Positions 1 to 64,000 of a stretch of DNA of 64,000 bases are shown here, one piece after another (position 1 is the first letter of the stretch; each line of letters opens with the position of its first letter). A program made the translations under genes and the position numbers. This DNA is from Aerococcus urinaehominis. GTDB lineage: Bacteria; Bacillota; Bacilli; Lactobacillales; Aerococcaceae. The notes beneath the pieces were generated by a model. That model worked only from the letters and a program-made list of their open reading frames with translations, had not been told where the DNA came from and searched no databases. Where the stretch lies: NCBI RefSeq assembly GCF_001543245.1, contig NZ_CP014163.1, positions 1,532,387 through 1,596,386 of the forward strand, given 5' to 3'.

Positions 1-95
1 AAGCGGGGGATGTCAGCCGGCAAAAAAGAAAAAAAGTAATCGATAAACTAGCTGCGGTCCTAATTCTGCAAACTTTCTTGGACAGTCAGCTTTAA
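1..95 (+). CDS. ruvX: 3' end of RuvX/YqgF-type Holliday junction resolvase (partial)
   Basis: Only the last 30 codons are inside the window (frame starting at base 3, TAA at 93-95). The peptide reads [20 protein letters not shown] and continues LQTFLDSQL. The conserved C-terminus of YqgF/RuvX proteins has this pattern: a basic Ser-Arg-Lys-rich stretch, then [16 protein letters not shown]. Known family role: RNase H-fold nuclease linked to pre-16S rRNA processing and Holliday junction resolution. The order ruvX, DUF1292 gene, mltG is the usual Firmicute arrangement and supports the call. The catalytic part lies upstream of the window. Confidence 0.85.
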
Positions 96-123
96 GCCAG
101 TCTTACGATTAAAGGAGAATAAG

Positions 124-456
124 ATGAGCCAACACACACACGACCACGAACATGACCATAACCACGACCACAATCATGCTCATGACCACGAACATGAGCA
201 TATTACCATTGTTGATGAAGCAGGTAATGAGCAGCTTTATGAGATTCTCTTGACCTTCCATTCTGATGACCATGATAAATCTTATGTAGTGGTTTATCCG
301 GCTGGCGCTGGTGAGGATGAGGCAGTTGAAGTGTCTGCTTTTGCTTATATCGAAGATGAAGATGAAATGTCTGGTCAATTATTACCTATTGAAACGGATG
401 AAGAGTGGGATATGGTAGAAGAAGTCCTCAATACCTTTGTGGAAGAGGAAGAATAG
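124..456 (+). CDS. DUF1292 family protein with His-rich N-terminus (YrzB-like)
   Basis: A 110-residue acidic protein. Its C-terminal two thirds match the DUF1292 (YrzB) pattern: a short beta-rich domain starting at [19 protein letters not shown], followed by a very acidic tail. The function of the family is not established. The odd part is the N-terminus: residues 4-26 are a strict alternation in which every second residue is His (12 His), with Asp, Glu, Asn, Thr or Ala between. Such HxH runs bind Zn, Ni or Co in other proteins, so metal binding is a reasonable inference here. A good Shine-Dalgarno (aaaggag) precedes ATG 124. It lies 28 bp after ruvX, in the conserved ruvX-yrzB-mltG neighbourhood. 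A hairpin repeat array begins 4 nt after its stop. Confidence 0.85.
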
Positions 457-460
457 AAAA

Positions 461-650
461 ACAGGGTGCGAGACGCGGCGTTCAGGCATGGCCATTGGAA
501 GGAAGCAGACCAATAGCTGAAAGCTATTGTGTCAGATTTCTGAAGTGGCGACATGCCTGCTGGGGTCCAACTAAGGGTGTGAGCCCCGGCTGTTTGTATA
601 CCTATAATAGCGAAAGCCCGGGGCTTATGCTCCAGGCTTTTTGCTATCTT
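461..650 (+). repeat. Stop-codon-adjacent hairpin repeat array A (one full unit plus partial unit)
   Basis: The array begins 4 nt after the stop of the DUF1292 gene with acagggtgcgag. The full unit runs to about 573, where the next agggtgtgag begins (period 111). Within the unit the segment ggcatgg pairs with ccatgcc-like sequence on the far side, and aatagct pairs with agctatt around a short loop. The second unit is partial: it diverges after agggtgtgag and ends in a separate GC hairpin (agccccgg with ccggggct, about 582-624). The rest of the gap up to mltG holds only a TATAAT-like box at about 710-715. The same family occurs at 42.4, 48.0, 58.4 and 61.6 kb. Confidence 0.8.
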
Positions 651-746
651 GTAACCATAACTTAATACTGGTTGACCATCTTGTTCTTTTGTCGCTAGGC
701 TTTTTTAGCTATAATAGAGTATAAGTTTAAATAAAGGAGCGATGGC

Positions 747-1916
747 ATGGCCCGATTTTCTAAGAAGAATCCTAAAGATAACCACGATACGTTGACCCAT
801 ATTGAAAGTGAATTTACGACTAATTACTCAAGCAAAGGCTTACGCCGCCATAACCGTTTGGCTGGTTTTGGCAAGTTTTTTATTAGCTTCCTGGTAGTGG
901 CCCTTTTAGCTGGCTTAGGTGCTGGTGGTTATTATGTTTTAGCTGGTAATCCCTTCACTCAGGGCAAAGAAGTTTCCGTAACCATTCCTGATGGTGCTTC
1001 CAGCCAAGAAATTGGCCAGATTTTAGCTCAGGCTGATGTTGTCGCTGACGGGCCTATGTTTGCCCGCTATATGCGGTTAACTGGCCTGGATAATTACCAG
1101 TCAGGCCAATATACTTTTAGGACTGGTGCCGGTTTTCGTCCAGCTGCCCAAAAGTTGGTTGCTGGCGACCAAGATAATCATTCGGCTAACCAATTAACCA
1201 TACCGGAAGGGACCACCCTTGACCAGGTTGCGAGTATTTTAGCTAAATACACGGGTAAAAGTGAAGATGAGGTCCTAGCCTTTTTAGATGACGACCAGTT
1301 CTTTAGCCAAGCCAAGGCAGCTTATCCAGAACTACTGGCTGAGGTTGCTAACCAAGACCAGGTCCGCCACCGTTTAGAGGGCTATCTTTTCCCAGCTACT
1401 TATAATCTAACACCGGACCAAGACCTGGCTGATATTGTGCTAACCATGATTGACCGGACCGACCAAGTCCGCCTTAAGTATGCTGATGATTTGGCCAAGA
1501 GCAAGCTAAGTTTCCATGAGGTATTAACCTTGGCTTCACTTATTGAGGCTGAGGCACCAGACTTGGAAAACCGGGAACGGATTGCAGGGGTCTTCCTCAA
1601 CCGTTTGGAAATTGATATGCCCATCCAGTCAGATATTTCGGTCCTCTATGCCAACCAAACCCATTCAGCTTATGTGACCATTGAGGATACAGAAACGGAT
1701 TCACCTTACAATCTTTATCAAAATACTGGCTTGGGCCCAGGTCCTTTTAATAATCCGGGGGAAGAGGCCATTGAAGCGGCCCTTAATCCAATTCCAAGTG
1801 ACGACCTATATTTTGTTGCCGATCTAAAGACAGGTAAGGTTTACTATTCGAAAGACTATGAAAGCCATAGTAAACTTGTAGACCAGTATGTTTCTGAGGA
1901 AAATGCTGACCTTTAA
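747..1916 (+). CDS. mltG: Endolytic murein transglycosylase MltG
   Basis: A 389-residue membrane-anchored YceG-like protein. MltG family members cut nascent glycan strands inside the chain and set strand length at the cytoplasmic membrane. One membrane segment is visible at about residues 40-66 (FGKFFISFLVVALLAGLGAG), after a basic cytoplasmic N-terminus. The catalytic core motif LASLIEAEAPDLENRERIAG is present, and the Glu at about 267 aligns with the catalytic Glu of the family. It is followed by the conserved FLNRL and by the NPIPS segment near the C-terminus. ATG 747 is preceded by aaaggag. The gene lies between the DUF1292 gene and udk as in many Firmicutes, although the O-methyltransferase and U32 genes often found here are absent; the U32 pair is at 23-25 kb. 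Confidence 0.94.
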   Translation: MARFSKKNPKDNHDTLTHIESEFTTNYSSKGLRRHNRLAGFGKFFISFLVVALLAGLGAGGYYVLAGNPFTQGKEVSVTIPDGASSQEIGQILAQADVVADGPMFARYMRLTGLDNYQSGQYTFRTGAGFRPAAQKLVAGDQDNHSANQLTIPEGTTLDQVASILAKYTGKSEDEVLAFLDDDQFFSQAKAAYPELLAEVANQDQVRHRLEGYLFPATYNLTPDQDLADIVLTMIDRTDQVRLKYADDLAKSKLSFHEVLTLASLIEAEAPDLENRERIAGVFLNRLEIDMPIQSDISVLYANQTHSAYVTIEDTETDSPYNLYQNTGLGPGPFNNPGEEAIEAALNPIPSDDLYFVADLKTGKVYYSKDYESHSKLVDQYVSEENADL

Positions 1917-2010
1917 GCTGATGATCACTTGATCGAGAAAAGAAAGGAAAAATCCAGGGATTAGTCTTGTCAAATATTGACTGATGCGCTATCATGATAA
2001 CAATGTTTTG

Positions 2011-2042
2011 AGAATGAGTGGATACCTGCTCATTCTTTCTTT
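2011..2042 (+). terminator. Probable rho-independent terminator after mltG
   Basis: Inverted repeat agaatgag (2011-2018) with ctcattct (2029-2036), followed by a T-rich stretch. The stem is only 8 bp and AT-rich, so it is weak. It separates mltG from udk. Confidence 0.5.
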
Positions 2043-2065
2043 ATGTATAGAAATGAGGTAATAGC

Positions 2066-2701
2066 ATGGCTGAACAAATTATTATTGGTGTAACTGGTGG
2101 TTCTGGATCTGGTAAGACAAGTGTCACGAAACAATTGATGTCCCACTTCGACAACCTTTCTTTGGTTTATATTGAGCAAGATGCCTACTATAAGGACCAG
2201 AGTGATAAGCCGATGTCAGAACGGATTAAGACCAATTATGACCATCCCAAGGCCTTTGATATGGAACTTTTAAAAGACCATGTGCGTCAATTAATGGCTG
2301 GCCATGCCATTGATATGCCTGTTTATGACTACAGCCAGCATACCCGGTCTGACCAAACCGTGCATTTAGAGCCTAAAGAAATCATTATTATTGAGGGCAT
2401 TTTAGTATTGGATGATCCTGAGTTGCGTGATTTAATGGATATTAAGGTTTTTGTGGAAACAGACGCTGATGTCCGTATTTTACGGCGGATTGTGCGCGAT
2501 ATGGAGGAACGGGGCCGGACCCTGGAATCAGTTATTGACCAATACCTATCTGTAGTTAAGCCTATGCATGAACAATTTATCGAGCCAACCAAACGTTATG
2601 CCGATATTATTATCCCTGAAGGTGGCAGCAATACTGTGGCCATTGACCTCTTACAAACTAAGCTATCTGCGATTTTATTAGGTAATTCTGCCGAAAAATA
2701 G
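2066..2701 (+). CDS. udk: Uridine kinase
   Basis: A 211-residue protein matching uridine/cytidine kinase, which phosphorylates uridine and cytidine to UMP and CMP in pyrimidine salvage, in the cytoplasm. The P-loop GGSGSGKT is at residues 11-18. The nucleoside-binding region follows ([25 protein letters not shown]), then the lid segment [12 protein letters not shown] and the motif [14 protein letters not shown]. Length equals the family norm. The start is ATG 2066, preceded by gaggta. It sits just before greA, an order seen across Bacillales and Lactobacillales. Confidence 0.96.
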
Positions 2702-2797
2702 TTGTTAGTGAACCGAGAGGGAATATTACTTGAATATTTAGCCAAAGGGTGCTAATCTTAACCCTATATTTTATGATTGTTAGGAGAATGTTAGTAA

Positions 2798-3277
2798 ATG
2801 GATGAAAAAACATATCCAATGACTGAGGAAGGCAAGGCAAAGTTACAAGCTGAGCTGGACCAATTAAAATCAGTTGACCGTAAAGAAATTGTTGAGCGAA
2901 TTAAAATTGCCCGTTCATATGGTGACCTTTCTGAAAACTCAGAGTATGAGGCAGCCAAGAATGAGCAGGCCATTTTAGAAGGTCAAATTTCTAAACTAGA
3001 ACAAATGATTCGTTATGCTGAAATCATTGACCCAGATGATGTTGCCGCTGATGTGGTGAGCTTGGGTAAAAAGGTCAGCTTTACAGAATTGCCTGATGGT
3101 GAAGAGGAAACTTATTCTATCGTAGGTAAGGCTGAAGCTAGCCCCCTAGATGGTAAAATTTCTAATGATTCACCAATTGCTCAAGCCTTAATTGGTCACA
3201 AATTGGGGGAAGAAGTTGAAATTGAATCACCAGGCGGTTCTTTCTCAGTTAAAATTACGGGCGTTGCCCAACTATAA
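2798..3277 (+). CDS. greA: Transcription elongation factor GreA
   Basis: A 159-residue protein of typical GreA length. It rescues backtracked RNA polymerase by stimulating transcript cleavage. The N-terminal coiled-coil carries the acidic tip motif ([19 protein letters not shown]), and the C-terminal FKBP-like domain has the [21 protein letters not shown] pattern. Shine-Dalgarno taggag lies upstream of ATG 2798. A terminator follows directly. Confidence 0.97.
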
Positions 3278-3284
3278 GACTTAG

Positions 3285-3316
3285 AGGGCTTAGGCAGGTT
3301 TGCCGGCCCTTTTTTG
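3285..3316 (+). terminator. Rho-independent terminator after greA
   Basis: The stem agggc-tta-ggca pairs with tgcc-ggccct (3285-3310), followed by a T6 run. It separates greA from the lia operon, whose first Shine-Dalgarno begins only a few bases later. Confidence 0.8.
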
Positions 3317-3331
3317 CTAGGAGGTCCAGCT

Positions 3332-4027
3332 ATGTTTAGGTTATTGCTACTAATTGGCCTGTGTGTCATGCTTGCTAGTCTCTTATTTTCATTACAATCT
3401 AACTGGCTAGCAGCTGTGTTTTTTGCCCTGGCCTTAGCCAGCCTCGCGCTAGCAGCTTGCTGGCCGGCCAACCGTCACCGCTATCGTTACCAAATCCGCT
3501 TGGTTAATCTAGCCTGGTTGGGCTTGGCGGTGAGTTTATTATTGGTTAGCCGCTGGGGGCTGGCCCTGGCCTTCTCTTTAGTGGCTGGCCTAGCCTTTTT
3601 TCTGGTTAGCTACAGGCAGGGCCGGGCGCCTGACCAGGATGCAGTTGAGACACAAGCTTGGCTACATTGGCCGGCTGAATTAGCCAACCAAGCTAGCCAG
3701 CCCCGATTTTTGACGAGTGGCTACCAGTACTTTAGTGTTTTTGGTCCCAATTTTGTAGACTTGGCTTCCATATTTATTGATCAAAGCCAAGACCAGGTAC
3801 AAATTATTTGCTTATTTGGCCGGTTGAAAATTGTTGTCCCGGATGGGGTTGAGCTGGTCTGCCGTTACCAAGCTTTGAGTGGCGACTTGGTCTACCAAGA
3901 CCAGCAGTATTTTATAAATAACCAATACCAGGTGTTGTATCTCGGCCAGGCTAATAGTAATCAAACTCGGCCAGTCCAAGTTGTTGTGACCCAGATCTTG
4001 GGTAAATGCGAGGTGGTGGACTTATGA
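3332..4027 (+). CDS. liaF: LiaF-like membrane regulator of a cell-envelope stress system
   Basis: A 231-residue membrane protein. About four hydrophobic segments fill residues 1-90, followed by a soluble C-terminal domain (VDLASIFIDQSQDQVQIICL ... IVVPDGVELVCRYQALSGDL) that matches the LiaF/VraT C-terminal domain. Family role: it inhibits the cognate kinase LiaS in the absence of envelope damage. I chose ATG 3332 because aggagg lies 7-8 nt upstream; a TTG 18 nt earlier is in frame but has no site. Its stop overlaps the next ATG (ATGA), so it is translationally coupled to liaS. The liaF-liaS-liaR order is diagnostic. Confidence 0.87.
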   Translation: MFRLLLLIGLCVMLASLLFSLQSNWLAAVFFALALASLALAACWPANRHRYRYQIRLVNLAWLGLAVSLLLVSRWGLALAFSLVAGLAFFLVSYRQGRAPDQDAVETQAWLHWPAELANQASQPRFLTSGYQYFSVFGPNFVDLASIFIDQSQDQVQIICLFGRLKIVVPDGVELVCRYQALSGDLVYQDQQYFINNQYQVLYLGQANSNQTRPVQVVVTQILGKCEVVDL

Positions 4028-5058
4028 TTTGGCGACGTTTGTTACGCTTGGTGGCTGTGAATTGTTTATTGCTGGTGGTCGTTTTAGCCCTAGTTTTACC
4101 CGACCAACTGCTTGCCTTAACTGGCCTGACGCCCTGGCAACTTATCCTAACTGGAACAAGGTTGCTAGCGACAATTCTAGCCCTGGGCTTAGTTGGAGGC
4201 TTAATCCAGTACCTGTTATTATTCCAGGGGGAGCGTCAGCTGACTAAAAAATTAAAATTTTTACTTGATCATCACTATGATTATGCTGACCAGCTAGATG
4301 GCCAAGACCAGGTTTACTACGGCCCTAAAATCCAGGCACTATTGGCAGAGTTAAGCGACCAAGCCAAGCATAGCCGACCAGCTAGTGGGGACCAGTTCAG
4401 GGGTGATCAGGCGGACCTGGTGGCTGCAACCATTCAGGCTGAACGACAAAGAATCGGCCGGGAGCTCCATGATTCGGTCTCCCAGCAGTTATTTGCTATG
4501 GCCATGCTCTTATCTACTCTGGACCAGATGATTCCCAGTGACCAGGCTGAGGGCCAGTTAGTAGCCAAGGTAAATGAGATGGTCGCCCAGGCCCAAGCCG
4601 AAATGCGGGCGCTCTTATTACGTTTACGGCCGGTATCCCTGCAGAATCATAGCCTGGTCCAGGGTATTAAGCGCCTGTTTAATGAATTAGATGGCAAGTT
4701 GGCCATCAGTTTAACCACCGATTTGGCGGATATTAGCCTGCCAGCTGAAATTGAAGACCAGCTCTTCCGCGTGGTTCAAGAACTATTGACCAATAGTCTC
4801 CGTCATGCCCAGGCTAGCCATATTCACTGTGCCTTGTTTTATGACCAGGGAATTGTTCTCCGCTTTTCTGATGATGGCCAAGGTTTTGATAGCCAGGATG
4901 ACCATCTAGCGGGCTATGGTCTAAATAATATTAAGCAAAGAATCCAGGATTTAGGAGGCCGGGTTAACTTTAATAGTCAACTGGGCCGAGGTACCCAGGT
5001 GGTCATTAAACTACCAGCCTATTTAAAGATAGAGGAGGAAGCAGACAACCATGATTGA
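4024..5058 (+). CDS. liaS: LiaS/VraS-like sensor histidine kinase
   Basis: A 344-residue NarL-type sensor kinase. Two N-terminal membrane segments (about residues 7-60) are separated by a very short extracytoplasmic loop, typical of intramembrane-sensing kinases. The HisKA_3 motif [20 protein letters not shown] carries the phospho-accepting His at about 149. The ATP-binding domain has the N box ([14 protein letters not shown]) and glycine boxes ([29 protein letters not shown]). ATG 4024 overlaps the liaF stop, and the gene's own stop overlaps liaR by 8 bp. Inferred role: senses cell-wall antibiotics or envelope damage. Confidence 0.9.
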
Positions 5059-5683
5059 TGTGTTAATTGTTGATGACCACGAGATGGTACGCTTGGGCGT
5101 GGCAAGTTTTATTAATATCCAAGCCGATATGCAGGTAGTGGCAGAAGCCAGCAACGGCCAGGAGGGCTATGATTTAGCCATGAGCTACCAGCCAGATGTC
5201 ATTTTGATGGATGTGGTCATGGACCAGATGGACGGTATTACTGCCACCAAAAAAATATTGGCGGACTGGCCCCAGGCGAAAATTTTGATGGTCACTTCAT
5301 TTTTAGATGATGATATGCTTTATCCAGCTTTAGAGGCTGGGGCGGCAGGTTACCTGTTAAAAACCTCGTCAGCCCAGGAAATCGCCCAGGCCATCCGCCA
5401 GGTCGACCAAGGCGAGGAAGTCTTGACGGACAAGGTGTCGGATAAAATCCGGACCGATCAATTTAAAAAGCAGGAAAAAACCAAGCATGATGACCTGACC
5501 AAGCGGGAGCTAGAGGTTCTACTCTTAGTTGCCCAGGGGAAAACCAACCAGGAAATCGCTCAAGACCTCTTTATCAGTTTAAAGACGGTTAAGACCCATG
5601 TTTCTAATATACTGGCTAAGCTAGAGGTTGAGGACCGAACTCAGGCGACTATCTATGCCTTCCAGCATGATCTAGTGAAATAG
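5051..5683 (+). CDS. liaR: LiaR/VraR-like response regulator
   Basis: A 210-residue NarL-family regulator. The receiver domain has the acidic pair D8-D9 and the phosphorylatable Asp54 ([12 protein letters not shown]), Thr at about 82 (MVTSF) and the conserved Lys (LLKTSS). The C-terminal LuxR-type helix-turn-helix reads [20 protein letters not shown] followed by [14 protein letters not shown]. The gene overlaps liaS and closes the operon, which ends at a strong terminator. No target promoter can be assigned from this window. Confidence 0.93.
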
Positions 5684-5696
5684 ATATAATGGTTGC

Positions 5697-5750
5697 ATAA
5701 AAGACCAAATAAGTTAGTTCATTAGGACAACTTATTTGGTCTTTTATAGT
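5697..5750 (+). terminator. Strong terminator after liaR
   Basis: A perfect 19-bp inverted repeat (5697-5715 with 5729-5747, ataaaagaccaaataagtt and its complement) around a 13-nt loop, with T-rich sequence on both strands. Confidence 0.9.
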
Positions 5751-5788
5751 TGTATATATTAATGTCTGTTAAACTGACTAAAATAAAT

Positions 5789-6008
5789 GGTTCTATACTT
5801 TTTGGTGTTGGTGAGTACAAACTCACTGACACCTTTTTTATTTAGAATCATAAAAAACTAGTGAATTCTTTATAATTAAGTTGTCACACAAAACTAAAAA
5901 GGAGAATTCACATGGCTCAAAATGATTGTAGCAAAAACCTGAAAAATAAAAAAGACCGAAGTTAAAACTTCGATCTTTAATATCACCAACACGATTTGAC
6001 AAAGAGTC
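5789..6008. mobile_element. Internally deleted ISL3-like insertion sequence remnant (about 220 bp)
   Basis: The left end starts ggttctatactttttggtgt, and the right end, read on the other strand, starts gactctttgtcaaatcgtgt. Both continue into tggtga, so these look like related terminal inverted repeats. The ends resemble those of ISL3-family elements (GGxTCTTTxTCAAATC type). Just inside the left end is aaggag and an ATG (5911) opening a 16-codon reading frame, MAQNDCSKNLKNKKDRS, which looks like the start of an ISL3 transposase and then stops near the right end. Nearly the whole transposase is therefore missing. No clear 8-bp target duplication is visible. A left-end hairpin (ggtgt/acacc, gtgagt/actcac) lies at 5804-5833. 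Confidence 0.6.
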
Positions 6009-6013
6009 AAAAA

Positions 6014-6048
6014 AAGACTGAAGTTTCATCATAACTTCAGTCTTTCTT
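6014..6048 (-). terminator. Terminator of the rpoY-rnjA operon
   Basis: Perfect inverted repeat aagactgaagtt (6014-6025) with aacttcagtctt (6033-6044). Read on the minus strand it ends in a run of T, directly after rnjA. The plus strand also has T-rich sequence, so it may work in both directions. Confidence 0.85.
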
Positions 6049-6057
6049 GTTTATATG

Positions 6058-7731
6058 TTAAACACTCATAACAACAGGCATAATCATTGGATGGCGCTTA
6101 GTCCGCTTGTAGAGGAAGGGTCTAAGGGCATTCTGCATAGATTCCCGTAGCATGTGGGCATCAACCGGTTTGCCAGAATTGAGGTGGCCGATGACATTGG
6201 TCATGATCACCTTTTGGGCATCCTGGATGAGGTCGCCTGATTCTCGCATGTAGATAAAGCCACGTGAGACAATATCAGGGCCAGCTAGGAGTTCATTGCG
6301 GCTAAAGTCGATGGTGACAACCACAACAACTAGGCCATCTTCTGACAGGTTGCGGCGGTCGTTCAGGACAATATTACCGATATCACCGATACCCTTGCCA
6401 TCAACATAGACATCGCCAGCTTGGACAGAACCGGCACGGCGAGCAGTGTCTTTGGTCAAGGCTAAAACATCACCGGAATCCATGACAAAGGTATTGTCTT
6501 TTGCCATGCCCATATCGTGGGCCAGACCGGCTTGAATCGATAGCATCCGGTATTCACCGTGGACTGGCATAAAGAATTTCGGTTTGAGTAGGGACAGCAT
6601 TAATTTCTGTTCCTGTTGGCCACCGTGGCCAGAGGTATGGATATTATTAACCTTACCATGGATGACCTTGGCACCAGCCTCTAAGAGTTGGTTGATGACC
6701 CGGTTAACTGATACGGTGTTACCAGGAATTGGTGAAGATGAGAAGATAACGGTATCCTCAGGTTGGATAGAAATTTGCCGGTGGGTCCCGTTAGCAATCC
6801 GGCTCAGGGCAGCCATAGGTTCACCTTGAGAACCGGTACACATAATCATGACTTCATTGGCTGGATATTGGTTGACCTGGTTACCTTCAATCAGACTAGC
6901 GTCTGGTATAGATAGGTAGCCTAATTCACGGGCATTGCGGATAGCCGCTTCCATTGACCGACCAAAAACAGCAATTTTACGGTCTTGTTCCAAGGCGACT
7001 TCAATGGCCTGGGTCAGACGGGAAATATTAGAGGCAAAGCTGGCGAAAATAATCCGCCCATCAATGTCAGCCATAATATTTCTTAAGGAGTCGCCAACTA
7101 CCTGTTCGGACTTAGTAAATTCCGGGATTTCAGCGTTAGTCGAGTCACCCATCATACAGAGGACGCCTTCAGCACCTAACTTAGCCATTTTATGAATATC
7201 AGCTGGACGACCAACTGGAGTAAAGTCAAACTTGTAATCACCAGTGAAGACAATGTTTCCTGGTGGCGTTTTAACCACAATACCCATGGCTTCTGGAATG
7301 GAGTGGGCGGTTAGGTAGAAGGAGACTGAAGTCTTGCGGAATTTAATGATGGAATCATCGTCAATTTCGTGTAGTTCAGCATCCCTTAAGAGGCCGTGCT
7401 CGTCTAACTTGTTACGAATCAAGGCCATGGCTAGCTTGCCAGCATAGATCGGCACATTGATTTGCTTGAGGAAGAAGGGAATCCCACCAATATGGTCCTC
7501 ATGACCGTGAGAAATAAAGAGCCCCTTGATTTTATCCTGGTTTTCAACGAGGTAAGTATAGTCATTAATCACGTAGTCAATACCAAGTAGGTCTTCTTCT
7601 GGGAATTTAACCCCGCAGTCCAAGACAATGATTTCATCTTGGAATTGAACCACGTACATATTCTTCCCGATTTCGCCAAGTCCCCCTAGGGCGAAAACGC
7701 CTACTTCGTTATTTTTAATATTAGCTTTCAC
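6058..7731 (-). CDS. rnjA: Ribonuclease J1
   Basis: A 557-residue metallo-beta-lactamase/beta-CASP nuclease with endo- and 5'-3' exoribonuclease activity in mRNA and rRNA processing. The intact zinc motif HGHEDHIGG is at about residues 75-83, with His at AHSIPEA and Asp in FTGDYKFDF. The beta-CASP region contains [20 protein letters not shown] and PVHGEYR. The intact catalytic motif favours J1 over the J2 paralogue. The start is GTG 7731, which overlaps the rpoY stop (TAGTG). The rpoY-rnjA pairing is standard in Bacillales and Lactobacillales. Confidence 0.94.
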
Positions 7732-7949
7732 TAATTATCAAACTCCGTTAACTGATAATATTCTCGACTTTGTTCATAAGCCAAGTGGTCACCTTCTAGA
7801 ATTTGAATGTACTCGACATTGTAGGGGGTATTTTGTTCAATGGCTTGGCGCACTTCTCTTTCGCTCTCTGCTTCCATGTAGAGGGTCTGAGTTGCCTCGC
7901 GTCGTGGTACTTCAACTTTTGATTCTTGGTAAGTTACTTTAAAAATCAT
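7731..7949 (-). CDS. rpoY: RNA polymerase epsilon subunit
   Basis: A 72-residue protein starting [20 protein letters not shown] and continuing [14 protein letters not shown]. This matches the small Firmicute RNA polymerase accessory subunit epsilon (RpoY, former DUF1447). It has the typical length and lies directly upstream of, and overlapping, rnjA, as in Bacillus subtilis. A Shine-Dalgarno aaaggagtt precedes the ATG. Confidence 0.93.
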
Positions 7950-8057
7950 GCATTAACTCCTTTACTTTTTATTTTTTACAGTTCAAATGGCTACTAATAG
8001 TTTACCACAATATTAGCTAATAAGGAATTCTTAGTCTTTATTAGGCGTAGTTTTGGC

Positions 8058-8792
8058 CTATTCTTCGGCTTCAGCAATTTCATCACTTAAATTAGCTAGG
8101 CTGATATCCTGGTCGAGAAAGTCACTGTCTTGAGTGGGGAAGTTTTGCAGGAAGGCATCTTGGTGTTGCCAGAAGATCTCGCCATCAGTTAGGTTGAAGT
8201 CAAACAGGTGGCCACCAAACTGGCGGTCATCAGAAATAAAATGGAGGTGGAAGCCCGGGGCAGCCACATTAGCAAAAATTTCTGGTGTATAGAAGCCCAT
8301 GACCGTGCCTTGGGTGGTTGCTTCAGAAAAAAGCGCTTGATTTTGCGAGGCTTCAATTAAGCGGGGGTAGGGCCGGTCTTGCTTGGGTACGGCCCGGACA
8401 GTGACATCGGTAAAGGTGCCCTTAATCATGACAGCGTGAAAAAGATTTTTAGAGGCAAACATTTCTGGTAAGATCAGCTTGATGGTTTTATCACTGAGCA
8501 CTGAGCTGGTCTGCATGTGTTTGGCCTTGCCTAGATCAAAATCAGCTACGGCCGCATAGGGGACGAGTTCGTCACCAGACAATTTGATGACATCGCCATT
8601 GGTCCGGCATTGGTAGCCGATGCCGTCTAGGATAATCAATTCGCCATCGAAATCATCTAGGGTACCGATGCCCAAATTACCAAATTCAAGTAGTTCTTTC
8701 ATAGATAGGGTGCCGGCAAAGAGCCCTTCCATTAGGGCACCCAGGGTATTATGCTGGAATAAAACAGCCTTGTTATCAAAATATGCGGCCAT
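8058..8792 (-). CDS. budA: Alpha-acetolactate decarboxylase
   Basis: A 244-residue cytoplasmic enzyme that converts acetolactate to acetoin. Family hallmarks are present: GNLGIGTLDDFDGELIILDG near the N-terminus, and the Zn-binding HLHFISDDRQFGGH with its paired His residues. The start chosen is ATG 8792, about 9 nt after aaagga; an ATG three codons upstream overlaps that site and is less likely. No acetolactate synthase gene is nearby, so this gene is separate from the rest of the acetoin pathway. It is divergent from the membrane protein gene at 8887. Confidence 0.93.
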   Translation of the reverse strand: MAAYFDNKAVLFQHNTLGALMEGLFAGTLSMKELLEFGNLGIGTLDDFDGELIILDGIGYQCRTNGDVIKLSGDELVPYAAVADFDLGKAKHMQTSSVLSDKTIKLILPEMFASKNLFHAVMIKGTFTDVTVRAVPKQDRPYPRLIEASQNQALFSEATTQGTVMGFYTPEIFANVAAPGFHLHFISDDRQFGGHLFDFNLTDGEIFWQHQDAFLQNFPTQDSDFLDQDISLANLSDEIAEAEE

Positions 8793-8886
8793 TACAATCA
8801 TCCTTTCACAGGCTTTTCACTATTATAGCAAATCTCAGCTAGCATATAAGGGGTAAAGCTTGCTATAATGGCGGGGAGGTGATGAT

Positions 8887-9876
8887 ATGCCAGTTTTCAT
8901 AAAAACTTGTAAGTATGCTCTGGCAACTTTTTTAGCTATTTATATCGCCCAAATCTTGGGCTTAGATTATGCGGTATCTGCTGGTGTCATTGCCATTCTC
9001 TCTCTGGCTGACACCAGTAAAGGCACCTTTATTTATATTGGCAACCTGGTTTTAACTATGATCTTGTCGCTAGCAGTAGCCAGTCTAGTTTTTAACCTTT
9101 TTGGCTACCATATTTGGACCTTCTCCTTATTCTTGGCTTTGACCTATCCTTTGGCTGTGTACTTCAAGAGCCACAAGGCCATTGCGCCTTGCGCGGTCTC
9201 TGTCTCCCATCTCTTGATTGAACAGACGACCTCCTTTGACTGGCTGATGAATGAGTTTTTACTACTCATTATTGGTGCCGGCATTGCCATGGTGGTCAAC
9301 CTCTACCAGCCATCAGTTTCTAAGCAGATGGAAGACATCAAGGACCAACTGGAGGTTTTGATGCAGGATATTCTCTACACCATGGCCCAACACCTAGACC
9401 AGGGGACTGGGGTGGATCCTATTTACGGGATTGTGGACCTGGCCGATGTCAAGCTGAGGCAGGGGATTGATCTATCACAAATGGAGCAGGCCAACCAATT
9501 GACCCAGTCTAGCCTTTACTATGCCCAGTACTTTGAAATGCGCTACTTGCAGCTGCAAATTCTCTATAACATGATTGAACGCTTGACCAACTTAAATATG
9601 AAGAGCCAGCAGGCGACCATGCTGGCGGCTTTTCTTAAGCAAGTTGCCGATGAGCTCCATGCTGAAAACCCTGTCTTAGGCTTGCAGTCCCAATTGGATG
9701 CTTTAGTCGCTGACTACCGGAGCCAAGACCTACCTAAGACCCGGGAAGAATTTGAAAACCGGGCCAAGTTGTTTGAAGTGCTGACCGATTGTCAGAAGTT
9801 TTTAAAATTGAAGCGGGGCTTCGTCGACCATATGCGGACAGTTAACCGGGTCACCCAGCATTTAGGCCGTCATTAA
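8887..9876 (+). CDS. Aromatic acid exporter family (FUSC-like) membrane protein
   Basis: A 329-residue protein. The N-terminal half (residues 1-145) has about six membrane segments, and the C-terminal half is a soluble, helix-rich cytoplasmic domain. The opening segment (KTCKYALATFLAIYIAQILG, then AVSAGVIAILSLADT) and the cytoplasmic domain match the ArAE_1 / ArAE_1_C architecture of Bacillus YqjA-like proteins, a branch of the fusaric acid resistance/aromatic acid exporter superfamily. The substrate cannot be told from sequence. aggtgatgat precedes ATG 8887, and a TATAAT-like box lies just upstream. Confidence 0.8.
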   Translation: MPVFIKTCKYALATFLAIYIAQILGLDYAVSAGVIAILSLADTSKGTFIYIGNLVLTMILSLAVASLVFNLFGYHIWTFSLFLALTYPLAVYFKSHKAIAPCAVSVSHLLIEQTTSFDWLMNEFLLLIIGAGIAMVVNLYQPSVSKQMEDIKDQLEVLMQDILYTMAQHLDQGTGVDPIYGIVDLADVKLRQGIDLSQMEQANQLTQSSLYYAQYFEMRYLQLQILYNMIERLTNLNMKSQQATMLAAFLKQVADELHAENPVLGLQSQLDALVADYRSQDLPKTREEFENRAKLFEVLTDCQKFLKLKRGFVDHMRTVNRVTQHLGRH

Positions 9877-9905
9877 ACCTGACCGCATCCGGTGCTAATT
9901 AAAAA

Positions 9906-9957
9906 GAAACTAAAATCACTTTAGACCGAATTTTAAAGTGGTTTTAGTCTCTTTTTG
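9906..9957. terminator. Bidirectional terminator between convergent genes
   Basis: A long stem actaaaatcacttta (9909-9923) pairs with taaagtggttttagt through G-U pairs, with T runs on both strands. It serves the FUSC-like gene and the convergent hemolysin III gene. Confidence 0.8.
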
Positions 9958-9991
9958 TCATATTTGTTATAGTAAGGCTAGTATGTAGCCT

Positions 9992-10639
9992 TTAGATATG
10001 CAGGTAGACAGCTAGGTACATAAAGGCCGCCGCTAGTGAGACAAAGAGGTGCCAGATAAAATGATAATACCGGCGTGCTTGGCGGCTGTAGAAGTAGGTG
10101 CCAGCACTATAGGTTAAGCCACCGGCTAAAAGCCAGGCCAGCCCTGACCAGCCTATCCGCTGGCTAATCGGCCAGATGACCAGGAGGACTAGCCAGCCCA
10201 TGGCTAGGTAGAGGTAGGTAGAGAATTTTTTGATGGTTTTGGGATGGCGGATTTTCATATAAATACCGACGAGGGCGATAGTCCATTCCAGGCCAAAAAT
10301 TAACCAACCCAGCCATGAATTTAAAACTAGTAAGCAAAAAGGGGTATAGGTGCCGGCAATTAGGAGGAAGATACTGGCATGGTCTAATATTTGGAGCTGG
10401 TTGCGAATTGGCGTAAAATAGAAGCAGTGGTAAACTGTTGAGGCAGTAAAGAGGACCACCATGGCCAAACCGTAAATTGTGTAGGCAAAATAGGCTAAGC
10501 TGGTATGGGCTTGCTGGTAGAGGGCTAGGGTAGCCAAAATCGCCAAAGCCGCTGAAATACCGTGGCTGGTCGCGTTGAGGGCCTGGTTAGTGACGTCATA
10601 AGCTGTAATATGCGTATGGTTGGACTGGTTGCTAGACAT
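9992..10639 (-). CDS. Hemolysin III family membrane protein (YqfA/TrhA type)
   Basis: A 215-residue protein with seven predicted membrane segments, matching the PAQR/hemolysin III family: N-terminal NATSHGISAALAILATLALY, the motif FTASTVYHCFYF, HASIFLLIAGTYTPFCL, and the last segment FIWHLFVSLAAAFMY. The conserved His and Asp residues (SHG, YH, DHAS, WH) form the metal site of PAQR proteins. Bacterial members affect membrane fluidity homeostasis; hemolytic activity is not implied by the name. aaagggg lies upstream of ATG 10639. It is divergent from the GTPase gene. Confidence 0.9.
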   Translation of the reverse strand: MSSNQSNHTHITAYDVTNQALNATSHGISAALAILATLALYQQAHTSLAYFAYTIYGLAMVVLFTASTVYHCFYFTPIRNQLQILDHASIFLLIAGTYTPFCLLVLNSWLGWLIFGLEWTIALVGIYMKIRHPKTIKKFSTYLYLAMGWLVLLVIWPISQRIGWSGLAWLLAGGLTYSAGTYFYSRQARRYYHFIWHLFVSLAAAFMYLAVYLHI

Positions 10640-10707
10640 GGAATGCCCCTTTCGTTTTTAGAAATTATAACATAGTCCCAGCTGGGCATAGGAGATAGGT
10701 GATTTAA

Positions 10708-11931
10708 ATGGCGAAATATTTTGATGTGTCCCTGGCCGACCAAATCCAGGAAAAGACACTTGAAGAGATTAACAAGATGGACAAGCTTCATATTCTTTTG
10801 GTGGGGAAGACCGGGGTGGGTAAGTCTACCCTGGTCAACAACCTCTTTCGCGAAAAATTAGCGGCAACTGGGGTTGGTAAACCGGTGACGCCGCATCTAC
10901 GTCGCATTGAAAAAGAAGGGGTGCCCCTGGTATTATATGATACGCGTGGCTTAGAGCTAGACCAAGCTGTCCAAGACCAGGTGACCAGTGAAATCAAGTC
11001 ATGCTTGGCCCAGTTAGCTAAGGACGGTGACTGGATGCATTGTGCATATTATTGCATTAATGCCAATGCTAACCGGATTGAAGAATTGGAAATTAATTTT
11101 ATTAAGCAACTTGCCCAAGAAATGCCGGTAATTTTAGTCCTGACCCAGGCTATGGGCCAGGGAGTTGATGATTTTAAGGCTTATATCAAAGACTTAAACC
11201 TACCGATTCAAGCTTTGATCCCAGTTATGGCAGCTGATTACCAAATTTCAGCCGACTATACCATTTCAGCTTTTGGCTTGGACGAATTAATGGCACGGAC
11301 CCTGGAAATTATTCCTGAAGACCGCCAGGCGGCTTTTCATAATGCCCAACAGGTCGATATCCAGGCCAAGGCTAAATTAGCGCGACGTTGGGCGCGCCGC
11401 TATATTATTTCTAGTTTTGGGGTAGGTTTTACCCCAATACCTTTTGCGGATGCTTCAATTCTTGTCCCCATGCAGGTGGGTATGCTGGCCCATATTACTG
11501 CGGTTTTTGGTATCTCCATGGAAAAATCCAAATTGGTATCGATTTTAGCCGCAGTTGGTGGCACGGGTGGAGCAACCTTTTTGGGACGGACCCTGGTTGC
11601 TAATGTGGTCAAATTAATCCCAGGAGTCGGCACCATGGCTGGTGGGGTGGTATCAGGGACAACCGCAGCCGTAGTGACCTCGGCTTTAGCCATGTCCTAT
11701 ATCGAAGTTTTGACCCTCATAGCCCAAGCAGACAAGCAGGGAGAGGACTTGTCAGCCAAGTATCTGGGCGATTATATGCGGCAAACCTTCAAGGCCCGGC
11801 TCAAGCGTGGGGACCAAGACGCTGATTTTAAAGCCATTAAAAACCAGTTAGATCAAGACCAAGACTACGAATCAGCTGAGAGTCACCCAAATAAAAAGGG
11901 TAGTTTATGGTCGCGTTGGCGGCGGAAATAA
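10708..11931 (+). CDS. GTPase with C-terminal DUF697 membrane domain
   Basis: A 407-residue protein. The N-terminal Era-like GTPase domain shows G1 GKTGVGKST (33-41), G3 DTRG and a G4-like VLTQ instead of NKxD. The C-terminal part (about 225-345) is Gly/Ala-rich and hydrophobic (FGVGFTPIPFADASILVPMQ, then VGMLAHITAVFGI), matching DUF697/YcjF-like membrane-associated domains. The tail is charged. The cellular function of this family is not established. ATG 10708 follows an aggtga site. Confidence 0.8.
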   Translation: MAKYFDVSLADQIQEKTLEEINKMDKLHILLVGKTGVGKSTLVNNLFREKLAATGVGKPVTPHLRRIEKEGVPLVLYDTRGLELDQAVQDQVTSEIKSCLAQLAKDGDWMHCAYYCINANANRIEELEINFIKQLAQEMPVILVLTQAMGQGVDDFKAYIKDLNLPIQALIPVMAADYQISADYTISAFGLDELMARTLEIIPEDRQAAFHNAQQVDIQAKAKLARRWARRYIISSFGVGFTPIPFADASILVPMQVGMLAHITAVFGISMEKSKLVSILAAVGGTGGATFLGRTLVANVVKLIPGVGTMAGGVVSGTTAAVVTSALAMSYIEVLTLIAQADKQGEDLSAKYLGDYMRQTFKARLKRGDQDADFKAIKNQLDQDQDYESAESHPNKKGSLWSRWRRK

Positions 11932-12005
11932 AATTAACTAGTTATTAAGATTATATCATCTTGTTATGGTATAATGAGTTCAAGAATTAGAATAGGTGAA
12001 GAAAA

Positions 12006-12581
12006 ATGAAGAGACAAGCGGAATTCCAGGCTTGGATTGAGGACTTAGAAGAATTTTCCTTACCACGCTGGGACGACTTAACCGATATGCCGATTTATAT
12101 GGAACAGTTGCTCCATATGATTGAAAAGTATTTGGAACTCTTCCAATTTGGTGAGGAGGGTGGCCAGTCCTTAACCCCGTCTATGGTTAACAATTATGTC
12201 AAACTGGGCCTTATTCCTAAGCCTGACAAGAAAAAGTATAACAAACGCCATGTGGCCTACTTGATTATTATTACTCTCTTTAAGCAGGTCATTTCTATTG
12301 CTGAGATTCAAAAAGCCCTCTTGTTTTTAGCCAAGCAATTGGGCTCTAAAGCAGCTTATGATCGTTTTTGTGAAATTCAGGAACTAACTATCCACAGCCG
12401 GGTCAAGGCCTACCGCCAAGGCGAGAGTGATGGCGCTATTATGGCTGCCATGACGGCTTTTGAGCAAGATGATAATTTTGATGAGTACCTAATTTGGTCA
12501 GCCTGTTCGACCATGACTAACCTCTTGTTTGCCAAACAGATCATTTCTTTGATTGAGCCGGAGGACAGGTTAGCAGAATAA
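12006..12581 (+). CDS. DUF1836 family protein, putative DNA-binding
   Basis: A 191-residue protein matching DUF1836. The centre resembles a MerR-like helix-turn-helix: LTPSMVNNYVKLGLIPKPDK, then KKYNKRHVAYLIIITLFKQV. The C-terminus is helical. The role is unknown; DNA binding is inferred from the helix-turn-helix pattern. It has its own TATAAT-like box at 11970-11975, and the downstream degV starts 18 nt after its stop, so the two are likely cotranscribed. Confidence 0.75.
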   Translation: MKRQAEFQAWIEDLEEFSLPRWDDLTDMPIYMEQLLHMIEKYLELFQFGEEGGQSLTPSMVNNYVKLGLIPKPDKKKYNKRHVAYLIIITLFKQVISIAEIQKALLFLAKQLGSKAAYDRFCEIQELTIHSRVKAYRQGESDGAIMAAMTAFEQDDNFDEYLIWSACSTMTNLLFAKQIISLIEPEDRLAE

Positions 12582-12599
12582 AGATAAGTGAGGGAGATT

Positions 12600-13484
12600 A
12601 TGGGACAAGAAAAAATTGGTTTTATTGTAGATTCTGGTAGTGATGTACCAGCTGAATTAGTGGCTAGCCACCATATTAAGGTGCTTCCTTTGACAGTGAC
12701 CTACCAGGATGGTCGTGAATTTGACGATGGCGACCTAGATCTAGATCAACTTTACCGGGATATTGATGACCAGTCACCTAAGACATCCCTACCTTCAGGG
12801 GAGAAGATTTTCCAAGCCTTTGAAGAACTTAAGCGTGCTGGGTGTACGCATGTGATTGCCACAACCATTTCATCAGCCCTATCAGGTACCTTCAATAGTG
12901 TGCGATTGGCGGCCCTAGAAATGGCTGACATGGAAACTTTTGTCCTAGATACCAAGTCTATTGGTATCGGTGCCGGGCTTTTTATGGTTGCGGCTTGCTA
13001 TTATTTAGACCAAGGTGATGATTTCGACACCATCTGTGATAAATTATCCCGTTCAGTGGACCCTAGCCATATCTTCTTCCATATTTCAACCCTCCACTAT
13101 CTAATCAAGGGGGGCCGGATTGGTAAGGTGATGGGCACCCTGGGCTCTATGCTGAAAATTCAGCCCATTATTACCTGTGACGAAGAGGGCATTTATACCA
13201 CTGTGGCCAAGTTTAGAGAATCACGTCGCGACAATGACCAGCGGGCCATTGACAAGCTCCTAGACCAGGTCGACCGGGTTAGCGATAAAACCAGGACTTA
13301 TTTTGTCGGTAGTTCAGGTGGGTCCAAGGCAGCCCAGGCCAAGATGCGGACGCTGTCGGAAAAATTGCCGACCATCCTCCCACATATCCAAGCTAATTAT
13401 GCAGTTCCCGTTTCTCCTGTTTTAGGTGTTCATACTGGACCTGATATTTCTGGTTGCGCCATTGTCCCTGTGATTGAAGATTAA
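12600..13484 (+). CDS. DegV family fatty-acid-binding protein
   Basis: A 294-residue DegV/FakB-like protein. It begins IGFIVDSGSDVPAELVASHH, with the family's early acidic-Ser motif, then KTSLPSGEKIFQAFEEL, TISSALSGTFNSVRLAA and IKGGRIGKVMG, which line the lipid-binding pocket. Family members bind a fatty acid and some hand it to the kinase FakA for phospholipid synthesis. I chose ATG 12600, preceded by agggaga; the GTG 12 nt upstream overlaps the ribosome site. A strong terminator follows. Confidence 0.9.
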   Translation: MGQEKIGFIVDSGSDVPAELVASHHIKVLPLTVTYQDGREFDDGDLDLDQLYRDIDDQSPKTSLPSGEKIFQAFEELKRAGCTHVIATTISSALSGTFNSVRLAALEMADMETFVLDTKSIGIGAGLFMVAACYYLDQGDDFDTICDKLSRSVDPSHIFFHISTLHYLIKGGRIGKVMGTLGSMLKIQPIITCDEEGIYTTVAKFRESRRDNDQRAIDKLLDQVDRVSDKTRTYFVGSSGGSKAAQAKMRTLSEKLPTILPHIQANYAVPVSPVLGVHTGPDISGCAIVPVIED

Positions 13485-13492
13485 TGACAAGA

Positions 13493-13535
13493 AAAAAGTC
13501 TCCTTGAGCAAGATGCGCTCAGGGAGACTTTTTTT
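13493..13535 (+). terminator. Terminator after degV-like gene
   Basis: Stem agtctcc-t-tgagc pairs with gctca-g-ggagact, followed by T7. It lies between the DegV gene and the convergent HesB-like gene and may serve both. Confidence 0.9.
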
Positions 13536-13553
13536 ACTAGTTATTAATGCAGG

Positions 13554-13850
13554 CTAGGCTTCTGGGGTAAAGTCGTAAACAAAGCTTTCTTCTTCGGGTT
13601 TATAATCAACGGCAAAATCATAGCCGTTGAAGAACCATTCGTCATGCTTGTCCATGTAATATAGGACCCCATCCTTTTCGGTTGAAGCGATCACTTCATC
13701 AGGGGCTTCAACTGAGACGGCAACAGAAAAGCCTTCGTGGACAGCTGTTTTACCGTAAACCTTGCTGGTAAAGCGTAGGGCATCGCCTTTTTCGAGACCC
13801 ATTTCTTCTTGGGCAAACTTGTGGGCTTGGTCACTTACTGTAATTTTCAC
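13554..13850 (-). CDS. HesB/YneR-like protein lacking cysteines
   Basis: A 98-residue acidic protein with the HesB-like fold pattern (MKITVSDQAHKFAQEEMGLE ... GDALRFTSKVYGKTAVHEGF, then SVAVSVEAPDEVI). It contains no cysteine at all, so unlike IscA/SufA it cannot ligate an Fe-S cluster through Cys. This matches the Firmicute YneR-type subgroup, whose function is unknown. It stands alone between convergent and divergent neighbours. Confidence 0.75.
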   Translation of the reverse strand: MKITVSDQAHKFAQEEMGLEKGDALRFTSKVYGKTAVHEGFSVAVSVEAPDEVIASTEKDGVLYYMDKHDEWFFNGYDFAVDYKPEEESFVYDFTPEA

Positions 13851-13988
13851 TTGCCTTCCTCCTCTTTCTTCATTGTCTTCATTATAACGGCAATTTTTGT
13901 CGCTGGCAACGATTGCGCCTGCATATTGGGCGGTATCTGCTAGCTTCTATGTTAGAATGATTATAAGTTAGATAGAAAGGAAATACTT

Positions 13989-14639
13989 ATGTCGTTATTT
14001 GAAACTAAAGATTTAGGCTACCGGGTGGCTGACCGGCAGATTTTGTCCGATATTAATTTGACCATCCAGCCGGGCCAACATACCCGGATTGCGGGGCCGT
14101 CGGGATCGGGCAAGTCAACCTTACTTAAACTTTTAGCCAACTTAATTGCTAAGAGTCAGGGAGAAATTTATTTTGCGGGTAAGGCCCAGGGAGATTATCC
14201 GCCAACTGATTACCGCCAGCAGGTGTCTTATTGTTACCAGAATCCTAGCCTGTTTGGTCAAAAATTAATTGATAACCTGGCCTTTCCGGCCCAGTTGCGC
14301 CAGGATGACTTTGATGAGGAGATATGTCGCAACTACATGTCCGCGCTAGGGTTAGACCATTTGGACCTAGACCAGAGCATCAATGATTTATCTGGTGGTG
14401 AAAAACAGCGTTTGGCCTTAGTGCGCAACCTGATTTATCCGCCTAAGGCTCTGCTGTTAGATGAAATTTCTTCATCTCTAGATGCCCAAACCAGCCAAAA
14501 AGTGGTGGATTTTCTGGCTGACTATGCCAAGCGCCACCAAACTACCTTGGTCTTAGTATCCCACAATGATTATGAAGCGGTCCTTTGCCAGCAAGAAATT
14601 TACCTGGACAAGGGCCAAGTTAAGGAGGTTAAGTCATGA
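13989..14639 (+). CDS. ABC transporter ATP-binding protein, FetA/YbbL type
   Basis: A 216-residue ABC ATPase. Walker A is GPSGSGKST (36-44), the Q-loop is in SYCYQNPSLFG, the signature is LSGGEKQRLAL, Walker B is ALLLDEISSSLD, and the H-loop is VSHND. The short size and partnership with the next gene match the FetA-FetB (YbbL-YbbM) pair. In E. coli that pair is associated with iron homeostasis and resistance to oxidative stress; the substrate here is not proven. The stop overlaps the permease start (ATGA). Confidence 0.85.
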   Translation: MSLFETKDLGYRVADRQILSDINLTIQPGQHTRIAGPSGSGKSTLLKLLANLIAKSQGEIYFAGKAQGDYPPTDYRQQVSYCYQNPSLFGQKLIDNLAFPAQLRQDDFDEEICRNYMSALGLDHLDLDQSINDLSGGEKQRLALVRNLIYPPKALLLDEISSSLDAQTSQKVVDFLADYAKRHQTTLVLVSHNDYEAVLCQQEIYLDKGQVKEVKS

Positions 14640-15415
14640 ATCCAGCCTTAAGTGTAACCCCTATGTCCTTGGTGGTGGCTTTTTCTTTGGTCTTAATTGC
14701 CATGGCCATTGCCCACAAGGAGAAATTAGGTTTAAATAAAGAAATCGCTGTTGCCACCGTCCGCATGCTCATCCAACTGACTGTGGTAGGCTTCCTCTTG
14801 ACCTACGTCTTTCAACTGGATGCCGACTGGGTGACTGGTATTATTATGGTACTGATGGCAGTGAATGCCGCTTGGAATGCTTCTAAGCGGGCCCAGGGGC
14901 TGCCACAAGCTTTTAAAATCTCTATTTTGTCCTTGTTTCTAGGTGTCTTTACCGCCTTAGCTGTCCTATTGGTTTCTGGGTCGCTGCAGTTTATTCCTCA
15001 ACAAATGATCCCGATTACTGGGATGTTGGTCGGTAATGCGATGAATATTATCGGCTTGAGTTTCCGCAACTTGCGGTCTGGTTTCCAAGCCCAGGCCCAG
15101 CAGGTTCAAGAACGGATAGCTCTGGGTGCTAATCCCAAACAGGCTTCTTTTGAAATTATCCGCCAGGCCATCAAGGGGTCCTTGCAACCAACCATTGATT
15201 CTACTAAAATGGTTGGCTTGGTTACCTTGCCCGGCATGATGACAGGGATGATGTTCGCTGGGGCTGTACCGACTACAGCAGTTATGTACCAAATCATGAT
15301 TTACTTTATGATTATGGCAACCGCCTCTATTACCGCCACAGCAGCAATTTACCAGGCTTACCGGGCCTTCTTTGATGGGGAAGGGCGCCTTAACCGTCAG
15401 TCGCTGGAAGATTAG
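14636..15415 (+). CDS. ABC transporter permease, FetB/YbbM type
   Basis: A 259-residue protein with about seven membrane segments. It contains the family motifs AVATVRMLIQLTVVGFLL, PITGMLVGNAMNI and the cytoplasmic loop LGANPKQASFEIIRQAIKGS, followed by VGLVTLPGMMTGMMFAGAVP. These are typical of the UPF0014/FetB family. Its ATG overlaps the ATPase gene by 4 bp, so both form one transporter. Iron export is the best family-based guess for the substrate. Confidence 0.87.
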   Translation: MNPALSVTPMSLVVAFSLVLIAMAIAHKEKLGLNKEIAVATVRMLIQLTVVGFLLTYVFQLDADWVTGIIMVLMAVNAAWNASKRAQGLPQAFKISILSLFLGVFTALAVLLVSGSLQFIPQQMIPITGMLVGNAMNIIGLSFRNLRSGFQAQAQQVQERIALGANPKQASFEIIRQAIKGSLQPTIDSTKMVGLVTLPGMMTGMMFAGAVPTTAVMYQIMIYFMIMATASITATAAIYQAYRAFFDGEGRLNRQSLED

Positions 15416-15491
15416 AAAATTTTTGTCAGCTGGCGTGAATTATGATATTGTAGGAGACATAAATTGTAGTGTTTAGACAAGGGGGATGCTT

Positions 15492-16247
15492 GTGGGCTTG
15501 AAATTTACCAAGGGTTATGTGGTCAGTTTTGACCAGGTTAATGCCTTAGGAGAGATGACTTTAAAGGCCTTGTTTGACCGTTTGATGATGACATCCGGTT
15601 TCCAGGAGCGAAGTTTGCCTGGTTTACAGGCTTTTCGTGACCAGAACCAGTTAGCTTGGGTGGTGACTGCTCACCAGTTAGAAATTAATCGACTGCCGCG
15701 CTATGGAGAAGAAATCGCTATTGAAACGGAAGCCTTGACCTACAATGCCTTCTTTACCTACCGGCAGTTTAAGGTCTATGACCAAACTGGCCAAATCTTG
15801 GTCACGGCCCTGTCCACCTTCTCGATGATTGACCTTAAAGACCGCAAGGTTGTCCGGGTGCCGGATGATATCATTCAAGCCTATCAAGTAGCCCCAGCTA
15901 AAAGAAAAGTAAAACGTCTACGCCTGGCCAAGGATTTGACTGCTAATGACCAAGTTGACCAGGTGACCGCTCAATTTTTAGATATTGACGGCAACCGCCA
16001 TGTCAATAACGGGGTTTACTTAAATTGGGTGACCAATAGCTTGGGTGCGGACTGGTGGCTAAATAAACAGTTGACCCACTTGTCTATTGCCTACGAACGT
16101 GAGATTGCCCTGGGCAGTCAAGTAGATGTGCTGACCTATGACCAAATGGATGAAAGTCACCAGACCTACCATGAAATAAAATCTAACCAAGGCCGGCATG
16201 CCTTGGTGGCCCTTACCTGGCAGGACCGGGCAGGGCATCTAGAATAG
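15492..16247 (+). CDS. Acyl-ACP thioesterase
   Basis: A protein of about 251 residues with a double hot-dog architecture, matching bacterial acyl-ACP thioesterases, which release free fatty acids from acyl-ACP. The N-terminal half has FQERSLPGLQAFRDQNQLAW and NRLPRYGEEIAIETEAL. The second half has LDIDGNRHVNNGVYLNWV, where the Asn and His are the usual catalytic residues. The start is uncertain: aaggggg abuts ATG 15486, so GTG 15492 or TTG 15498 have better spacing; I used GTG. It is followed 18 nt later by coaA. Confidence 0.85.
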   Translation: MGLKFTKGYVVSFDQVNALGEMTLKALFDRLMMTSGFQERSLPGLQAFRDQNQLAWVVTAHQLEINRLPRYGEEIAIETEALTYNAFFTYRQFKVYDQTGQILVTALSTFSMIDLKDRKVVRVPDDIIQAYQVAPAKRKVKRLRLAKDLTANDQVDQVTAQFLDIDGNRHVNNGVYLNWVTNSLGADWWLNKQLTHLSIAYEREIALGSQVDVLTYDQMDESHQTYHEIKSNQGRHALVALTWQDRAGHLE

Positions 16248-16265
16248 AAAGTTAGAGGATTTGTT

Positions 16266-17198
16266 GTGCTAGATACCAGTGCCTACCATATTATTGACCG
16301 CCAGCAGTGGGCGGCCTACCGCGACCAGAATCAACCGGGACCGACCTTGTCTTTGACTGAGGCCCAGCTCCAGCGCTTGGTTTCTTTAAATGATGAAATC
16401 AGCCTCCAGGATGCTAAGGAAGTCTACCAACCCTTGACCCAACTGGTTAGCCTCTATGTCCATAATTATTGGCAATTTTCTGACCGCCGCAACCAATTTT
16501 TGGGTATCCAAGACCAGGTGCCCCCCTTTATTATTGGTATTTCTGGTTCGGTTGCAGTTGGAAAGTCAACGGCGGCCCGTTTGTTGCGGCTATTTTTAGC
16601 CCAGGCTTTTCCTGACATTCAAGTCGACTTGGTTACTACTGATGGCTTTCTTTATCCCAACCGGATTTTACGCCAGCATAATTTGATGAGCCGCAAGGGT
16701 TTTCCTGAGTCCTATGATATGGACCGTTTAATTCAGTTCTTATCTGATGTTAAAAATAATGTGCAAAACATTAGCTATCCCATGTATTCTCATGAGATTT
16801 ACGATATTGTACCGGGTAGGTCCCGGGTCTTGGAGAATCCTCAGATTCTGATTGTCGAGGGGATTAATGTCTTCCAGGTGCCGGCCAATAAAAATATCCT
16901 GATGACCGAGTTTTACCACCTGTCTATCTATGTGGATGCCGATACCGACTTGATCGCTAAATGGTATTTGGAGCGTTTTAATATTCTACGTGACCAGGCC
17001 AATTCGCCTGATGAGTATTATTACCGCTTTGCTAAGATGTCCTACGCTGAAGCCCAGGCCTATGCTAAAAACATCTGGGAGACCATTAATTTGGTTAACC
17101 TAGACAAGTATATCTTGCCTACCCGCGACCGGGCCGATATTATCATCCATAAAACGGATAACCACTATATTGATGAATTGTGGATGAAGAAATATTAG
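16266..17198 (+). CDS. coaA: Type I pantothenate kinase
   Basis: A 310-residue enzyme that phosphorylates pantothenate, the first step of coenzyme A synthesis. The P-loop GSVAVGKST is at 94-102, followed by LVTTDGFLYPNRIL, RKGFPESYD, and a C-terminal segment with VNLDKYILPTRDRADIIIHK that is typical of the E. coli CoaA type. Length equals the family norm. The start is GTG 16266, with agagga upstream. It is probably cotranscribed with the thioesterase gene. Confidence 0.96.
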   Translation: MLDTSAYHIIDRQQWAAYRDQNQPGPTLSLTEAQLQRLVSLNDEISLQDAKEVYQPLTQLVSLYVHNYWQFSDRRNQFLGIQDQVPPFIIGISGSVAVGKSTAARLLRLFLAQAFPDIQVDLVTTDGFLYPNRILRQHNLMSRKGFPESYDMDRLIQFLSDVKNNVQNISYPMYSHEIYDIVPGRSRVLENPQILIVEGINVFQVPANKNILMTEFYHLSIYVDADTDLIAKWYLERFNILRDQANSPDEYYYRFAKMSYAEAQAYAKNIWETINLVNLDKYILPTRDRADIIIHKTDNHYIDELWMKKY

Positions 17199-17241
17199 CC
17201 TATAAGTTTTTACTAAGCCTGGCTCAATTTCTTTAAAAAGT

Positions 17242-17278
17242 AAAAACTAAGCTCTATAATAAGAGCTTAGTTTTTTAT
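17242..17278 (+). terminator. Terminator after coaA
   Basis: The stem aaaaactaagctct pairs with agagcttagttttt around a 6-nt loop, and a T run follows. The DUF554 gene's Shine-Dalgarno begins just after. Confidence 0.9.
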
Positions 17279-17292
17279 TTGGAGGGATTTTT

Positions 17293-18009
17293 GTGTCAAT
17301 TTATTTCGGGGTTATGGTAGAGATTGCTGTGATTTTTATCTTTACCACTATCGGCCTATTACTAGGTGATTTTCTCCCTGACCGGGTGCGGGCTGGCTCC
17401 CTGAAGGCGATTGGTGCCGTGATTGCCTATCTTGGGGTAAGCGGGGCCAGTGATAGCCAGGATTTGGTCATCTTGATTGCTAGCCTCTTAATTGGCACCA
17501 TGATTGGTGAGTGGCTTGATTTAGAAGGACGGCTCAACCAGGGGGCCGACCATTTGAAGGCCCGTTTTACCAGGCAAGCGACTGACACTAACCATAGTTT
17601 TGCTCACGGTTTTGTGACAGCTTCTATCGTGATCTGTGTCGGCGCTATGACCGTGTTGGGCGCTTTGAATTCCGGCCTTCATGGGGACCACAGTTTACTG
17701 TTAGCTAAGGCTGTGATTGTGGCTATTACTTGTATCGTCTTTGGGGCGACATATGGCATCGGTACTTATTTTGCTAGTTTAACGGTTATCATTTACGAAG
17801 GGGGCCTGGTGACACTAGCAGCTTGGTTGGCCCCACTTTTAACTGAACCAGTGATTGCTGAGATGTCCGCGGCTGGATCCTTAATTTTAATTCCTCTTGG
17901 TCTAAATATGCTAGAAGCGACTGATATTAAGGTCACCAACCAAATTCCAGCTATTTTTGTGCCGATTGGCTTAGTGCCCCTGGCGGATTGGTTGACTAGC
18001 CTGTTTTAG
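17293..18009 (+). CDS. DUF554 family membrane protein
   Basis: A 238-residue protein with about six membrane segments. Pattern of DUF554 (YdfK/YqgA type): LLGDFLPDRVRAGSLKAIGA, IGTMIGEWLDLEGRLNQGAD, then FVTASIVICVGAMTVLGALN and the C-terminal PAIFVPIGLVPLADWL. Likely a transporter; substrate unknown. The start is GTG 17293 with ggaggga upstream. It is probably monocistronic, bounded by two terminators. Confidence 0.85.
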   Translation: MSIYFGVMVEIAVIFIFTTIGLLLGDFLPDRVRAGSLKAIGAVIAYLGVSGASDSQDLVILIASLLIGTMIGEWLDLEGRLNQGADHLKARFTRQATDTNHSFAHGFVTASIVICVGAMTVLGALNSGLHGDHSLLLAKAVIVAITCIVFGATYGIGTYFASLTVIIYEGGLVTLAAWLAPLLTEPVIAEMSAAGSLILIPLGLNMLEATDIKVTNQIPAIFVPIGLVPLADWLTSLF

Positions 18010-18022
18010 AAAAGATAATAAG

Positions 18023-18071
18023 ACAAAAGAACCTCGCCTTGAGCATTTGGCTTCAGGCGAGGTTCTTTTGT
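18023..18071. terminator. Bidirectional terminator
   Basis: The stem acaaaagaacctcgcct (18023-18039) pairs perfectly with aggcgaggttcttttgt (18055-18071). It separates the DUF554 gene from the convergent regulator gene. Confidence 0.9.
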
Positions 18072-18080
18072 TGATTAAGG

Positions 18081-18752
18081 CTAATTTTTTGGGATCATGC
18101 GCCGGTAGCGATAGATTGAGGGTTCTGATACACCCAGAATCTGGGCAACCTGGCTGACTGACCCTTTAATTTGAAAGACGCCACGTTCTTCTAAGCGGGC
18201 AACAATATCCACCCGGGCTTCCTGGGTTAGCTGCACGTTCTCATTCAGTTGGTCAGCACCGACGACTTGGAGGATGATATCGTGGAGGCTCTCGGACAAG
18301 ACTTCCGCAAAATCGTCCTCTGCTTCAGGACGGGAGTCGACCATTTCAGCGGTCCTGATATTGATTGGCAGGTTAAGCATACGGATAATATCGTCGGCCA
18401 TTTCAAACTGCTTGCTATAGTCCATATTGATACAGAGCATGCCTAAGAGGTCTTGCTGGTTATTTTTAATAAAGAAAGTCGACCCTTGGAGCAATTTACC
18501 TTGTTGCGTCTTGGTCTTGTAGTCGACTAGGTAATCCTGGTCCAAATAGGTTTTATTATTGATTAAATCCAGGGCAAATTGGGTGATGGGGGAGTCCTTA
18601 CTGCGTCCTGAGAGCTGGCCGTTGATAATTTCAGCGATATACATATCACCATCCGTATCAAAGGCATGGAGGACAAATTCAAATTGGTCACCGATAGCCT
18701 GACCTAGGAAACGAACGAGGCTAATATATTGTTGGATTATTTCATCTGGCAT
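18081..18752 (-). CDS. YheO/DauR-like transcriptional regulator (PAS_6 + HTH)
   Basis: A 223-residue regulator. The N-terminal YheO-like PAS domain (FLGQAIGDQFEFVLHAFDTD; GSTFFIKNNQQDLLGMLCIN) is followed by a C-terminal helix-turn-helix of the DauR type (EERGVFQIKGSVSQVAQILG, then VSEPSIYRYRRMI). DauR-type proteins control D-amino-acid catabolism in some bacteria. Here the gene is divergent from ridA, a permease gene and dsdA, so control of that operon is a strong inference. I used ATG 18752, preceded by aggagggg; an upstream ATG 24 nt earlier lacks a site. Confidence 0.87.
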   Translation of the reverse strand: MPDEIIQQYISLVRFLGQAIGDQFEFVLHAFDTDGDMYIAEIINGQLSGRSKDSPITQFALDLINNKTYLDQDYLVDYKTKTQQGKLLQGSTFFIKNNQQDLLGMLCINMDYSKQFEMADDIIRMLNLPINIRTAEMVDSRPEAEDDFAEVLSESLHDIILQVVGADQLNENVQLTQEARVDIVARLEERGVFQIKGSVSQVAQILGVSEPSIYRYRRMIPKN

Positions 18753-18960
18753 GTGGGCCCCTCCTGACATTAGCAAATATTATATTCATTATACCCAAAG
18801 CCCCCAGTAAAACAATAAGTACTTATAGATGTAATAATAAATTATCATCAAAAAAGCGCTTAAAATACAATAATTGTATAATCAAACAGATAAACTAGGC
18901 TTATTAACGTTGATTTAACAAGCTTTCTCTTTAATGAGAATAATTTATAATAACTTATTA

Positions 18961-18978
18961 TTATTATCGTGATAATAA
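18961..18978. promoter_or_regulatory. AT-rich palindrome, candidate operator
   Basis: ttattatc-gt-gataataa is a perfect 8-bp palindrome with a 2-bp centre in the divergent region between the YheO-like regulator gene and ridA. A related sequence (ataataaattat) also occurs near 18834-18845. It is a plausible binding site for the divergent regulator; this is inference only. Confidence 0.4.
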
Positions 18979-18988
18979 ATTATTGATT

Positions 18989-19002
18989 AGGTAGCGCTTA
19001 CA
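18989..19002 (-). promoter_or_regulatory. cre-like catabolite control site upstream of ridA-dsdA operon
   Basis: On the minus strand the sequence reads tgtaagcgctacct, which fits the CcpA cre consensus TGWAARCGYTWNCW at every position. It lies 38 bp before the ridA start codon. A weaker aagcgctt core is at about 18854-18861. This suggests carbon catabolite repression of the D-serine operon. Confidence 0.6.
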
Positions 19003-19039
19003 TGATAAAGTTAATTTAACTTAAACGAGGAGGTTAATT

Positions 19040-19399
19040 ATGAGCAACATACCCAAGGCAATCGGTCCTTATTCAATTTATACGGTGATGGGTGACTACT
19101 TGTACACGTCTGGCCAGCTGCCCCTGGATCCTGAAAGTGGTCAATTGGTAACAGGCTTTGAAGCCCAATGCCGCCAATCCTTTACCAATATTAAAAATAT
19201 TTTGGCCCAAGAAGGTCTGGCTTTAGCTGACCTGACTAAAGTAACTGTTTATCTGTCAGATTTAGAAAATTTTGCGGTGGTTAACCAGGTGATGTCGGAT
19301 ATTTTAACGCCACCATATCCCATTCGGACTGCTTATGAAGTAGGTCGCTTGCCCCAAGATGCCCTGGTCGAAATCGAAGCAGTTGCTAAAATGACTTAG
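19040..19399 (+). CDS. ridA: RidA family enamine/imine deaminase
   Basis: A 119-residue RidA protein. RidA hydrolyses reactive 2-aminoacrylate and related imines released by PLP dehydratases. Visible motifs are AIGPYSIY, YTSGQLPLDPESGQLV and the C-terminal PIRTAYEVGRLPQDALVEIE, including the active-site Arg. It is the first gene of an operon ending in D-serine dehydratase, whose product is 2-aminoacrylate, so it fits as the detoxifying partner. ggaggttaatt precedes the ATG. Confidence 0.95.
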   Translation: MSNIPKAIGPYSIYTVMGDYLYTSGQLPLDPESGQLVTGFEAQCRQSFTNIKNILAQEGLALADLTKVTVYLSDLENFAVVNQVMSDILTPPYPIRTAYEVGRLPQDALVEIEAVAKMT

Positions 19400-19433
19400 T
19401 CTTAGATAAGATGAAAGAAAGTAGGAAGTAATA

Positions 19434-20456
19434 ATGGAAATTTTAATGGGTACTGTATGGCTACTTGTCGTACTAGCTATTTTCACTTTATTTAATTACA
19501 AGGCGCCGCATGGTGCTAAGGCCATGGGGGCCCTGGCAGCAGCTGCCTGTGCTTCGTTTTTAGTAGAGGCCTTTCAAGACTCCTTTTTCGGTTCAGTGCT
19601 AGGCATTGAATTTCTTGGTGAAGTCGGGGCCGCCAATGGCGCCTTAAGTGGGGTAGCAGCGGCTATCCTAGTAGCCATTGCCATTGGTGTCCAGCCTGGT
19701 TACGCAGTACTCATTGGTCTAGCAGCCTCTGGTACCGGTATCCTGCCAGGCTTCGTCGCTGGCTACCTGGTTGCCTTTCTCGTGAAGTGGATTCAAGAAA
19801 AGGTACCGGGAGGCTTAGACCTGATCACTATCATTATTGTTGGTGCGCCTCTGACTCGGGCGGTGGCACTCTTTATGAGTCCGATTGTTGATTCAACCCT
19901 CTTGCGGATTGGGGAAATCTTGATTGCTTCGGCAGAATCTAGCCCAGTGATTATGGGAATTATTCTGGGTGGGGTAATTACGGTTGTGGCGACAGCGCCC
20001 CTATCTTCTATGGCCTTAACAGCCATGCTAGGCTTAACAGGGACGCCAATGGCTATCGGTGCTATGGCGGTGTTCGGGTCATCCTTTATGAACTTTGTGA
20101 TTTTCCACAAGCTGAAATTAGGTGAGCGCAAGGATACGATTGCCTTTGCCATTGAACCTCTGACTCAGGCCGATGTGACCTCAGCCAACCCCATTCCCAT
20201 TTATACCATCAACTTCTTTGGCGGGGCAGCTAGTGGTGTGTTGGTCGCCTTGATGGGTCTGATTAACAACACACCTGGGACAGCCACCCCAATTGCCGGT
20301 TTTGCGGTAATGTTTGCCTATAACCCAGTTACTAAAGTCTTAATTGCTGGTTTGGGCTGTATCATGCTATCAATTATTGCTGGCTACCTAGGTTCACTAG
20401 CCTTTAAGAATTACCCAGTTATCACTAAGCAAGAGCTGGCCCACCGTGAAGATTAG
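19434..20456 (+). CDS. PTS_EIIC_2-type membrane permease
   Basis: A 340-residue, very hydrophobic protein with about nine to ten membrane segments, matching the PTS_EIIC_2 family (e.g. GVAAAILVAIAIGVQPGYAV; TATPIAGFAVMFAYNPVTKV). No EIIA or EIIB domain is fused or nearby, so classical PTS phosphorylation is unlikely at this locus. Sitting between ridA and dsdA, it probably imports D-serine or a related amino acid; this is a context-based inference. Confidence 0.75.
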   Translation: MEILMGTVWLLVVLAIFTLFNYKAPHGAKAMGALAAAACASFLVEAFQDSFFGSVLGIEFLGEVGAANGALSGVAAAILVAIAIGVQPGYAVLIGLAASGTGILPGFVAGYLVAFLVKWIQEKVPGGLDLITIIIVGAPLTRAVALFMSPIVDSTLLRIGEILIASAESSPVIMGIILGGVITVVATAPLSSMALTAMLGLTGTPMAIGAMAVFGSSFMNFVIFHKLKLGERKDTIAFAIEPLTQADVTSANPIPIYTINFFGGAASGVLVALMGLINNTPGTATPIAGFAVMFAYNPVTKVLIAGLGCIMLSIIAGYLGSLAFKNYPVITKQELAHRED

Positions 20457-20518
20457 GTCAATGTCTTGTTGATTATTACTAATATAAAACTGAAACAACT
20501 TTTAATGGAGGAATTAAT

Positions 20519-21862
20519 ATGTCTTTAGACCAATATCTAAGTAAACAACCCCAACTAGCCCAAGTATTAAATTATGAACCCATTTTCTGGATCAATGACC
20601 ACTATCATGGGGTTGACCAGGCCAACCAAGTTTCCCAGTATTCAGTCGCTGATGTTAAGGATGCTGAAGACCGTCTGGCGCGCTTTGCCCCCTTTATCGC
20701 CGACCGTTTTCCCGATACTCAGGCTAATAATGGCTTGATAGAGTCCTATATTAGCAAAACTGACCAGTTCAAGGCCTATTTAGAAGATAAGTATGATACC
20801 CAGATTAAAGGGGACTATTACTTAAAACGGGATGATGACCTACCGATTGCGGGTACCATCAAGGCTCGGGGTGCTATCTATGAGGTGCTTAAACACGCTG
20901 AAGATATGGCCTTGGAAGCTGGCTTATTGACCGGCTATGATGATGACTATCGTAAGTTCGCCAGCGATGACTTCCAAAATTTCTTTAAAGACTATGAAAT
21001 TGTGGTTGGTACCACTGGTAATTTGGGTATTTCTTCTGGTGTCATGGGGGCAGCACTTGGCTTCTCGGTGACCATTCATATGTCAGAAGAGGCGAAACAA
21101 TGGAAGAAAGACTTCTTACGTTCGCACGGCATCCAGGTGGTTGAGCACAAGACTAACTTTACTGAGGCGGTTAACCAAGGCCGGGCTGCTTCTGATGCTG
21201 ATCCGAAGTCCTATTTTGTTGACGATGAGCACTCGGTTAACCTGTTCCTGGGCTATACGGTAGCCGGGTCACGATTGAAACAACAACTCGATGAAGCCGG
21301 TATTGTGGTCGACGCTGACCATCCGCTCTTTGTCTTTAATCCATGCGGAATTGGGGGTAGCCCAGGGGGGATCTGCTTTGGTCTTAAACAAATTTTTGGA
21401 GACCATGTCCACTGTTTCTTCGCCCAACCTACCCATATGCCGTCCATGTTATTAGGGGTCATGACTGAAAAATATGCTGGTATTTCAGTGACGGATGCTG
21501 GCCTGGATGCCAAGACCAATATGGATGGTTTGGCGGTCCCAAGAACGTCAGGTTTTGTGGCTGAATTGATGCACAATTACTTCAATGGCGGCATTACCAT
21601 TACTGAAGAAGACCAAAAAGAACTCCTAACCGCTATGATTGATACTGAAAATATTCCGCTTGAGCCCGCTGCCTTGGCAGGGACACCAGGGCCAGCCATG
21701 CTCTTTGCGACTGAAGCCGGCCAAGCCTACTTAGACAAGTATGATCTAAGAGACAAGATGGACCAGGCCACCCATATTGCTTGGGCAACTGGTGGGTCAA
21801 TGGTGCCAGCCGATGAGATGCAAGCATTTTATGATGAAGGTAAAGATTTAGTCGCTAAATAA
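20519..21862 (+). CDS. dsdA: D-serine ammonia-lyase (D-serine dehydratase)
   Basis: A 447-residue PLP enzyme that converts D-serine to pyruvate and ammonia. The PLP-binding lysine is in PIAGTIKARGAIYE (Lys at about 115). The phosphate-binding glycine loop is in VVGTTGNLGISSGVMGAALG, and GIGGSPGGICFGLKQIF is also typical. The length and the N-terminal extension (ending with VKDAEDRLARFAPFIADRFP) match DsdA and not the related threonine dehydratases. It is the last gene of the ridA-permease-dsdA operon; a terminator follows. Confidence 0.95.
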   Translation: MSLDQYLSKQPQLAQVLNYEPIFWINDHYHGVDQANQVSQYSVADVKDAEDRLARFAPFIADRFPDTQANNGLIESYISKTDQFKAYLEDKYDTQIKGDYYLKRDDDLPIAGTIKARGAIYEVLKHAEDMALEAGLLTGYDDDYRKFASDDFQNFFKDYEIVVGTTGNLGISSGVMGAALGFSVTIHMSEEAKQWKKDFLRSHGIQVVEHKTNFTEAVNQGRAASDADPKSYFVDDEHSVNLFLGYTVAGSRLKQQLDEAGIVVDADHPLFVFNPCGIGGSPGGICFGLKQIFGDHVHCFFAQPTHMPSMLLGVMTEKYAGISVTDAGLDAKTNMDGLAVPRTSGFVAELMHNYFNGGITITEEDQKELLTAMIDTENIPLEPAALAGTPGPAMLFATEAGQAYLDKYDLRDKMDQATHIAWATGGSMVPADEMQAFYDEGKDLVAK

Positions 21863-21878
21863 AGTTGGCAATTGATTA

Positions 21879-21910
21879 AGGGCTAGCAGGGTAAACTTGC
21901 TAGCCTTTTC
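21879..21910 (+). terminator. Terminator after dsdA
   Basis: Stem ggctagca (21881-21888) with tgctagcc (21898-21905), followed by tttt. Confidence 0.8.
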
Positions 21911-21935
21911 ACAATATTAGGGTCTGTGCTATAAT
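21908..21935 (+). promoter_or_regulatory. Promoter of the small CDFC protein gene
   Basis: TATAAT at 21930-21935 with TTCACA 16 bp upstream (21908-21913). It lies 24 bp before the proposed start codon of the small gene. Confidence 0.5.
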
Positions 21936-21958
21936 AGAATTGTTAGGAGATGAGAAAA

Positions 21959-22132
21959 ATGACCGAAAAAAATAATGATCAAGAAGTAAACTTGGCGAAA
22001 AAAATGGAAGAGGTCAATCAAGCAGGTTGTGACTTTTGTGTTGGCACCAGCTACCAGGCAGTTGAATCAGAAGATGCTTTTGCCCAGTTATTAAAGGCCT
22101 TGGGTAAGGATCCAGCTGAATCAGAAAACTAA
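21959..22132 (+). CDS. Small protein of unknown function with CDFC motif
   Basis: A 57-residue acidic protein (MTEKNNDQEVNLAKKMEEVN, then QAGCDFCVGTSYQAVE). I do not recognise a family. Two Cys spaced CxxC near residue 27 could bind a metal or act as a redox pair. The start at 21959 is preferred because ttaggag lies 9 nt upstream; the ATG at 21950 abuts that site. It has its own TATAAT box and lies between dsdA and an SDR gene. Confidence 0.6.
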   Translation: MTEKNNDQEVNLAKKMEEVNQAGCDFCVGTSYQAVESEDAFAQLLKALGKDPAESEN

Positions 22133-22172
22133 CTTGCCATTTTGGTTAAATAAGTTATAATTAAGCCATAAA

Positions 22173-22186
22173 TGAAAGCGCTTAAT
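22173..22186 (+). promoter_or_regulatory. cre-like site before the SDR gene
   Basis: tgaaagcgcttaat matches the CcpA cre consensus with one mismatch. It lies 5 bp before the Shine-Dalgarno (aaggag) of the SDR gene, where CcpA binding would block transcription. Confidence 0.55.
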
Positions 22187-22203
22187 TATAAGGAGATGAT
22201 CTA

Positions 22204-22935
22204 ATGGGTAAGTTAGCAGGTAAGGTAGCTATTATTACAGGTGGCGCCAATGGCATGGGGGAGACCCACGTCCGCTTATTTGTTGCAGAAGGGGCTAAGG
22301 TGGCTATTACCGATATTGATGCGGAAAAAGGCCAGGCTTTAGCGGACGAACTTGGTGATGTGGCCATCTTTATCAAGCATGATGTATCTTCTGAAGCGGA
22401 CTGGCAGGCGGTGGTTAAGGAAACCGAGTCGGCCTTCGGACCAATTAATATCTTAATTAATAACGCCGGTGTCTCGACGGTCCTATCTGCTGAACACTCT
22501 AGTTTAGATGAATATATGCAGGTTATCAAGATTAACCAGGTTTCTGTCTTCTTGGGTATGAAGTATACCATTGCTTCTATGAAGGAGGCCGGTTCGGGTG
22601 CCATTGTCAATATTTCTTCGATTAATGGCTTGAACGGTGGTGCTATTGCCTACACTGACAGTAAGTTTGCGGTGCGTGGCATGACCAAGGCGGCAGCCAA
22701 GGAATTCGCCCGGTATGGGGTTCGGGTTAACTCAGTCCACCCGGGCATTATCCGGACGCCAATGGTGGAGAACTCTGAGGCCTACGAGCAAATCCAGCAA
22801 ATGGTTGGTATGGTGCCCCTGCAAAGAATGGCTGAGCCAGAGGAAATTTCAAAATTGGTGCTATTTTTAGCTTCTGATGATGCCAGCTACTCAACTGGAT
22901 CTGAATTTATCGCAGATGGTGGTATCCTAGCCTAG
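22204..22935 (+). CDS. Short-chain dehydrogenase/reductase
   Basis: A 243-residue classical SDR. The nucleotide-binding motif TGGANGMG is at 12-19, NNAG follows beta-4, and the catalytic residues are Ser in VNISSING and Tyr150/Lys154 in AYTDSKFAVRG (YxxxK intact). Sequence style resembles alcohol dehydrogenases of the Lactobacillus R-specific type and 3-alpha/20-beta-hydroxysteroid dehydrogenase-like SDRs. The substrate cannot be fixed; diacetyl/acetoin-type ketones are possible. A cre-like site immediately upstream suggests catabolite control. Confidence 0.85.
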   Translation: MGKLAGKVAIITGGANGMGETHVRLFVAEGAKVAITDIDAEKGQALADELGDVAIFIKHDVSSEADWQAVVKETESAFGPINILINNAGVSTVLSAEHSSLDEYMQVIKINQVSVFLGMKYTIASMKEAGSGAIVNISSINGLNGGAIAYTDSKFAVRGMTKAAAKEFARYGVRVNSVHPGIIRTPMVENSEAYEQIQQMVGMVPLQRMAEPEEISKLVLFLASDDASYSTGSEFIADGGILA

Positions 22936-22961
22936 TAAACCAGTAAATATAGTATTTTGTC

Positions 22962-22994
22962 AGCCAGCCAGGCTAGCTCTTGGCTGGCTTTTAT
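22962..22994 (+). terminator. Terminator after the SDR gene
   Basis: Stem agccagcc (22962-22969) with ggctggct (22982-22989), followed by tttatt. The roughly 140 bp between this and the next terminator show no gene. Confidence 0.75.
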
Positions 22995-23133
22995 TGTTTG
23001 TGGTGGTGCGGGGGCTTAGCAAGTAGTTGATCAGGATTTGGGATGAGTAGGTTCGGATTGATATTGCAGTGGTTGAAGTCAGCTAAGGCTTAAGATAGCT
23101 TAGAATGAACTGGGACTTTGCCAGTAATAAATG

Positions 23134-23162
23134 AAAAAGCGCCGGCCACTAGGGCCGGCGCT
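23134..23162 (-). terminator. Terminator of the U32 gene pair
   Basis: Perfect GC-rich stem agcgccggcc (23138-23147) with ggccggcgct (23153-23162). On the minus strand the stem is followed by T5, 17 nt after the stop of the second U32 gene. Confidence 0.9.
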
Positions 23163-23178
23163 ATCATAATCATTAGTT

Positions 23179-24426
23179 TTAGACTTGCTTGCGGATCATG
23201 TCGTGTTTTTCAACGGGTTGGTCTACCTTCATAGTAACAATCTGCATGGCATGGGGGGCGCGGTCGATGGCTTGACCGTCCTCATCCCGCATAGCGGTTA
23301 GTTCTTGTTGGAAGTGGCGCATGCCGGGACCGTAAAATTCGATCTGGTCGCCGACACCAAAATTGTTGCGCTGTTGAATGGTTGCGATTTGGCTGGCCTC
23401 GTCGTAGTCGACAACCTGGCCAACAAACTGATAGCGGGGGAGGCGGCGACGCTTGCCAAAGAGCTGCTCATTTTCAGTTGGCTTACCGTAGAAGAAACCA
23501 GTAGCTAGTTCGCGCTGGGCTGCCTTCCAGAGTTCGTCAATCCATTCTTGTTCTACTTCATAGTTATCTGGGTCTGCCAGGTAGGCATCAATGGCCTTGC
23601 GGTAGACATTAACGACCGTTGAAACGTAGTGGATAGATTTCATCCGGCCTTCAATTTTAAGGGAGTCGATACCATTATTAATAATATCTGGAATATGATG
23701 AATCATGGCCAGGTCAACGGCTGACATGGCGAAGGGTTCTTTGATGTCACTACCTGCTTCACCCTTACCAACCATGTGCTTGTCCCCTAAAGCTGGCATA
23801 TCATAGAGGCCATAACGCCAACGGCAAGACTGGCAACAACCGCCCCGGTTGGCATCACGGTCGGCCATATGGTTAGATAAGGTGCACCGGCCTGAGTATG
23901 AAATACACATGGCCCCATGGATAAAGGCCTCGATTTCGACGCTAGTATTTTGGCGGATCTCTGCGACTTCAGCCATGGAAACTTCCCGGCCTAACACGCA
24001 CCGGGTCAGGCCAGCTTCTTGCCAGAAATTCAGCGTTTCATAGTTAACAGCTGATTGCTGGGTAGACAGGTGCATTTCGAGACCGGGCGCTTGACTGGCA
24101 CAGATTTGCATGAGGGCTGGGTCAGAGATAATGACCGCATCAATACCGATATCGCGAATGGTTCGGAAGAAGTCACCTGAACCGATCTCATCACCAACGT
24201 GGGTGACCATATTAGAGGCCACATAAACTTTAGCACCATGTTGGTGGGCAAAGTCAACGGCTTGGCGCATTTCATCATAGTCAAAGTTACCGGCCCGGCT
24301 CCGTAAACCATAGGCCTCGCCCCCAATATAGCAGGCGTCAGCGCCATAATGAATCGCAATTTTTAATTTTTCTAGGGTCCCGGCTGGGGCTAAGAGCTCA
24401 GGTCTTTTTAAAGTTTTCTCAGTCAC
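23179..24426 (-). CDS. trhP2: U32 peptidase-like protein, TrhP2/YrrO type (tRNA U34 hydroxylation)
   Basis: A protein of about 415 residues. It opens with RPELLAPAGTLEKLKIAIHY, the U32 signature, and contains CISYSGRCTLSNHMADRDAN and RGGCCQSCRWRYGLYD, whose clustered Cys residues are expected to hold an Fe-S cluster. The C-terminal beta domain reads YQFVGQVVDYDEASQIATIQ. Bacterial homologues TrhP/YegQ and YrrO use prephenate to hydroxylate U34 of tRNAs. The likely start is GTG 24426, 9 nt after agaaagg; a TTG three codons earlier abuts the site. It is cotranscribed with the gene at 24447. Confidence 0.9.
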   Translation of the reverse strand: MTEKTLKRPELLAPAGTLEKLKIAIHYGADACYIGGEAYGLRSRAGNFDYDEMRQAVDFAHQHGAKVYVASNMVTHVGDEIGSGDFFRTIRDIGIDAVIISDPALMQICASQAPGLEMHLSTQQSAVNYETLNFWQEAGLTRCVLGREVSMAEVAEIRQNTSVEIEAFIHGAMCISYSGRCTLSNHMADRDANRGGCCQSCRWRYGLYDMPALGDKHMVGKGEAGSDIKEPFAMSAVDLAMIHHIPDIINNGIDSLKIEGRMKSIHYVSTVVNVYRKAIDAYLADPDNYEVEQEWIDELWKAAQRELATGFFYGKPTENEQLFGKRRRLPRYQFVGQVVDYDEASQIATIQQRNNFGVGDQIEFYGPGMRHFQQELTAMRDEDGQAIDRAPHAMQIVTMKVDQPVEKHDMIRKQV

Positions 24427-24446
24427 AAGGGTCAACCTTTCTATTG

Positions 24447-25367
24447 TTATTGGACTTTGTCTTTGGCGTAAAGGAAGAAACCGGTTGATAATTCCCGGTT
24501 AGCGGGGTGGAGGGCGGCTAATTTCTCGTCATAAGCTTGGGCCAGGTCCTCATGCCATAAACCTTGGGCAATCAGGTCGCGGGCCTCCACAAAGAGTTGG
24601 TTAATATCAACGAAATCTTGGCCCGGACACAAGACACCATCGTTATACCAGTGGTTGATGCCGATTTCAGTTAATTGGTCCAGGTGTTGGATCAAGTCCA
24701 GGTCATTGTTGGCAAAAATATGGGTGCCGTGGCTGTCTTGGTAGACAGAGTAGTGGGTATCCGGTTTGTTAGGTTCTGATAAAAAGAGCTGGCGTCCCTC
24801 AAGTTCCTCGGTGTCCTTACCGATAAAGTTAAAGTAATTATCCAAGAGCAGCCGGCCTGACTGGTGGATACAAGAAGCCCCATAAGTTTGGACAATAAGG
24901 GGGATTTGCGCAGCCTGGGCCATATCAACCAGTTCGGCATAAGGGACTTCGCGGGCGACCAGGGAGGCCACTGCGCCGTATTTGGCCCAGAAGTTGACCT
25001 GGCCGGGACTGGTTACTAAGACCGCTGCGTCATAGATATAGGGCATGCGGTATTCGGAATCCTTGAGAATTTGGATAAGGCCCGTATCTCCTACCATCAA
25101 TAGGTCAGCCCCAGTGGCCTGGACCTGTTTGAGGAAGGCTCTAGCCGTTTTAATTTTATCGTTGTGGAGGATGGCGTTGGCAGCCACGATGACCTTTTTA
25201 CCAGCCTGGTGGGCATAGTCAACGGCAGCCTGTATTTCTTCAAAGGTCAAATAGCCGGGTAGACGTAAGCCGTAATCTTTTTCACCGACAACCAGATAAT
25301 CAACCCCAATGTCAACTAACTGGCGGGCTTGGTCTAGTGATTCAGCTGTTGCAATCAACTCAATCAT
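24447..25367 (-). CDS. trhP1: U32 peptidase-like protein, TrhP1/YrrN type
   Basis: A 306-residue member of the U32 family (LRLPGYLTFEEIQAAVDYAH; VLVTSPGQVNFWAKYGAVAS, then LVAREVPYAEL). It is shorter than its partner and lacks the Cys cluster, as expected for the YrrN-type subunit. YrrN and YrrO act together in U34 hydroxylation of tRNA. gaaggaa precedes ATG 25367. In Bacillus these genes sit between mltG and udk; here they are elsewhere. Confidence 0.88.
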   Translation of the reverse strand: MIELIATAESLDQARQLVDIGVDYLVVGEKDYGLRLPGYLTFEEIQAAVDYAHQAGKKVIVAANAILHNDKIKTARAFLKQVQATGADLLMVGDTGLIQILKDSEYRMPYIYDAAVLVTSPGQVNFWAKYGAVASLVAREVPYAELVDMAQAAQIPLIVQTYGASCIHQSGRLLLDNYFNFIGKDTEELEGRQLFLSEPNKPDTHYSVYQDSHGTHIFANNDLDLIQHLDQLTEIGINHWYNDGVLCPGQDFVDINQLFVEARDLIAQGLWHEDLAQAYDEKLAALHPANRELSTGFFLYAKDKVQ

Positions 25368-25577
25368 GGAATTCCTTCTTTCTTTAACTTTTTCACAATC
25401 TTTTCTATTGTAAGACCTTTTTCCAAAAATGTCTAGACTTTTGAGCAGATAGCTTGACTTAACTCTGACGGGTAAACCAGCTGGCGAGAAAGTCAGGGTT
25501 AGAAAAATATTTAATCAACTTTTAAAAAATCTTAAAATATGCTATAATCGCCCTATCTTTTTAGAGGGGGATGCCTG

Positions 25578-26435
25578 ATGTTAAAAAAATTAAGTTTATT
25601 ATTAGCGGCAGCTGGTCTTTTGGCTGCTTGTGGGGGTAGCAATGACCAGGAAACGATTAAAGTTGGGGTGACTGGTGACCAGGGCCGGGAGCTCTGGGAG
25701 GATGTAGAAGCCCGCTTTGAGGCGGATACTGGTGCGGATATGGAAATTGTGGTCTTCAATGACTATGTCCAACCCAATGTGGCCTTGCAAGATGGTGAAC
25801 TAGACCTCAATGCCTTCCAACACTCTGCCTATCTAAGAGACTATCTTAATAATGAAGGTGGCCAAGAAGACTTAACGGCCTTAGCCTACACCTTTATTTC
25901 ACCGGTCCTGGTTTTCTCTGACCATATCGACCAGGTTAGTCAAATTCCTGATGGGTCTAAAGTAGCTATTCCCAATTCACCGACTGTTGCCAACCGGGCT
26001 TATTTAGCCTTGCAGGCAATGGGCCTCATTAAGTTGGACCCAGCGGTTGGTTTTGAGCCTACCAAGGATGATATTGTGGAAAATACGAAGAATATTGAAA
26101 TTGTGGAAATGGAAGCCAGTCAGGTGCCGCGTTCTTTGGCTGATGTTGACTTGATTTTAACGGGAACTGATTTCGCTGTGGATGCCGGTCTTAAAATCGC
26201 TGATGCGATTTATTCAGATACCGACCAATTAGACAAGGTTGATCCGACCAAGAAAAACATTATTGCTGTTAAAAAAGATCGGGCGGAAGAAGAATTAATT
26301 CAAGCAGTGGTGCGCCACTACCATCAGCCTGAAACAGCTGAAAAAATCAAGGAAGTCTCTCAAGGTGCTAACCTACCAGCCTGGAGCGACCAAGATGATG
26401 CCTTAGGCGATTTTGAAAAATTAATGGCCAAGTAA
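25578..26435 (+). CDS. metQ: MetQ/NlpA family substrate-binding lipoprotein
   Basis: A 285-residue lipoprotein. The signal peptide LKKLSLLLAAAGLLAACGGS carries the lipobox LAAC, with Cys at about residue 18. The rest follows the NLPA lipoprotein pattern (ETIKVGVTGDQGRELWEDVE; VVFNDYVQPNVALQDGELDL, then NAFQHSAYL), typical of D/L-methionine binding. No metN or metI lies nearby, so it must work with a transporter encoded elsewhere. A TATAAT box is at 25543-25548. No S-box or other riboswitch was recognised in the 210-bp leader. Confidence 0.88.
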   Translation: MLKKLSLLLAAAGLLAACGGSNDQETIKVGVTGDQGRELWEDVEARFEADTGADMEIVVFNDYVQPNVALQDGELDLNAFQHSAYLRDYLNNEGGQEDLTALAYTFISPVLVFSDHIDQVSQIPDGSKVAIPNSPTVANRAYLALQAMGLIKLDPAVGFEPTKDDIVENTKNIEIVEMEASQVPRSLADVDLILTGTDFAVDAGLKIADAIYSDTDQLDKVDPTKKNIIAVKKDRAEEELIQAVVRHYHQPETAEKIKEVSQGANLPAWSDQDDALGDFEKLMAK

Positions 26436-26462
26436 TAGAGAACTCGCTAATAGCAAATAAAT

Positions 26463-26498
26463 AAGCCCACTAGGCAGAAGTGCCTGGTGGGCTTGTTT
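26463..26498. terminator. Bidirectional terminator after metQ
   Basis: Stem aagcccactaggca (26463-26476) with tgcctggtgggctt (26481-26494), one G-U pair. It lies between convergent metQ and the esterase gene. Confidence 0.85.
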
Positions 26499-26502
26499 TG
26501 AT

Positions 26503-27264
26503 TTAATAAAATTTGCTGATATAGGCCGCTGAGGCGGTCATGATTTCGAAGGGTACCCAATGGTCCTGGTCCTCAAATATGGTAAAGTCAACCAGGTCAG
26601 GGTCAATCGCTTGCTTGATTTGCGGCACCAGCTGGCGGTTGATCGCCGTTTTAACCCAGTCATCTTGGCCCCCATTATAAATATAAAAGGGAAGGCCGGC
26701 GATTTGATTAGTTTGCCGGGCCAGGTTATGGTCCTTAATATAGGCCCAATACTGGGCTTGGTCGGCTGCCTGGTCAGGGGTCAGGTCTGACTTTATGCTG
26801 GCCCCTAGCTTGCCCTGACTCAGTTGGTCTAACTGGGCCTCCAGGTCCAGGGCAGCAATGTACTGGACAGCGGCGGCTAGCCGGTCCCGGTAGCCCGCTA
26901 TAATCAGGCTGACGGTCATACCACCCATAGAGGTGCCAAAAATCGCCACTTGATCTACCTGGTAGTGGGCCAAAACAGCCTGGGATAACTGGTCAAATTC
27001 TTGGCAATTATGGGCTAGGCTGGCCAAGAGGTCGACCTGGGGCTGGTAGTGGTAGCCAGCTGGCCGGCGCTGGCCGTGTAGGTAGGCATCTGGCAAAATG
27101 ACCTGGAAGCCTTGGCGGGCAAAAGCAATTGCTTGAGGCAGGACAGATTCCTTGGTATTGGTCCAGCCATGGTAGCCAATAATGACCCGGTTAGCCTGGG
27201 CCTGGTCCGGATGAACGGACAGGCAGGGAATACCAGCAAAATTTACTTCTTCAATGGTATACAT
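26503..27264 (-). CDS. Alpha/beta hydrolase (YitV-like esterase)
   Basis: A 253-residue alpha/beta hydrolase. The oxyanion region is RVIIGYHGWTNTKES. The nucleophile elbow is FGTSMGGMT (GxSxG), Asp is in YNGGQDDWV, and His in FEDQDHWVPFE. Similar to Bacillus YitV-type esterases. The natural substrate is unknown. It lies directly upstream-divergent of nothing and downstream of opuCD by 16 bp on the same strand, so it may be read as the last gene of the opuC operon. Confidence 0.82.
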   Translation of the reverse strand: MYTIEEVNFAGIPCLSVHPDQAQANRVIIGYHGWTNTKESVLPQAIAFARQGFQVILPDAYLHGQRRPAGYHYQPQVDLLASLAHNCQEFDQLSQAVLAHYQVDQVAIFGTSMGGMTVSLIIAGYRDRLAAAVQYIAALDLEAQLDQLSQGKLGASIKSDLTPDQAADQAQYWAYIKDHNLARQTNQIAGLPFYIYNGGQDDWVKTAINRQLVPQIKQAIDPDLVDFTIFEDQDHWVPFEIMTASAAYISKFY

Positions 27265-27279
27265 GGTCGTCCTCCCTCC

Positions 27280-27942
27280 TTACTTACGTGACGGGTCGAG
27301 GCGGCCTTCCAACCAGCCCATAAGTAGGTCAGCCACAATGGACATGAGGGCAATAGGGATGACACCGGCCAGGATAATGGCGGTTCCTTCTGAGGCGTTA
27401 ACCCCGCGTGATAGGATGGAGCCTAGGCCACCAGCCCCCACAAAGGTCCCAATAGTAGCAATCCCAATGGCTGTGATAAAGGCATTGCGGATGCCTCCCA
27501 TAATAACTGGCATGGCTAAGGGGAACTCGACCTTAAAGATTAATTGCTGCTTGGTCATCCCCATACCGATGCCAACATCCACAATATCAGGATCAATATT
27601 GCGAACCCCTGTGTAGGTATTACGCAAGATGGGCAGGAGGGAATAAAGAAAGACTGTCAGCACAACCAGGTTAGCCCCTAGGCCCATAACCAGCATAACC
27701 ACTGAGAGCAGGGCTAGCGATGGGACTGTTTGGATGATATTCGCAAATCCGAGTACATACTTGGCCCAGCGGTCTTGCTTGGCAATATAGAAACCGAGCG
27801 GGACGGCCAGGATAATGGCAAAGAGGGTCCCGTAGATGGCCATTAAGGCATGTTGGCCAAATTGATAGACAATATAAGCCATATTTTCTGAATAATAGAC
27901 CATAAGTTGGTCCCAGAGATTTAATTGGGTCATATCGGTCAT
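27280..27942 (-). CDS. opuCD: Glycine betaine/carnitine/choline ABC transporter permease OpuCD
   Basis: A 220-residue permease with about five membrane segments and the binding-protein-dependent transport motif (VDVGIGMGMTKQQLIFKVEF). It resembles OpuCB (same operon), the usual paralogue pair. Family role: uptake of osmoprotectants such as glycine betaine, carnitine or choline. Its start overlaps the opuCC stop (TAATG), showing translational coupling. Confidence 0.88.
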   Translation of the reverse strand: MTDMTQLNLWDQLMVYYSENMAYIVYQFGQHALMAIYGTLFAIILAVPLGFYIAKQDRWAKYVLGFANIIQTVPSLALLSVVMLVMGLGANLVVLTVFLYSLLPILRNTYTGVRNIDPDIVDVGIGMGMTKQQLIFKVEFPLAMPVIMGGIRNAFITAIGIATIGTFVGAGGLGSILSRGVNASEGTAIILAGVIPIALMSIVADLLMGWLEGRLDPSRK

Positions 27943-28901
27943 TAGTTAGCCAACTCCTTTCTGACAGGTTCTAAGTAAGGTGCCTTGTCCTCAAAAAAGT
28001 TCTTACGTAAGAGCCACTCTCTGGCTACAGTAGCGGGCTCGAGCAGGTAGTTATCTGAGGTATAGTTGAGTCTTTGCATTTCTTCATTAGAAATTTCACC
28101 AGCTAATTTGGCCATTATGGCATCAATTTCCGGATGGGCCTCCCGAACCTGGTTGGTGACCACTGGGCTGGCATCATAAGGGGGGAAGAGCTGGCGGTCA
28201 TCTTCTAAAACTACCAGGTCTTCAGCAATAATCCGGCCATCGGTGGAGTAACCTAAGACGACATCAACTTCACCAGAAGCCACCGCCGTATAAACTAGGC
28301 CGATGGTCATCGGATAGAGGTTAGGGAAGTCAAAGCCATAGGTCTCGACAAAGTTGGCATAACCATCACCGTCACGGTGGATCCATGAGTTGTCAACGCC
28401 GACCTTGACTTGGTCAGCATAAGGGGCCAGGTCAGAGACCTTAGAAATTCCTTTTTCTTCGGCATCTTGACGACGAATCATAAAAGCATAGGAGTTGGCA
28501 AAACCATAGGATGGATACCAGGTTTGGTCAAATTCCTCTTCAAAGCCGGCCACTACTAATTGGTAGGCCTTGTCAGGGTCGGTCACAGCTGGCAGGCCTA
28601 ATTCACCAGTTAAACTGGTACCTGTATAGCGGACGGAAGCCAGGTTGGCGTCCCCGGTCATAAAGGCGGCATGGTTCATAGATGACGAGCCTAGGTTGGT
28701 GATATGGTCAACCGGGAGATTGGTATAGTGTTGGATCATATACATGTTAATATAGCCCATAATTTCTGCTTCGGTAGTTCCTAACGAAGCAATCGAAATG
28801 CCATCCTGGTTGCCCGAGCTTGATAGGCCAGGCAAACTGCAGGCAGCCAGGCTAGCGGTGGCTAAAAGTAGGACTAGGATTTTTTTAAGAGATCTAAGCA
28901 T
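27942..28901 (-). CDS. opuCC: Osmoprotectant-binding lipoprotein OpuCC
   Basis: A 319-residue lipoprotein. The signal peptide [20 protein letters not shown] has the lipobox LAAC. The mature part follows the OpuAC/ProX-like pattern ([40 protein letters not shown]). It binds quaternary ammonium osmoprotectants for delivery to OpuCB/OpuCD. It overlaps both neighbouring genes, so the four opuC genes form one operon. Confidence 0.9.
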
Positions 28902-29541
28902 CTTTAACCTCCTGACTAGATGTGGTTTGGGGGCTAGTCCAGTCCTCTAACTTGGCCATCAGCCAGTCGACAACCAGGGCGAGGATGGTAACTGGAATGG
29001 TGCCTCCTAAGATCAGGTCCGGCCGGAAGAGGTTGAGCCCGTTAAAAATCATCTCACCCAAACCACCGCCACCGATATAGGCAGCCAGGGTGGCCCAGGC
29101 AATGACATAAACCGCTGACAGGCGGATGCCAGCCATAATGACTGGTATAGCTAGGGGGACTTGGACCTTGCGAATCAGTTGCCAGCGGGTGAAGCCCATC
29201 CCCTTACCGGCGTCCAGGATATCCGGGTCAACCGCCGTCATGCCCAAGTAAGTATTTCTAAGGATGGGTAAAAGGGAATACAGGAATAAGGCAATAACAG
29301 CTGGCCTTTTGCCAACCCCAAAAATCGGAATCATTAAGGCTAAGAGGGCTAGCGTAGGTATGGTTTGTAAAATAGATACCAGGGAAATAATGCCATTGGC
29401 CACTTTACGGTGTTGGGACAGCAAGATGCCCAAGGGGACAGCCACGACAATGCCAGCGATTAAGGCAGTTAGGGAAATGGTGATGTGTTCGCCCAAAAGT
29501 CGCAGGACTTCACTACCTTGACTCTCTAAGAAGTTAATCAT
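28894..29541 (-). CDS. opuCB: Glycine betaine/carnitine/choline ABC transporter permease OpuCB
   Basis: A 215-residue permease, paralogue of OpuCD, with five to six membrane segments and the EAA-like loop [20 protein letters not shown]. The 3' end overlaps opuCC by 8 bp and the 5' end overlaps opuCA by 8 bp. Confidence 0.88.
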
Positions 29542-30706
29542 CAGCCGTCACCGCCTGGTCTTGGAGTTGGTCGAGGATGACTTCAGGATCATCCCCCCAT
29601 ACGGCTTCATAGATTAGGTTAACCAGGGTCGCCCGAGTCACTAAACCGGTTAGAGTACCGCTATTGTTAACCACTGGCACGTTGGCTTGCTGGCCTTTTA
29701 AAATCCGCTGCATGGTGTTTTGGACCAAGGCATCTTCTTTAACTGGATTTAATTTCCGTACCATGACCTCTAAAACTGGCCGTTGTAGGTTCTTGTTTTG
29801 GGTGATGTCAGTTAGGCTGACCTTGCCTAGCAGGTGGTTGTAGTCGTCCACCACAAACAGGCTGTCGACATAGTTGTCGCGCATGATTTGCAGGGCATCA
29901 CCGGTGGTTTTACCCAGGTCGATGGTGAGCGGGTTGGTATTCATGATTTCCTTAACCTTAACCAGGTTGGTTTTGGCCTGAACTAGGCGGTCCTCACCCA
30001 AGAAGGAGCGGACATAATCATTGGCCGGTTTACTGATAATATTTTCTGGGGTATCGTATTGGACCAATTCCCCTTGGTGCCAGATAGCAATTTTATCTGC
30101 CAGGCCTAAAGCCTCATCCATATCATGGGTAACAAAGACAAAGGTGGCCTGGTATTCTTCTTGGAGTTCCTTAACTAGTTCTTGTAGGGCATCGCGCGTA
30201 ATGGGGTCCAGGGCGCCGAAAGGTTCATCCATAAGGACAATTTCCGGGTTTGCAGCCAGGGCACGGATGACCCCGATTCTTTGCTGCTGGCCACCGGATA
30301 ATTCAGAAGGATAGCGGTCTAAATAGTCTTCAGGTAATTCCACCCGGGCTAAGAGCCGCTTAGCAATATCCTGGCAGTCGCCCTCTGAATAGTCCAAGAG
30401 GCGGAGCACGGTTACGATATTTTCATAGATGGTCATGTGGGGCATAAGGCCGACCCTTTGAATGACGTAGCCAATTTTACGGCGCATTTGTACCGGGTCC
30501 ATATCGGTGGTCTTTTTACCATTGATGAGAATTTCACCCTCAGTGGGGTCATGCATGCGGTTAATCATGCGTAGGGCGGTAGTTTTACCTGAACCAGAGG
30601 TGCCGATAAAGCAGACAAACTCCCCCTTATTAATGGTAAAACTGGCTGGTTTTAGGGCTTGGACGCCCCCAGGATAGGTCTTAGCGACCTGCCTAAATTC
30701 AATCAT
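29534..30706 (-). CDS. opuCA: Osmoprotectant ABC transporter ATPase OpuCA with CBS domains
   Basis: A 390-residue ATPase. Walker [10 protein letters not shown] is at 35-43, then Q-loop [13 protein letters not shown], signature [11 protein letters not shown], Walker [14 protein letters not shown] and H-loop VTHDMDEAL. The C-terminal third contains two CBS repeats ([40 protein letters not shown]), which in OpuCA-type ATPases sense ionic strength or nucleotides. It is the first gene of the opuCABCD operon; ggagtgaaatc precedes ATG 30706. Confidence 0.93.
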
Positions 30707-30829
30707 GATTTCACTCCTTGTTAGTTTAAAAATTAAAAATTAACAAAATTTACACATATATATTTAGACTAGCAAGAAATTGCCTGATATGCAAAAGATA
30801 TCTCGGGATATTGTGAAATAAAAACAAAA

Positions 30830-30857
30830 AAGGTCTGTACCCAAGGGTTCAGACCTT
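30830..30857 (-). terminator. Terminator of the ABC exporter operon
   Basis: Stem aaggtctg-t-accc (30830-30842) with gggt-t-cagacctt (30845-30857). On the minus strand it runs into a long T-rich tail. Confidence 0.9.
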
Positions 30858-30871
30858 CTTTAGTTGTGAAT

Positions 30872-32668
30872 TTAGTAGCCCATGCTGATTTCAGCTGGGT
30901 CATCTTCATTAAATTGTGACCGGTAAAGATCGGCATAGAAGCCGTCAGCAGCCAGTAATTCCTCGTGGTTACCGTGCTCGATAATATTTCCTTCCTGCAT
31001 GACTAGAATCATATCAGCATTACGGATGGTTGAGAGCCGGTGGGCAATGACGAAGGAAGTCCGTCCTTCCATAATCTTGTCCATGGCGCCTTGGATCAGT
31101 TTTTCCAAGCGGGTATCTACTGAGGAAGTGGCTTCATCCAGGATTAGGATATCAGGATCAGCAATAATAGCCCGGGCAATGGTCATCAATTGCTTTTGAC
31201 CCAGAGACACGTTATTGGCCTCCTCGTTAATTTCCATCTTGTAGCCCGATGGCAGGGTGGAGATAAAGTGGTCGACATTGGCTACCTTGGCCGCATCGCG
31301 TACCTGGTAGTCTGTGGCCTGTAAATCACCGAAACGAATATTCTCTTCAATGGTATCGGTATAGAGCCAGGCATCCTGGAGGACCATGCCCATATGGCTG
31401 CGTAAGTCAGCTCGGTCCAGGTCCTTGATGTCGATGCCATCAATTTTGATGGCGCCTTTGTCAACGTCATAAAAACGCATGAGCAGGTTAATCAAGGTCG
31501 TTTTACCGGCGCCAGTCGGACCAACCACAGCCACGGTGTCCCCGGGCTTAACGGTAAAGTTGATGTCAGTCATCAGGGGCTTGTCTTTGTGATAACCGAA
31601 ACCAACATGGTCAAATTCAACTTGGCCGGCAACCTGGTCACGCAGCTGAGCCTTAGCCGGGCTCTGGTCTTCTTCAGCTTCGTCTAGGAAGGAGAAAATC
31701 CGTTGGCAGGCGGCAAAGGCTGACTGAATCAGCCCCATCATCTGGGTAATCATGGTGATGGGTTGGTTGATTTGCCAGACATATTGGACAAAGGCTTGCA
31801 GGTTACCGACAGTTAAGCGGCCAGCGATGGTCATGAGCCCACCTACCACCGCAATCACCAGGTAGCAGGCATTGGCAATCATGTTGAAGAGGGGCATCAT
31901 CAGTCCGGATAGGAAGGAAGCCCGGAAACCATTTTCATAAAGCTGGTGGTTCTTGGCTTCAAAAGCTTTGACTGATTCCTCCTGTTGGCCATAAACCTTG
32001 ATTTCGGTAAAACCGGATAGCTGCTCTTGGGTGAAGGCAAAGAGGTCACCCAAGGCATCGGCCTGGGCCTGGAAGGCAGGCTGGGACCAATTTAAAATCA
32101 AGCGGCCCAAGAGTAAATTAAGCGGAATCATGACGATAATAATCAGGGCCAGTTGCCACTTGAGATAAAGCATGAAAGCAATGGCGAAGGAGATGCTGAG
32201 GAAGCCGTTGGCCAGCTGGATAAAGGATTGTTGCATGGCGTTGGAGACAGCATCCACATCATTAGTCATCCGGCTGAGCACATCGCCTACCTGGTGACGG
32301 TCAAAGTAAGCCACTGGCAGGCGGTTAATTTTTTCAGCGATATCATTGCGCAGGTCATAAATTGCCGATTGGACCACATTGGTGAGCCAGAATTGACCCA
32401 GAAACATAGAAACATGGTAGACCATACCACGGGCAAAATAGAGGACCATAATTTTTAAAATATAGTCGTAATTGATGCCTGCTCCTGGCACGCCTTGCGC
32501 CATAGCAACCACATTCTTGGTCACTTCGGTAATGGCTAGGCCAATCACAAAGGGCTCCAGGGTTTGGGAAATGGTTTGTAAGAGTGACATTAAAAGGGCC
32601 CCGAAGAATTGCAAGCGTTTCGGTCGCATGTAGGGCCAGAGGCGGGCCAAACTTTCTTTAATAGTCAT
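30872..32668 (-). CDS. Heterodimeric ABC exporter subunit with canonical Walker B (YfiC/MdlB type)
   Basis: A 598-residue fused membrane-ATPase half transporter. Six membrane segments occupy about residues 15-320. The ATPase has Walker A GPTGAGKTT, Walker B LILDEATSSVD with the catalytic Glu, and H-loop IAHRLST. The signature is altered to VSLGQKQLM. Together with the partner gene's D-for-E change this gives one complete and one degenerate ATP site, the rule in heterodimeric type IV exporters such as BmrCD or TM287/288. Its start overlaps the partner's 3' end by 11 bp. Substrate unknown; multidrug export is the family-based expectation. Confidence 0.9.
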   Translation of the reverse strand: MTIKESLARLWPYMRPKRLQFFGALLMSLLQTISQTLEPFVIGLAITEVTKNVVAMAQGVPGAGINYDYILKIMVLYFARGMVYHVSMFLGQFWLTNVVQSAIYDLRNDIAEKINRLPVAYFDRHQVGDVLSRMTNDVDAVSNAMQQSFIQLANGFLSISFAIAFMLYLKWQLALIIIVMIPLNLLLGRLILNWSQPAFQAQADALGDLFAFTQEQLSGFTEIKVYGQQEESVKAFEAKNHQLYENGFRASFLSGLMMPLFNMIANACYLVIAVVGGLMTIAGRLTVGNLQAFVQYVWQINQPITMITQMMGLIQSAFAACQRIFSFLDEAEEDQSPAKAQLRDQVAGQVEFDHVGFGYHKDKPLMTDINFTVKPGDTVAVVGPTGAGKTTLINLLMRFYDVDKGAIKIDGIDIKDLDRADLRSHMGMVLQDAWLYTDTIEENIRFGDLQATDYQVRDAAKVANVDHFISTLPSGYKMEINEEANNVSLGQKQLMTIARAIIADPDILILDEATSSVDTRLEKLIQGAMDKIMEGRTSFVIAHRLSTIRNADMILVMQEGNIIEHGNHEELLAADGFYADLYRSQFNEDDPAEISMGY

Positions 32669-34394
32669 TGTTTAATTCCTCCTCTGTCAGTTGTGATGAG
32701 GCAATATCGTAGTAAATCGGTGAAGATTTAAGCAGTTCTTGGTGAGTACCCCGGGCCACGATCCGACCCTTGTCTAGGACAATAATCTGGTCAGCATGCA
32801 TAATGGTCCCAACCCGTTGGGCCACAATAATGGTTGAAGCCTGCTTGGTTTCTTCCTTAAGGGCCGCCCGAACTTCCGCATCGGTCTTATAGTCTAGGGC
32901 CGAGAAGGAGTCGTCGAAAATATAGATTTCGCGACCGCCAATAATCGAGCGGGCAATAGATAGCCGCTGCTTTTGCCCCCCTGATAGGTTAGAGCCACCT
33001 TCAGCTAGGTGGGTATTAAAGCGGGTTTCCAGCCGCTCAATAAATTCGCGGGCGTGAGAAATATCGGTGGCATGGACCATTTCTTGCTCAGTAGCATCTT
33101 CCTTACCATAGCGGAGGTTATCGGAAATATCTCCAGTAAAGAGCAGGGCTTTCTGGGGGGTATAACCGATTTTTTTCCGCAGGTCATCAAGGTCATAGTC
33201 ACGGACATCGATGCCGTCAACTAGGACCTGACCGGCAGTTGCGTCATAGAAACGTGGAATCAATTTAATGATGGTTGACTTACCGGAACCTGTTGATCCG
33301 ATAAAGGCGGTGGTTTCACCGGCCTTGGATTTGAAGGAAATATCGCGGAGAACGGGTTCTACAGCATCTGGATAGGCAAAGTCAACATGACGGAATTCCA
33401 GGGTTCCCTGTTCCGGGGCTCCTTTCACCGGATTGTCAGGATTCTCTACGGTAATTGGTGTGTGTAAGACCTCTTGAATCCGGCCGGTTGACACCATCAT
33501 GCGCGGGTACATCATGAAAATATTAGAGAAAACAATCAGGGAGAAGAGAGCGTGGAAGGCATACTCGATAAAGGCCACCAGGTTACCAATTTGTAGGTTC
33601 TGGGCCTCAATCTGCTGGCTACCGTACCAGAAAATCACAATAATCACGGCATTAAGCAGGAAAGAGAAGACAGGTGGTGTGGCTGCCATCCAGCGGAAGA
33701 GCTTGGTTGACAGCTGGCGGAATTTTTGGTTGACTGCCACAAAGCGGCTCTCCTGGAAGTCTTCTCGGTTAAAGGCTCGGATTACCCTAAGCCCAGTAAT
33801 GGACTCCCGCAAAATCCGGTTAATTTTATCCAGGTTGCTTTGCTGGGCTTCAGAAATGGGCCGGCTGACCTTGGCTACCAGGACAATCATGCCGATAATC
33901 AGGGGAACTACAGGCAAAATAAAAAGACCTAGTGACGGGGAGGTCAACCAAATCATGTAAACAGAGACCCCAATCATAACCGGTGAAGACAGGCCTTGAC
34001 GCAGGAACATTTCAGTAAATTGTAGCAAGATAAAGGCATCCGTAGTAATCCGGGTGGTTAGGGACGGCACACCTAATTCTTGAAATTCGTGGTGGGACAG
34101 GGATTGCATCTTGGCATAGACCTCGTTACGAATAGTCATGGTCATGTGATTGACAATTTTCGCCGTGGCATAGGCAGTTAGGAGGCGCCCTAAGAAACCG
34201 ACCACAACTATCGCCAGCATGATCCAACCATAAAAAAGCACTTGGTCACGGTTCTGGGGAATGATGGCCTGGTCAATCATATTGGACAGGACAGTTGGCA
34301 TACCCAGGGTCACAAAGACAAAGGCCATAGTACCTAAAGCCACAAAAAATAGCTCTTTAGGATAGGCCTTGAGGTAGTTTAGGATAAAACGCAT
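32658..34394 (-). CDS. Heterodimeric ABC exporter subunit with degenerate Walker B (YfiB/MdlA type)
   Basis: A 578-residue half transporter with six membrane segments. The ATPase has Walker A GSTGSGKST, a canonical signature LSGGQKQRLS, but Walker B reads IYIFDDSFSALD: the catalytic Glu is Asp, so this side forms the non-hydrolysing site. The H-loop is VAQRVGT, with Gln in place of the usual His. It is the first gene of the two-gene operon, with its own promoter at 34433-34461. ataaggagc lies before ATG 34394. Confidence 0.9.
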   Translation of the reverse strand: MRFILNYLKAYPKELFFVALGTMAFVFVTLGMPTVLSNMIDQAIIPQNRDQVLFYGWIMLAIVVVGFLGRLLTAYATAKIVNHMTMTIRNEVYAKMQSLSHHEFQELGVPSLTTRITTDAFILLQFTEMFLRQGLSSPVMIGVSVYMIWLTSPSLGLFILPVVPLIIGMIVLVAKVSRPISEAQQSNLDKINRILRESITGLRVIRAFNREDFQESRFVAVNQKFRQLSTKLFRWMAATPPVFSFLLNAVIIVIFWYGSQQIEAQNLQIGNLVAFIEYAFHALFSLIVFSNIFMMYPRMMVSTGRIQEVLHTPITVENPDNPVKGAPEQGTLEFRHVDFAYPDAVEPVLRDISFKSKAGETTAFIGSTGSGKSTIIKLIPRFYDATAGQVLVDGIDVRDYDLDDLRKKIGYTPQKALLFTGDISDNLRYGKEDATEQEMVHATDISHAREFIERLETRFNTHLAEGGSNLSGGQKQRLSIARSIIGGREIYIFDDSFSALDYKTDAEVRAALKEETKQASTIIVAQRVGTIMHADQIIVLDKGRIVARGTHQELLKSSPIYYDIASSQLTEEELNNDY

Positions 34395-34432
34395 AGACTA
34401 GCTCCTTATTCTAAATTTTTACTTGCCCTCTC

Positions 34433-34461
34433 ATTGTAAGCAATGAAAATAGTGATTGCAA
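34433..34461 (-). promoter_or_regulatory. Sigma-A promoter of the ABC exporter operon
   Basis: On the minus strand, TTGCAA (34461-34456), 17-bp spacer, TACAAT (34438-34433), about 39 bp before the start codon. This independent promoter implies that the hairpin terminator further upstream (34577-34600) is not part of this operon's leader. Confidence 0.7.
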
Positions 34462-34570
34462 GTTTAAGTAAATGTCCTTTTTAATCTAGCTGCGGAAATT
34501 AAGGATCGGCTGCTGAACGCACAGTCATTTAACTCATCCGGAAATTTTACTAGCCATTTAGTTTATGAAA

Positions 34571-34642
34571 TCAAAAAACCGCCTGTGGGGGCAGGCGGTT
34601 GGTTCCTATTTTCATAGGAAAAGCAACTAGGGGTTGCGAGAT
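34571..34642 (-). ncRNA. Candidate small RNA with three hairpins and C-rich loops
   Basis: On the minus strand a TATAAT box (34654-34649) is followed by three consecutive hairpins. The first is gcaac-ccctA-gttgc (34637-34623). The second is a perfect 7-bp stem, ttcctat-gaaa-ataggaa (34620-34603), with a GNRA-like loop. The third is aaccgcctg-cccccA-caggcggtt (34600-34577), followed by T6 as an intrinsic terminator. The expected product is about 72 nt. There is no open reading frame in it. Loops with CCC or CCCC are typical of Firmicute regulatory RNAs that pair with Shine-Dalgarno sequences (Listeria LhrC, streptococcal csRNAs, RsaE). No clear -35 at ideal spacing is seen. It could instead be a leader remnant or a terminator of the ABC-F transcript. 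Confidence 0.5.
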
Positions 34643-34727
34643 ACTTATATTATAAGTAAGGATTATTTAATTCTTGTAAATTTATTGTAAAAATTTTGTA
34701 AATTTGAAAAAGTAGCCGCGACGTGTT

Positions 34728-34757
34728 AAAACAGGCCAGCATTTACCAGCCTGTTTT
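34728..34757. terminator. Terminator after the ABC-F gene
   Basis: Stem aaaacaggc (34728-34736) with gcctgtttt (34749-34757), 10 bp downstream of the ABC-F gene's stop on the minus strand. Confidence 0.75.
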
Positions 34758-34767
34758 CTAATTTAGC

Positions 34768-36393
34768 TTATTCATAGAGTTTATCAACCCGAGCTTGGAC
34801 ATCTTCATTAGCTAGATACTCTTCATAGTTGGTATCAAGGCGGTCAACCATGCCATTAGCTGAAACGTGGATGATTCGGTTGGCAATGGTGTTGATGAAC
34901 TCGTGGTCATGACTGGAGAAGAGGATAGCACCCTTGAAGGCAATCAAGCCGTCGTTAAGAGCGGTAATAGACTCTAAATCTAAGTGGTTGGTTGGGTCAT
35001 CGAGGACTAGGACATTGGCCTTCTCTAGCATCATGCGTGAGAGGAGGACGCGGACCTTTTCACCCCCGGATAGGACATCAACTTTTTTATTGACATCTTC
35101 ACCAGAGAAGAGCATGCGACCGAGGAAGGAGCGTAAGAAGGTATTGTCCTGCTCTTCCGGGCTGGCAAACTGGCGTAACCATTCTAAGATGGTATAGCTT
35201 GACCCTTCAAATTCGTGGGAAGAATCCTTAGGTAGGTAGGACTGGCTCGTGGTGACCCCCCACTTGTAGGAACCAGTGTCAGGCTCTAATTCACCCATCA
35301 AGATTCTAAAAAGGGTGGTGGTGGCGATATCATTGCGGCTGAGGAAGGCAATCTTGTCTTCACGGCCGACGGTAAAGGTGATATTGTCTAATACCTTAAC
35401 GCCATCAATGGTCTTAGAAAGGTTTTCTACTGACAGGACATCGTTACCGATTTCCCGTTCCATATCAAAGCCAACGAAAGGATACTTGCGGCTAGATGGT
35501 TGGATATCATCTAGTTCAATCTTATCGAGCATCTTCTTACGGGAAGTCGCTTGCTTAGACTTAGAAGCGTTGGCAGAGAAGCGGGCGATGAAGTCTTGGA
35601 GCTCCTTGATTTTTTCTTCTTTTTTAGCGTTTTGGTCAGCTTGGAGTTTAGCTGCCAGTTCAGAAGATTGCTTCCAGAAATCATAGTTACCCACATACAA
35701 TTTAATCTTACCAAAGTCCACGTCACAGATATGGGTGCAGACCTGGTTTAAGAAGTAACGGTCATGGGATACGACGATCACGGTATTGGGGAAGTTAATA
35801 ATATATTCCGCCAACCACTCGATGGCTTGACCGTCCAAACCGTTAGTCGGCTCATCCAAGAGCAGGACATCAGGGTTACCGAAGAGGGCTTGGGCCAGGA
35901 GGACCTTAACCTTATCAGCCTCACGCAATTCGCTCATTTGTTGGTAGTGCATATCTTCGGTGATTCCTAGGCCAGTTAATAATTGGGCAGCCTCTGATTC
36001 GGCCTCCCAACCATTCAGTTCAGCGAATTCACCTTCTAACTCACCGGCCTTGATACCGTCTGCCTCGGTGAAGTCTTCCTTGGCATAAAGGGCATCACGC
36101 TCGGTTTTAACCTCATAGAGGCGTTTGTTACCCATGATGACTGTATCCATGACTGGATATTCTTCATAACCAAAGTGGTTCTGGCTTAGAACCGACATCC
36201 GCTCGTTGGGATCTAAGTGGACATCCCCAGTTGATGGGGCGATTTCCCCTGATAAAATTTTTAAAAATGTTGATTTACCAGCACCATTAGCGCCGATAAT
36301 ACCGTAGCAGTTGCCCTCTGTAAATTTAAGAGTGACATCGTCGTAAAGTTTGCGATCTGAAAAATGAAGACTAACATTGTTTACCGCTAGCAT
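34768..36393 (-). CDS. ABC-F family ATPase (YkpA/YbiT type)
   Basis: A 541-residue cytoplasmic protein with two ATPase domains and no membrane segments. Domain 1 has Walker A GANGAGKST, a weak signature (MSELREADKVKVLLAQALFG) and Walker B VLLLDEPTNGLD. Domain 2 has a poorly conserved Walker A region (LSRNDIATTTLFRIL), signature LSGGEKVRVLLS and Walker B LVLDDPTNHLD. The linker between them is charged and helical. Length and motifs match the YkpA/YbiT branch of ribosome-associated ABC-F proteins. It is probably monocistronic. The gap up to the polyphosphate kinase gene (36394-36630) contains nothing I can support. Confidence 0.88.
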   Translation of the reverse strand: MLAVNNVSLHFSDRKLYDDVTLKFTEGNCYGIIGANGAGKSTFLKILSGEIAPSTGDVHLDPNERMSVLSQNHFGYEEYPVMDTVIMGNKRLYEVKTERDALYAKEDFTEADGIKAGELEGEFAELNGWEAESEAAQLLTGLGITEDMHYQQMSELREADKVKVLLAQALFGNPDVLLLDEPTNGLDGQAIEWLAEYIINFPNTVIVVSHDRYFLNQVCTHICDVDFGKIKLYVGNYDFWKQSSELAAKLQADQNAKKEEKIKELQDFIARFSANASKSKQATSRKKMLDKIELDDIQPSSRKYPFVGFDMEREIGNDVLSVENLSKTIDGVKVLDNITFTVGREDKIAFLSRNDIATTTLFRILMGELEPDTGSYKWGVTTSQSYLPKDSSHEFEGSSYTILEWLRQFASPEEQDNTFLRSFLGRMLFSGEDVNKKVDVLSGGEKVRVLLSRMMLEKANVLVLDDPTNHLDLESITALNDGLIAFKGAILFSSHDHEFINTIANRIIHVSANGMVDRLDTNYEEYLANEDVQARVDKLYE

Positions 36394-36630
36394 ATTTTCT
36401 TCCTTTCTGGGCTTGTTTTCCTAGACTAATATACATGATGGTCTGGATAAATGCAAAGAAATTCGGCCTTAAGACCTGTCGCAGTCTCAGGGCAGACTTG
36501 GTAAGCGGACAGTAAGCAGCTTGTTCGACCCCTAGCTAGCTAAAATGAGTCAATATAAAAAGCTAGGCCCCGGCCTTGGTGACCAGTCCTAGCGCTCAGT
36601 AGCTAGCTAGTTCGTCCTAGTCTAGCTGTT

Positions 36631-37875
36631 TTATTTTTTTGCTCGGTTAAGTTTGCTTGGCCACTTGCGATTGTTACCGTCCTGGTCTGATTGCTGGCGT
36701 TCCAGCCGCGCCTTGACCATAAAGACATACTGGGCATTAATTGGCGCTTGATCATTTTGGACATAGGCATAGCTGGAATCAGCGCGTTTATAGCGGGCCT
36801 TGGTGTTATCATCGAGATAAATTTGCAGGATCTCTAAAATTTCCTTTTTAATATAAGGGTCTAGAATCGGAAATTCAATCTCCACCCGGCGAATCATATT
36901 GCGGGTCATCATATCGGCTGATGATAGGAAGAGCCGGTCCTGGCCATTACGGTTGAAGTAGTAGATGCGACTGTGTTCTAGGAAGCGGCCCACTACTGAA
37001 ATCACTCGGATATTTTCACTCAGACCAGAAATACCTGGAATCAAGCAACAAATACCTCGGATAATCAAATCGACCTTGACCCCAGCCTGGCTGGCTTCAT
37101 AGAGTTTTTTGATGATATCCAAGGAGGTCAGCGAGTTCATCTTGGCGATGATATGGCCGTTACCATAGCGTTGGTGGCTGGCAATTTCCTCATCAATTTC
37201 TTCCATAAAGGAGTCGCGGATATCAAAGGGTGAGACGTGGAGCTGGTGGTAGTCGGGTTGGTCGGAGTAGCCAGAGAGATAGTTGAAGAAGTTAATGGCA
37301 TCCTCAATGATTTCCTGGTTGGTGGTCAAGATGCCCATGTCCGTATAGCCGCGGGCGGTCTTGTCATTGTAGTTACCCGTGCCCAGGTGGACATAGCCTT
37401 GGAAGCGGTCCTGCTTTTTCTTAATAACCAGGGCAATTTTAGAGTGGGTCTTGAGCTGGGTCATGCCATAAATGACATGGGCACCCGCTTTTTCAAGGAC
37501 CTTGGCCCATTGGACATTGTTTTCTTCATCAAAGCGGGCCTTTAATTCCACTAGCACAGTGACTTCCTTACCCAACTGGGCTGCTCGTTTTAAGGCAGCG
37601 ATAATGGGCGAGTCAGCCGACACCCGGTAGAGGGTTTGCTTGATGGCTAGGGTATTGGGATCATCAGCGGCCTGGTCGATAAATTCCACCACGGGATCAA
37701 AGGAATCATAGGGGTGGTGGAGGAAGACATCCTGCTTTTCCATCACCTTAAAGAGGTCGCGGTCATAGAGTTCGCTGGGGTAAACGGCTTTGAACGGTGG
37801 AAAGCTCTCTTCCGGATAGTAGTCCTCTAAGTAGTCGATGGCTTGGCCCAAACCAGTTAGGTCAAGGGGGGCCAT
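36631..37875 (-). pseudogene. ppk: Polyphosphate kinase, 3' part after a frameshift
   Basis: This 414-codon frame encodes the C-terminal part of Ppk1: the phosphate-binding core including [20 protein letters not shown] with the phospho-accepting His, the second catalytic His region, [20 protein letters not shown], and [20 protein letters not shown]. The first residues [20 protein letters not shown] continue the sequence broken at the end of the upstream frame. The two frames overlap by 14 bp around a run of six C (minus strand), where deletion of one base would give ...[13 protein letters not shown]. The ATG at 37875 is probably fortuitous. Ppk polymerises the gamma-phosphate of ATP into polyphosphate. 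Confidence 0.85.
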
Positions 37876-38788
37876 CCACCAGGTAGAGGTCTTGGTCTGT
37901 TAATTCCAGACTGTCCAGCAAAAAGTCGATATCGGCTTGGTCTGTGTCGGGGTTAATAAATCGCTGGTCGATTTCTATCCGCACAGCCATCCCTTGGCGA
38001 CGCTTAATCAGATAATCTTCAATCACAGCTAAAAGATCCTGGGCCCCTTCCTCCTGGATATCCAAATCAGCATTGCGGGTGATGCGGAAGAAGAAGGCAG
38101 ATTTAACTTGGTAGCCTTGGAACAGCTCGCCAATAAAGTGGCGGATAATTTCTTCAGTGTAAACCAAATAATGGTTCCCATCATGCTGGCAGGTGTGGAA
38201 TCGTTTCATCAGTTGGGGCAGAGGGACGATAGCTAGCTTTTCTTCCTGGCCAGCCTTTTTTAAACGGACAAAGAGGTTGATAACCTTGTTGTTGAGGTTG
38301 GGGAAGGGGCGGTAGGCATCAATACCGAGCGGGGTTAGAGCTGGGTAGATGTCATTAAAGGACTCCAGCTTTAATTGGTCAAGGACCTGGTCAGACAATT
38401 GGTCCACCCCTTGGAAATAGATGCCCCGGTCTTGGCACAGGGCGACCAGGTCATGATAGAGGCCGTATTGGTAGTCGACTAGTTTGTGGTTGACCTCAGC
38501 AATGGCTTGTAACTGTTGGGCAGGGGTCCACTGTTTTTTAGAATCCCTGGTTTTGACCTGCCAGTGGTCCTGGTCTTGGAGCCCCGCCACCCTAACCATC
38601 ATAAATTCATCCAGGTTAGAAGCGCCAATGGAGATAAAGCCCAAGCGTTCCAAGAGGGGGTTGCGGCTATCTTCAGCTTCCGCTAAGACCCTTTGGTTAA
38701 AGGATAGCCAGGAAATTTCCCGGTTGTCATAATAGTCAGGATTATTAAAATCGGTTATTTTTTGCTTTTCACTTGTCAAGCTAATCAT
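37862..38788 (-). pseudogene. ppk: Polyphosphate kinase, 5' part before a frameshift
   Basis: This frame encodes the N-terminal domain and head domain of Ppk1: DNREISWLSFNQRVLAEAED, PLLERLGFISIGASNLDEFM and VIPL-like VNLFVRLK segments, ending prematurely after [13 protein letters not shown]. Intact Ppk1 is about 700 residues; here about 309 plus 414 add up to that. The start is ATG 38788 or TTG 38779 (aaagg abuts the ATG, making the TTG possible). The frameshift lies in a homopolymer of six G on the plus strand (37866-37871). It may be real inactivation, slippage-based phase variation, or a sequencing error. It follows ppx on the same strand. Confidence 0.85.
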
Positions 38789-38854
38789 CCTTTCAAAAAA
38801 GTTGCTACTTACTTTCTTGACCTGCCCCCACAAGTCTGATTATCTCGCTTGGTA

Positions 38855-40387
38855 TTACTTGGCCTTAATAAAGTCGATAGCTAAGTCAGCCCCTACAATG
38901 CGTTCGATATGCTTAATCTGGTTGTTGGCCTTATTGGGCTCGGCAATCAGGTTGCCGTGGTAGTAAATTTCTAACCGGTAGTCACCCTTTTTCTTAACCA
39001 GCTTAATATCTTTGACGATATTATAGTGGGAATCGTTTAAGCATTCTGCGAACTTAATGATGCCGCCGATATGTTGCAAGCACTTGAGCTGGTCGCTCGA
39101 GAAGGTAATTGGATAGGTTTGGCTATATTGCTTGAAGAGGCCCTTGTTTTTATAGGAGGCCACTAGCGCCAAGGCTAATTGGTCCTGGTGGGAGAAGCCA
39201 AAGAGGCTAATATTAGACAGGATGTAGAAGCTGTGCTGGGAAGCGGCAGCTGGGTCGATTGCCTTGCCCAAGAAATAAGCATAGGCGCCGTAGCGCAGGA
39301 GTTCGCTTTCCTGGTCAGTTAATTTGAGCAAGCCAGCATCTATCATGGCCTGGGCTAACTCTTGGGCAATGACCATGCGCTGGGCCCCATCGGCCATGGA
39401 GAAATGGTAGCGGTCGGCCAAACGTTCCACACTTTCAGTGGCCACTTGGTTGATGTCATAGGCGCCAGGATAGCGGTCTTGGACATACTGATAGAGGATC
39501 CCTTCCCGCAAACCGTTGTTGGAGAATTTAAAGCAAGGCGCTTGGACAAAGTTAACCAGTTCAGTAAAGACGAGGCTAGCCGGCACGATAATGTCAGCCC
39601 GGTCAGCATTTAAGCCTTCTACCTTGTCCATTTGGTCCGCATCAACCTGGCCAAAATAGTCTAAAACCTTGGTCAGATCATCGGGGGCTAAAACATAGTT
39701 ATGCAGGCTACCCATGGTGTAGCCGGTTTGGGCCTGGTGAACCCGGGCCACGTTCCGGGCGGAACCACCAATGGCGATAATCGGCAGTTTTAAATCTTTC
39801 ATAAAAGGCTGGTCACTGAAGGCTGCCTGGATATAGGCCCGTGTCTTTTTAATAGCTTTTTTATCATTATGGGCCTTGCCTTGGAAGAAGAGGGATTGCA
39901 GGGTTACTGCACCAAAGGGGAAGGAGTGGGAGTGGACAATCTGCTTGTCCTTAAAGTAGGTAATTTCAGTTGACCCCCCACCGATATCGACGGTAACCGC
40001 TTCCCTGTCAGCCATGGTGTGGATGACGGCATTGAAGCCGTAGTAGGCCTCCATGGGGCCCGAAACCAAATCGATGGTGAGCCCGGTCCGTTTTTTGACC
40101 TGGTCGATGATATCATTCACATTAGCTGACTGGCGGATGGCTGCGGTGGCCTTGGGGAGAATTTGGTCGCACTTCATGATAGCGGCCTCATGGTTAAAGG
40201 CATCCATGATATCGCAAAGGCAATCAATCCCTTCCTGGCGCATGACACCGTCTTCCAGATATTGAAAGAGGCGGGCTGGGACCTTAATGTTTTGTATTTC
40301 ACGGAAGTCCAAATTATTAGCCAGCTGGAAAATGACCAGGCGGATGGTATTGGATCCGATATCAATTAGGGCAATTCTTTCTTTCAT
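38855..40387 (-). CDS. ppx: Exopolyphosphatase/Ppx-GppA family phosphatase
   Basis: A 510-residue protein. The N-terminal ASKHA domain starts RIALIDIGSNTIRLVIFQL and contains AVTVDIGGGSTEITYF and AIGGSARN, the phosphate-binding loops of Ppx/GppA. The C-terminal half is HD-like and helical. Known role: release of phosphate from polyphosphate and, in some members, hydrolysis of pppGpp. It lies just upstream of ppk on the same strand, so synthesis and breakdown of polyphosphate would be cotranscribed. Confidence 0.9.
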   Translation of the reverse strand: MKERIALIDIGSNTIRLVIFQLANNLDFREIQNIKVPARLFQYLEDGVMRQEGIDCLCDIMDAFNHEAAIMKCDQILPKATAAIRQSANVNDIIDQVKKRTGLTIDLVSGPMEAYYGFNAVIHTMADREAVTVDIGGGSTEITYFKDKQIVHSHSFPFGAVTLQSLFFQGKAHNDKKAIKKTRAYIQAAFSDQPFMKDLKLPIIAIGGSARNVARVHQAQTGYTMGSLHNYVLAPDDLTKVLDYFGQVDADQMDKVEGLNADRADIIVPASLVFTELVNFVQAPCFKFSNNGLREGILYQYVQDRYPGAYDINQVATESVERLADRYHFSMADGAQRMVIAQELAQAMIDAGLLKLTDQESELLRYGAYAYFLGKAIDPAAASQHSFYILSNISLFGFSHQDQLALALVASYKNKGLFKQYSQTYPITFSSDQLKCLQHIGGIIKFAECLNDSHYNIVKDIKLVKKKGDYRLEIYYHGNLIAEPNKANNQIKHIERIVGADLAIDFIKAK

Positions 40388-40424
40388 AAAGCTACCTTCC
40401 TAACTAGACTTGCGACAGGCAATT

Positions 40425-41318
40425 TTACTGGTTAAATTTTTCTCTAGTTTGGGTCATTGCCAAGCTGCGTTCAATGGCCTTAGCGACACCGGCATGACGG
40501 TTGGATTCAGTCCGGTACTTGGCGTGTTTAAAGACACCCTCCTCGGCGTTACCCATGGCATAAGAATAGCCAGCGATCTCCAGCATCGGGACATCGTTAT
40601 AGTTGTCACCAATGGTCATGGTCTTGTCTAAGTTGTAACCATGGGCTTCGGCATAACGCTTGATGGCCTCACCCTTGGTGGCAGTTTTATGGGAAACTTC
40701 CATATTATAAAAGAAGGAAGAGGTGATATAGATATCCTGGTAGCTGGCTTCTAAATCATTCCAGGTGGCTGCTAGGGCTGGTTGACCAGCTGGATCGACG
40801 AAGGTAATTTTGACAATTTTTTGCCCTTCCTTATCAATCAGGTCAGCCAGATTATCCCGGTATTCGATGCTATCAACCTCATGGGACTGGGTAGCTCGCT
40901 GGCTGGCTTCCTCCAGACTCAGTTCAGGGTTTTGGGCCACAATGAGGGTAGCAATCATCTTGATCCGGTCTTCTCTAGAAGAAGAATAAACATTTTCGGC
41001 AGTCATGGCTTCCAGGTAGAAACCGCGGTCATAACCCATTGCCAGGATTCGTTTGGCCTGGTCATCATCTAAGGCGATTTCAAATTCCACTTGGCCGTCA
41101 CGGTCGAATTGGATGGCACCATTGAGGCCAATAATCGGACAGCGGATACCGGCATTGTCTAAGGGAATCTTGGCTTCTTTAAAGTTACGTCCCGTACAAA
41201 CTACAAAGGGAATGCCGAGACTATAGGTTTCTTTAATGGCATCAATGTTTTCCTGGGGGATTTCCAGGGTCTGGTCTAAGAGGGTACCGTCCATATCGGA
41301 AGCAATAAATTCTAGCAT
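40425..41318 (-). CDS. Cof-type HAD superfamily phosphatase
   Basis: A 297-residue HAD-IIB (Cof) hydrolase. Motif I is DMDGTLLD with the nucleophile Asp at about 8, motif II is VVCTGRNF, motif III uses Lys in SHKTATKGEAIKRYAEAHG, and motif IV is TIGDNYNDVPMLEIAG. These enzymes dephosphorylate sugar phosphates or cofactors; the substrate is not predictable. aaaggag-like sequence precedes ATG 41318. The upstream gap to ung (41319-41482) shows no gene. Confidence 0.92.
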   Translation of the reverse strand: MLEFIASDMDGTLLDQTLEIPQENIDAIKETYSLGIPFVVCTGRNFKEAKIPLDNAGIRCPIIGLNGAIQFDRDGQVEFEIALDDDQAKRILAMGYDRGFYLEAMTAENVYSSSREDRIKMIATLIVAQNPELSLEEASQRATQSHEVDSIEYRDNLADLIDKEGQKIVKITFVDPAGQPALAATWNDLEASYQDIYITSSFFYNMEVSHKTATKGEAIKRYAEAHGYNLDKTMTIGDNYNDVPMLEIAGYSYAMGNAEEGVFKHAKYRTESNRHAGVAKAIERSLAMTQTREKFNQ

Positions 41319-41482
41319 GGTTTTAACTCCTTTTTAAATCAAAACAACGACTTCTTTAAGCTCATTTTAACATGTTTTGCTATACTAAACTAGGAGAAGC
41401 AAAAGGGTGTCTTAAAAGTCACTTAAGGCTGAATCGATGATGCTGACTAATAGTGATTGAATGCATGTATAAAGGAGTAATT

Positions 41483-42160
41483 ATGATTCCACAACTTGAG
41501 GGTTTAGTTTGGCAGGACCGCTTGGCAGCCTGCCTGGCTCAGCCAAAAATAAAGCAACTGGCAGATTTTGTTGCCCAAGAACGGGCCCATTACACGGTAT
41601 ATCCACCATCCCGTGACGTCTTTCACGCCTACCAGCTCACCGACTATGACCAGGTCAAGGTGGTCATTCTGGGCCAAGACCCCTATCACGGGCCTAATCA
41701 AGCCCAGGGTCTGGCATTTTCGGTCCAACGTGGCGTCAAGGTCCCGCCATCCTTGCGTAATATCTACCAGGAATTAGCCAGCGACCTAGGCATTGCCCCA
41801 GCTCAACATGGTGATTTAACATCCTGGGCCCAGCAGGGGGTCTTTTTATTAAATACCGTGCTGACGGTTCGGGCTGGAGAGGCCAACTCCCACCGCGGTC
41901 AGGGTTGGGAGTTAGTCACTGATGAAACTATCCGCCAACTTAACCAGCGTGACCAGCCCATTGTTTTTATCTTGTGGGGTAAGCCAGCCCAGACTAAGCG
42001 GGCCTTAATCGATGAGCGTCGTCATGCGGTGATTACTGCGCCGCATCCGAGTCCCTTGTCAGCCTACCGGGGTTTTTTCGGCAGTCGGCCCTTCTCACAA
42101 ACCAATAAAATACTTGAAGCCAGTGGCCAAAAGCCTATTGATTGGCAGCTGCCGGAATAA
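41483..42160 (+). CDS. ung: Uracil-DNA glycosylase, family 1
   Basis: A 225-residue DNA repair enzyme that removes uracil from DNA. The catalytic motif GQDPYHGPNQAQGLAFSV has the catalytic Asp at about 66. The stretch VFLLNTVLTVRAGEANSHRG and the DNA-intercalation motif HPSPLSAYRGFFGSRPFS are also intact. ATG 41483 follows aaaggag; in-frame ATGs upstream have no such site. Confidence 0.96.
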   Translation: MIPQLEGLVWQDRLAACLAQPKIKQLADFVAQERAHYTVYPPSRDVFHAYQLTDYDQVKVVILGQDPYHGPNQAQGLAFSVQRGVKVPPSLRNIYQELASDLGIAPAQHGDLTSWAQQGVFLLNTVLTVRAGEANSHRGQGWELVTDETIRQLNQRDQPIVFILWGKPAQTKRALIDERRHAVITAPHPSPLSAYRGFFGSRPFSQTNKILEASGQKPIDWQLPE

Positions 42161-42171
42161 CTTTTAGTTAA

Positions 42172-42205
42172 AAAGGAGTTGGAAACCTAAAGTTCCAACT
42201 CCTTT
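42172..42205. terminator. Terminator after ung
   Basis: Perfect stem aaaggagttggaa (42172-42184) with ttccaactccttt (42193-42205) around an 8-nt loop. Confidence 0.9.
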
Positions 42206-42244
42206 GCTTGTTTATGATCTAAATCTTACTAGTTATTGCCACAG

Positions 42245-42418
42245 CTAATCCTTTGGCTTTCTAAAAATTAAGCCGATAAAATAAGCTAGGACCAAAAAGC
42301 CGATATTAAACCAGATTAAATAATTAAAATCGGTCAGCGAATTTAGACAAATATACAGGCCTAAAATCAGCAGAGCTAAGATAGTCGTCTTGAGGCCCTG
42401 CCTTACCGATACCGGCAA
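42245..42418 (-). pseudogene. Small two-helix membrane protein, probably a remnant
   Basis: A 57-codon frame on the minus strand reads as two hydrophobic segments: TTILALLILGLYICLNSL and FNIGFLVLAYFIGLIF, ending RKPKD. Membrane-protein-like composition makes it unlikely to be chance. The only start available is TTG 42418, with no Shine-Dalgarno, and the frame closes at a TAA just upstream. A partial hairpin-repeat unit abuts its 5' side, so the original beginning may have been lost by deletion. Unknown family. Confidence 0.35.
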
Positions 42419-42430
42419 AACAAGTTCTTA

Positions 42431-42609
42431 AGCGGTAAAATTCGCAACCTTCCAGTGGTGCATTCCTGAGCGCCAGCCCTCACACCCTTTTTAGTCGGGT
42501 TCGAAAAAGCTGAACTGAAGTCCTTTCATAAAATCCGCCGCAATATCTGCGATATTGGGCGTCTTTTATTCCAAGGATTCAGTTCAAAGCGCTTTTTCTC
42601 ACACCCTTT
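42431..42609 (-). repeat. Stop-codon-adjacent hairpin repeat array B (one full unit plus partial unit)
   Basis: Read on the minus strand, it starts directly after the copY stop TAA: aaagggtgtgag at 42609. The full unit has arms gaaaaagc / gctttttc and gaactga / tcagttc, and a centre caatatc / gatattg. The next agggtgtgag comes 119 bp later (42488), after the linker gaacccgactaaaa. The second unit stops about halfway, near 42431. Confidence 0.8.
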
Positions 42610-43044
42610 TTAGCTATGTTGGTGGCAGTTGCACTGACCGGGTTGGCAGGAACAAGGCACTTGGTCTACCAATTTTTTTGCCTCTAGGCAGGCGAGAATT
42701 TGATCGTGGCCAGCCTGGTCCAGATCAACCTGGTTGATGACTTCCATGACTAATTTGTAGCCATTTTTTTTGCAGGTGTGGTCAGTCAGCTGGTTGATAC
42801 TCTCGGCTAGGGCCTGACTTTCAGAAATGGCGGCCTGGTAGCGGTAATAGTTTTTTTTCTTTTGGGTTTTTACCCAACCTTTTTTAACTAGACGAGCTAG
42901 CAGGGTTTTTATGGTGGTTGCCTGCCAGTCGTTAAAGGCGGTGGCGGCTTGGATGATGGCCTTGCTTTGGCTATCAGGATGGGCCCAGATTATCCGCATG
43001 ATTTCCCATTCCGCTGGGCTGATCATCTCAGCAGTTTCAGACAT
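42610..43044 (-). CDS. copY: Copper-responsive repressor CopY
   Basis: A 144-residue BlaI/CopY-family repressor. The N-terminal winged helix reads ISPAEWEIMRIIWAHPDSQS and TTIKTLLARLVKKGWVKTQK. The C-terminus has the diagnostic metal motif CxCxxxxCxC (CSCQPGQCNC), followed by HQHS. Zn-CopY represses and Cu(I) releases it. Two cop boxes lie in front of copA. The hydrolase gene ends 31 bp upstream on the same strand, so copY is probably cotranscribed with it. Confidence 0.95.
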   Translation of the reverse strand: MSETAEMISPAEWEIMRIIWAHPDSQSKAIIQAATAFNDWQATTIKTLLARLVKKGWVKTQKKKNYYRYQAAISESQALAESINQLTDHTCKKNGYKLVMEVINQVDLDQAGHDQILACLEAKKLVDQVPCSCQPGQCNCHQHS

Positions 43045-43075
43045 TTCACATAACCTCCTTGGTCGCTGTAATCAT

Positions 43076-44026
43076 TTATTGGTCAAGCCAGGTATTTAAC
43101 CAGTTTAAGATATCCTGGTAGACAGCCTGGGCCCCGCTATACTGAAGTACCTCGTGGCCCTTGTTGGGGTAAACCAGCAAGCGGGCTGACTGGACAGGAG
43201 AAGCCTGGACCTGGTTAGCCAAGCGGTCCAGGTCACGGCCACCGTTTACCAGTGGGTCTTTTAATCCCCCGATAATCAGGAGTTTTAGTTGGGGGTCCAG
43301 GCGTTTGGCCCAACTTGGCCGCGTGGCCCGACTAGCTAGTTTCACTAATTCCGCAAAGCCATTATTGGTGAAGGGAAAGGCCGCCAGGGGAAAGTCATGA
43401 GTCTGGCCGGGTGCGGGGGGATACCAGAGGGGGTTGTCAGTCATGACGCCATCCTTGGTTTTGACTAGACCACCACCAAAGAGCTGGCGGTGGATGGCAT
43501 AGTTAACCGCCTGGGGCTGGTAGAGGTTAAGCAGGTCAGCTACTTGGCCACCTAAAAAATATAGGAGGGAAGTGGCATTGGTGCCAGTTAAAATGCTGGC
43601 ATCGACCTGGTTGCTGTACTGGTCCAGGAACAGGCGGGTAATATAAGACCCCATGGAATGGCCGAGGATAATATAAGCTAGGCCAGGAAACCGATCCTGG
43701 TTGGCTTGGACCACCCGCCTTAAATCTTCAACCAAATCACGGCTGGCCTGACGACTGCCAAAGTAACCCAAACGCTGGTTGGCTTTGGCCAGGGGCCCGT
43801 GGCCAATATGGTCGTGGCCCACCACTACAAAGCCTTGCCGGCTAAACCAGTTGGCTAAGTCCTGGTAGCGGGTAGCATGTTCCGACATACCGTGGACGAT
43901 ATGGATGATGGCCCGGGGTTTACGGTTGGTTGCTGGCCAGACATAATAGGGGATATAGGGGCGGTCAGGCAAACTAGATGGCAAATTGGTATAAGTTTGG
44001 TAAGGGACTTGCTGGTTCTTGGTCAT
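43076..44026 (-). CDS. Alpha/beta hydrolase, monoacylglycerol-lipase-like
   Basis: A 316-residue alpha/beta hydrolase. Motifs are AIIHIVHGMSEHATRYQDLA (oxyanion loop), LGHSMGSYITRLFLD (nucleophile Ser), Asp in LKDPLVNG and His in NKGHEVLQY. The pattern matches monoacylglycerol lipase/lysophospholipase-like PldB/YtpA proteins. I used ATG 44026, with gaggtg upstream; an ATG 12 nt earlier is in frame. It lies between copY and the copA operator region, an unusual place for a lipase. The cop boxes could also act on its promoter. Confidence 0.85.
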   Translation of the reverse strand: MTKNQQVPYQTYTNLPSSLPDRPYIPYYVWPATNRKPRAIIHIVHGMSEHATRYQDLANWFSRQGFVVVGHDHIGHGPLAKANQRLGYFGSRQASRDLVEDLRRVVQANQDRFPGLAYIILGHSMGSYITRLFLDQYSNQVDASILTGTNATSLLYFLGGQVADLLNLYQPQAVNYAIHRQLFGGGLVKTKDGVMTDNPLWYPPAPGQTHDFPLAAFPFTNNGFAELVKLASRATRPSWAKRLDPQLKLLIIGGLKDPLVNGGRDLDRLANQVQASPVQSARLLVYPNKGHEVLQYSGAQAVYQDILNWLNTWLDQ

Positions 44027-44082
44027 AGGGCACCTCATTATTAGTTTTACTATCGTTTAATTGGCTTTTTTATATTTTAGAC

Positions 44083-44092
44083 GACATTTGTA
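44083..44092. promoter_or_regulatory. Cop box 1 (CopY operator)
   Basis: gacatttgta matches the cop box consensus KACANNTGTA. It overlaps the -35 element (TAGACA, 44091-44096) of the copA promoter. Confidence 0.8.
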
Positions 44093-44119
44093 GACAAAGC
44101 AAGTTCAGGGTGTTATGAT
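44091..44119 (+). promoter_or_regulatory. copA promoter
   Basis: TAGACA (44091-44096), 17-bp spacer, TATGAT (44114-44119). It is flanked on both sides by cop boxes, so CopY binding would block RNA polymerase. Confidence 0.7.
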
Positions 44120-44129
44120 TACAAGTGTA
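44120..44129. promoter_or_regulatory. Cop box 2 (CopY operator)
   Basis: tacaagtgta fits KACANNTGTA exactly and lies immediately after the -10 element. It is 37 bp from box 1. Confidence 0.85.
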
Positions 44130-44217
44130 GTCAAAGTTTTCAAGATATAATCTGACTAAAGACTGGTGGTTTGACCTGGCTTGAGCCAGGGACCAGCCAG
44201 CTAAGGAGGAAATCAAT

Positions 44218-46677
44218 ATGAAACAAAATTTTAACGTCACCGGTATGCACTGTGCAGCCTGTGCCCAAACCATTGAAAAGGCCACGCAAAGATTAACGGG
44301 GGTTGACCAGGCTGGGGTTAACCTGGCCAATGAACAGTTAACCGTCGATTTTGATGACCAGGCTATTTCTGCCCAAGAAATCGCGGATCAAATTAGCCAG
44401 GAAACCGGCTATGGTATCCAGCTACCTAGCCAGGAAATGAACTTTGCCATTACCGGTATGCACTGCGCGTCTTGCGCCCAAACTATTGAAAAGGCGGTCG
44501 GTGACCTCGCAGGTGTGGACCAGGTCAGTGTCAACCTGGCTACCGAGCGGATGCAGGTCAGGGGGGCCAGCAATTTAGATAGTCAGACCATTGCTGACCA
44601 GGTGGCCCAGGCGGGTTACCAGGCTGAAGCCATCGGTCAAGCCAACCGCCAAGCCCGGCAAGACCAGGCCCAAAACCAACACCAACATATACAAGGGCTC
44701 TGGCACCGCTTTTTATGGTCAGCCCTACTTAGCCTGCCCCTCTTATATATCGCCATGGGGCCCATGATTGGCTTACCAGTGCCAAGGATTATCCATCCTG
44801 ACTTATATCCGGCCCGGTTCGCCTTGGTTCAGCTGGTCTTAACCACTGGCGTCATGGTGATTGGCCGTGACTTCTTCAAGTCTGGCTTCAAGTCTCTCTT
44901 TAAAGGCCACCCGAATATGGATTCCTTGGTGGCCCTAGGAACCAGCGCGGCCTACGGTTATTCCCTCTATGCCCTCTATGAGATTATCGGCCAGGGTCAA
45001 GGCCATTATGCCCACCAGCTCTACTTTGAATCAGCCGCCGTTATTCTAACCCTGATTACCCTGGGTAAATACTTTGAAGGCCGGTCCAAGGGGCAAACCT
45101 CGGCCGCTATCAAAGAACTGATGGACCTGCAACCTAAATCAGCCCAGGTGGTCAGAGACGGGGAGACAGTAACGCTACCAGTTGACCAGCTAGCAGTTGG
45201 AGATAAAATATTGGTCCGTCCCGGAGAAAGTATTCCAGTTGATGGGGTCATAATTGAAGGCCAGTCAGCGGTTGATGAGGCCATGATTACCGGTGAATCT
45301 ATGCCGGTTGATAAGACAGTGGGCGACCAGGTGGTTGGTGCTGCGATAAATAAGACCGGCTCCTTTGTCTTTGAGGCCACCCAGGTAGGCGCCGACACCA
45401 GCCTAGCGCAAATTATCCAGCTGGTTGAGGATGCCCAGGCTTCCAAGGCGCCTATTGCCCGCTTAGCCGATAAAATTTCCGGAGTCTTTGTGCCAGTCGT
45501 GATAGCCATTGCTATTTTGTCTGGGTTGGCCTGGTACTTTATTGGCGGGGAGTCGGTTAACTTTGCCTTGACCATCACCATTTCCGTTTTGGTGATTGCC
45601 TGTCCTTGTGCCCTGGGTCTGGCGACGCCAACTGCCATTATGGTGGGTACCGGCCAAGGGGCCAAGGCCGGTATTCTAATTAAGGGTGGTCAAGCCCTGG
45701 AAACGACCCACCAGGTGGAGACTGTGGTTTTGGATAAGACTGGTACCATTACCAAGGGACAGCCCCAAGTGACAGATATGCTAGTCTTTAATGACCAATT
45801 TAGTCAAGACCAAGTGCTAGCCCTAGTAGCTAGCGCGGAAAAGCAATCAGAACACCCCTTGGGCCAAGCCATTGTGAACCAGGCTCAGGCTCGTGACTTA
45901 GATCTAGGCAAGGCGACTGCCTTTGAAGCCCTGTCTGGTATGGGCATCCAAGCCCAGATTGGGGACTACCAAGTGGCTATCGGCAACCAAAAACTGGTGG
46001 ACCGCTTGAGCCAGCTAGGTAATGACCACCGCCAAGCGGCCAAAAAATTGGCTGACCAAGCCAAAACCCCTATGTATGTCCTAATTGACCAGGACCTAGT
46101 TGGCCTGATTGCCGTGGCTGACCCAGTTAAAGAAACTTCTAAAGCTGCCATTAAGGCCCTCCACCAAGCTGGTCTCGAAGTGGTGATGCTAACTGGAGAC
46201 AACCAGGAAACCGCCCAAGCCATTGCTGACCAGGTGGGGGTCGACCGGGTGGTAGCGGATGTTTTACCTGGTGACAAGGCCGACCAAGTGGCCCAGCTTA
46301 AGGACCAGGGTAAAAAGGTAGCCATGGTCGGGGACGGGATTAACGATGCCCCAGCCCTAGCGACAGCTGACGTCGGTATTGCCATTGGCTCAGGGACGGA
46401 TGTGGCCATCGAATCAGCCGATGTTGTCCTCATGCATGATGATCTTATGGATGTCTACCAGGCCATCCGCCTCAGTGAAGCGACCATCAAAAACATCAAG
46501 CAAAACCTATTCTGGGCCTTTATCTACAACATTTTAGGCATTCCAGTTGCCATGGGGATCTTCCACCTTTTTGGCGGCCCCTTGCTTAACCCAATGTTGG
46601 CGGGGGCAGCCATGTCCTTATCATCCGTGTCTGTGGTATTAAATGCCTTGCGCCTGCGTAACTTTTCTAGTAAATAG
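44218..46677 (+). CDS. copA: Copper-exporting P1B-type ATPase CopA
   Basis: An 819-residue membrane pump for Cu(I). Two N-terminal heavy-metal domains each carry GMHCxxCAQT (CxxC at 12-15 and about 82-85). Eight membrane segments are expected; the sixth contains CPC (about 462-464) in [15 protein letters not shown]. Catalytic motifs: TGES in the A domain, DKTGTIT with the phosphorylated Asp at about 506, SEHPLG, GDNQETA and [11 protein letters not shown]. aaggagg precedes the ATG. Expression is predicted to be controlled by CopY through two cop boxes. Confidence 0.96.
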
Positions 46678-46691
46678 TAGCAGTTGCTTGC

Positions 46692-46720
46692 AACCTCCTA
46701 GGTCTTCCTAGGAGGTTTTT
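46692..46720 (+). terminator. Terminator after copA
   Basis: Perfect stem aacctcctagg (46692-46702) with cctaggaggtt (46707-46717), followed by T residues. Confidence 0.9.
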
Positions 46721-46832
46721 CTTGCCAACGGAGGATTTTGGGGCTCTCATGCCTGCGAGATTTAATTGCAAAAAAAAGCCCGCCATGGTAGTCTTAGCTT
46801 ATATAAATACAATTTTAAAGGAGTTGCTTGCT

Positions 46833-47954
46833 GTGAATTACCTCATCCTCGCCCCTAACCAACCCGCTAATAGCCGCGAATATGTCCGCCGCTTAGCTGA
46901 CCACCAGGTACAAGTTTTGGCCATTGGCGACTGCCAATATGACCAGCTTGATGGCCATTTAAAAAGCCATTTGACCGAATACTACTATGTGCCTAGTTTA
47001 GCTGACCAAGAAGCAGTGGTCCGTGGTTTGGCCTTCTTTATCCACAAATATGGCTTGATTGACCGGGTCACTAGCTTTAGTCCGGCCTACCAAGAGCTAG
47101 CTGCTCACCTCCGCCAGCAATTTAATATTGAAGGCGCCAAGCCACGTGAAATGGGCCGGGTGACTAATAAATCCCATATGAAGCAGTTCTTTGAAAAAGC
47201 CTTTGTGCCGGTAGCCAAGGGCCAGGCGATTAAAACCAAGCGCCAATTAACCAGTGCTGCTAAAAAGCTAGACTTTCCCTTAATTGCCAAGCCGGATGCG
47301 GGCTATGACCTGGCCCAAATTTATTATCTAGCTGACCAGGATGACCTGGATCAATTTGCGGAAACTTGGGATTTGACGCCATATTTACTGGAAGAAGCCT
47401 GTGATTTTGACCAGCTTGTTCAAGTTATCGGTATGGTTGATGACCAGGGGCAGGTGGCTTTTGCGGCAGCTGTCACATCTCCGAAAGGCTTGCGGGAGAG
47501 CCAAAGCCAGGGTGGGGAGTTTGCCTTTACCATCCTGCCAGAAATGGATGACCTATTAGTGGCCCATGTGGATAAAATTGTCAAGCAGTTTAAGTTTAAG
47601 CACACCATGTTTAGTCTGGAATTCCTGCAAACGGGTGACAAGTACCTGGCTCTTGTTTTCCAACTGGGTAATCCGATGCCAATCTTGGCGGATTTGGTTA
47701 ATTACAGTTTTGATATGGATTCCTATGACTATTTTGCCCGCCTAGAGGCGCAAACTGGAGACCTAGACCAGCCTGAATTTAAAGAGGCGGTTTACCTCTA
47801 CCAACGTCCCCTGAATGGAAATTACCGCTACGATGATAGTGAGATTAGGGACCTGTATCCAGAAACAGCCCTAGCCTACCAGGTGGCAGATGGTCAAGAA
47901 AGTTTCCTAATTAAAGAGGAAGCGGGCGAAACAATTTTCGCTCCAGCTGAATAG
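46833..47954 (+). CDS. ATP-grasp domain protein of unknown substrate
   Basis: A 373-residue protein of the ATP-grasp type: NYLILAPNQPANSREYVRRL (Rossmann-like N-terminus), NKSHMKQFFEKAFVPVAKGQ (lid), FPLIAKPDAGYDLAQIYYL (ATP-binding Lys) and LLEEACDFDQLVQVIGMV. It resembles carboxylate-amine ligases and carbamoyl-phosphate-synthase-like proteins, but the metal-binding end (FSLEFLQTGDKYLALVFQLG) departs from the common pattern. I chose GTG 46833 because aaaggag lies 9 nt upstream; an earlier in-frame ATG at 46722 overlaps the copA terminator. No partner enzymes are nearby, so the reaction cannot be guessed. Confidence 0.7.
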   Translation: MNYLILAPNQPANSREYVRRLADHQVQVLAIGDCQYDQLDGHLKSHLTEYYYVPSLADQEAVVRGLAFFIHKYGLIDRVTSFSPAYQELAAHLRQQFNIEGAKPREMGRVTNKSHMKQFFEKAFVPVAKGQAIKTKRQLTSAAKKLDFPLIAKPDAGYDLAQIYYLADQDDLDQFAETWDLTPYLLEEACDFDQLVQVIGMVDDQGQVAFAAAVTSPKGLRESQSQGGEFAFTILPEMDDLLVAHVDKIVKQFKFKHTMFSLEFLQTGDKYLALVFQLGNPMPILADLVNYSFDMDSYDYFARLEAQTGDLDQPEFKEAVYLYQRPLNGNYRYDDSEIRDLYPETALAYQVADGQESFLIKEEAGETIFAPAE

Positions 47955-47967
47955 AATATTTGAATAT

Positions 47968-48006
47968 AAAAAAGTGTCGGTGACTTATAGTCACCGACAC
48001 TTTTTT
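47968..48006. terminator. Terminator after the ATP-grasp gene
   Basis: Perfect 17-bp stem aaaaaagtgtcggtgac (47968-47984) with its complement (47990-48006), T run at the end. It is symmetric and may also stop transcripts from the minus strand. Confidence 0.92.
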
Positions 48007-48009
48007 GTC

Positions 48010-48175
48010 TTTTATGCCAAGAATTTCGTTCAAAGCGCCAAGTCTCACACCCTTTAGTCGGGCTCGCTTTGGCAGACCAGGCGTCCTTTCGCAGAATTCA
48101 AGACAATATCTGACGATATTGCTTGTCTTCTACTCCAAGGTTCCTGGTCTAAGCGCCAAAGCTCACACCCTTATC
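48010..48175 (-). repeat. Stop-codon-adjacent hairpin repeat array C (one full unit plus partial unit)
   Basis: On the minus strand, agggtgtgag starts at 48171, only a few nt after the pbp1A stop TAA (48178-48176). The full unit has arms tttggc / gccaaa, agaccagg / cctggtct, aagacaag / cttgaatt (imperfect) and caatatc / gatattg. The second agggtgtgag is at 48053 (period 118), after the linker gagcccgactaa. The partial unit ends near the ATP-grasp terminator. Its arms are nearly the same as unit D2 at 58514. Confidence 0.8.
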
Positions 48176-50542
48176 TTAGGCTGCTTCTTGGCCGGTTGTT
48201 TGGCCGCCAGTGTTTTGGCCACCGCTATCGGTAGCTGGTGGGGTTGATCCGGCTGGCTGGCCCTCTTGGCCTGTTGTCTGGCCTTGGTCAGGGCTGATTT
48301 CTGTACCGTTTTCTAGACCAGAACTATCACTTGGTTGGTCACTGCTTTCTTGGCTCTGGCCATCAAGGCTAGACGAGCTAGCGGACTGGCTAGAGCTAGC
48401 AGATTGGTTGTAGTTGTAACTAGAAGTGGTCCCCCGGTTTGGTGTATATAAACGAGTGTTTTCAAAATCACCACTATATTGGTCATAGGTTTCTTGGTTA
48501 ACCAGGGATTGGACGACCGAGCTGGTTGAAACTGGTGGTCTGGCGGGACCTGTTTCAAAGGCAATGTTGACCTGGTGGACTGAAGCGGGTTGTTCCCAAT
48601 CATTTGGCCGACCATTGTATTCTACTAGGTAGTTAGCCAGGGTCCTAAAGATTTCACCGGCCAGGTAGGTTTCTTCTAGGCTGAGGTAATGACCAGCTAC
48701 CAATGGTTCGTCGTAGCCTAGCCAAATGGCCATGGCATAGTCAGAAGTGTGACCAGCCATCCAAGCATCAGGAGAAGCATTTAGTGGGATACCCAGTTCA
48801 GCACGTTGGGCTTCTGTATAGTTGGTGGTTCCTGATTTCATGGCTTCTTGGTAAGAAGGAGACCCATACTTGGTCAGGATACCGGTCTTGGTAGAATCCT
48901 GGAGCATATCAGTAATCATGTAGGCAGTTGAATCAGCCATGGCCTGGTTTTGGTCGCGCGATACTTTAACTTCTTTACCGTCAGTCGTGACGAAGTAGTC
49001 GACCGCTTTTGGCTCGTTGTATTGGCCGTAGTTACCCAAGGTCGCATAGGCGGCTGATAATTGGATTGGTGAGATTTCACCACCGATGGCATTGGATTCA
49101 TAGACACCTTGGCCGCCGTTAAGGGAGATGCCCATGCCTTTCATAAATTCATCGGCCTGTTCCAACCCAACTTCCTGTAAGAGTTTCAAGGCCGGAATAT
49201 TCCTTGATCCAATTAAAGCTTGGCGGAGGGTGATTTTACCCTGGAAGCCCAGGTCATAGTTCTCAATGGTGTCACCAGAAGAATAGGTGGCTTTTTCATC
49301 GACAATCGCTGAATCAGTACCATAGTTGAGGTATTCAATGGCTGGGGCATAGTCAATCAGGGGTTTGATTGTAGATCCCACTGACCGGTTGTCAGCTTGG
49401 GCACGGCTGTATGATAGGGCGTCAGTTTGGTTACGACCGCCAAAGAGGGCGACGATGTTTGACGTCTTGGTATCCAGGATAGATACAGCCGCCTGCATAT
49501 CAGGATCAGTAAAGAAGGCACCAACATCATCATTCACTGTTTCGTAGAGATAATTTTGGACATTCATATCCAAGTGGGTATAGATATCTAAACCATCAGA
49601 GAAGATGTCATAGCCCTCTTCTTCGATTTCGGCAATGACCTTTTGAACATAGGCATCAACCACAATGTCGCTATAAGAACGTTCATTTAGGTAATCAATA
49701 TCTAAGAGGTCATCGGTGACTGGCGCCTGGATGGCTTCATTATATTCAGCCTCAGTGATCTTATTGTTTTCCAGCATTTCTTGGAGGACGAGGTTACGAC
49801 GTTCCTTGGCTGCTTCCGGATCAGTATAAGGATTATAGGTATTAGGCGCCTGGGGCATACCAGCCAAGAGGGCGGTTTGGGCCAGGCTTAGTTCATTGAG
49901 GGGCTTGCCGTAGTAGATTTGAGCGGCCGTCCCCATCCCATAAACCCCGTTGGCCATATAGACTTTATTAATGTAGAATTCAAAAATTTCTTGCTTGTCA
50001 TAATGGCGTTCTAGTCTCAGGGCCAGGAAAATCTCCTGTACTTTACGCTTATAAGTCTGGTCCTCTTCATTAGTTGAGAAGACGGATAGCTTGACTAATT
50101 GCTGGGTCAGGGTTGAGCCACCTTGGACAATGCCACCGGCTCTCAGGTTGGCAATAAAGGAACCGATAATGCGGATGGGGTCAAAGCCATGATGGTCTAA
50201 GAAGCGTTGGTCCTCAATTGACGTGACCGCGTCAAAGGTTTTTTGGTCAATTTGACTGGAATCAACAGCGATATGCTCATTCTGGCTGGTTTCATAAACG
50301 ACAGCACCATCTCGGTCATAAACAGTTGATGAGGCCACCCCACGGAGGTCCTCTTCAGAAATATCTGGTGCACTCATGCCCCAAGTAAGGCCGATGCCTG
50401 CTAGGACAACGCCTACGGTTACCACGATAGCTGCCAAGACGAGCAGGACCTTTTGCCAGGTAAAATTAGAAAAATCTAACTTATCCTGGTTGGACCGTCT
50501 GCGCTGGCGGTTGGGACGTGGTCGGTTACCATTTGAACTCAT
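48176..50542 (-). CDS. pbp1A: Class A penicillin-binding protein 1A
   Basis: A 788-residue bifunctional peptidoglycan synthase. A basic cytoplasmic tail precedes the membrane segment at about 31-55. The glycosyltransferase domain shows IEDQRFLDHHGFDP (catalytic Glu at about 110) and GGSTLTQQLVKL. The transpeptidase domain has SVGSTIKPL (SxxK), SRN and KSGTTNYT (KSGT). The C-terminal 110 residues are Ser/Gln/Gly/Thr-rich low complexity, probably threading the cell wall. ATG 50542 follows aggagg. The recU-pbp1A pair is conserved in Firmicutes. Confidence 0.93.
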   Translation of the reverse strand: MSSNGNRPRPNRQRRRSNQDKLDFSNFTWQKVLLVLAAIVVTVGVVLAGIGLTWGMSAPDISEEDLRGVASSTVYDRDGAVVYETSQNEHIAVDSSQIDQKTFDAVTSIEDQRFLDHHGFDPIRIIGSFIANLRAGGIVQGGSTLTQQLVKLSVFSTNEEDQTYKRKVQEIFLALRLERHYDKQEIFEFYINKVYMANGVYGMGTAAQIYYGKPLNELSLAQTALLAGMPQAPNTYNPYTDPEAAKERRNLVLQEMLENNKITEAEYNEAIQAPVTDDLLDIDYLNERSYSDIVVDAYVQKVIAEIEEEGYDIFSDGLDIYTHLDMNVQNYLYETVNDDVGAFFTDPDMQAAVSILDTKTSNIVALFGGRNQTDALSYSRAQADNRSVGSTIKPLIDYAPAIEYLNYGTDSAIVDEKATYSSGDTIENYDLGFQGKITLRQALIGSRNIPALKLLQEVGLEQADEFMKGMGISLNGGQGVYESNAIGGEISPIQLSAAYATLGNYGQYNEPKAVDYFVTTDGKEVKVSRDQNQAMADSTAYMITDMLQDSTKTGILTKYGSPSYQEAMKSGTTNYTEAQRAELGIPLNASPDAWMAGHTSDYAMAIWLGYDEPLVAGHYLSLEETYLAGEIFRTLANYLVEYNGRPNDWEQPASVHQVNIAFETGPARPPVSTSSVVQSLVNQETYDQYSGDFENTRLYTPNRGTTSSYNYNQSASSSQSASSSSLDGQSQESSDQPSDSSGLENGTEISPDQGQTTGQEGQPAGSTPPATDSGGQNTGGQTTGQEAA

Positions 50543-50552
50543 ATATATCCTC

Positions 50553-51179
50553 CTATCTGCCGGCTTGTCGGTCGGCAATTAATTGGTCAACTGCAGCTAG
50601 GTAGTCCAGGTGGGGACTAATCCGCCGGGGGATTTCATAGCCGCAGTCCTTGATTTTGGCAAGTGAGATAGACTTTGCGCCATCAGCTTGGCTGGCCTGC
50701 CAGTCCCTAAATAAATCTTGGTAGGGATAGAGATAGGCCTGGCCCAGGCTGGCAAAGTAGATGATTGTAAAAGTGATCCCACCCTGGTCCTCACACTGGC
50801 CCATATGCCGTAGTTGGTGGCTATGGATATTGTGAAGGGGAAAGCGGGTTTTCTGGTTGGTTTGCTTGGCTTCAAAATCTAAATAATAGCCCTGGTAGAT
50901 GCCATTATAATCGGTAGTTGATGCCTGCCGGTAGTAAGCCTCCCGGATGACCGCCCGTGACCGCTTGGGATAGTCCACTTTAACAATCTGAATGGGGGTC
51001 GGTTTTTTATGGATGACCGCCAGCTTGCGGTTGAGATACCACTGGTTGGACTTGTTGATCATCTCTTCGAGTTTCATCCCCCGTTTAGCAAAGCTGGCTG
51101 TGCCCTGCTGGTTGCTAATTGGTTGGTTGGTTAAGCTGTGGCCAGCCGGTTGGTAGCTAGACCCATCTGGATAGCGCAC
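50553..51179 (-). CDS. recU: Holliday junction resolvase RecU
   Basis: A 208-residue nuclease that resolves Holliday junctions. It begins VRYPDGSSYQPAG, followed by the conserved GMKLEEMINKSNQWYLNRKL, then AVIHKKPTPIQIVKVDYPKR and the active-site region YYLDFEAKQT (D-x-E-x-K). The C-terminal ISPHLDYLAAVD is also typical. The start is GTG 51179, 7 nt after aaggggg. It is upstream of pbp1A with an 11-bp gap, on the same strand. Confidence 0.94.
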   Translation of the reverse strand: MRYPDGSSYQPAGHSLTNQPISNQQGTASFAKRGMKLEEMINKSNQWYLNRKLAVIHKKPTPIQIVKVDYPKRSRAVIREAYYRQASTTDYNGIYQGYYLDFEAKQTNQKTRFPLHNIHSHQLRHMGQCEDQGGITFTIIYFASLGQAYLYPYQDLFRDWQASQADGAKSISLAKIKDCGYEIPRRISPHLDYLAAVDQLIADRQAGR

Positions 51180-51489
51180 AATATACCCCCTTATCCTTAT
51201 CTAGGCTGGTGGTTGTCCGCCCTAAAGGCAGGACAAACCATCAAGCTAGTCATAGTGCCTGATTGCAACTATTATAGCAAATTTTTTTATAAAGATATAT
51301 ATTTTGACTAGAAAGGGCTAGCTTGAGGAAATCTTCGCTGGGTCTACTAGCGGTGGCTAAGCTTTAGGCGGGCGGGATAAAAAGTATCGAGTGCTAGACA
51401 AATTAAGCAAATTCATGTAATATTATTTGTTGTGTGGAGTGTACTAAGGTATACTCTATTTTTAAATTTAAGAGTTAGGGGATTATTGA
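51180..51489. other. Divergent intergenic region recU/tig
   Basis: No gene is seen in these 310 bp. On the minus side, a TATAAT box at about 51267-51272 would give a recU leader containing a hairpin at 51211-51240 (ggtttgtcc with ggacaacc). It lacks a T run, so it is not a terminator. On the plus side lies the tig promoter. Confidence 0.5.
51427..51455 (+). promoter_or_regulatory. tig promoter
   Basis: TTGTTG (51427-51432), 17-bp spacer, TATACT (51450-51455), 34 bp before the tig start codon. Confidence 0.7.
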
Positions 51490-52773
51490 ATGTCTGTAAA
51501 TTATGAACAAACAAGCACCAATGAAGGTGTATTACACTTTACCATCGCGCAAGACAAGGCCCAAGCAGCCTTGAAACAAGCCTACAACAAGGTTAAGAAA
51601 GACGTTTCTGTACCAGGCTTCCGTAAGGGTAAGGTTAACTACCAAGTATTTGTTAAAATGTTTGGTGAAGAAGCGCTTTATGAAGACGCAGTTAACATTG
51701 CTTTACCAGAAGCTTATGCGGCAGCGGTTGAAGAATCTGGCTTAGATATCGTAACTCAACCACGCTTTGAAATCGAAGAAATTGGTAAAAACCAAGACTG
51801 GACAATCAAGGCTCAAGTAGCAACTAAACCTGAAGTTAAATTAGGTGAATACAAGAACCTAACAGTAACTAAGCAAGACCGTGAAGTTACTGAAGAAGAT
51901 ATTAACCAACGTTTAGAAGCTGCCCAAGCTAACTTGACTGAATTAGTGGTTAAAGAAGGTCCAGCTGAAGAAGGGGACACTGTTGTGATCGACTTTGAAG
52001 GTTTCAAAGATGGCGAAGCCTTTGAAGGTGGTAAGGGTGAAAACCATTCATTAGAATTAGGTTCTAACTCATTCATCCCTGGTTTTGAAGACCAATTAGC
52101 GGGCGCTAAAGAAGGCGACGAAGTTGAAGTTAAGGTAACCTTCCCAGAAGACTACCATGCTGAAGACTTAGCTGGCCAAGAAGCGACTTTCCAAGTAAAA
52201 GTTCACGAAGTAAAAGCTAAAGAAGTTCCTGAGCTTGACGATGAATTCGCCAAAGATGTGGACGATGAAGTTGAAAGCTTAGACCAATTACGCGATAAAT
52301 ACCGGGCTGAGTTACAAGAAGTTAAAGACAATGCGGCCCAAGAAGCGGTTGAAGAAGAAGCCATTCGTCAAGCCGTTGACAACGCCACCATCGAAGACCT
52401 ACCACATGAAATGGTCCACGAAGAAGTGCACCGTCAAATGGAACACTACTTAAACGAAATGCAACGCCAAGGTATCTCACCTGAGCTTTACTATCAAATT
52501 ACTGGTACTAGCGAAGCTGACTTACACCAACAATTTGAAGCTGACGCTGATGTCCGCGTAAAAACTAACCTAATTCTTGAACAAATCGTTGCCGATGAAA
52601 ACATCGAAGTTTCTGAAGAAGACGTAAACGAAGAAATCAAGAACTTAGCTGAAACTTACGGCATGGAAGAAGCGATGGTACAACAAGTTGTTACCCAAGA
52701 TATGCTACGCAATGACATCGCCCTTAAGAAGGCTATGGAATTAATCACTTCAACTGCTGTTGAAGCTGAATAA
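51490..52773 (+). CDS. tig: Trigger factor (ribosome-associated chaperone, peptidyl-prolyl isomerase)
   Basis: A 427-residue protein. The N-terminal ribosome-binding domain contains VPGFRKGKVNYQVFVKMFG, equivalent to the GFRxGxxP signature but with Asn in place of Pro. The FKBP domain (about 155-240) reads GDTVVIDFEGFKDGEAFEGG, then LGSNSFIPGFEDQLAGAKEG. The helical C-terminal domain follows. Codon use is markedly more biased (GAA, CAA, TTA, GCT) than in its neighbours, as expected for a highly expressed gene. A terminator follows. Confidence 0.96.
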   Translation: MSVNYEQTSTNEGVLHFTIAQDKAQAALKQAYNKVKKDVSVPGFRKGKVNYQVFVKMFGEEALYEDAVNIALPEAYAAAVEESGLDIVTQPRFEIEEIGKNQDWTIKAQVATKPEVKLGEYKNLTVTKQDREVTEEDINQRLEAAQANLTELVVKEGPAEEGDTVVIDFEGFKDGEAFEGGKGENHSLELGSNSFIPGFEDQLAGAKEGDEVEVKVTFPEDYHAEDLAGQEATFQVKVHEVKAKEVPELDDEFAKDVDDEVESLDQLRDKYRAELQEVKDNAAQEAVEEEAIRQAVDNATIEDLPHEMVHEEVHRQMEHYLNEMQRQGISPELYYQITGTSEADLHQQFEADADVRVKTNLILEQIVADENIEVSEEDVNEEIKNLAETYGMEEAMVQQVVTQDMLRNDIALKKAMELITSTAVEAE

Positions 52774-52795
52774 TGTAACAATTTAATGCAGAGAC

Positions 52796-52830
52796 GGCAG
52801 GCTGTCCCCCAGATAGCCTGCCTTTCTTTG
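52796..52830 (+). terminator. Terminator after tig
   Basis: Stem ggcaggct (52796-52803) with agcctgcc (52815-52822), followed by tttcttt. Confidence 0.85.
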
Positions 52831-52904
52831 TGCTTGTAGGTGAGCGGAAATTTAGCGTGTTTTGTGGTCGAGAGCAAATCTCATTGTTTCGGATGTGGTG
52901 ATTC

Positions 52905-53290
52905 ACTACCCTAATTAGGGGAAAGGGTGTAGAGAACTAGCCAGGCGGTGAGCGGTCTGAGTTCTATAATCAGCTTTACTACCCTAACTAAAGGATAAAG
53001 TGTAGAGAATTGACCAGGTGGTGAGTGGTCTGCGTCTTACAAGTAAAATCACTACCCTAACTAGGAGAGAAAGTGTAGAGAATCGTTCTAGCGTTGAGCG
53101 GTATGAGATCTATACTCAGAATCATTACCCTAAATAGGAGATAAGGTGTAGAGAACTGGCTAATCGGTAAGTGATATGAGCTTAATAATCAGCTTCACTA
53201 CCCTAACTAGAGGAAAAAGTGTAGAGAATCGGCCAACAGCGAATGCTTTAAATCTTAGAGTTAGCTTCACCAAACCTGCTAAGTAAAATC
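52905..53290. repeat. Tandem array of 73-bp units between tig and clpX
   Basis: The core taccctaa...gtgtagagaa begins at 52907, 52980, 53053, 53126 and 53199, so the spacing is exactly 73 bp each time. A sixth, degenerate position falls at 53272. Each unit starts ctaccctaactag, continues with a purine-rich stretch and then aagtgtagagaa; ctac and gtag form a short inverted repeat. The remaining part is more variable (for example gtgagcggtctgag). No open reading frame spans it, since 73 is not a multiple of three. Function unknown. Confidence 0.85.
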
Positions 53291-53355
53291 CTGGCGTGAA
53301 TGAGTCAGCGCGCCAAAGCTATCCTCAGTGGTCAAGCTTAGTTAAGCAGAAAAGT

Positions 53356-53384
53356 TTTACCAAACCCTTTAGATTTGATAAGAT
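53356..53384 (+). promoter_or_regulatory. clpX promoter
   Basis: TTTACC (53356-53361), 17-bp spacer, TAAGAT (53379-53384). No CtsR-type GGTCAAA repeat is visible. Confidence 0.55.
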
Positions 53385-53416
53385 AGATAGCGGATATAAA
53401 AGAAGGGAGAATGGCA

Positions 53417-54679
53417 ATGTACAAAGACGATAATAACAACCCTGCTCATTGCTCGTTTTGTGGCAAGTCCCAGGACCAAGTTGATAGAATGATTGCCGGC
53501 CCAGATGTATTTATTTGTAATGAATGCGTCAGCCTAGCTGAAGAAATTATTGAACAAGAGGCCCTGCTTAGCGAAGTTGGTCAACCGACTTTTGATGTTG
53601 ATCCGCCTAAGCCGAGTGAAATTCGTGACCACTTGAATGATTATGTGATTGGCCAAGACCAGGCTAAGAAGAACCTGTCAGTAGCGGTTTACAACCACTA
53701 TAAGCGGGTATCAGCCAACTTGGACAAGCAAGGCGATGACCAAGTCGACCTGCAAAAATCTAATATTCTCTTGGTTGGTCCGACTGGTTCTGGTAAGACT
53801 TATTTAGCCCAAACCTTGGCTAAAATTCTCCAGGTTCCTTTTGCCATTGCTGATGCCACGAGCCTAACTGAGGCTGGTTATGTGGGTGAAGATGTGGAAA
53901 ATATCTTGCTCAAGCTCATGCAAGCGGCTGATTTCGACGTGGAGCGGGCTCAATACGGCATTATCTATGTCGATGAAATTGACAAGATTGCCCGCAAGTC
54001 AGAGAATGTCTCGATTACCCGCGATGTGTCTGGTGAGGGTGTGCAACAGGCCCTGCTAAAAATCTTAGAGGGTACGGTTGCCAATGTGCCGCCTCAAGGT
54101 GGGCGTAAACACCCCCAACAAGAGTTTATCCAGTTTGATACCACCAATGTCCTCTTTATTGTGGGCGGCGCCTTTGATGGCATCGAAGGGATTATCAAGG
54201 AACGCTTAGGTGAGCGGGTAATTGGATTTGGCCAGTCAGCTATTGATGAAAAGCTGGATGACCCTGACCAAGCCCTAGATTACTTGACCCCGCAAGACCT
54301 GCAAAAATATGGTTTGATTCCCGAGTTTATTGGCCGCTTACCGGTGATGGCCCACCTCAACAAGTTGACTGAGGAAGACCTGGTCCATATCTTAACCCAA
54401 CCTAAGAATGCCTTGGTAAAACAGTACCAACAGCTCTTTGCCATGGATGATGTCGAACTAGCCTTCACTGATGAGGCCCTGGCAGCCATTGCCAAGCTAG
54501 CCTTGGAACGTAAAACTGGAGCGCGGGGACTACGGTCGATTATTGAAGAGTCTATGCTGGATATTATGTTTGAAATCCCTAGCCGGGACGATGTGGCCAA
54601 GGTGGTTGTGACCGAATCAGTAATTAATGACAAGACCCAGCCCGAACTATACGGCCATGATGGCCAAGCCTTGGACTAA
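53417..54679 (+). CDS. clpX: ClpX, ATPase subunit of ClpXP protease
   Basis: A protein of about 420 residues. The N-terminal zinc domain has CSFCGKSQ and [13 protein letters not shown] (four Cys). The AAA+ domain has Walker A GPTGSGKT, the pore loop in [20 protein letters not shown], Walker [12 protein letters not shown], and sensor regions [15 protein letters not shown] and [15 protein letters not shown]. It unfolds substrates for ClpP. I prefer ATG 53417, 7 nt after gggag; ATG 53411 two codons earlier is too close. engB follows 15 nt later. Confidence 0.96.
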
Positions 54680-54694
54680 TTAGGGGAGGAAACC

Positions 54695-55300
54695 ATGCCT
54701 GTTCATATTCAAAATGCTGAATTTCTAATTTCAGCGGTTAGACCTGAACAATATCCTGACCCCGTCCTACCGGAAATTGCTCTGGCTGGTCGCTCCAATG
54801 TGGGTAAATCTTCTTTTATTAACAAGTTGATTGGCCGCAAGAAGTTGGCCCGGACTTCCAGTCAACCTGGTAAGACTCAGCAACTCAATTATTACCAGAT
54901 TGAGGATGCCTTTTACCTGGTCGATGTACCGGGCTATGGCTATGCCAAGGTGTCCAAAACGGAAAAGGAAAAGTGGGCCAAGATGCTGTCGCGCTATTTT
55001 GAGACCCGCCAAAATCTAGAAGCCGTTTTCCTCGTGGTTGACTTCCGTCATGAACCGCAAAAAAATGATATTCAAATGAAAGAATTTTTTGATGCCCATA
55101 ATATTCCTTACTTTGTCATCGCCACCAAAACGGACAAGGTGAAGAAATCCCAGTGGAACAAGCATCTGTCCCAAATTTACAAGGGGCTGGGCCTGGAAAC
55201 CATTGACCAGATCCTGCCCTTTTCATCGGAAACCGGTGAGGGTCGGGAAGAAGCCTGGGAAGTGATTGCTGCCCTGCTTGAAGGCGAGTATGACCAGTAA
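54695..55300 (+). CDS. engB: Ribosome biogenesis GTPase EngB/YsxC
   Basis: A 201-residue GTPase needed for 50S subunit assembly. G1 is GRSNVGKSSF, G2/switch I RTSSQPGKTQQLNYYQ, G3 DVPGYGYA, G4 TKTDK and G5 SSETGEG. Length and motifs match YsxC/YihA. ggggaggaaacc precedes ATG 54695. The clpX-engB pairing is conserved in Firmicutes. Confidence 0.96.
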   Translation: MPVHIQNAEFLISAVRPEQYPDPVLPEIALAGRSNVGKSSFINKLIGRKKLARTSSQPGKTQQLNYYQIEDAFYLVDVPGYGYAKVSKTEKEKWAKMLSRYFETRQNLEAVFLVVDFRHEPQKNDIQMKEFFDAHNIPYFVIATKTDKVKKSQWNKHLSQIYKGLGLETIDQILPFSSETGEGREEAWEVIAALLEGEYDQ

Positions 55301-55338
55301 GGGATCTGGGCCAGCAATTTTATAAGAGGGAGATGCCT

Positions 55339-57246
55339 GTGGCTAACTTTATTCCTAATGAAATTGTGAACCAAATAAAAGCTGAGGCCGATATCGTTGA
55401 TGTTATCGGCCAATTTGTCGACTTGGAAAAGCGGGGCAAGAACCATTTTGGCTACTGTCCCTTCCACGAAGAGAACACCCCCTCTTTTTCTGTCAATGAA
55501 GAAGACCAATTCTTCCACTGCTTTTCCTGTAAAAGGGGGGGCAATGTTTTTAGCTTTTTGATGGATTTGGAAAATTACTCTTTTCCTGAAGCTGTGGAAA
55601 AAACTGCTGAACTAGCTGGCATCCAGGTTGATTTTGACTTTGCCAGCCTCCACCAAGGGGGCCAGCATAACCAGGTCAACGCCAAGCACCAGCGCCTCTA
55701 CCAGCTCCATGCCAAGCTGGCTGACCTCTACCACTATTTGCTGACAGCCACTAAGGCTGGCGACCCAGGTCGGACTTATTTGGCCGAGCGGGGGCTGGAC
55801 CAGGAGACCATTAAAACCTACCAAATTGGCTATGCCCCTGACCAGTCAGACCTGATCTACCAGCAACTCCTGGCTGATGGCTTCACTAATGAAGAAATGC
55901 TGGCGGCTGGGGTCATGGTGGGACATGGCGACCGCCTGCAAGACCGTTTTCGCGGCCGGCTGATTTTCCCCCTCCGTGATGACCAGGGCCGGGTGGCTGC
56001 CTTTTCCGGCCGTTTATTCCAGGACCAGCTGGCTAACGACGAGGCTAGTGGCAGCCACCAGGCCAAGTACCTCAATAGCCCGGAGACCGAAATCTTCCAC
56101 AAACGGGACTTTCTCTTTAACCTGGATCTGGCCAAGCAAGAAGTGCGGCGGTCGGGGCAATTAGTCCTCTTTGAAGGCTTTATGGATGTGATTGCTGCCC
56201 ACCAGGCTGGTTTGAAAAACGGGGTGGCCTCCATGGGGACCAGCCTGACTGACCAACATATCCGGATTTTAAGCCAGCAGACCAAGCAAGTGGTGATCGC
56301 CTATGATGGTGACCGGGCTGGTTTGGATGCCAGCCAGCGGGCCCTGGACCATATCCGCCACCAGGCACCAAAACTTGAGGTCAGCCTGGTGGTCTTTCCC
56401 CAACAGCTGGACCCGGATGACTTTATCCAGCGGGAGGGGGCGGACCGTTTTCGTCAAGTCTTTAGTGACCAGCAGTTAACCCCTTTTAATTTCTTGCGCC
56501 TCTACTACCGGCGTAAGTACAACCTGTCCTTGGAGTGGGGCAAGTACCAGTATATCGAGGCCCTTTTAAGTGAAATTAAGCAGGCCCAGGACCCCCTTAA
56601 GCAGGAAATTTACCTGCAGGAATTGGCCCAGGACACCGATATTTCCTTGGAAACCTTGACCAAGCAACTCCAGCAGCTGGACCTGAGCCAGCCTAGCCCG
56701 TCCGGGTCAGCTGGCCAACCACCAGCGACTAGCGCTTCACCCTATGACCAGGTGAGCCTGGCACCCGCTAAGGCGCGTTCTAATTCGCTATTGGCGGATT
56801 ATTCCTTAGTTGAATTGTCTGAACTCCAGCTTTTCCACTATCTGTTATATGATCCGGAGGCCTGGTTGCAACTCGAATTAAAGGCCCCAGTTTTTATGAT
56901 GGCCACGCCCTTGATGCAGCGACTTTATATCCTGCTAGTGGCCTACCGGGACCAGCTGGCGGACCCCAGTTTACTGGATGCGGGTGACTTTTTAGACCAC
57001 TTGGTCAACCGTGATGAGCAAGAGCGCTTGGTGATTGCCATGCAAATTGGCGGACCAGCCAAGTTAAGTGCTGACCTCTTGACAGATTTATTGTATAATA
57101 TCTCTACCCGGGCCCAACTAGAGGCCCGTAAAGATGAATTACTTTCACAAGCCCAAGAAGCAGGCCTGGCAAATGATTTTAGCCGGCAAGCTGATCTTTA
57201 TACGGCCTACCTAGATGTATTGCGTCAGTTAAAGAAATTATCATGA
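55339..57246 (+). CDS. dnaG: DNA primase
   Basis: A protein of about 635 residues. The zinc-binding domain contains HFGYCPFHEENTPSFSV and FHCFSCKRGGNVFSFLMDLE (CHC2 type). The RNA polymerase core follows, with the Toprim motifs VLFEGFMDVIAAHQAG and VVIAYDGDRAGLDAS. The C-terminal helicase-binding domain is helical. The start is uncertain: agagggag abuts ATG 55333, so GTG 55339 (MANFIPNEIV...) has better spacing and matches the usual N-terminus. rpoD follows 15 bp after. Confidence 0.95.
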   Translation: MANFIPNEIVNQIKAEADIVDVIGQFVDLEKRGKNHFGYCPFHEENTPSFSVNEEDQFFHCFSCKRGGNVFSFLMDLENYSFPEAVEKTAELAGIQVDFDFASLHQGGQHNQVNAKHQRLYQLHAKLADLYHYLLTATKAGDPGRTYLAERGLDQETIKTYQIGYAPDQSDLIYQQLLADGFTNEEMLAAGVMVGHGDRLQDRFRGRLIFPLRDDQGRVAAFSGRLFQDQLANDEASGSHQAKYLNSPETEIFHKRDFLFNLDLAKQEVRRSGQLVLFEGFMDVIAAHQAGLKNGVASMGTSLTDQHIRILSQQTKQVVIAYDGDRAGLDASQRALDHIRHQAPKLEVSLVVFPQQLDPDDFIQREGADRFRQVFSDQQLTPFNFLRLYYRRKYNLSLEWGKYQYIEALLSEIKQAQDPLKQEIYLQELAQDTDISLETLTKQLQQLDLSQPSPSGSAGQPPATSASPYDQVSLAPAKARSNSLLADYSLVELSELQLFHYLLYDPEAWLQLELKAPVFMMATPLMQRLYILLVAYRDQLADPSLLDAGDFLDHLVNRDEQERLVIAMQIGGPAKLSADLLTDLLYNISTRAQLEARKDELLSQAQEAGLANDFSRQADLYTAYLDVLRQLKKLS

Positions 57247-57261
57247 TAGGAGCTGAACTTA

Positions 57262-58392
57262 ATGGCCAAAAAAACAGTTGATGGTGTAAGCTACAGTCAG
57301 GCCGTCAAGGACTTGATTGCTAAGAAAAAAATGCTAGGAGAAATCCACTACCAAGAACTAGCCGATGATCTCGCCCAACCCTACCAGTTAGATGACCAGG
57401 AAATGGACGAACTCATTGACAAGCTTGAGGACCAGGGTATTGCTGTTGTTGATGATGATGGCGGCCCAACCCAGCGTCAATTAAAAAATGAGGACCGGGA
57501 TGATAAAAAGAAAAAGGATAAGGATGATGAGGTTGATGAAACCCAAATTCCTTCTAACGTTAAAATTAACGACCCCGTCCGCATGTACCTTAAAGAAATC
57601 GGCCGGGTAGACCTCTTAACCGCCGACGAAGAAGTGGCCTTGGCCAAGCGGATTGAAGAGGGTGACCCAATTGCCAAGCAAGAATTGGCTGAGGCCAACT
57701 TACGTTTGGTGGTTTCAATCGCTAAACGCTATGTGGGCCGGGGCATGTCCTTCCTTGATTTGATTCAAGAGGGTAACATGGGTCTGATGAAGGCTGTGGA
57801 AAAATTCGACTATACCAAGGGCTTTAAGTTCTCTACTTATGCCACTTGGTGGATTCGCCAAGCCATCACCCGGGCTATTGCCGACCAAGCCCGGACCATC
57901 CGGATTCCGGTCCACATGGTGGAAACCATTAATAAATTAGTCCGCATCCAGCGGCAATTATTACAGGATTTAGGTCGGGAACCTACCCCAGAAGAAATTG
58001 GGGCTGAGATGGACCTGCCAACCGAAAAAGTTCGGGAAATCTTGAAGATTGCCCAAGAACCAGTCTCCCTGGAAACGCCAATCGGTGAAGAAGATGATTC
58101 CCACTTGGGTGACTTTATCGAAGACCAGGATGCGACCAGTCCAGTGGAACATACCTCCCAAGAATTGCTGAAAGAGCAATTAAATGAGGTATTAGATACC
58201 CTGACTGACCGGGAAGAAAATGTCTTGCGCCTGCGTTTTGGCCTTGAAGATGGCCAGTCTAAGACCTTGGAGCAAGTTGGCCAACAATTTGGTGTGACCC
58301 GGGAACGGATCCGCCAAATTGAAGCTAAAGCTTTGCGCAAACTGCGCCACCCAAGCCGGTCTAAACAACTCAAAGACTTCTTGGAAGACTAA
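57262..58392 (+). CDS. rpoD: Primary sigma factor RpoD (sigma A)
   Basis: A 376-residue sigma-70 factor. Region 1.1 is short, with a charged linker (about 76-92). Region 1.2/2 includes [40 protein letters not shown], then [20 protein letters not shown]. Region 3 and region 4 ([20 protein letters not shown], then [20 protein letters not shown]) are intact. It follows dnaG in the classical macromolecular synthesis operon, here without rpsU. A hairpin-repeat array starts at the very next base after its stop. Confidence 0.97.
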
Positions 58393-58660
58393 CAGGGTGT
58401 GAGGCTGGGCGTTTAGGCAGGGACCACTGGAAGGAATTAGTCCAATAGCTGCAAGCTATTGAGACTAATTTCTGAAGTGGCGCCATGCCTGCCCAGCCGA
58501 ACTCGACTAAACCAGGGTGTGAGTTTTGGCGCTTAGACCAGGATCCTTGGAGCACCAGACAAGCAATATCACAGATATTGTCTTGACTGGTGTGAAAGGA
58601 CTGCTGGTCTGCCAAAGCGAACCCAACTAAACCAGGGTGTGAGCTTTGGCACTCAGGAAA
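58393..58660 (+). repeat. Stop-codon-adjacent hairpin repeat array D (two full units plus partial unit)
   Basis: It starts immediately after the rpoD stop TAA with cagggtgtgag. agggtgtgag occurs at 58394, 58514 and 58634, period 120. Unit D1 arms: ggctgggc / gcccagcc, ccact / agtgg, aattagtc / gactaatt, aatagct / agctatt. Unit D2 arms: tttggc / gccaaa, agaccag / ctggtct, tcctt / aagga, aatatc / gatatt. Linker sequences gaactcgactaaacc and gaacccaactaaacc precede the next copy. The third unit breaks off after about 30 bp. Confidence 0.88.
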
Positions 58661-58672
58661 ATTAATGCACAT

Positions 58673-58709
58673 GAAAAAGGCTGTGGCCCTGCGTCACAGC
58701 CTTTTTTGT
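58673..58709. terminator. Bidirectional terminator
   Basis: Stem aaaaaggctgtg (58674-58685) with cacagcctttttt (58695-58707). It lies downstream of the rpoD repeat array and of the convergent small membrane protein gene. Confidence 0.88.
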
Positions 58710-58720
58710 TTATTATGAGT

Positions 58721-58960
58721 TTACTTTAGAAAAACTTGGGTCAACATGAGAAGAAAAATGACTAGGTTGCCTGCGAAAATTGACCAGCGCCACTTTTTAT
58801 CAAAGAGGTTGAGGGCAAAAACCAGGCCCACCAGGGGTATTAATAGACTAATGGTCTGGTTAACCAGGCTGAGTTCTTGGGGCGTCCGGCCCAGTTGCAA
58901 GCCAGCGTAAATCAAACTGAGGGCTGTCATCATCAGGGCGTTGCGTTTCTTTTTATCCAT
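58721..58960 (-). CDS. Small hypothetical membrane protein
   Basis: A 79-residue protein with about three hydrophobic segments (MMTALSLIYAGLQLG; ISLLIPLVGLVFALNLF; SIFAGNLVIFLLMLTQVFL) and a basic start MDKKKRNA. I do not recognise a family. aaggagtgg lies upstream of ATG 58960. It is convergent with rpoD and divergent from murB. Confidence 0.65.
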   Translation of the reverse strand: MDKKKRNALMMTALSLIYAGLQLGRTPQELSLVNQTISLLIPLVGLVFALNLFDKKWRWSIFAGNLVIFLLMLTQVFLK

Positions 58961-59104
58961 ACTTCCACTCCTTAAACTTTACTTTCTTATCATACTTAAC
59001 TTGGTCAAAAAAAGATACTAATTTCTCCTCAGATAGTTATTTAAGCCTTGTTTATGGTAAGATGAAGGGGTACTTTAAAAGAGATAAGATGGGGGATTTA
59101 TAAG

Positions 59105-60007
59105 ATGAATCGCGCTGATTTACAAGCGACCTTTCCTAATAGTGAAATAAAATTTGACGAACCCTTGAATAACTATTCCTATACTAAAACTGGTGGTCCA
59201 GGGGATGCGGTGGCCTTCCCCACTTCAATCCATGAGGTGGCTGCCCTGGTTAAGTATGCCCAAGACCATGATATCCCAGTCCTTGTTTTGGGTAACGCTT
59301 CTAATATCATTGTCCGTGATGGCGGCGTGGCTGGTTTGGTCTTAATTTTAACCAAGATGAAGACCGTGGTTGTTAATGACCAGGAAATTGTTGCGGATGC
59401 CGGGGCCGAAATTATACGGGTCAGCCAAATTGCCCGCGATCACAGTTTAACTGGCTTGGAATTCGCGTGTGGCATTCCTGGCTCAATTGGCGGCGCCATT
59501 TATATGAACGCGGGCGCTTACGGTGGCGAAGTCCAAACCGTGGTTAAGTCAGCAACCGTCGTCAGTCCAAGTGGCGATATTAAAGAAATGTCCAACCAGG
59601 ATTTAGATTTTGCCTACCGCCACTCTAGTATCCAGGATACGGGTGACATTGTGGTGCAAGTGACCTTTGCACTTACCCCTGGCGACCAGGCAAAGATTAC
59701 CGCTAAGATGGCTGAACTCACTGATTTGCGAGAATCCAAGCAGCCCTTGGAATATCCTTCATGTGGCTCAGTCTTTAAACGGCCGGCGGGATACTTTACT
59801 GGCAAGTTGATCCAGGAAGCGGGCTTGCAGGGCTACACCATTGGTGGCGTCCAAGTGTCGAAAAAGCATGCTGGTTTTATGGTTAACATTGATGAAGGTA
59901 CGGCAACTGACTATATTGACCTGATTGCTCATGTCCAAGCAGTCATCAAGGAAAAAGACGGGGTCGACTTGGAGCCTGAAGTGAGAATTATTGGCCGCGA
60001 AAAATAG
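59105..60007 (+). CDS. murB: UDP-N-acetylenolpyruvoylglucosamine reductase
   Basis: A 300-residue FAD enzyme of peptidoglycan precursor synthesis. FAD-binding motifs are [14 protein letters not shown] and [36 protein letters not shown] follows, then the active-site Ser in [15 protein letters not shown] and Glu in [11 protein letters not shown]. It is the type IIb form common in Gram-positives. The next gene starts 11 nt after its stop. Confidence 0.96.
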
Positions 60008-60017
60008 GAGGGATGAG

Positions 60018-61622
60018 ATGGACAAGACAGCCTGGATTACTTTCCGTAATTTTAACTTTTCCTATGCCCAGGAAGGGGAGCCGACGCTTAGAGACCTGAA
60101 TATCTCGCTCTACCGCGGGGAAAAATTATTAATTCTGGGGGCCTCAGGTTCAGGTAAGTCTACCTTTGTCCGCGCCCTCAACAATAGCCTGGGCCAGGCG
60201 CCCTACCAGGGCCGGCTAGAAGGTCAAGTGGACCGGCAACCAGTTGATGTGGTCACCATTACTGGTGGCATGGTGGCTGCTTATATAAATGACCGGCAAC
60301 TTGACCTCTTTAGCCAAAATGATCTAGTGGTCATGATGGACCAGCTAGCAGCCAAGCAGGGCCTTGAACTAGCTGGGGCGAATAAGGTTTATGTTTTTGA
60401 TGAACCCCTGTCTAACCTGTCGCCACGGATGGCCCACCAGTTTATTGATGCCCTGGATGACCTCTACGTGGCCAAGGGCAAGACCATTGTGATTGTTGAA
60501 CACCGGCTGGAACAGGTCATGAGCCGGCATATTGACCGGGTCTTGGTCTTCTCTACAGGGCAAATTGTTTATGACGGGCCCTTGGTCCAACTCTTTAAGT
60601 TGCATAACTTGATTGAGTTTGGTATCCGGGAACCCCTCTATATTAAGGCTTTGAATTACGCCGGTTATCCCTTGAACCAGACCCATAATTTGACCTCAGC
60701 CAAGTATATCTTTGGTAAAAACATGCGGCAGACCTTGGAAAATTGGGTCAACTTGATTCCTAGCATGGCCAAGACCAGCAAGGGTGAGGAGCTGGTTCGC
60801 TTGACAGGGGTGACCTACCAGTACCCTGATACTGGGCGGCAGGCCCTCAAGGGGGTTGACCTCTCGATTTATCAGGGGGAAATTGTAGCTTTGGTAGGTG
60901 GCAATGGGTCGGGGAAAACAACCCTAGCAAAGATCCTCCACCAGGACCTGGCGGCTGACCAGGGGACTTATTACTTAGATGGTCAGCCCTTGGACCACAT
61001 TTCACCTAGCCAGGCCCATGACCAGGGAATTGTCTATATTCCTCAGGATGTCAATGCCAGCCTAGGTGATGACCAGGTCCGGGTCAAGGACTATCTGCAG
61101 GGGATTTTAGACCAAGCGGGTCAGACCAGCCTGGACCAGAGTGCTTTTAAGGATATTCAAGAAGTCTTAAAGGTTCTGGGATTGAGCTTTGCTGGTGATA
61201 TGCCGATCTATACCCTATCTTATGGGCAAAAGCACCGCTTGTTGATGGCCGGGGCCTTGATTTTGAACCCGCGCTTGATTATTATGGATGATCCCACCCA
61301 GGGCCAGGACTACAAGCATTATGTGGAACTCATGCAGTACCTGACCGACCTCAATCAGGAGTATGGGATGACCATCCTGATTAATACCCATGACGTTTAT
61401 GTTCTCTTACAATATGCTAGCCGGATTGTGGTGATTGAAGCTGGTCAAATTATTGCCGATGGTGAGGCAATCAATATTGTGACCGACCCCAAAGTGGTCC
61501 GCCACTCCGCCTTGACCGAGTCCAGCCTCTACCTGTTCGCTAGGCAAATTGGTCTAGTTGACCCCTATGGCTTTATGCGCAAGCTCCTGGACTATGACCG
61601 AGAAATGCAAAGATTTATGTAA
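60018..61622 (+). CDS. ECF/CbiO-type ABC ATPase with two domains, first one degenerate
   Basis: A 534-residue protein with two ATPase domains in tandem, as in YkoD. Domain 1 keeps Walker A GASGSGKST and Walker B VYVFDEPLSNLSP, but only about 80 residues separate them (about 120 is normal), and no LSGGQ signature or clear Q-loop can be found. Domain 2 has Walker A GGNGSGKTT, Q-loop YIPQDVNA, signature LSYGQKHRLLM and Walker B IIMDDPTQGQD, with Asp in place of the catalytic Glu. No T or S component gene is adjacent. ATG 60018 follows ggaggg. A long hairpin-repeat array follows its stop. Confidence 0.8.
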   Translation: MDKTAWITFRNFNFSYAQEGEPTLRDLNISLYRGEKLLILGASGSGKSTFVRALNNSLGQAPYQGRLEGQVDRQPVDVVTITGGMVAAYINDRQLDLFSQNDLVVMMDQLAAKQGLELAGANKVYVFDEPLSNLSPRMAHQFIDALDDLYVAKGKTIVIVEHRLEQVMSRHIDRVLVFSTGQIVYDGPLVQLFKLHNLIEFGIREPLYIKALNYAGYPLNQTHNLTSAKYIFGKNMRQTLENWVNLIPSMAKTSKGEELVRLTGVTYQYPDTGRQALKGVDLSIYQGEIVALVGGNGSGKTTLAKILHQDLAADQGTYYLDGQPLDHISPSQAHDQGIVYIPQDVNASLGDDQVRVKDYLQGILDQAGQTSLDQSAFKDIQEVLKVLGLSFAGDMPIYTLSYGQKHRLLMAGALILNPRLIIMDDPTQGQDYKHYVELMQYLTDLNQEYGMTILINTHDVYVLLQYASRIVVIEAGQIIADGEAINIVTDPKVVRHSALTESSLYLFARQIGLVDPYGFMRKLLDYDREMQRFM

Positions 61623-62015
61623 AAGGGTGTGAGAATCGGCGTTTAGGAATGAATCACTGGAAGGAATCGGACCAATATCTGCAAGATATTGTGTCAGATT
61701 TCTGAAGTGACTTCATTCCTGCCGATTCGAGCCCGACTAAAACAAGGGTGTGACAAGAAGCGTTCTGAACTGAATCGTTGGAGCTAGGCAGACCAATAGC
61801 TGCAAGCTATTGCGTCAGCCTAGTGAAATGACTTCAGTTCAGCTTCTAGGAACCCGACTAAAACAGGGTGTGAGGCTGGGCGTTTAGGCATGGACCACTG
61901 GAAGGAATTAGCCCTATAGCTGATAAGCTATTGCGACTAATTTCTGAAGTGGCGCCATGCCTGCCCAGTCTAACCCGACTAAAACAGGGTGTGAGGCGCA
62001 GCAGGCTAACTTGCT
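61623..62015 (+). repeat. Stop-codon-adjacent hairpin repeat array E (three full units plus partial unit)
   Basis: It starts directly after the ATPase gene's stop TAA. agggtgtga(g/c) occurs at 61624, 61745, 61866 and 61986, periods 121, 121 and 120. E1 arms: gaatcggc / gccgattc, aggaatga / tcattcct, aatatct / agatatt. E2 arms: gaagc / gcttc, tgaactga / tcagttca, ctaggc / gcctag, aatagct / agctatt. E3 arms: ctgggc / gcccag, aggcatgg / ccatgcct, ccact / agtgg. Linkers read gaacccgactaaaac or close variants. The fourth unit is partial. Confidence 0.9.
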
Positions 62016-62040
62016 TGCAAGCACCATTGATTAAATAAAG

Positions 62041-62070
62041 AGGGCTAGGACAGCACTGTCCTAGCCCTTT
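62041..62070 (+). terminator. Terminator between array E and azlC
   Basis: Perfect stem agggctaggacag (62041-62053) with ctgtcctagccct (62056-62068), a two-base spacer and a short T run. Confidence 0.8.
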
Positions 62071-62103
62071 GAGCCAAATTTGAGTGATTAAGGAAGTGAA
62101 GGC

Positions 62104-62814
62104 ATGCAATTATTTTTATCGGGCTGTAAAAAGGCCTTGCCGGTAGCGATTGGCTACCTACCGATTGGGCTGGCTTGTGGCCTACTTTTATTCCAGGCTG
62201 GATTTAGTTTGGGGCAGATTGCTTTAATGTCGATTTTGGTGCTTTCAGGCGCCTCCCAGTTTATGCTGGCCGGTCTGGTGAGCCAGGGTTTGGGCACCTG
62301 GGAAATTATGCTAATCCTTCTGGCCCTCCACTTACGGTCAATTGTCCTGACTTCAACCCAGGCTGCTTATTACCAAGGTGTCAGCAATTGGCAGATGGCC
62401 CTTTTAGGTTTTGCGGTAACTGATGAAAGCTTTGCCGTCAATATGACCCAACTGGAACTAGCCCATGAAAAGCCGGGCCAAACTTGGACCTATACCCAGG
62501 CCCTGGCCGTCAACCTGACCAGTCAACTCGCCTGGCTTGTTGCCACTTGGCTAGGCGGTTTGACGGCCTTGTGGGGTGGCTTAACCCTACCGACCGACAT
62601 CTTGAATTATGTGTTGACTGCGATGTTTATCGGCCTCTTGGTGATGCAGGTTAAAACCCGGGCCCAGGTGTCGCTCGTCGCCTTTACCAGTATTTTGGTG
62701 GTGACTCTGATGGTTATTTTTGACCATAGTCTGGTGATAGTAGCCGCGGCGCTAGCATCTGCCTACCTGGCCTTTCATTATCTAGATAGAAGGAGGGGGG
62801 TACGTCATGAATAA
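62104..62814 (+). CDS. azlC: Branched-chain amino acid exporter large subunit AzlC
   Basis: A 236-residue protein with about seven membrane segments, matching AzlC/YgaZ: KKALPVAIGYLPIGLACGLL, then LSGASQFMLAGLVSQG and the motif LRSIVLTSTQAAYY. With AzlD it exports branched-chain amino acids or analogues such as azaleucine. gaagtgaaggc precedes ATG 62104. It overlaps azlD by 8 bp. Confidence 0.92.
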   Translation: MQLFLSGCKKALPVAIGYLPIGLACGLLLFQAGFSLGQIALMSILVLSGASQFMLAGLVSQGLGTWEIMLILLALHLRSIVLTSTQAAYYQGVSNWQMALLGFAVTDESFAVNMTQLELAHEKPGQTWTYTQALAVNLTSQLAWLVATWLGGLTALWGGLTLPTDILNYVLTAMFIGLLVMQVKTRAQVSLVAFTSILVVTLMVIFDHSLVIVAAALASAYLAFHYLDRRRGVRHE

Positions 62815-63127
62815 GTGGTGGCTGATTATCATTTTAGGTAGTTTGACCAGTTTGATGCGGATTGTGCCGGCTCTCATGGTAAACCGTGGGCCACTCAATC
62901 CCAGCCTGCGTCAATTTATGGCCTACATTCCCTTGACTATATTCACTTGTCTGGTGGCTACTGACCTCTTCTTCTGGCAAGGGGACTTAGCCTTAAACCC
63001 CTTGGTTAATCTCAAGCTAATCCCTGGTCTGGTGGCTGGGCTAGTGGCCTACTATCGTAAGGATATTATGGCTACTATGGTCGCTGGCACCCTAGCTTTT
63101 GCGGTTTGTTACTATCTGTTAGGTTGA
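62807..63127 (+). CDS. azlD: Branched-chain amino acid exporter small subunit AzlD
   Basis: A 106-residue protein with three to four membrane segments, matching AzlD/YgaH: ILGSLTSLMRIVPALMVNRG and FMAYIPLTIFTCLVATDLFF. The start lies inside the azlC 3' end, which signals translational coupling. It is the last complete gene of the window. Confidence 0.9.
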   Translation: MNKWWLIIILGSLTSLMRIVPALMVNRGPLNPSLRQFMAYIPLTIFTCLVATDLFFWQGDLALNPLVNLKLIPGLVAGLVAYYRKDIMATMVAGTLAFAVCYYLLG

Positions 63128-63148
63128 TGGCGCTCATGTATAAATAAT

Positions 63149-63467
63149 CAAGTAGCCTAACCGTGTGGCTTAAGCTACTTGAGCACCGATATGCAGCCCT
63201 TTCAGTGGTGATCTGGTGGCTGAAGTAGCTTATCAAGGGTACTTAGGCTAGTTCGCGATCGCTTCTTTACAGTTCAAGTAGCCTAACCGTGTGGCTTAAG
63301 CTACTTGAGCACCGATATGCAGCAAGTCCAGTAGCGACCCAGTGGCTGAAGTAGCTTATCAAGGGTACTTAGGCTAGTTCGCGATCTTTTCTCTGCAGTT
63401 CAAGTAGCCTAACCGCGTGGCTTTAGCTACTTGAGCACCGATATGCAGCAAGTCCAGTAGCGACCCA
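63149..63467 (+). repeat. Tandem array of 126-bp units after azlD, interrupted by an IS
   Basis: caagtagcctaaccg starts at 63149, 63275 and 63401, exactly 126 bp apart. Two full units and about half of a third are present. Each unit contains caagtagc / gctacttg as an inverted repeat, the constant segment gagcaccgatatgcag, and a second half with gaagtagcttatcaaggg. Unit 3 stops after cgaccca at 63467, where the IS256-type end begins. In unit 2 cgaccca continues into gtggctgaag. Confidence 0.85.
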
Positions 63468-64000
63468 TGTCAAGTCCACAATCTTGTGTAAATTATAGAA
63501 TGTAATTGGTGGGTATAAATATTTAGACTATGTTATTAAAGAATTTATGAGGACATGTCTCCCAATATTCATGCAAATCAAGCAATACACTTCCTATAAG
63601 TCGCTCCGCAGCCTCTATATTAGGAAAGAGGCCGACAACTTTCTCTCTTCTTCTAATTTCTCGATTTAGCCTTTCTAGACTGTTAGTTGTTTTCAGTGAA
63701 ACGCGATAAGGTGTGGGTTCTAATAAGTATGGGATAGCATCTTCGAAGCCTTCCTCTAGCGTATTAACAGCTTTGTCATATTTCTCATTGCCACTAACGT
63801 ATTCTACAAATTCAAATTTTAACTCTCGCGCTCTTTGTTGACTATCAGCATTAAATATTCTCTTTAGAAGACTTCTCTCATGACTGCAATCCTTTTTTGG
63901 AAAATGAGCTAAAATATTACGTAGAAAATGAACCGTACACCGTTGCCAGGTAGTGCCTAAAAATTGATTACTAATCGCTGATTTTAGTCCCTTGTGGGCG
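63468..64000 (-). mobile_element. IS256-family insertion sequence (one end, continues past the window)
   Basis: The end starts at about 63468 with tgtcaagtccacaatcttgt followed by gtaaatt. This resembles IS256-family terminal repeats (AAAGTCCGTATAATTGTGTAAA type). The transposase gene lies just inside, on the minus strand. The element has inserted into unit 3 of the 126-bp tandem array. The other end is outside the window. Confidence 0.75.
63523..64000 (-). CDS. IS256-family (Mutator-type) transposase, C-terminal part
   Basis: About 158 residues are in the window, ending at TAA (63525-63523). The sequence reads AHKGLKSAISNQFLGTTWQR, then CTVHFLRNILAHFPKK, and further on LKTTNSLERLNREIRRREKV followed by VGLFPNIEAAERL. 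The HxGL...WQRC-VHxxRN block and the TNxxERLNREIRRR motif, with its last DDE-type Glu, identify the IS256 family. The reading frame is open to the window edge. The N-terminal part, with the first catalytic Asp residues, is outside. Confidence 0.88.
   Translation of the reverse strand, partial: AHKGLKSAISNQFLGTTWQRCTVHFLRNILAHFPKKDCSHERSLLKRIFNADSQQRARELKFEFVEYVSGNEKYDKAVNTLEEGFEDAIPYLLEPTPYRVSLKTTNSLERLNREIRRREKVVGLFPNIEAAERLIGSVLLDLHEYWETCPHKFFNNIV

Follow-up and report, generated by a model that had tools for sequence, protein, structure and literature searches.

The hairpin repeats of Aerococcus urinaehominis probably belong to a non-autonomous, structure-dependent mobile family that is widespread in Lactobacillales, is linked to terminators and shares the design of the enterococcal repeats Efa-1/EFAR, to which it is likened by description. 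Its scattered copies, single or in rows, adjoin stop codons in either orientation and multiplied recently in one relative; within arrays, units of different subfamilies are mixed head-to-tail, and whole modules have been gained or lost. The module consists of one imperfect hairpin of ~115–119 nt, which in many copies is extended by a short spacer plus a terminator hairpin, ending at a T run.

The window, i.e., the whole analyzed stretch of 64,000 nucleotides (64 kb), contains eight complete and five truncated copies of the ~115-nt unit. They form five arrays at the positions given by the original prediction, each with one truncated last unit and each following the direction of the upstream ORF (5/5). 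The first units begin 7, 3, 5, 2, and 2 nt past the stop codon, within the predicted range of 0–8 nt. Array 1 (+ strand) starts 7 nt past the stop of ORF 124–456 with a 110-nt unit that has a shortened arm (464–573), followed by a truncated second unit (GGGTGTGAGCCCCGGC, 575–590) that merges into a common 3′ tail (591–642) containing TATAAT (603–608) and a terminator-like hairpin with a T run (about 613–642). On the opposite strand, array 2 consists of a unit at 42492–42606, 3 nt past the stop of ORF 42610–43044, and a truncated second unit (42448–42487), while array 3 consists of a unit at 48055–48170, 5 nt past the stop of ORF 48176–50578, and a truncated second unit (48007–48052) immediately followed by a terminator-like hairpin with a T run (47969–48006). 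Array 4 (+ strand) lies 2 nt past the stop of ORF 57262–58392 and comprises units at 58395–58509 and 58515–58629, a truncated third unit (58635–58660), and a terminator-like hairpin with a T run (58674–58707). Array 5 (+ strand), 2 nt past the stop of ORF 59991–61622, comprises three units (61625–61739, 61746–61860, and 61866–61981), a truncated fourth unit (61987–62002), and a terminator-like hairpin with a T run (62040–62070); the terminator-like hairpins of arrays 3, 4, and 5 were read by eye. The predicted constant junction recurs with variations as ..CCCGACTA(A)nCA GGGTGTGAG. The repeat is not due to chance, as the genome contains 60 copies of AGGGTGTGAG and none of its reversed control.

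The prediction that each unit is one long imperfect hairpin held for all four window units tested on the sense strand (z-scores of −7.3 to −9.5 against 200 shuffles). The compensatory arm changes were also borne out, as 94.5% of alignment cells were paired compared to 75.7% in shuffles (0/500), and changes on both sides occurred at 26 pairs compared to 20.0 in shuffles (1/500). Sliding the pair partners by 1–3 columns lowered pairing to 31–42%. Strong stem covariation was present at 26 of 39 pairs among 27 units, and in a larger set of 109 units fitted to the structure it extended to every one of the 39 pairs. This covariation indicates that the fold is what is kept, as originally proposed. 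While the stems covary, some loop and loop-flanking sites are fixed, and conservation read by eye is highest at the internal loops and their closing pairs. On the sense strand, G–U pairs outnumber A–C mismatches by 49 to 13 (alignment A1) and by 247 to 85 (alignment A3).

The single-contig A. urinaehominis genome has at least 90 covariance-model matches, in 50 clusters. In a count of 57 clusters, two to four matches stand in tandem in 22, and the order is head-to-tail in every cluster with two or more matches (22/22). The units measure 110–121 nt. The 34 linkers between full units are 1–6 nt long and therefore leave no room for an integron gene cassette; a CRISPR array was likewise excluded, since homologous hairpins make up the inserts and nothing but the junction is constant. 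Placement at stop codons proved to be non-random genome-wide, as 25 of 37 sense arrays start ≤10 nt and 31 start ≤15 nt after a stop. Only 3 of 55 arrays lie in divergent spacers, compared to 26–30% of intergenic bases (a share taken from the window). The direction of the upstream gene, on the other hand, was not supported as a genome-wide rule: codirectional spacers contain 22 sense and 15 antisense arrays (P = 0.32), and pooling with the genome G003 and the named loci, leaving out G011, the sister of G003, gave 42 sense and 26 antisense arrays (P = 0.07). Orientation in codirectional spacers is thus only weakly biased. A loosely defined common tail with a terminator-like hairpin follows 39 of the 55 arrays, and many arrays of this genome close with truncated units and other terminators.

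In the relative G165, nine loci have a common unit with 0–1 differences in 119 nt. The spacer and terminator differ by 0–1 positions in 51 nt at eight of the nine loci and by 8 at the ninth, and the sequence shared by the copies stops in the T run that follows the terminator stem; outside of it, the loci are only 19–38% identical. At the orthologous place of one locus, two congeners have no unit; the neighboring gene there, read as lysS from its C-terminal residues, does not reveal the target. Whole modules were also gained or lost at a repeated junction between plasmid stretches of ~99% identity, as well as between sister species, in which shared loci differ in copy number and in one case show an A-B-A-B-A pattern (read by eye). 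Neighbor genes are seldom common to non-sister species: A. urinaehominis has five neighbor-gene pairs in common with G003 and six with G011, compared to 20 locus pairs between these two sisters (of 30 and 31 loci). Within multi-unit arrays, the best match came from the same array for 7 of 55 units, and neighboring units were 62.7% alike compared to 65.1% between arrays. Shuffled labels yielded 1.4 same-array best matches on average and reached seven in 4 of 2000 shuffles, so some local duplication occurs, although the comparison rejects it as the main source of arrays. A clean pre-insertion site was not found, as one G011 site retains a unit remnant and the second shows a difference of about 470 nt. 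An empty-site query from Trichococcus palustris found a match in only 1 of the 12 other genomes of its genus, at 65%. In the absence of a clean pair of filled and empty sites, no target duplication was found, nor was a transposase. Flank complementarity, persuasive by eye in G165 as proof of insertion into terminators, failed against swapped flanks, as the observed value was reached in 874 of 5000 permutations in G165, 3483 in G025, and 2946 in A. urinaehominis.

Units were detected in 91 of 395 sampled Lactobacillales genomes, representing 32 of 80 genera, and other searches named carriers in Trichococcus, Jeotgalibaca, Desemzia, Carnobacterium, Globicatella, and Enterococcus plasmids. Distribution is patchy even within the genus, in which 11 of 15 genomes bear units and four, two of them 85% complete, have no match to model R1 or R2. 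The Enterococcus-type unit occurs in 110 plasmid records, and copies on E. faecium plasmids match model R2; the surroundings of a second plasmid copy matched mostly an IS1216 stretch and were left out of the comparison. In the plasmids searched, neither the window unit nor two other unit types had a match, and one Carnobacteriaceae-type unit matched neither plasmids nor phages. Phage carriage was rejected, as pattern matches in 4 and 58 viral stretches included no unit recognized by model R2 (0/62).

The original prediction that no named family has this design was too strong, because Efa-1 of Enterococcus faecalis has the same anatomy when compared by description rather than by sequence. EFAR, which we take to be the same element, was reportedly presented in 2007 as a variable assembly of several sequence types, and it is said to insert into stem-loops while keeping part of the target stem at its ends. 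The mixed unit subfamilies within arrays resemble this reported assembly, whereas retention of a target stem was not detected in the comparison of own and swapped flanks in three genomes. Both Efa-1/EFAR and the hairpin family are intergenic and present in tens of copies within the same bacterial order, where the hairpin family also has units on Enterococcus plasmids, and the 119-nt hairpin with its ~51-nt spacer and terminator in G165 compares to 163–170 nt with two stem-loops. The hairpin family differs in its tandem clusters in A. urinaehominis and in its span across the sampled genera. Efa-1 is described as an intergenic element of 163 nt with two adjacent stem-loops and tens of copies (PMC2267715), and EFAR as a MITE of enterococci (PMC3733652). 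BOX elements, which occur in Streptococcus pneumoniae, S. mitis, and S. suis, are made up of distinct modules (A, B, and C) and come with target duplications and terminal inverted repeats (PMC3049150). As far as described there, they likewise look mobile, are structured and modular with middle modules that vary in number, and are over-represented between convergent genes; the hairpin family, read by eye, has a single repeated unit type in which only the 3′ tail differs, and no A-B-C order. The same source describes SPRITE of S. pneumoniae as an 18-bp duplex with a uridine-rich tract (PMC3049150), a terminator-like repeat near gene 3′ ends that, as described, has neither the long bulged hairpin unit nor arrays. 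Rfam returned no match at gathering scores in the window, and for eight loci from several genomes (E up to 0.1) it returned only a microRNA model on both strands of one stretch (L192), with 35 bits compared to a cut-off of 70. In the literature covered, which included few subscription papers, this hairpin repeat is described neither for Aerococcaceae nor for the order as a whole.

A host-serving 3′ UTR RNA, in which sense-oriented hairpins are kept because they assist termination or shield transcripts from 3′ exonucleases, appears unlikely. The proximity of most sense arrays to stop codons, the frequent common tail, and the position of the unit 5′ of a terminator, where a 3′ stabilizer is expected, are in its favor, and the G–U excess and mild sense bias would be predicted equally by an RNA role. 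However, 15 of the 37 codirectional-spacer arrays are antisense, so it would be too simple to regard the arrays as sense 3′ UTR devices, and the originally suggested 3′ UTR role is not supported as a general rule. Moreover, array positions are mostly unlike those in G003 and G011, four genomes of the genus have no match, and mosaic arrays with recent dispersal are unexpected for a gene-bound regulator. It is improbable as well that these are old repeats which are no longer actively mobile and owe their present spread solely to recombination and gene conversion between copies. Such processes fit the varying copy number at loci shared by sister species and the change at a repeated junction between plasmids, but near-identical G165 copies with unlike flanks, together with the absence in two congeners, need new insertions.

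That a Y1 transposase (IS200/IS605-like or RAYT) moves the units as single-stranded DNA, as for REP/BIME-type elements, has a similarly small chance of being correct. Palindromes with conserved unpaired positions, a strand-specific fold, and head-to-tail insertion behind a left flank that is fixed and A-rich would suit such an enzyme, and all five Y1-bearing genomes of the genus (PF01797; 5/15) bear units, compared to no Y1 in the four unit-less genomes (P = 0.23). The mobilizer is nevertheless not a Y1 (REP-type) transposase of the A. urinaehominis genome, in which none was found; a Y1 match is likewise missing from the unit-bearing genomes G001, G002, G010, G013, and G014, of which G001 and G010 are not single-contig. 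REP/BIME are described as dispersed, tagged palindromes of 20–40 nt tied to Y1 transposases (PMC8266576, PMC3733652). The likeness lies in dispersed palindromes recognized via structure, whereas the present units are far longer and show no GTAG or CGTC tag at their ends (alignment A1, read by eye). Very improbable is RNA-mediated copying, in which a transcript of unit and terminator is reverse-copied and re-inserted, with the mobile piece ending at the transcription stop. The T-run end of the G165 stretch and a conserved sense-strand fold that tolerates G–U pairs are compatible with it, but no reverse transcriptase is tied to the copies, many arrays of A. urinaehominis end in truncated units with other terminators, and plain targeting of terminators accounts for the same boundary.

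For the preferred mobile family, an enzyme or complex supplied in trans may read the folded strand and set further copies at gene ends behind an A-rich site (AAANA), in many cases next to an existing unit or terminator. Selection would then remove copies landing in promoters and operons, while a carried terminator would render insertion behind a gene nearly neutral, and any effect on mRNA ends would be a by-product. More tentatively, and with the odds against it, these could be order-wide mobile hairpins whose identity lies mainly in the fold and in roughly a dozen and a half positions, in or next to loops, that stay fixed; a so far undescribed non-Y1 enzyme would read the folded RNA or single-stranded DNA, dock at gene ends, and build head-to-tail mosaics, and EFAR of E. 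faecalis would be a local branch.

If the proposed explanation is true, the Efa-1/EFAR repeats, noted in a single species, may turn out to be part of a structured mobile family that spans an order of bacteria in medical and industrial use, and a mobilizer that recognizes shape more than sequence awaits discovery. This proposal can be tested directly on the near-identical copies, the sister species, and the pairs of plasmids. Strong and likely parasitic hairpins would also mark many gene 3′ ends in unit-rich genomes, which matters for the interpretation of RNA-seq and terminator predictions.

The window contains eight complete units and five truncated last units, distributed among the five arrays of the original prediction, all of which are in place. 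As had also been predicted, the first units lie within a few nucleotides of a stop codon (7, 3, 5, 2, and 2 nt past that of the upstream ORF) and run in the direction of that gene. A unit extends from GGGTGTGAG to CCCGACTA and is mostly 110–121 nt long, and successive full units are spaced by 1–6 nt (34 linkers), with AAACA or AACA being the commonest linkers. All four units folded on the sense strand form a single long hairpin (z -7.3 to -9.5). The units do not read as intrinsic terminators themselves because an A-rich linker, with no T run, comes after the unit.

The predicted compensatory changes between the arms, and with them a conserved fold, were confirmed. In a first alignment of 27 units, drawn from the window and from exact-motif loci, RNAalifold placed 39 pairs, 26 of which are changed on both sides in one or more sequences; 94.5% of the cells pair, compared with 75.7% after shuffling (reached in 0 of 500 shuffles) and 31–42% when partners were slid by 1–3 columns. 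A broader alignment, of 109 distinct sequences that were fitted to the model and hence lean toward it, has both-side changes at 39 of 39 pairs and 91.1% of cells paired, compared with 32–44% when slid. Unpaired columns are more conserved than paired columns in this set (0.92 vs. 0.64 bits, P = 0.008), with no significant difference in the genus-level set (P = 0.15), and the most invariant positions appear on reading to be asymmetric internal loops and their closing pairs. On the sense strand, G-U pairs outnumber A-C mismatches by 49:13 and 247:85 in two alignments, and the constrained strand therefore seems to be the one reading with the unit; both figures lean toward a sense constraint because RNA pairing rules underlie the two structures, one of which also served to fit the second alignment. 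Such a constraint is compatible with either RNA or one strand of single-stranded DNA.

The genome is a single contig of 1.83 Mb, in which AGGGTGTGAG occurs 60 times and its reversed control 0 times. The covariance model R1, which matches its 27 source units by construction, has at least 90 matches in this genome (E up to 0.001), a lower bound because 150 of 805 candidates were scored. Together with 20 hand-picked motif sites, the R1 matches form 57 clusters, including 50 with a model match and 22 with two to four. The last 300 kb (1.53–1.83 Mb) hold 23 of the 57 clusters, and one lies between 1.19 and 1.53 Mb.

Placement was counted with a simple ORF caller for 55 of the 57 clusters, two lone motifs being left out. 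Spacers between codirectional genes hold 22 sense and 15 antisense arrays, convergent spacers 15 sense arrays, and divergent spacers three; without six arrays overlapping an ORF call, the corresponding counts are 18, 14, 15, and 2. Since divergent spacers make up 26–30% of intergenic bases (in the window, arrays removed), 3 of 55 arrays is fewer than expected (P 9e-5 or less), and two of the three divergent cases (at 718994 and 1820400) look on reading like ORF-calling errors. Sense arrays start within 10 nt of the stop codon in 25 of 37 cases and within 15 nt in 31 of 37. Genome-wide, then, the predicted position beside stop codons was upheld; the predicted sense orientation was not upheld as a rule, as 22:15 between codirectional genes does not depart from even (P = 0.32). 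A pooled count that adds 11:7 from the congener G003 and 9:4 from named loci, and leaves out G011 (11:6), the sister of G003, gives 42:26 (P = 0.07). Among antisense arrays with a loose-pattern tail, 8 of 11 end at a distance of 1–34 nt from the opposite gene's stop, and arrays are therefore able to abut stop codons in both orientations. Antisense units in G003 and G011 are farther from the stop (64–305 nt in seven G003 cases, with tails not removed). An A directly precedes the unit in 95% of the 37 sense arrays and in 18 of 18 antisense arrays, and TAA is somewhat enriched among the stops (27/31 vs. 157/244 in the fetched regions, those 31 included; P = 0.014).

A common 3' module, consisting of GACTATGCTGCTAATATTCGTATAATAGCGAGAGCC and a terminator-like hairpin with a T run, was found by a loose pattern at 39 of 55 arrays, and a DNA search with this tail gave 49 matches (E up to 0.01), some being the two strands of one palindrome. 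In other arrays, the last unit reads as truncated at varying points and is followed by a different terminator. In the common tail, the terminator stem is preceded at a few nucleotides by a perfect TATAAT, a possible promoter element, which lies at 603–608 in the window and also occurs in the tails of other arrays. Elsewhere on the contig, a hairpin module of ~42 nt (GCTATAGCCGTAGCATTTTCAATGCGTACGGATATAGTATGC) takes the place of part of the unit at seven sites (75325, 218533, 619843, 752401, 1103608, 1121511, and 1819485). A second repeat family, with tandem palindromic units of ~73 bp (palindrome AAGTAGCTTAAGTGGTGGAGTTAAGCTACTT), forms nine clusters within the regions fetched around hairpin arrays: ~674837–675420, 732402–732767, 1754506–1754943, 1814889–1815254, and five more (L136, L140, L161, L164, and others). 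Some of these clusters end in the same tail and terminator as the hairpin arrays.

Array make-up was analyzed for 84 full units in 48 arrays, including 55 units in multi-unit arrays. The best match lies within the same array for 7 of these 55, compared with a mean of 1.4 under shuffled labels (7 reached in 4 of 2000), and some local duplication therefore exists. Neighbouring units are 62.7% alike (36 pairs), compared with 65.1% for units from different arrays, and no cluster has mixed strands (0 of 57, or 0 of 22 when at least two model matches are required). Given this uniform strand and the unlike neighbours, arrays seem to grow by head-to-tail addition of new units beside old ones, mostly without copying the adjoining unit.

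R1 is positive in 22 of 60 genomes, including that of the window, and in 11 of 15 within the genus; the four negative congeners, two of which are 85% complete, are also negative for R2, the model used for the order-wide sample. A scan of named records found an R1 match in 33 of 37 stretches, including records of Trichococcus palustris, T. flocculiformis, Jeotgalibaca caeni, Fundicoccus ignavus, Desemzia incerta, Globicatella sulfidifaciens, and Carnobacterium jeotgali, as well as one named Streptococcus sp. 263_SSPC and one Sporosarcina MAG; two Planctomycetes, one Gammaproteobacteria, and one Mycobacterium record have no match. The Streptococcus record (L102, L109) is probably misnamed because L109 matches, in unit position, a genome of the window's family (G160). 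The unit in a 6.6-kb contig of the Sporosarcina psychrophila MAG (L122), a name outside the order, possibly reflects contamination or transfer. Across the order, R2 is positive in 91 of 395 genomes and 32 of 80 genera (up to nine candidates scored per genome), and a fuller count in 20 chosen positives gave 1 to 96 units per genome. Relatives of the unit also occur in 110 plasmid records (Enterococcus and Lactococcus, 107 being Enterococcus), where R2, not trained on plasmid copies, matches five times at E 4e-13 to 5e-10 and a sixth time weakly. Four other unit queries had no match in plasmids, nor had one of them, a Carnobacteriaceae-type unit, in phages, and R2 finds a unit in 0 of 62 viral stretches. 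No Rfam family matches the window, and eight further loci gave just a microRNA model far below cut-off.

Recent dispersal is seen in the relative G165, where the unit differs at 0–1 of 119 nt among nine copies and the spacer and terminator at 0–1 of 51 in eight (8 differences in the ninth, L218), while the 100 nt outside each side are 19–38% identical to the reference copy. In two congeners, whose loci orthologous to one of these lie behind a gene read as lysS and are 79% and 83% identical, a unit is missing both by eye and by R2, and in two more congeners the query around the lysS-like gene had no match. The sister species G003 and G011, whose aligned blocks are mostly 93–97% identical, have 20 locus pairs in common of 30 and 31 loci, with unit number varying at common loci; neighbour-gene pairs common to the window's genome number five with G003 and six with G011 (~2–3 by chance, a rough estimate). 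Two plasmid stretches, 98.7–99.5% identical, differ by a 126-nt module that is bounded by a repeated junction and is a weak R2 match (E 6e-4). No clean pre-insertion site was found; in G011, one site has a unit-start remnant, another differs by ~470 nt, and R2 finds no whole unit at either.

Efa-1 and EFAR are the same repeats of Enterococcus faecalis. The original prediction knew no named family of such a design, yet Efa-1 is built alike: new when reported in 2008, it is an intergenic repeat of 163 nt with 65 (18) copies and an adjacent stem-loop pair (Petrillo et al., 2008; PMC2267715). EFAR is named among enterococcal MITEs in another source (PMC3733652), and Enterococcus is not mentioned in excerpts of a MITE review (PMC10969869) or a REP survey (PMC12306157). 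BOX and SPRITE of pneumococcus resemble the hairpin arrays in their modularity and 3'-end enrichment (PMC3049150). We file the hairpin units as a variant of the Efa-1/EFAR kind, not as proven EFAR.

EFAR is reported to replace stem-loops and to insert into terminator stems. Insertion of this type would leave complementary flanks at each locus, and flanks from the same locus were not more complementary than flanks swapped between loci (observed value reached in 874 of 5000 permutations for G165, 3483 for G025, another sampled genome, and 2946 for the window's genome), A/T-rich flanks limiting the power of this comparison. A REP-type (IS200/IS605-like) Y1 transposase was found neither in the window's genome nor in five more congeners that bear units. 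Five genomes of the genus, all unit-bearing, encode one, compared with 0 of 4 unit-less ones, an association that is not significant (P = 0.23; n = 15 genomes, too few for significance). Transposase matches number 18 in G011, four in G003, and none in the window's genome. The units are dispersed, form mosaic arrays, gain and lose modules, conserve their fold, and lie close to stop codons in both orientations, and they may be mobilized in trans by something that recognizes the folded strand.
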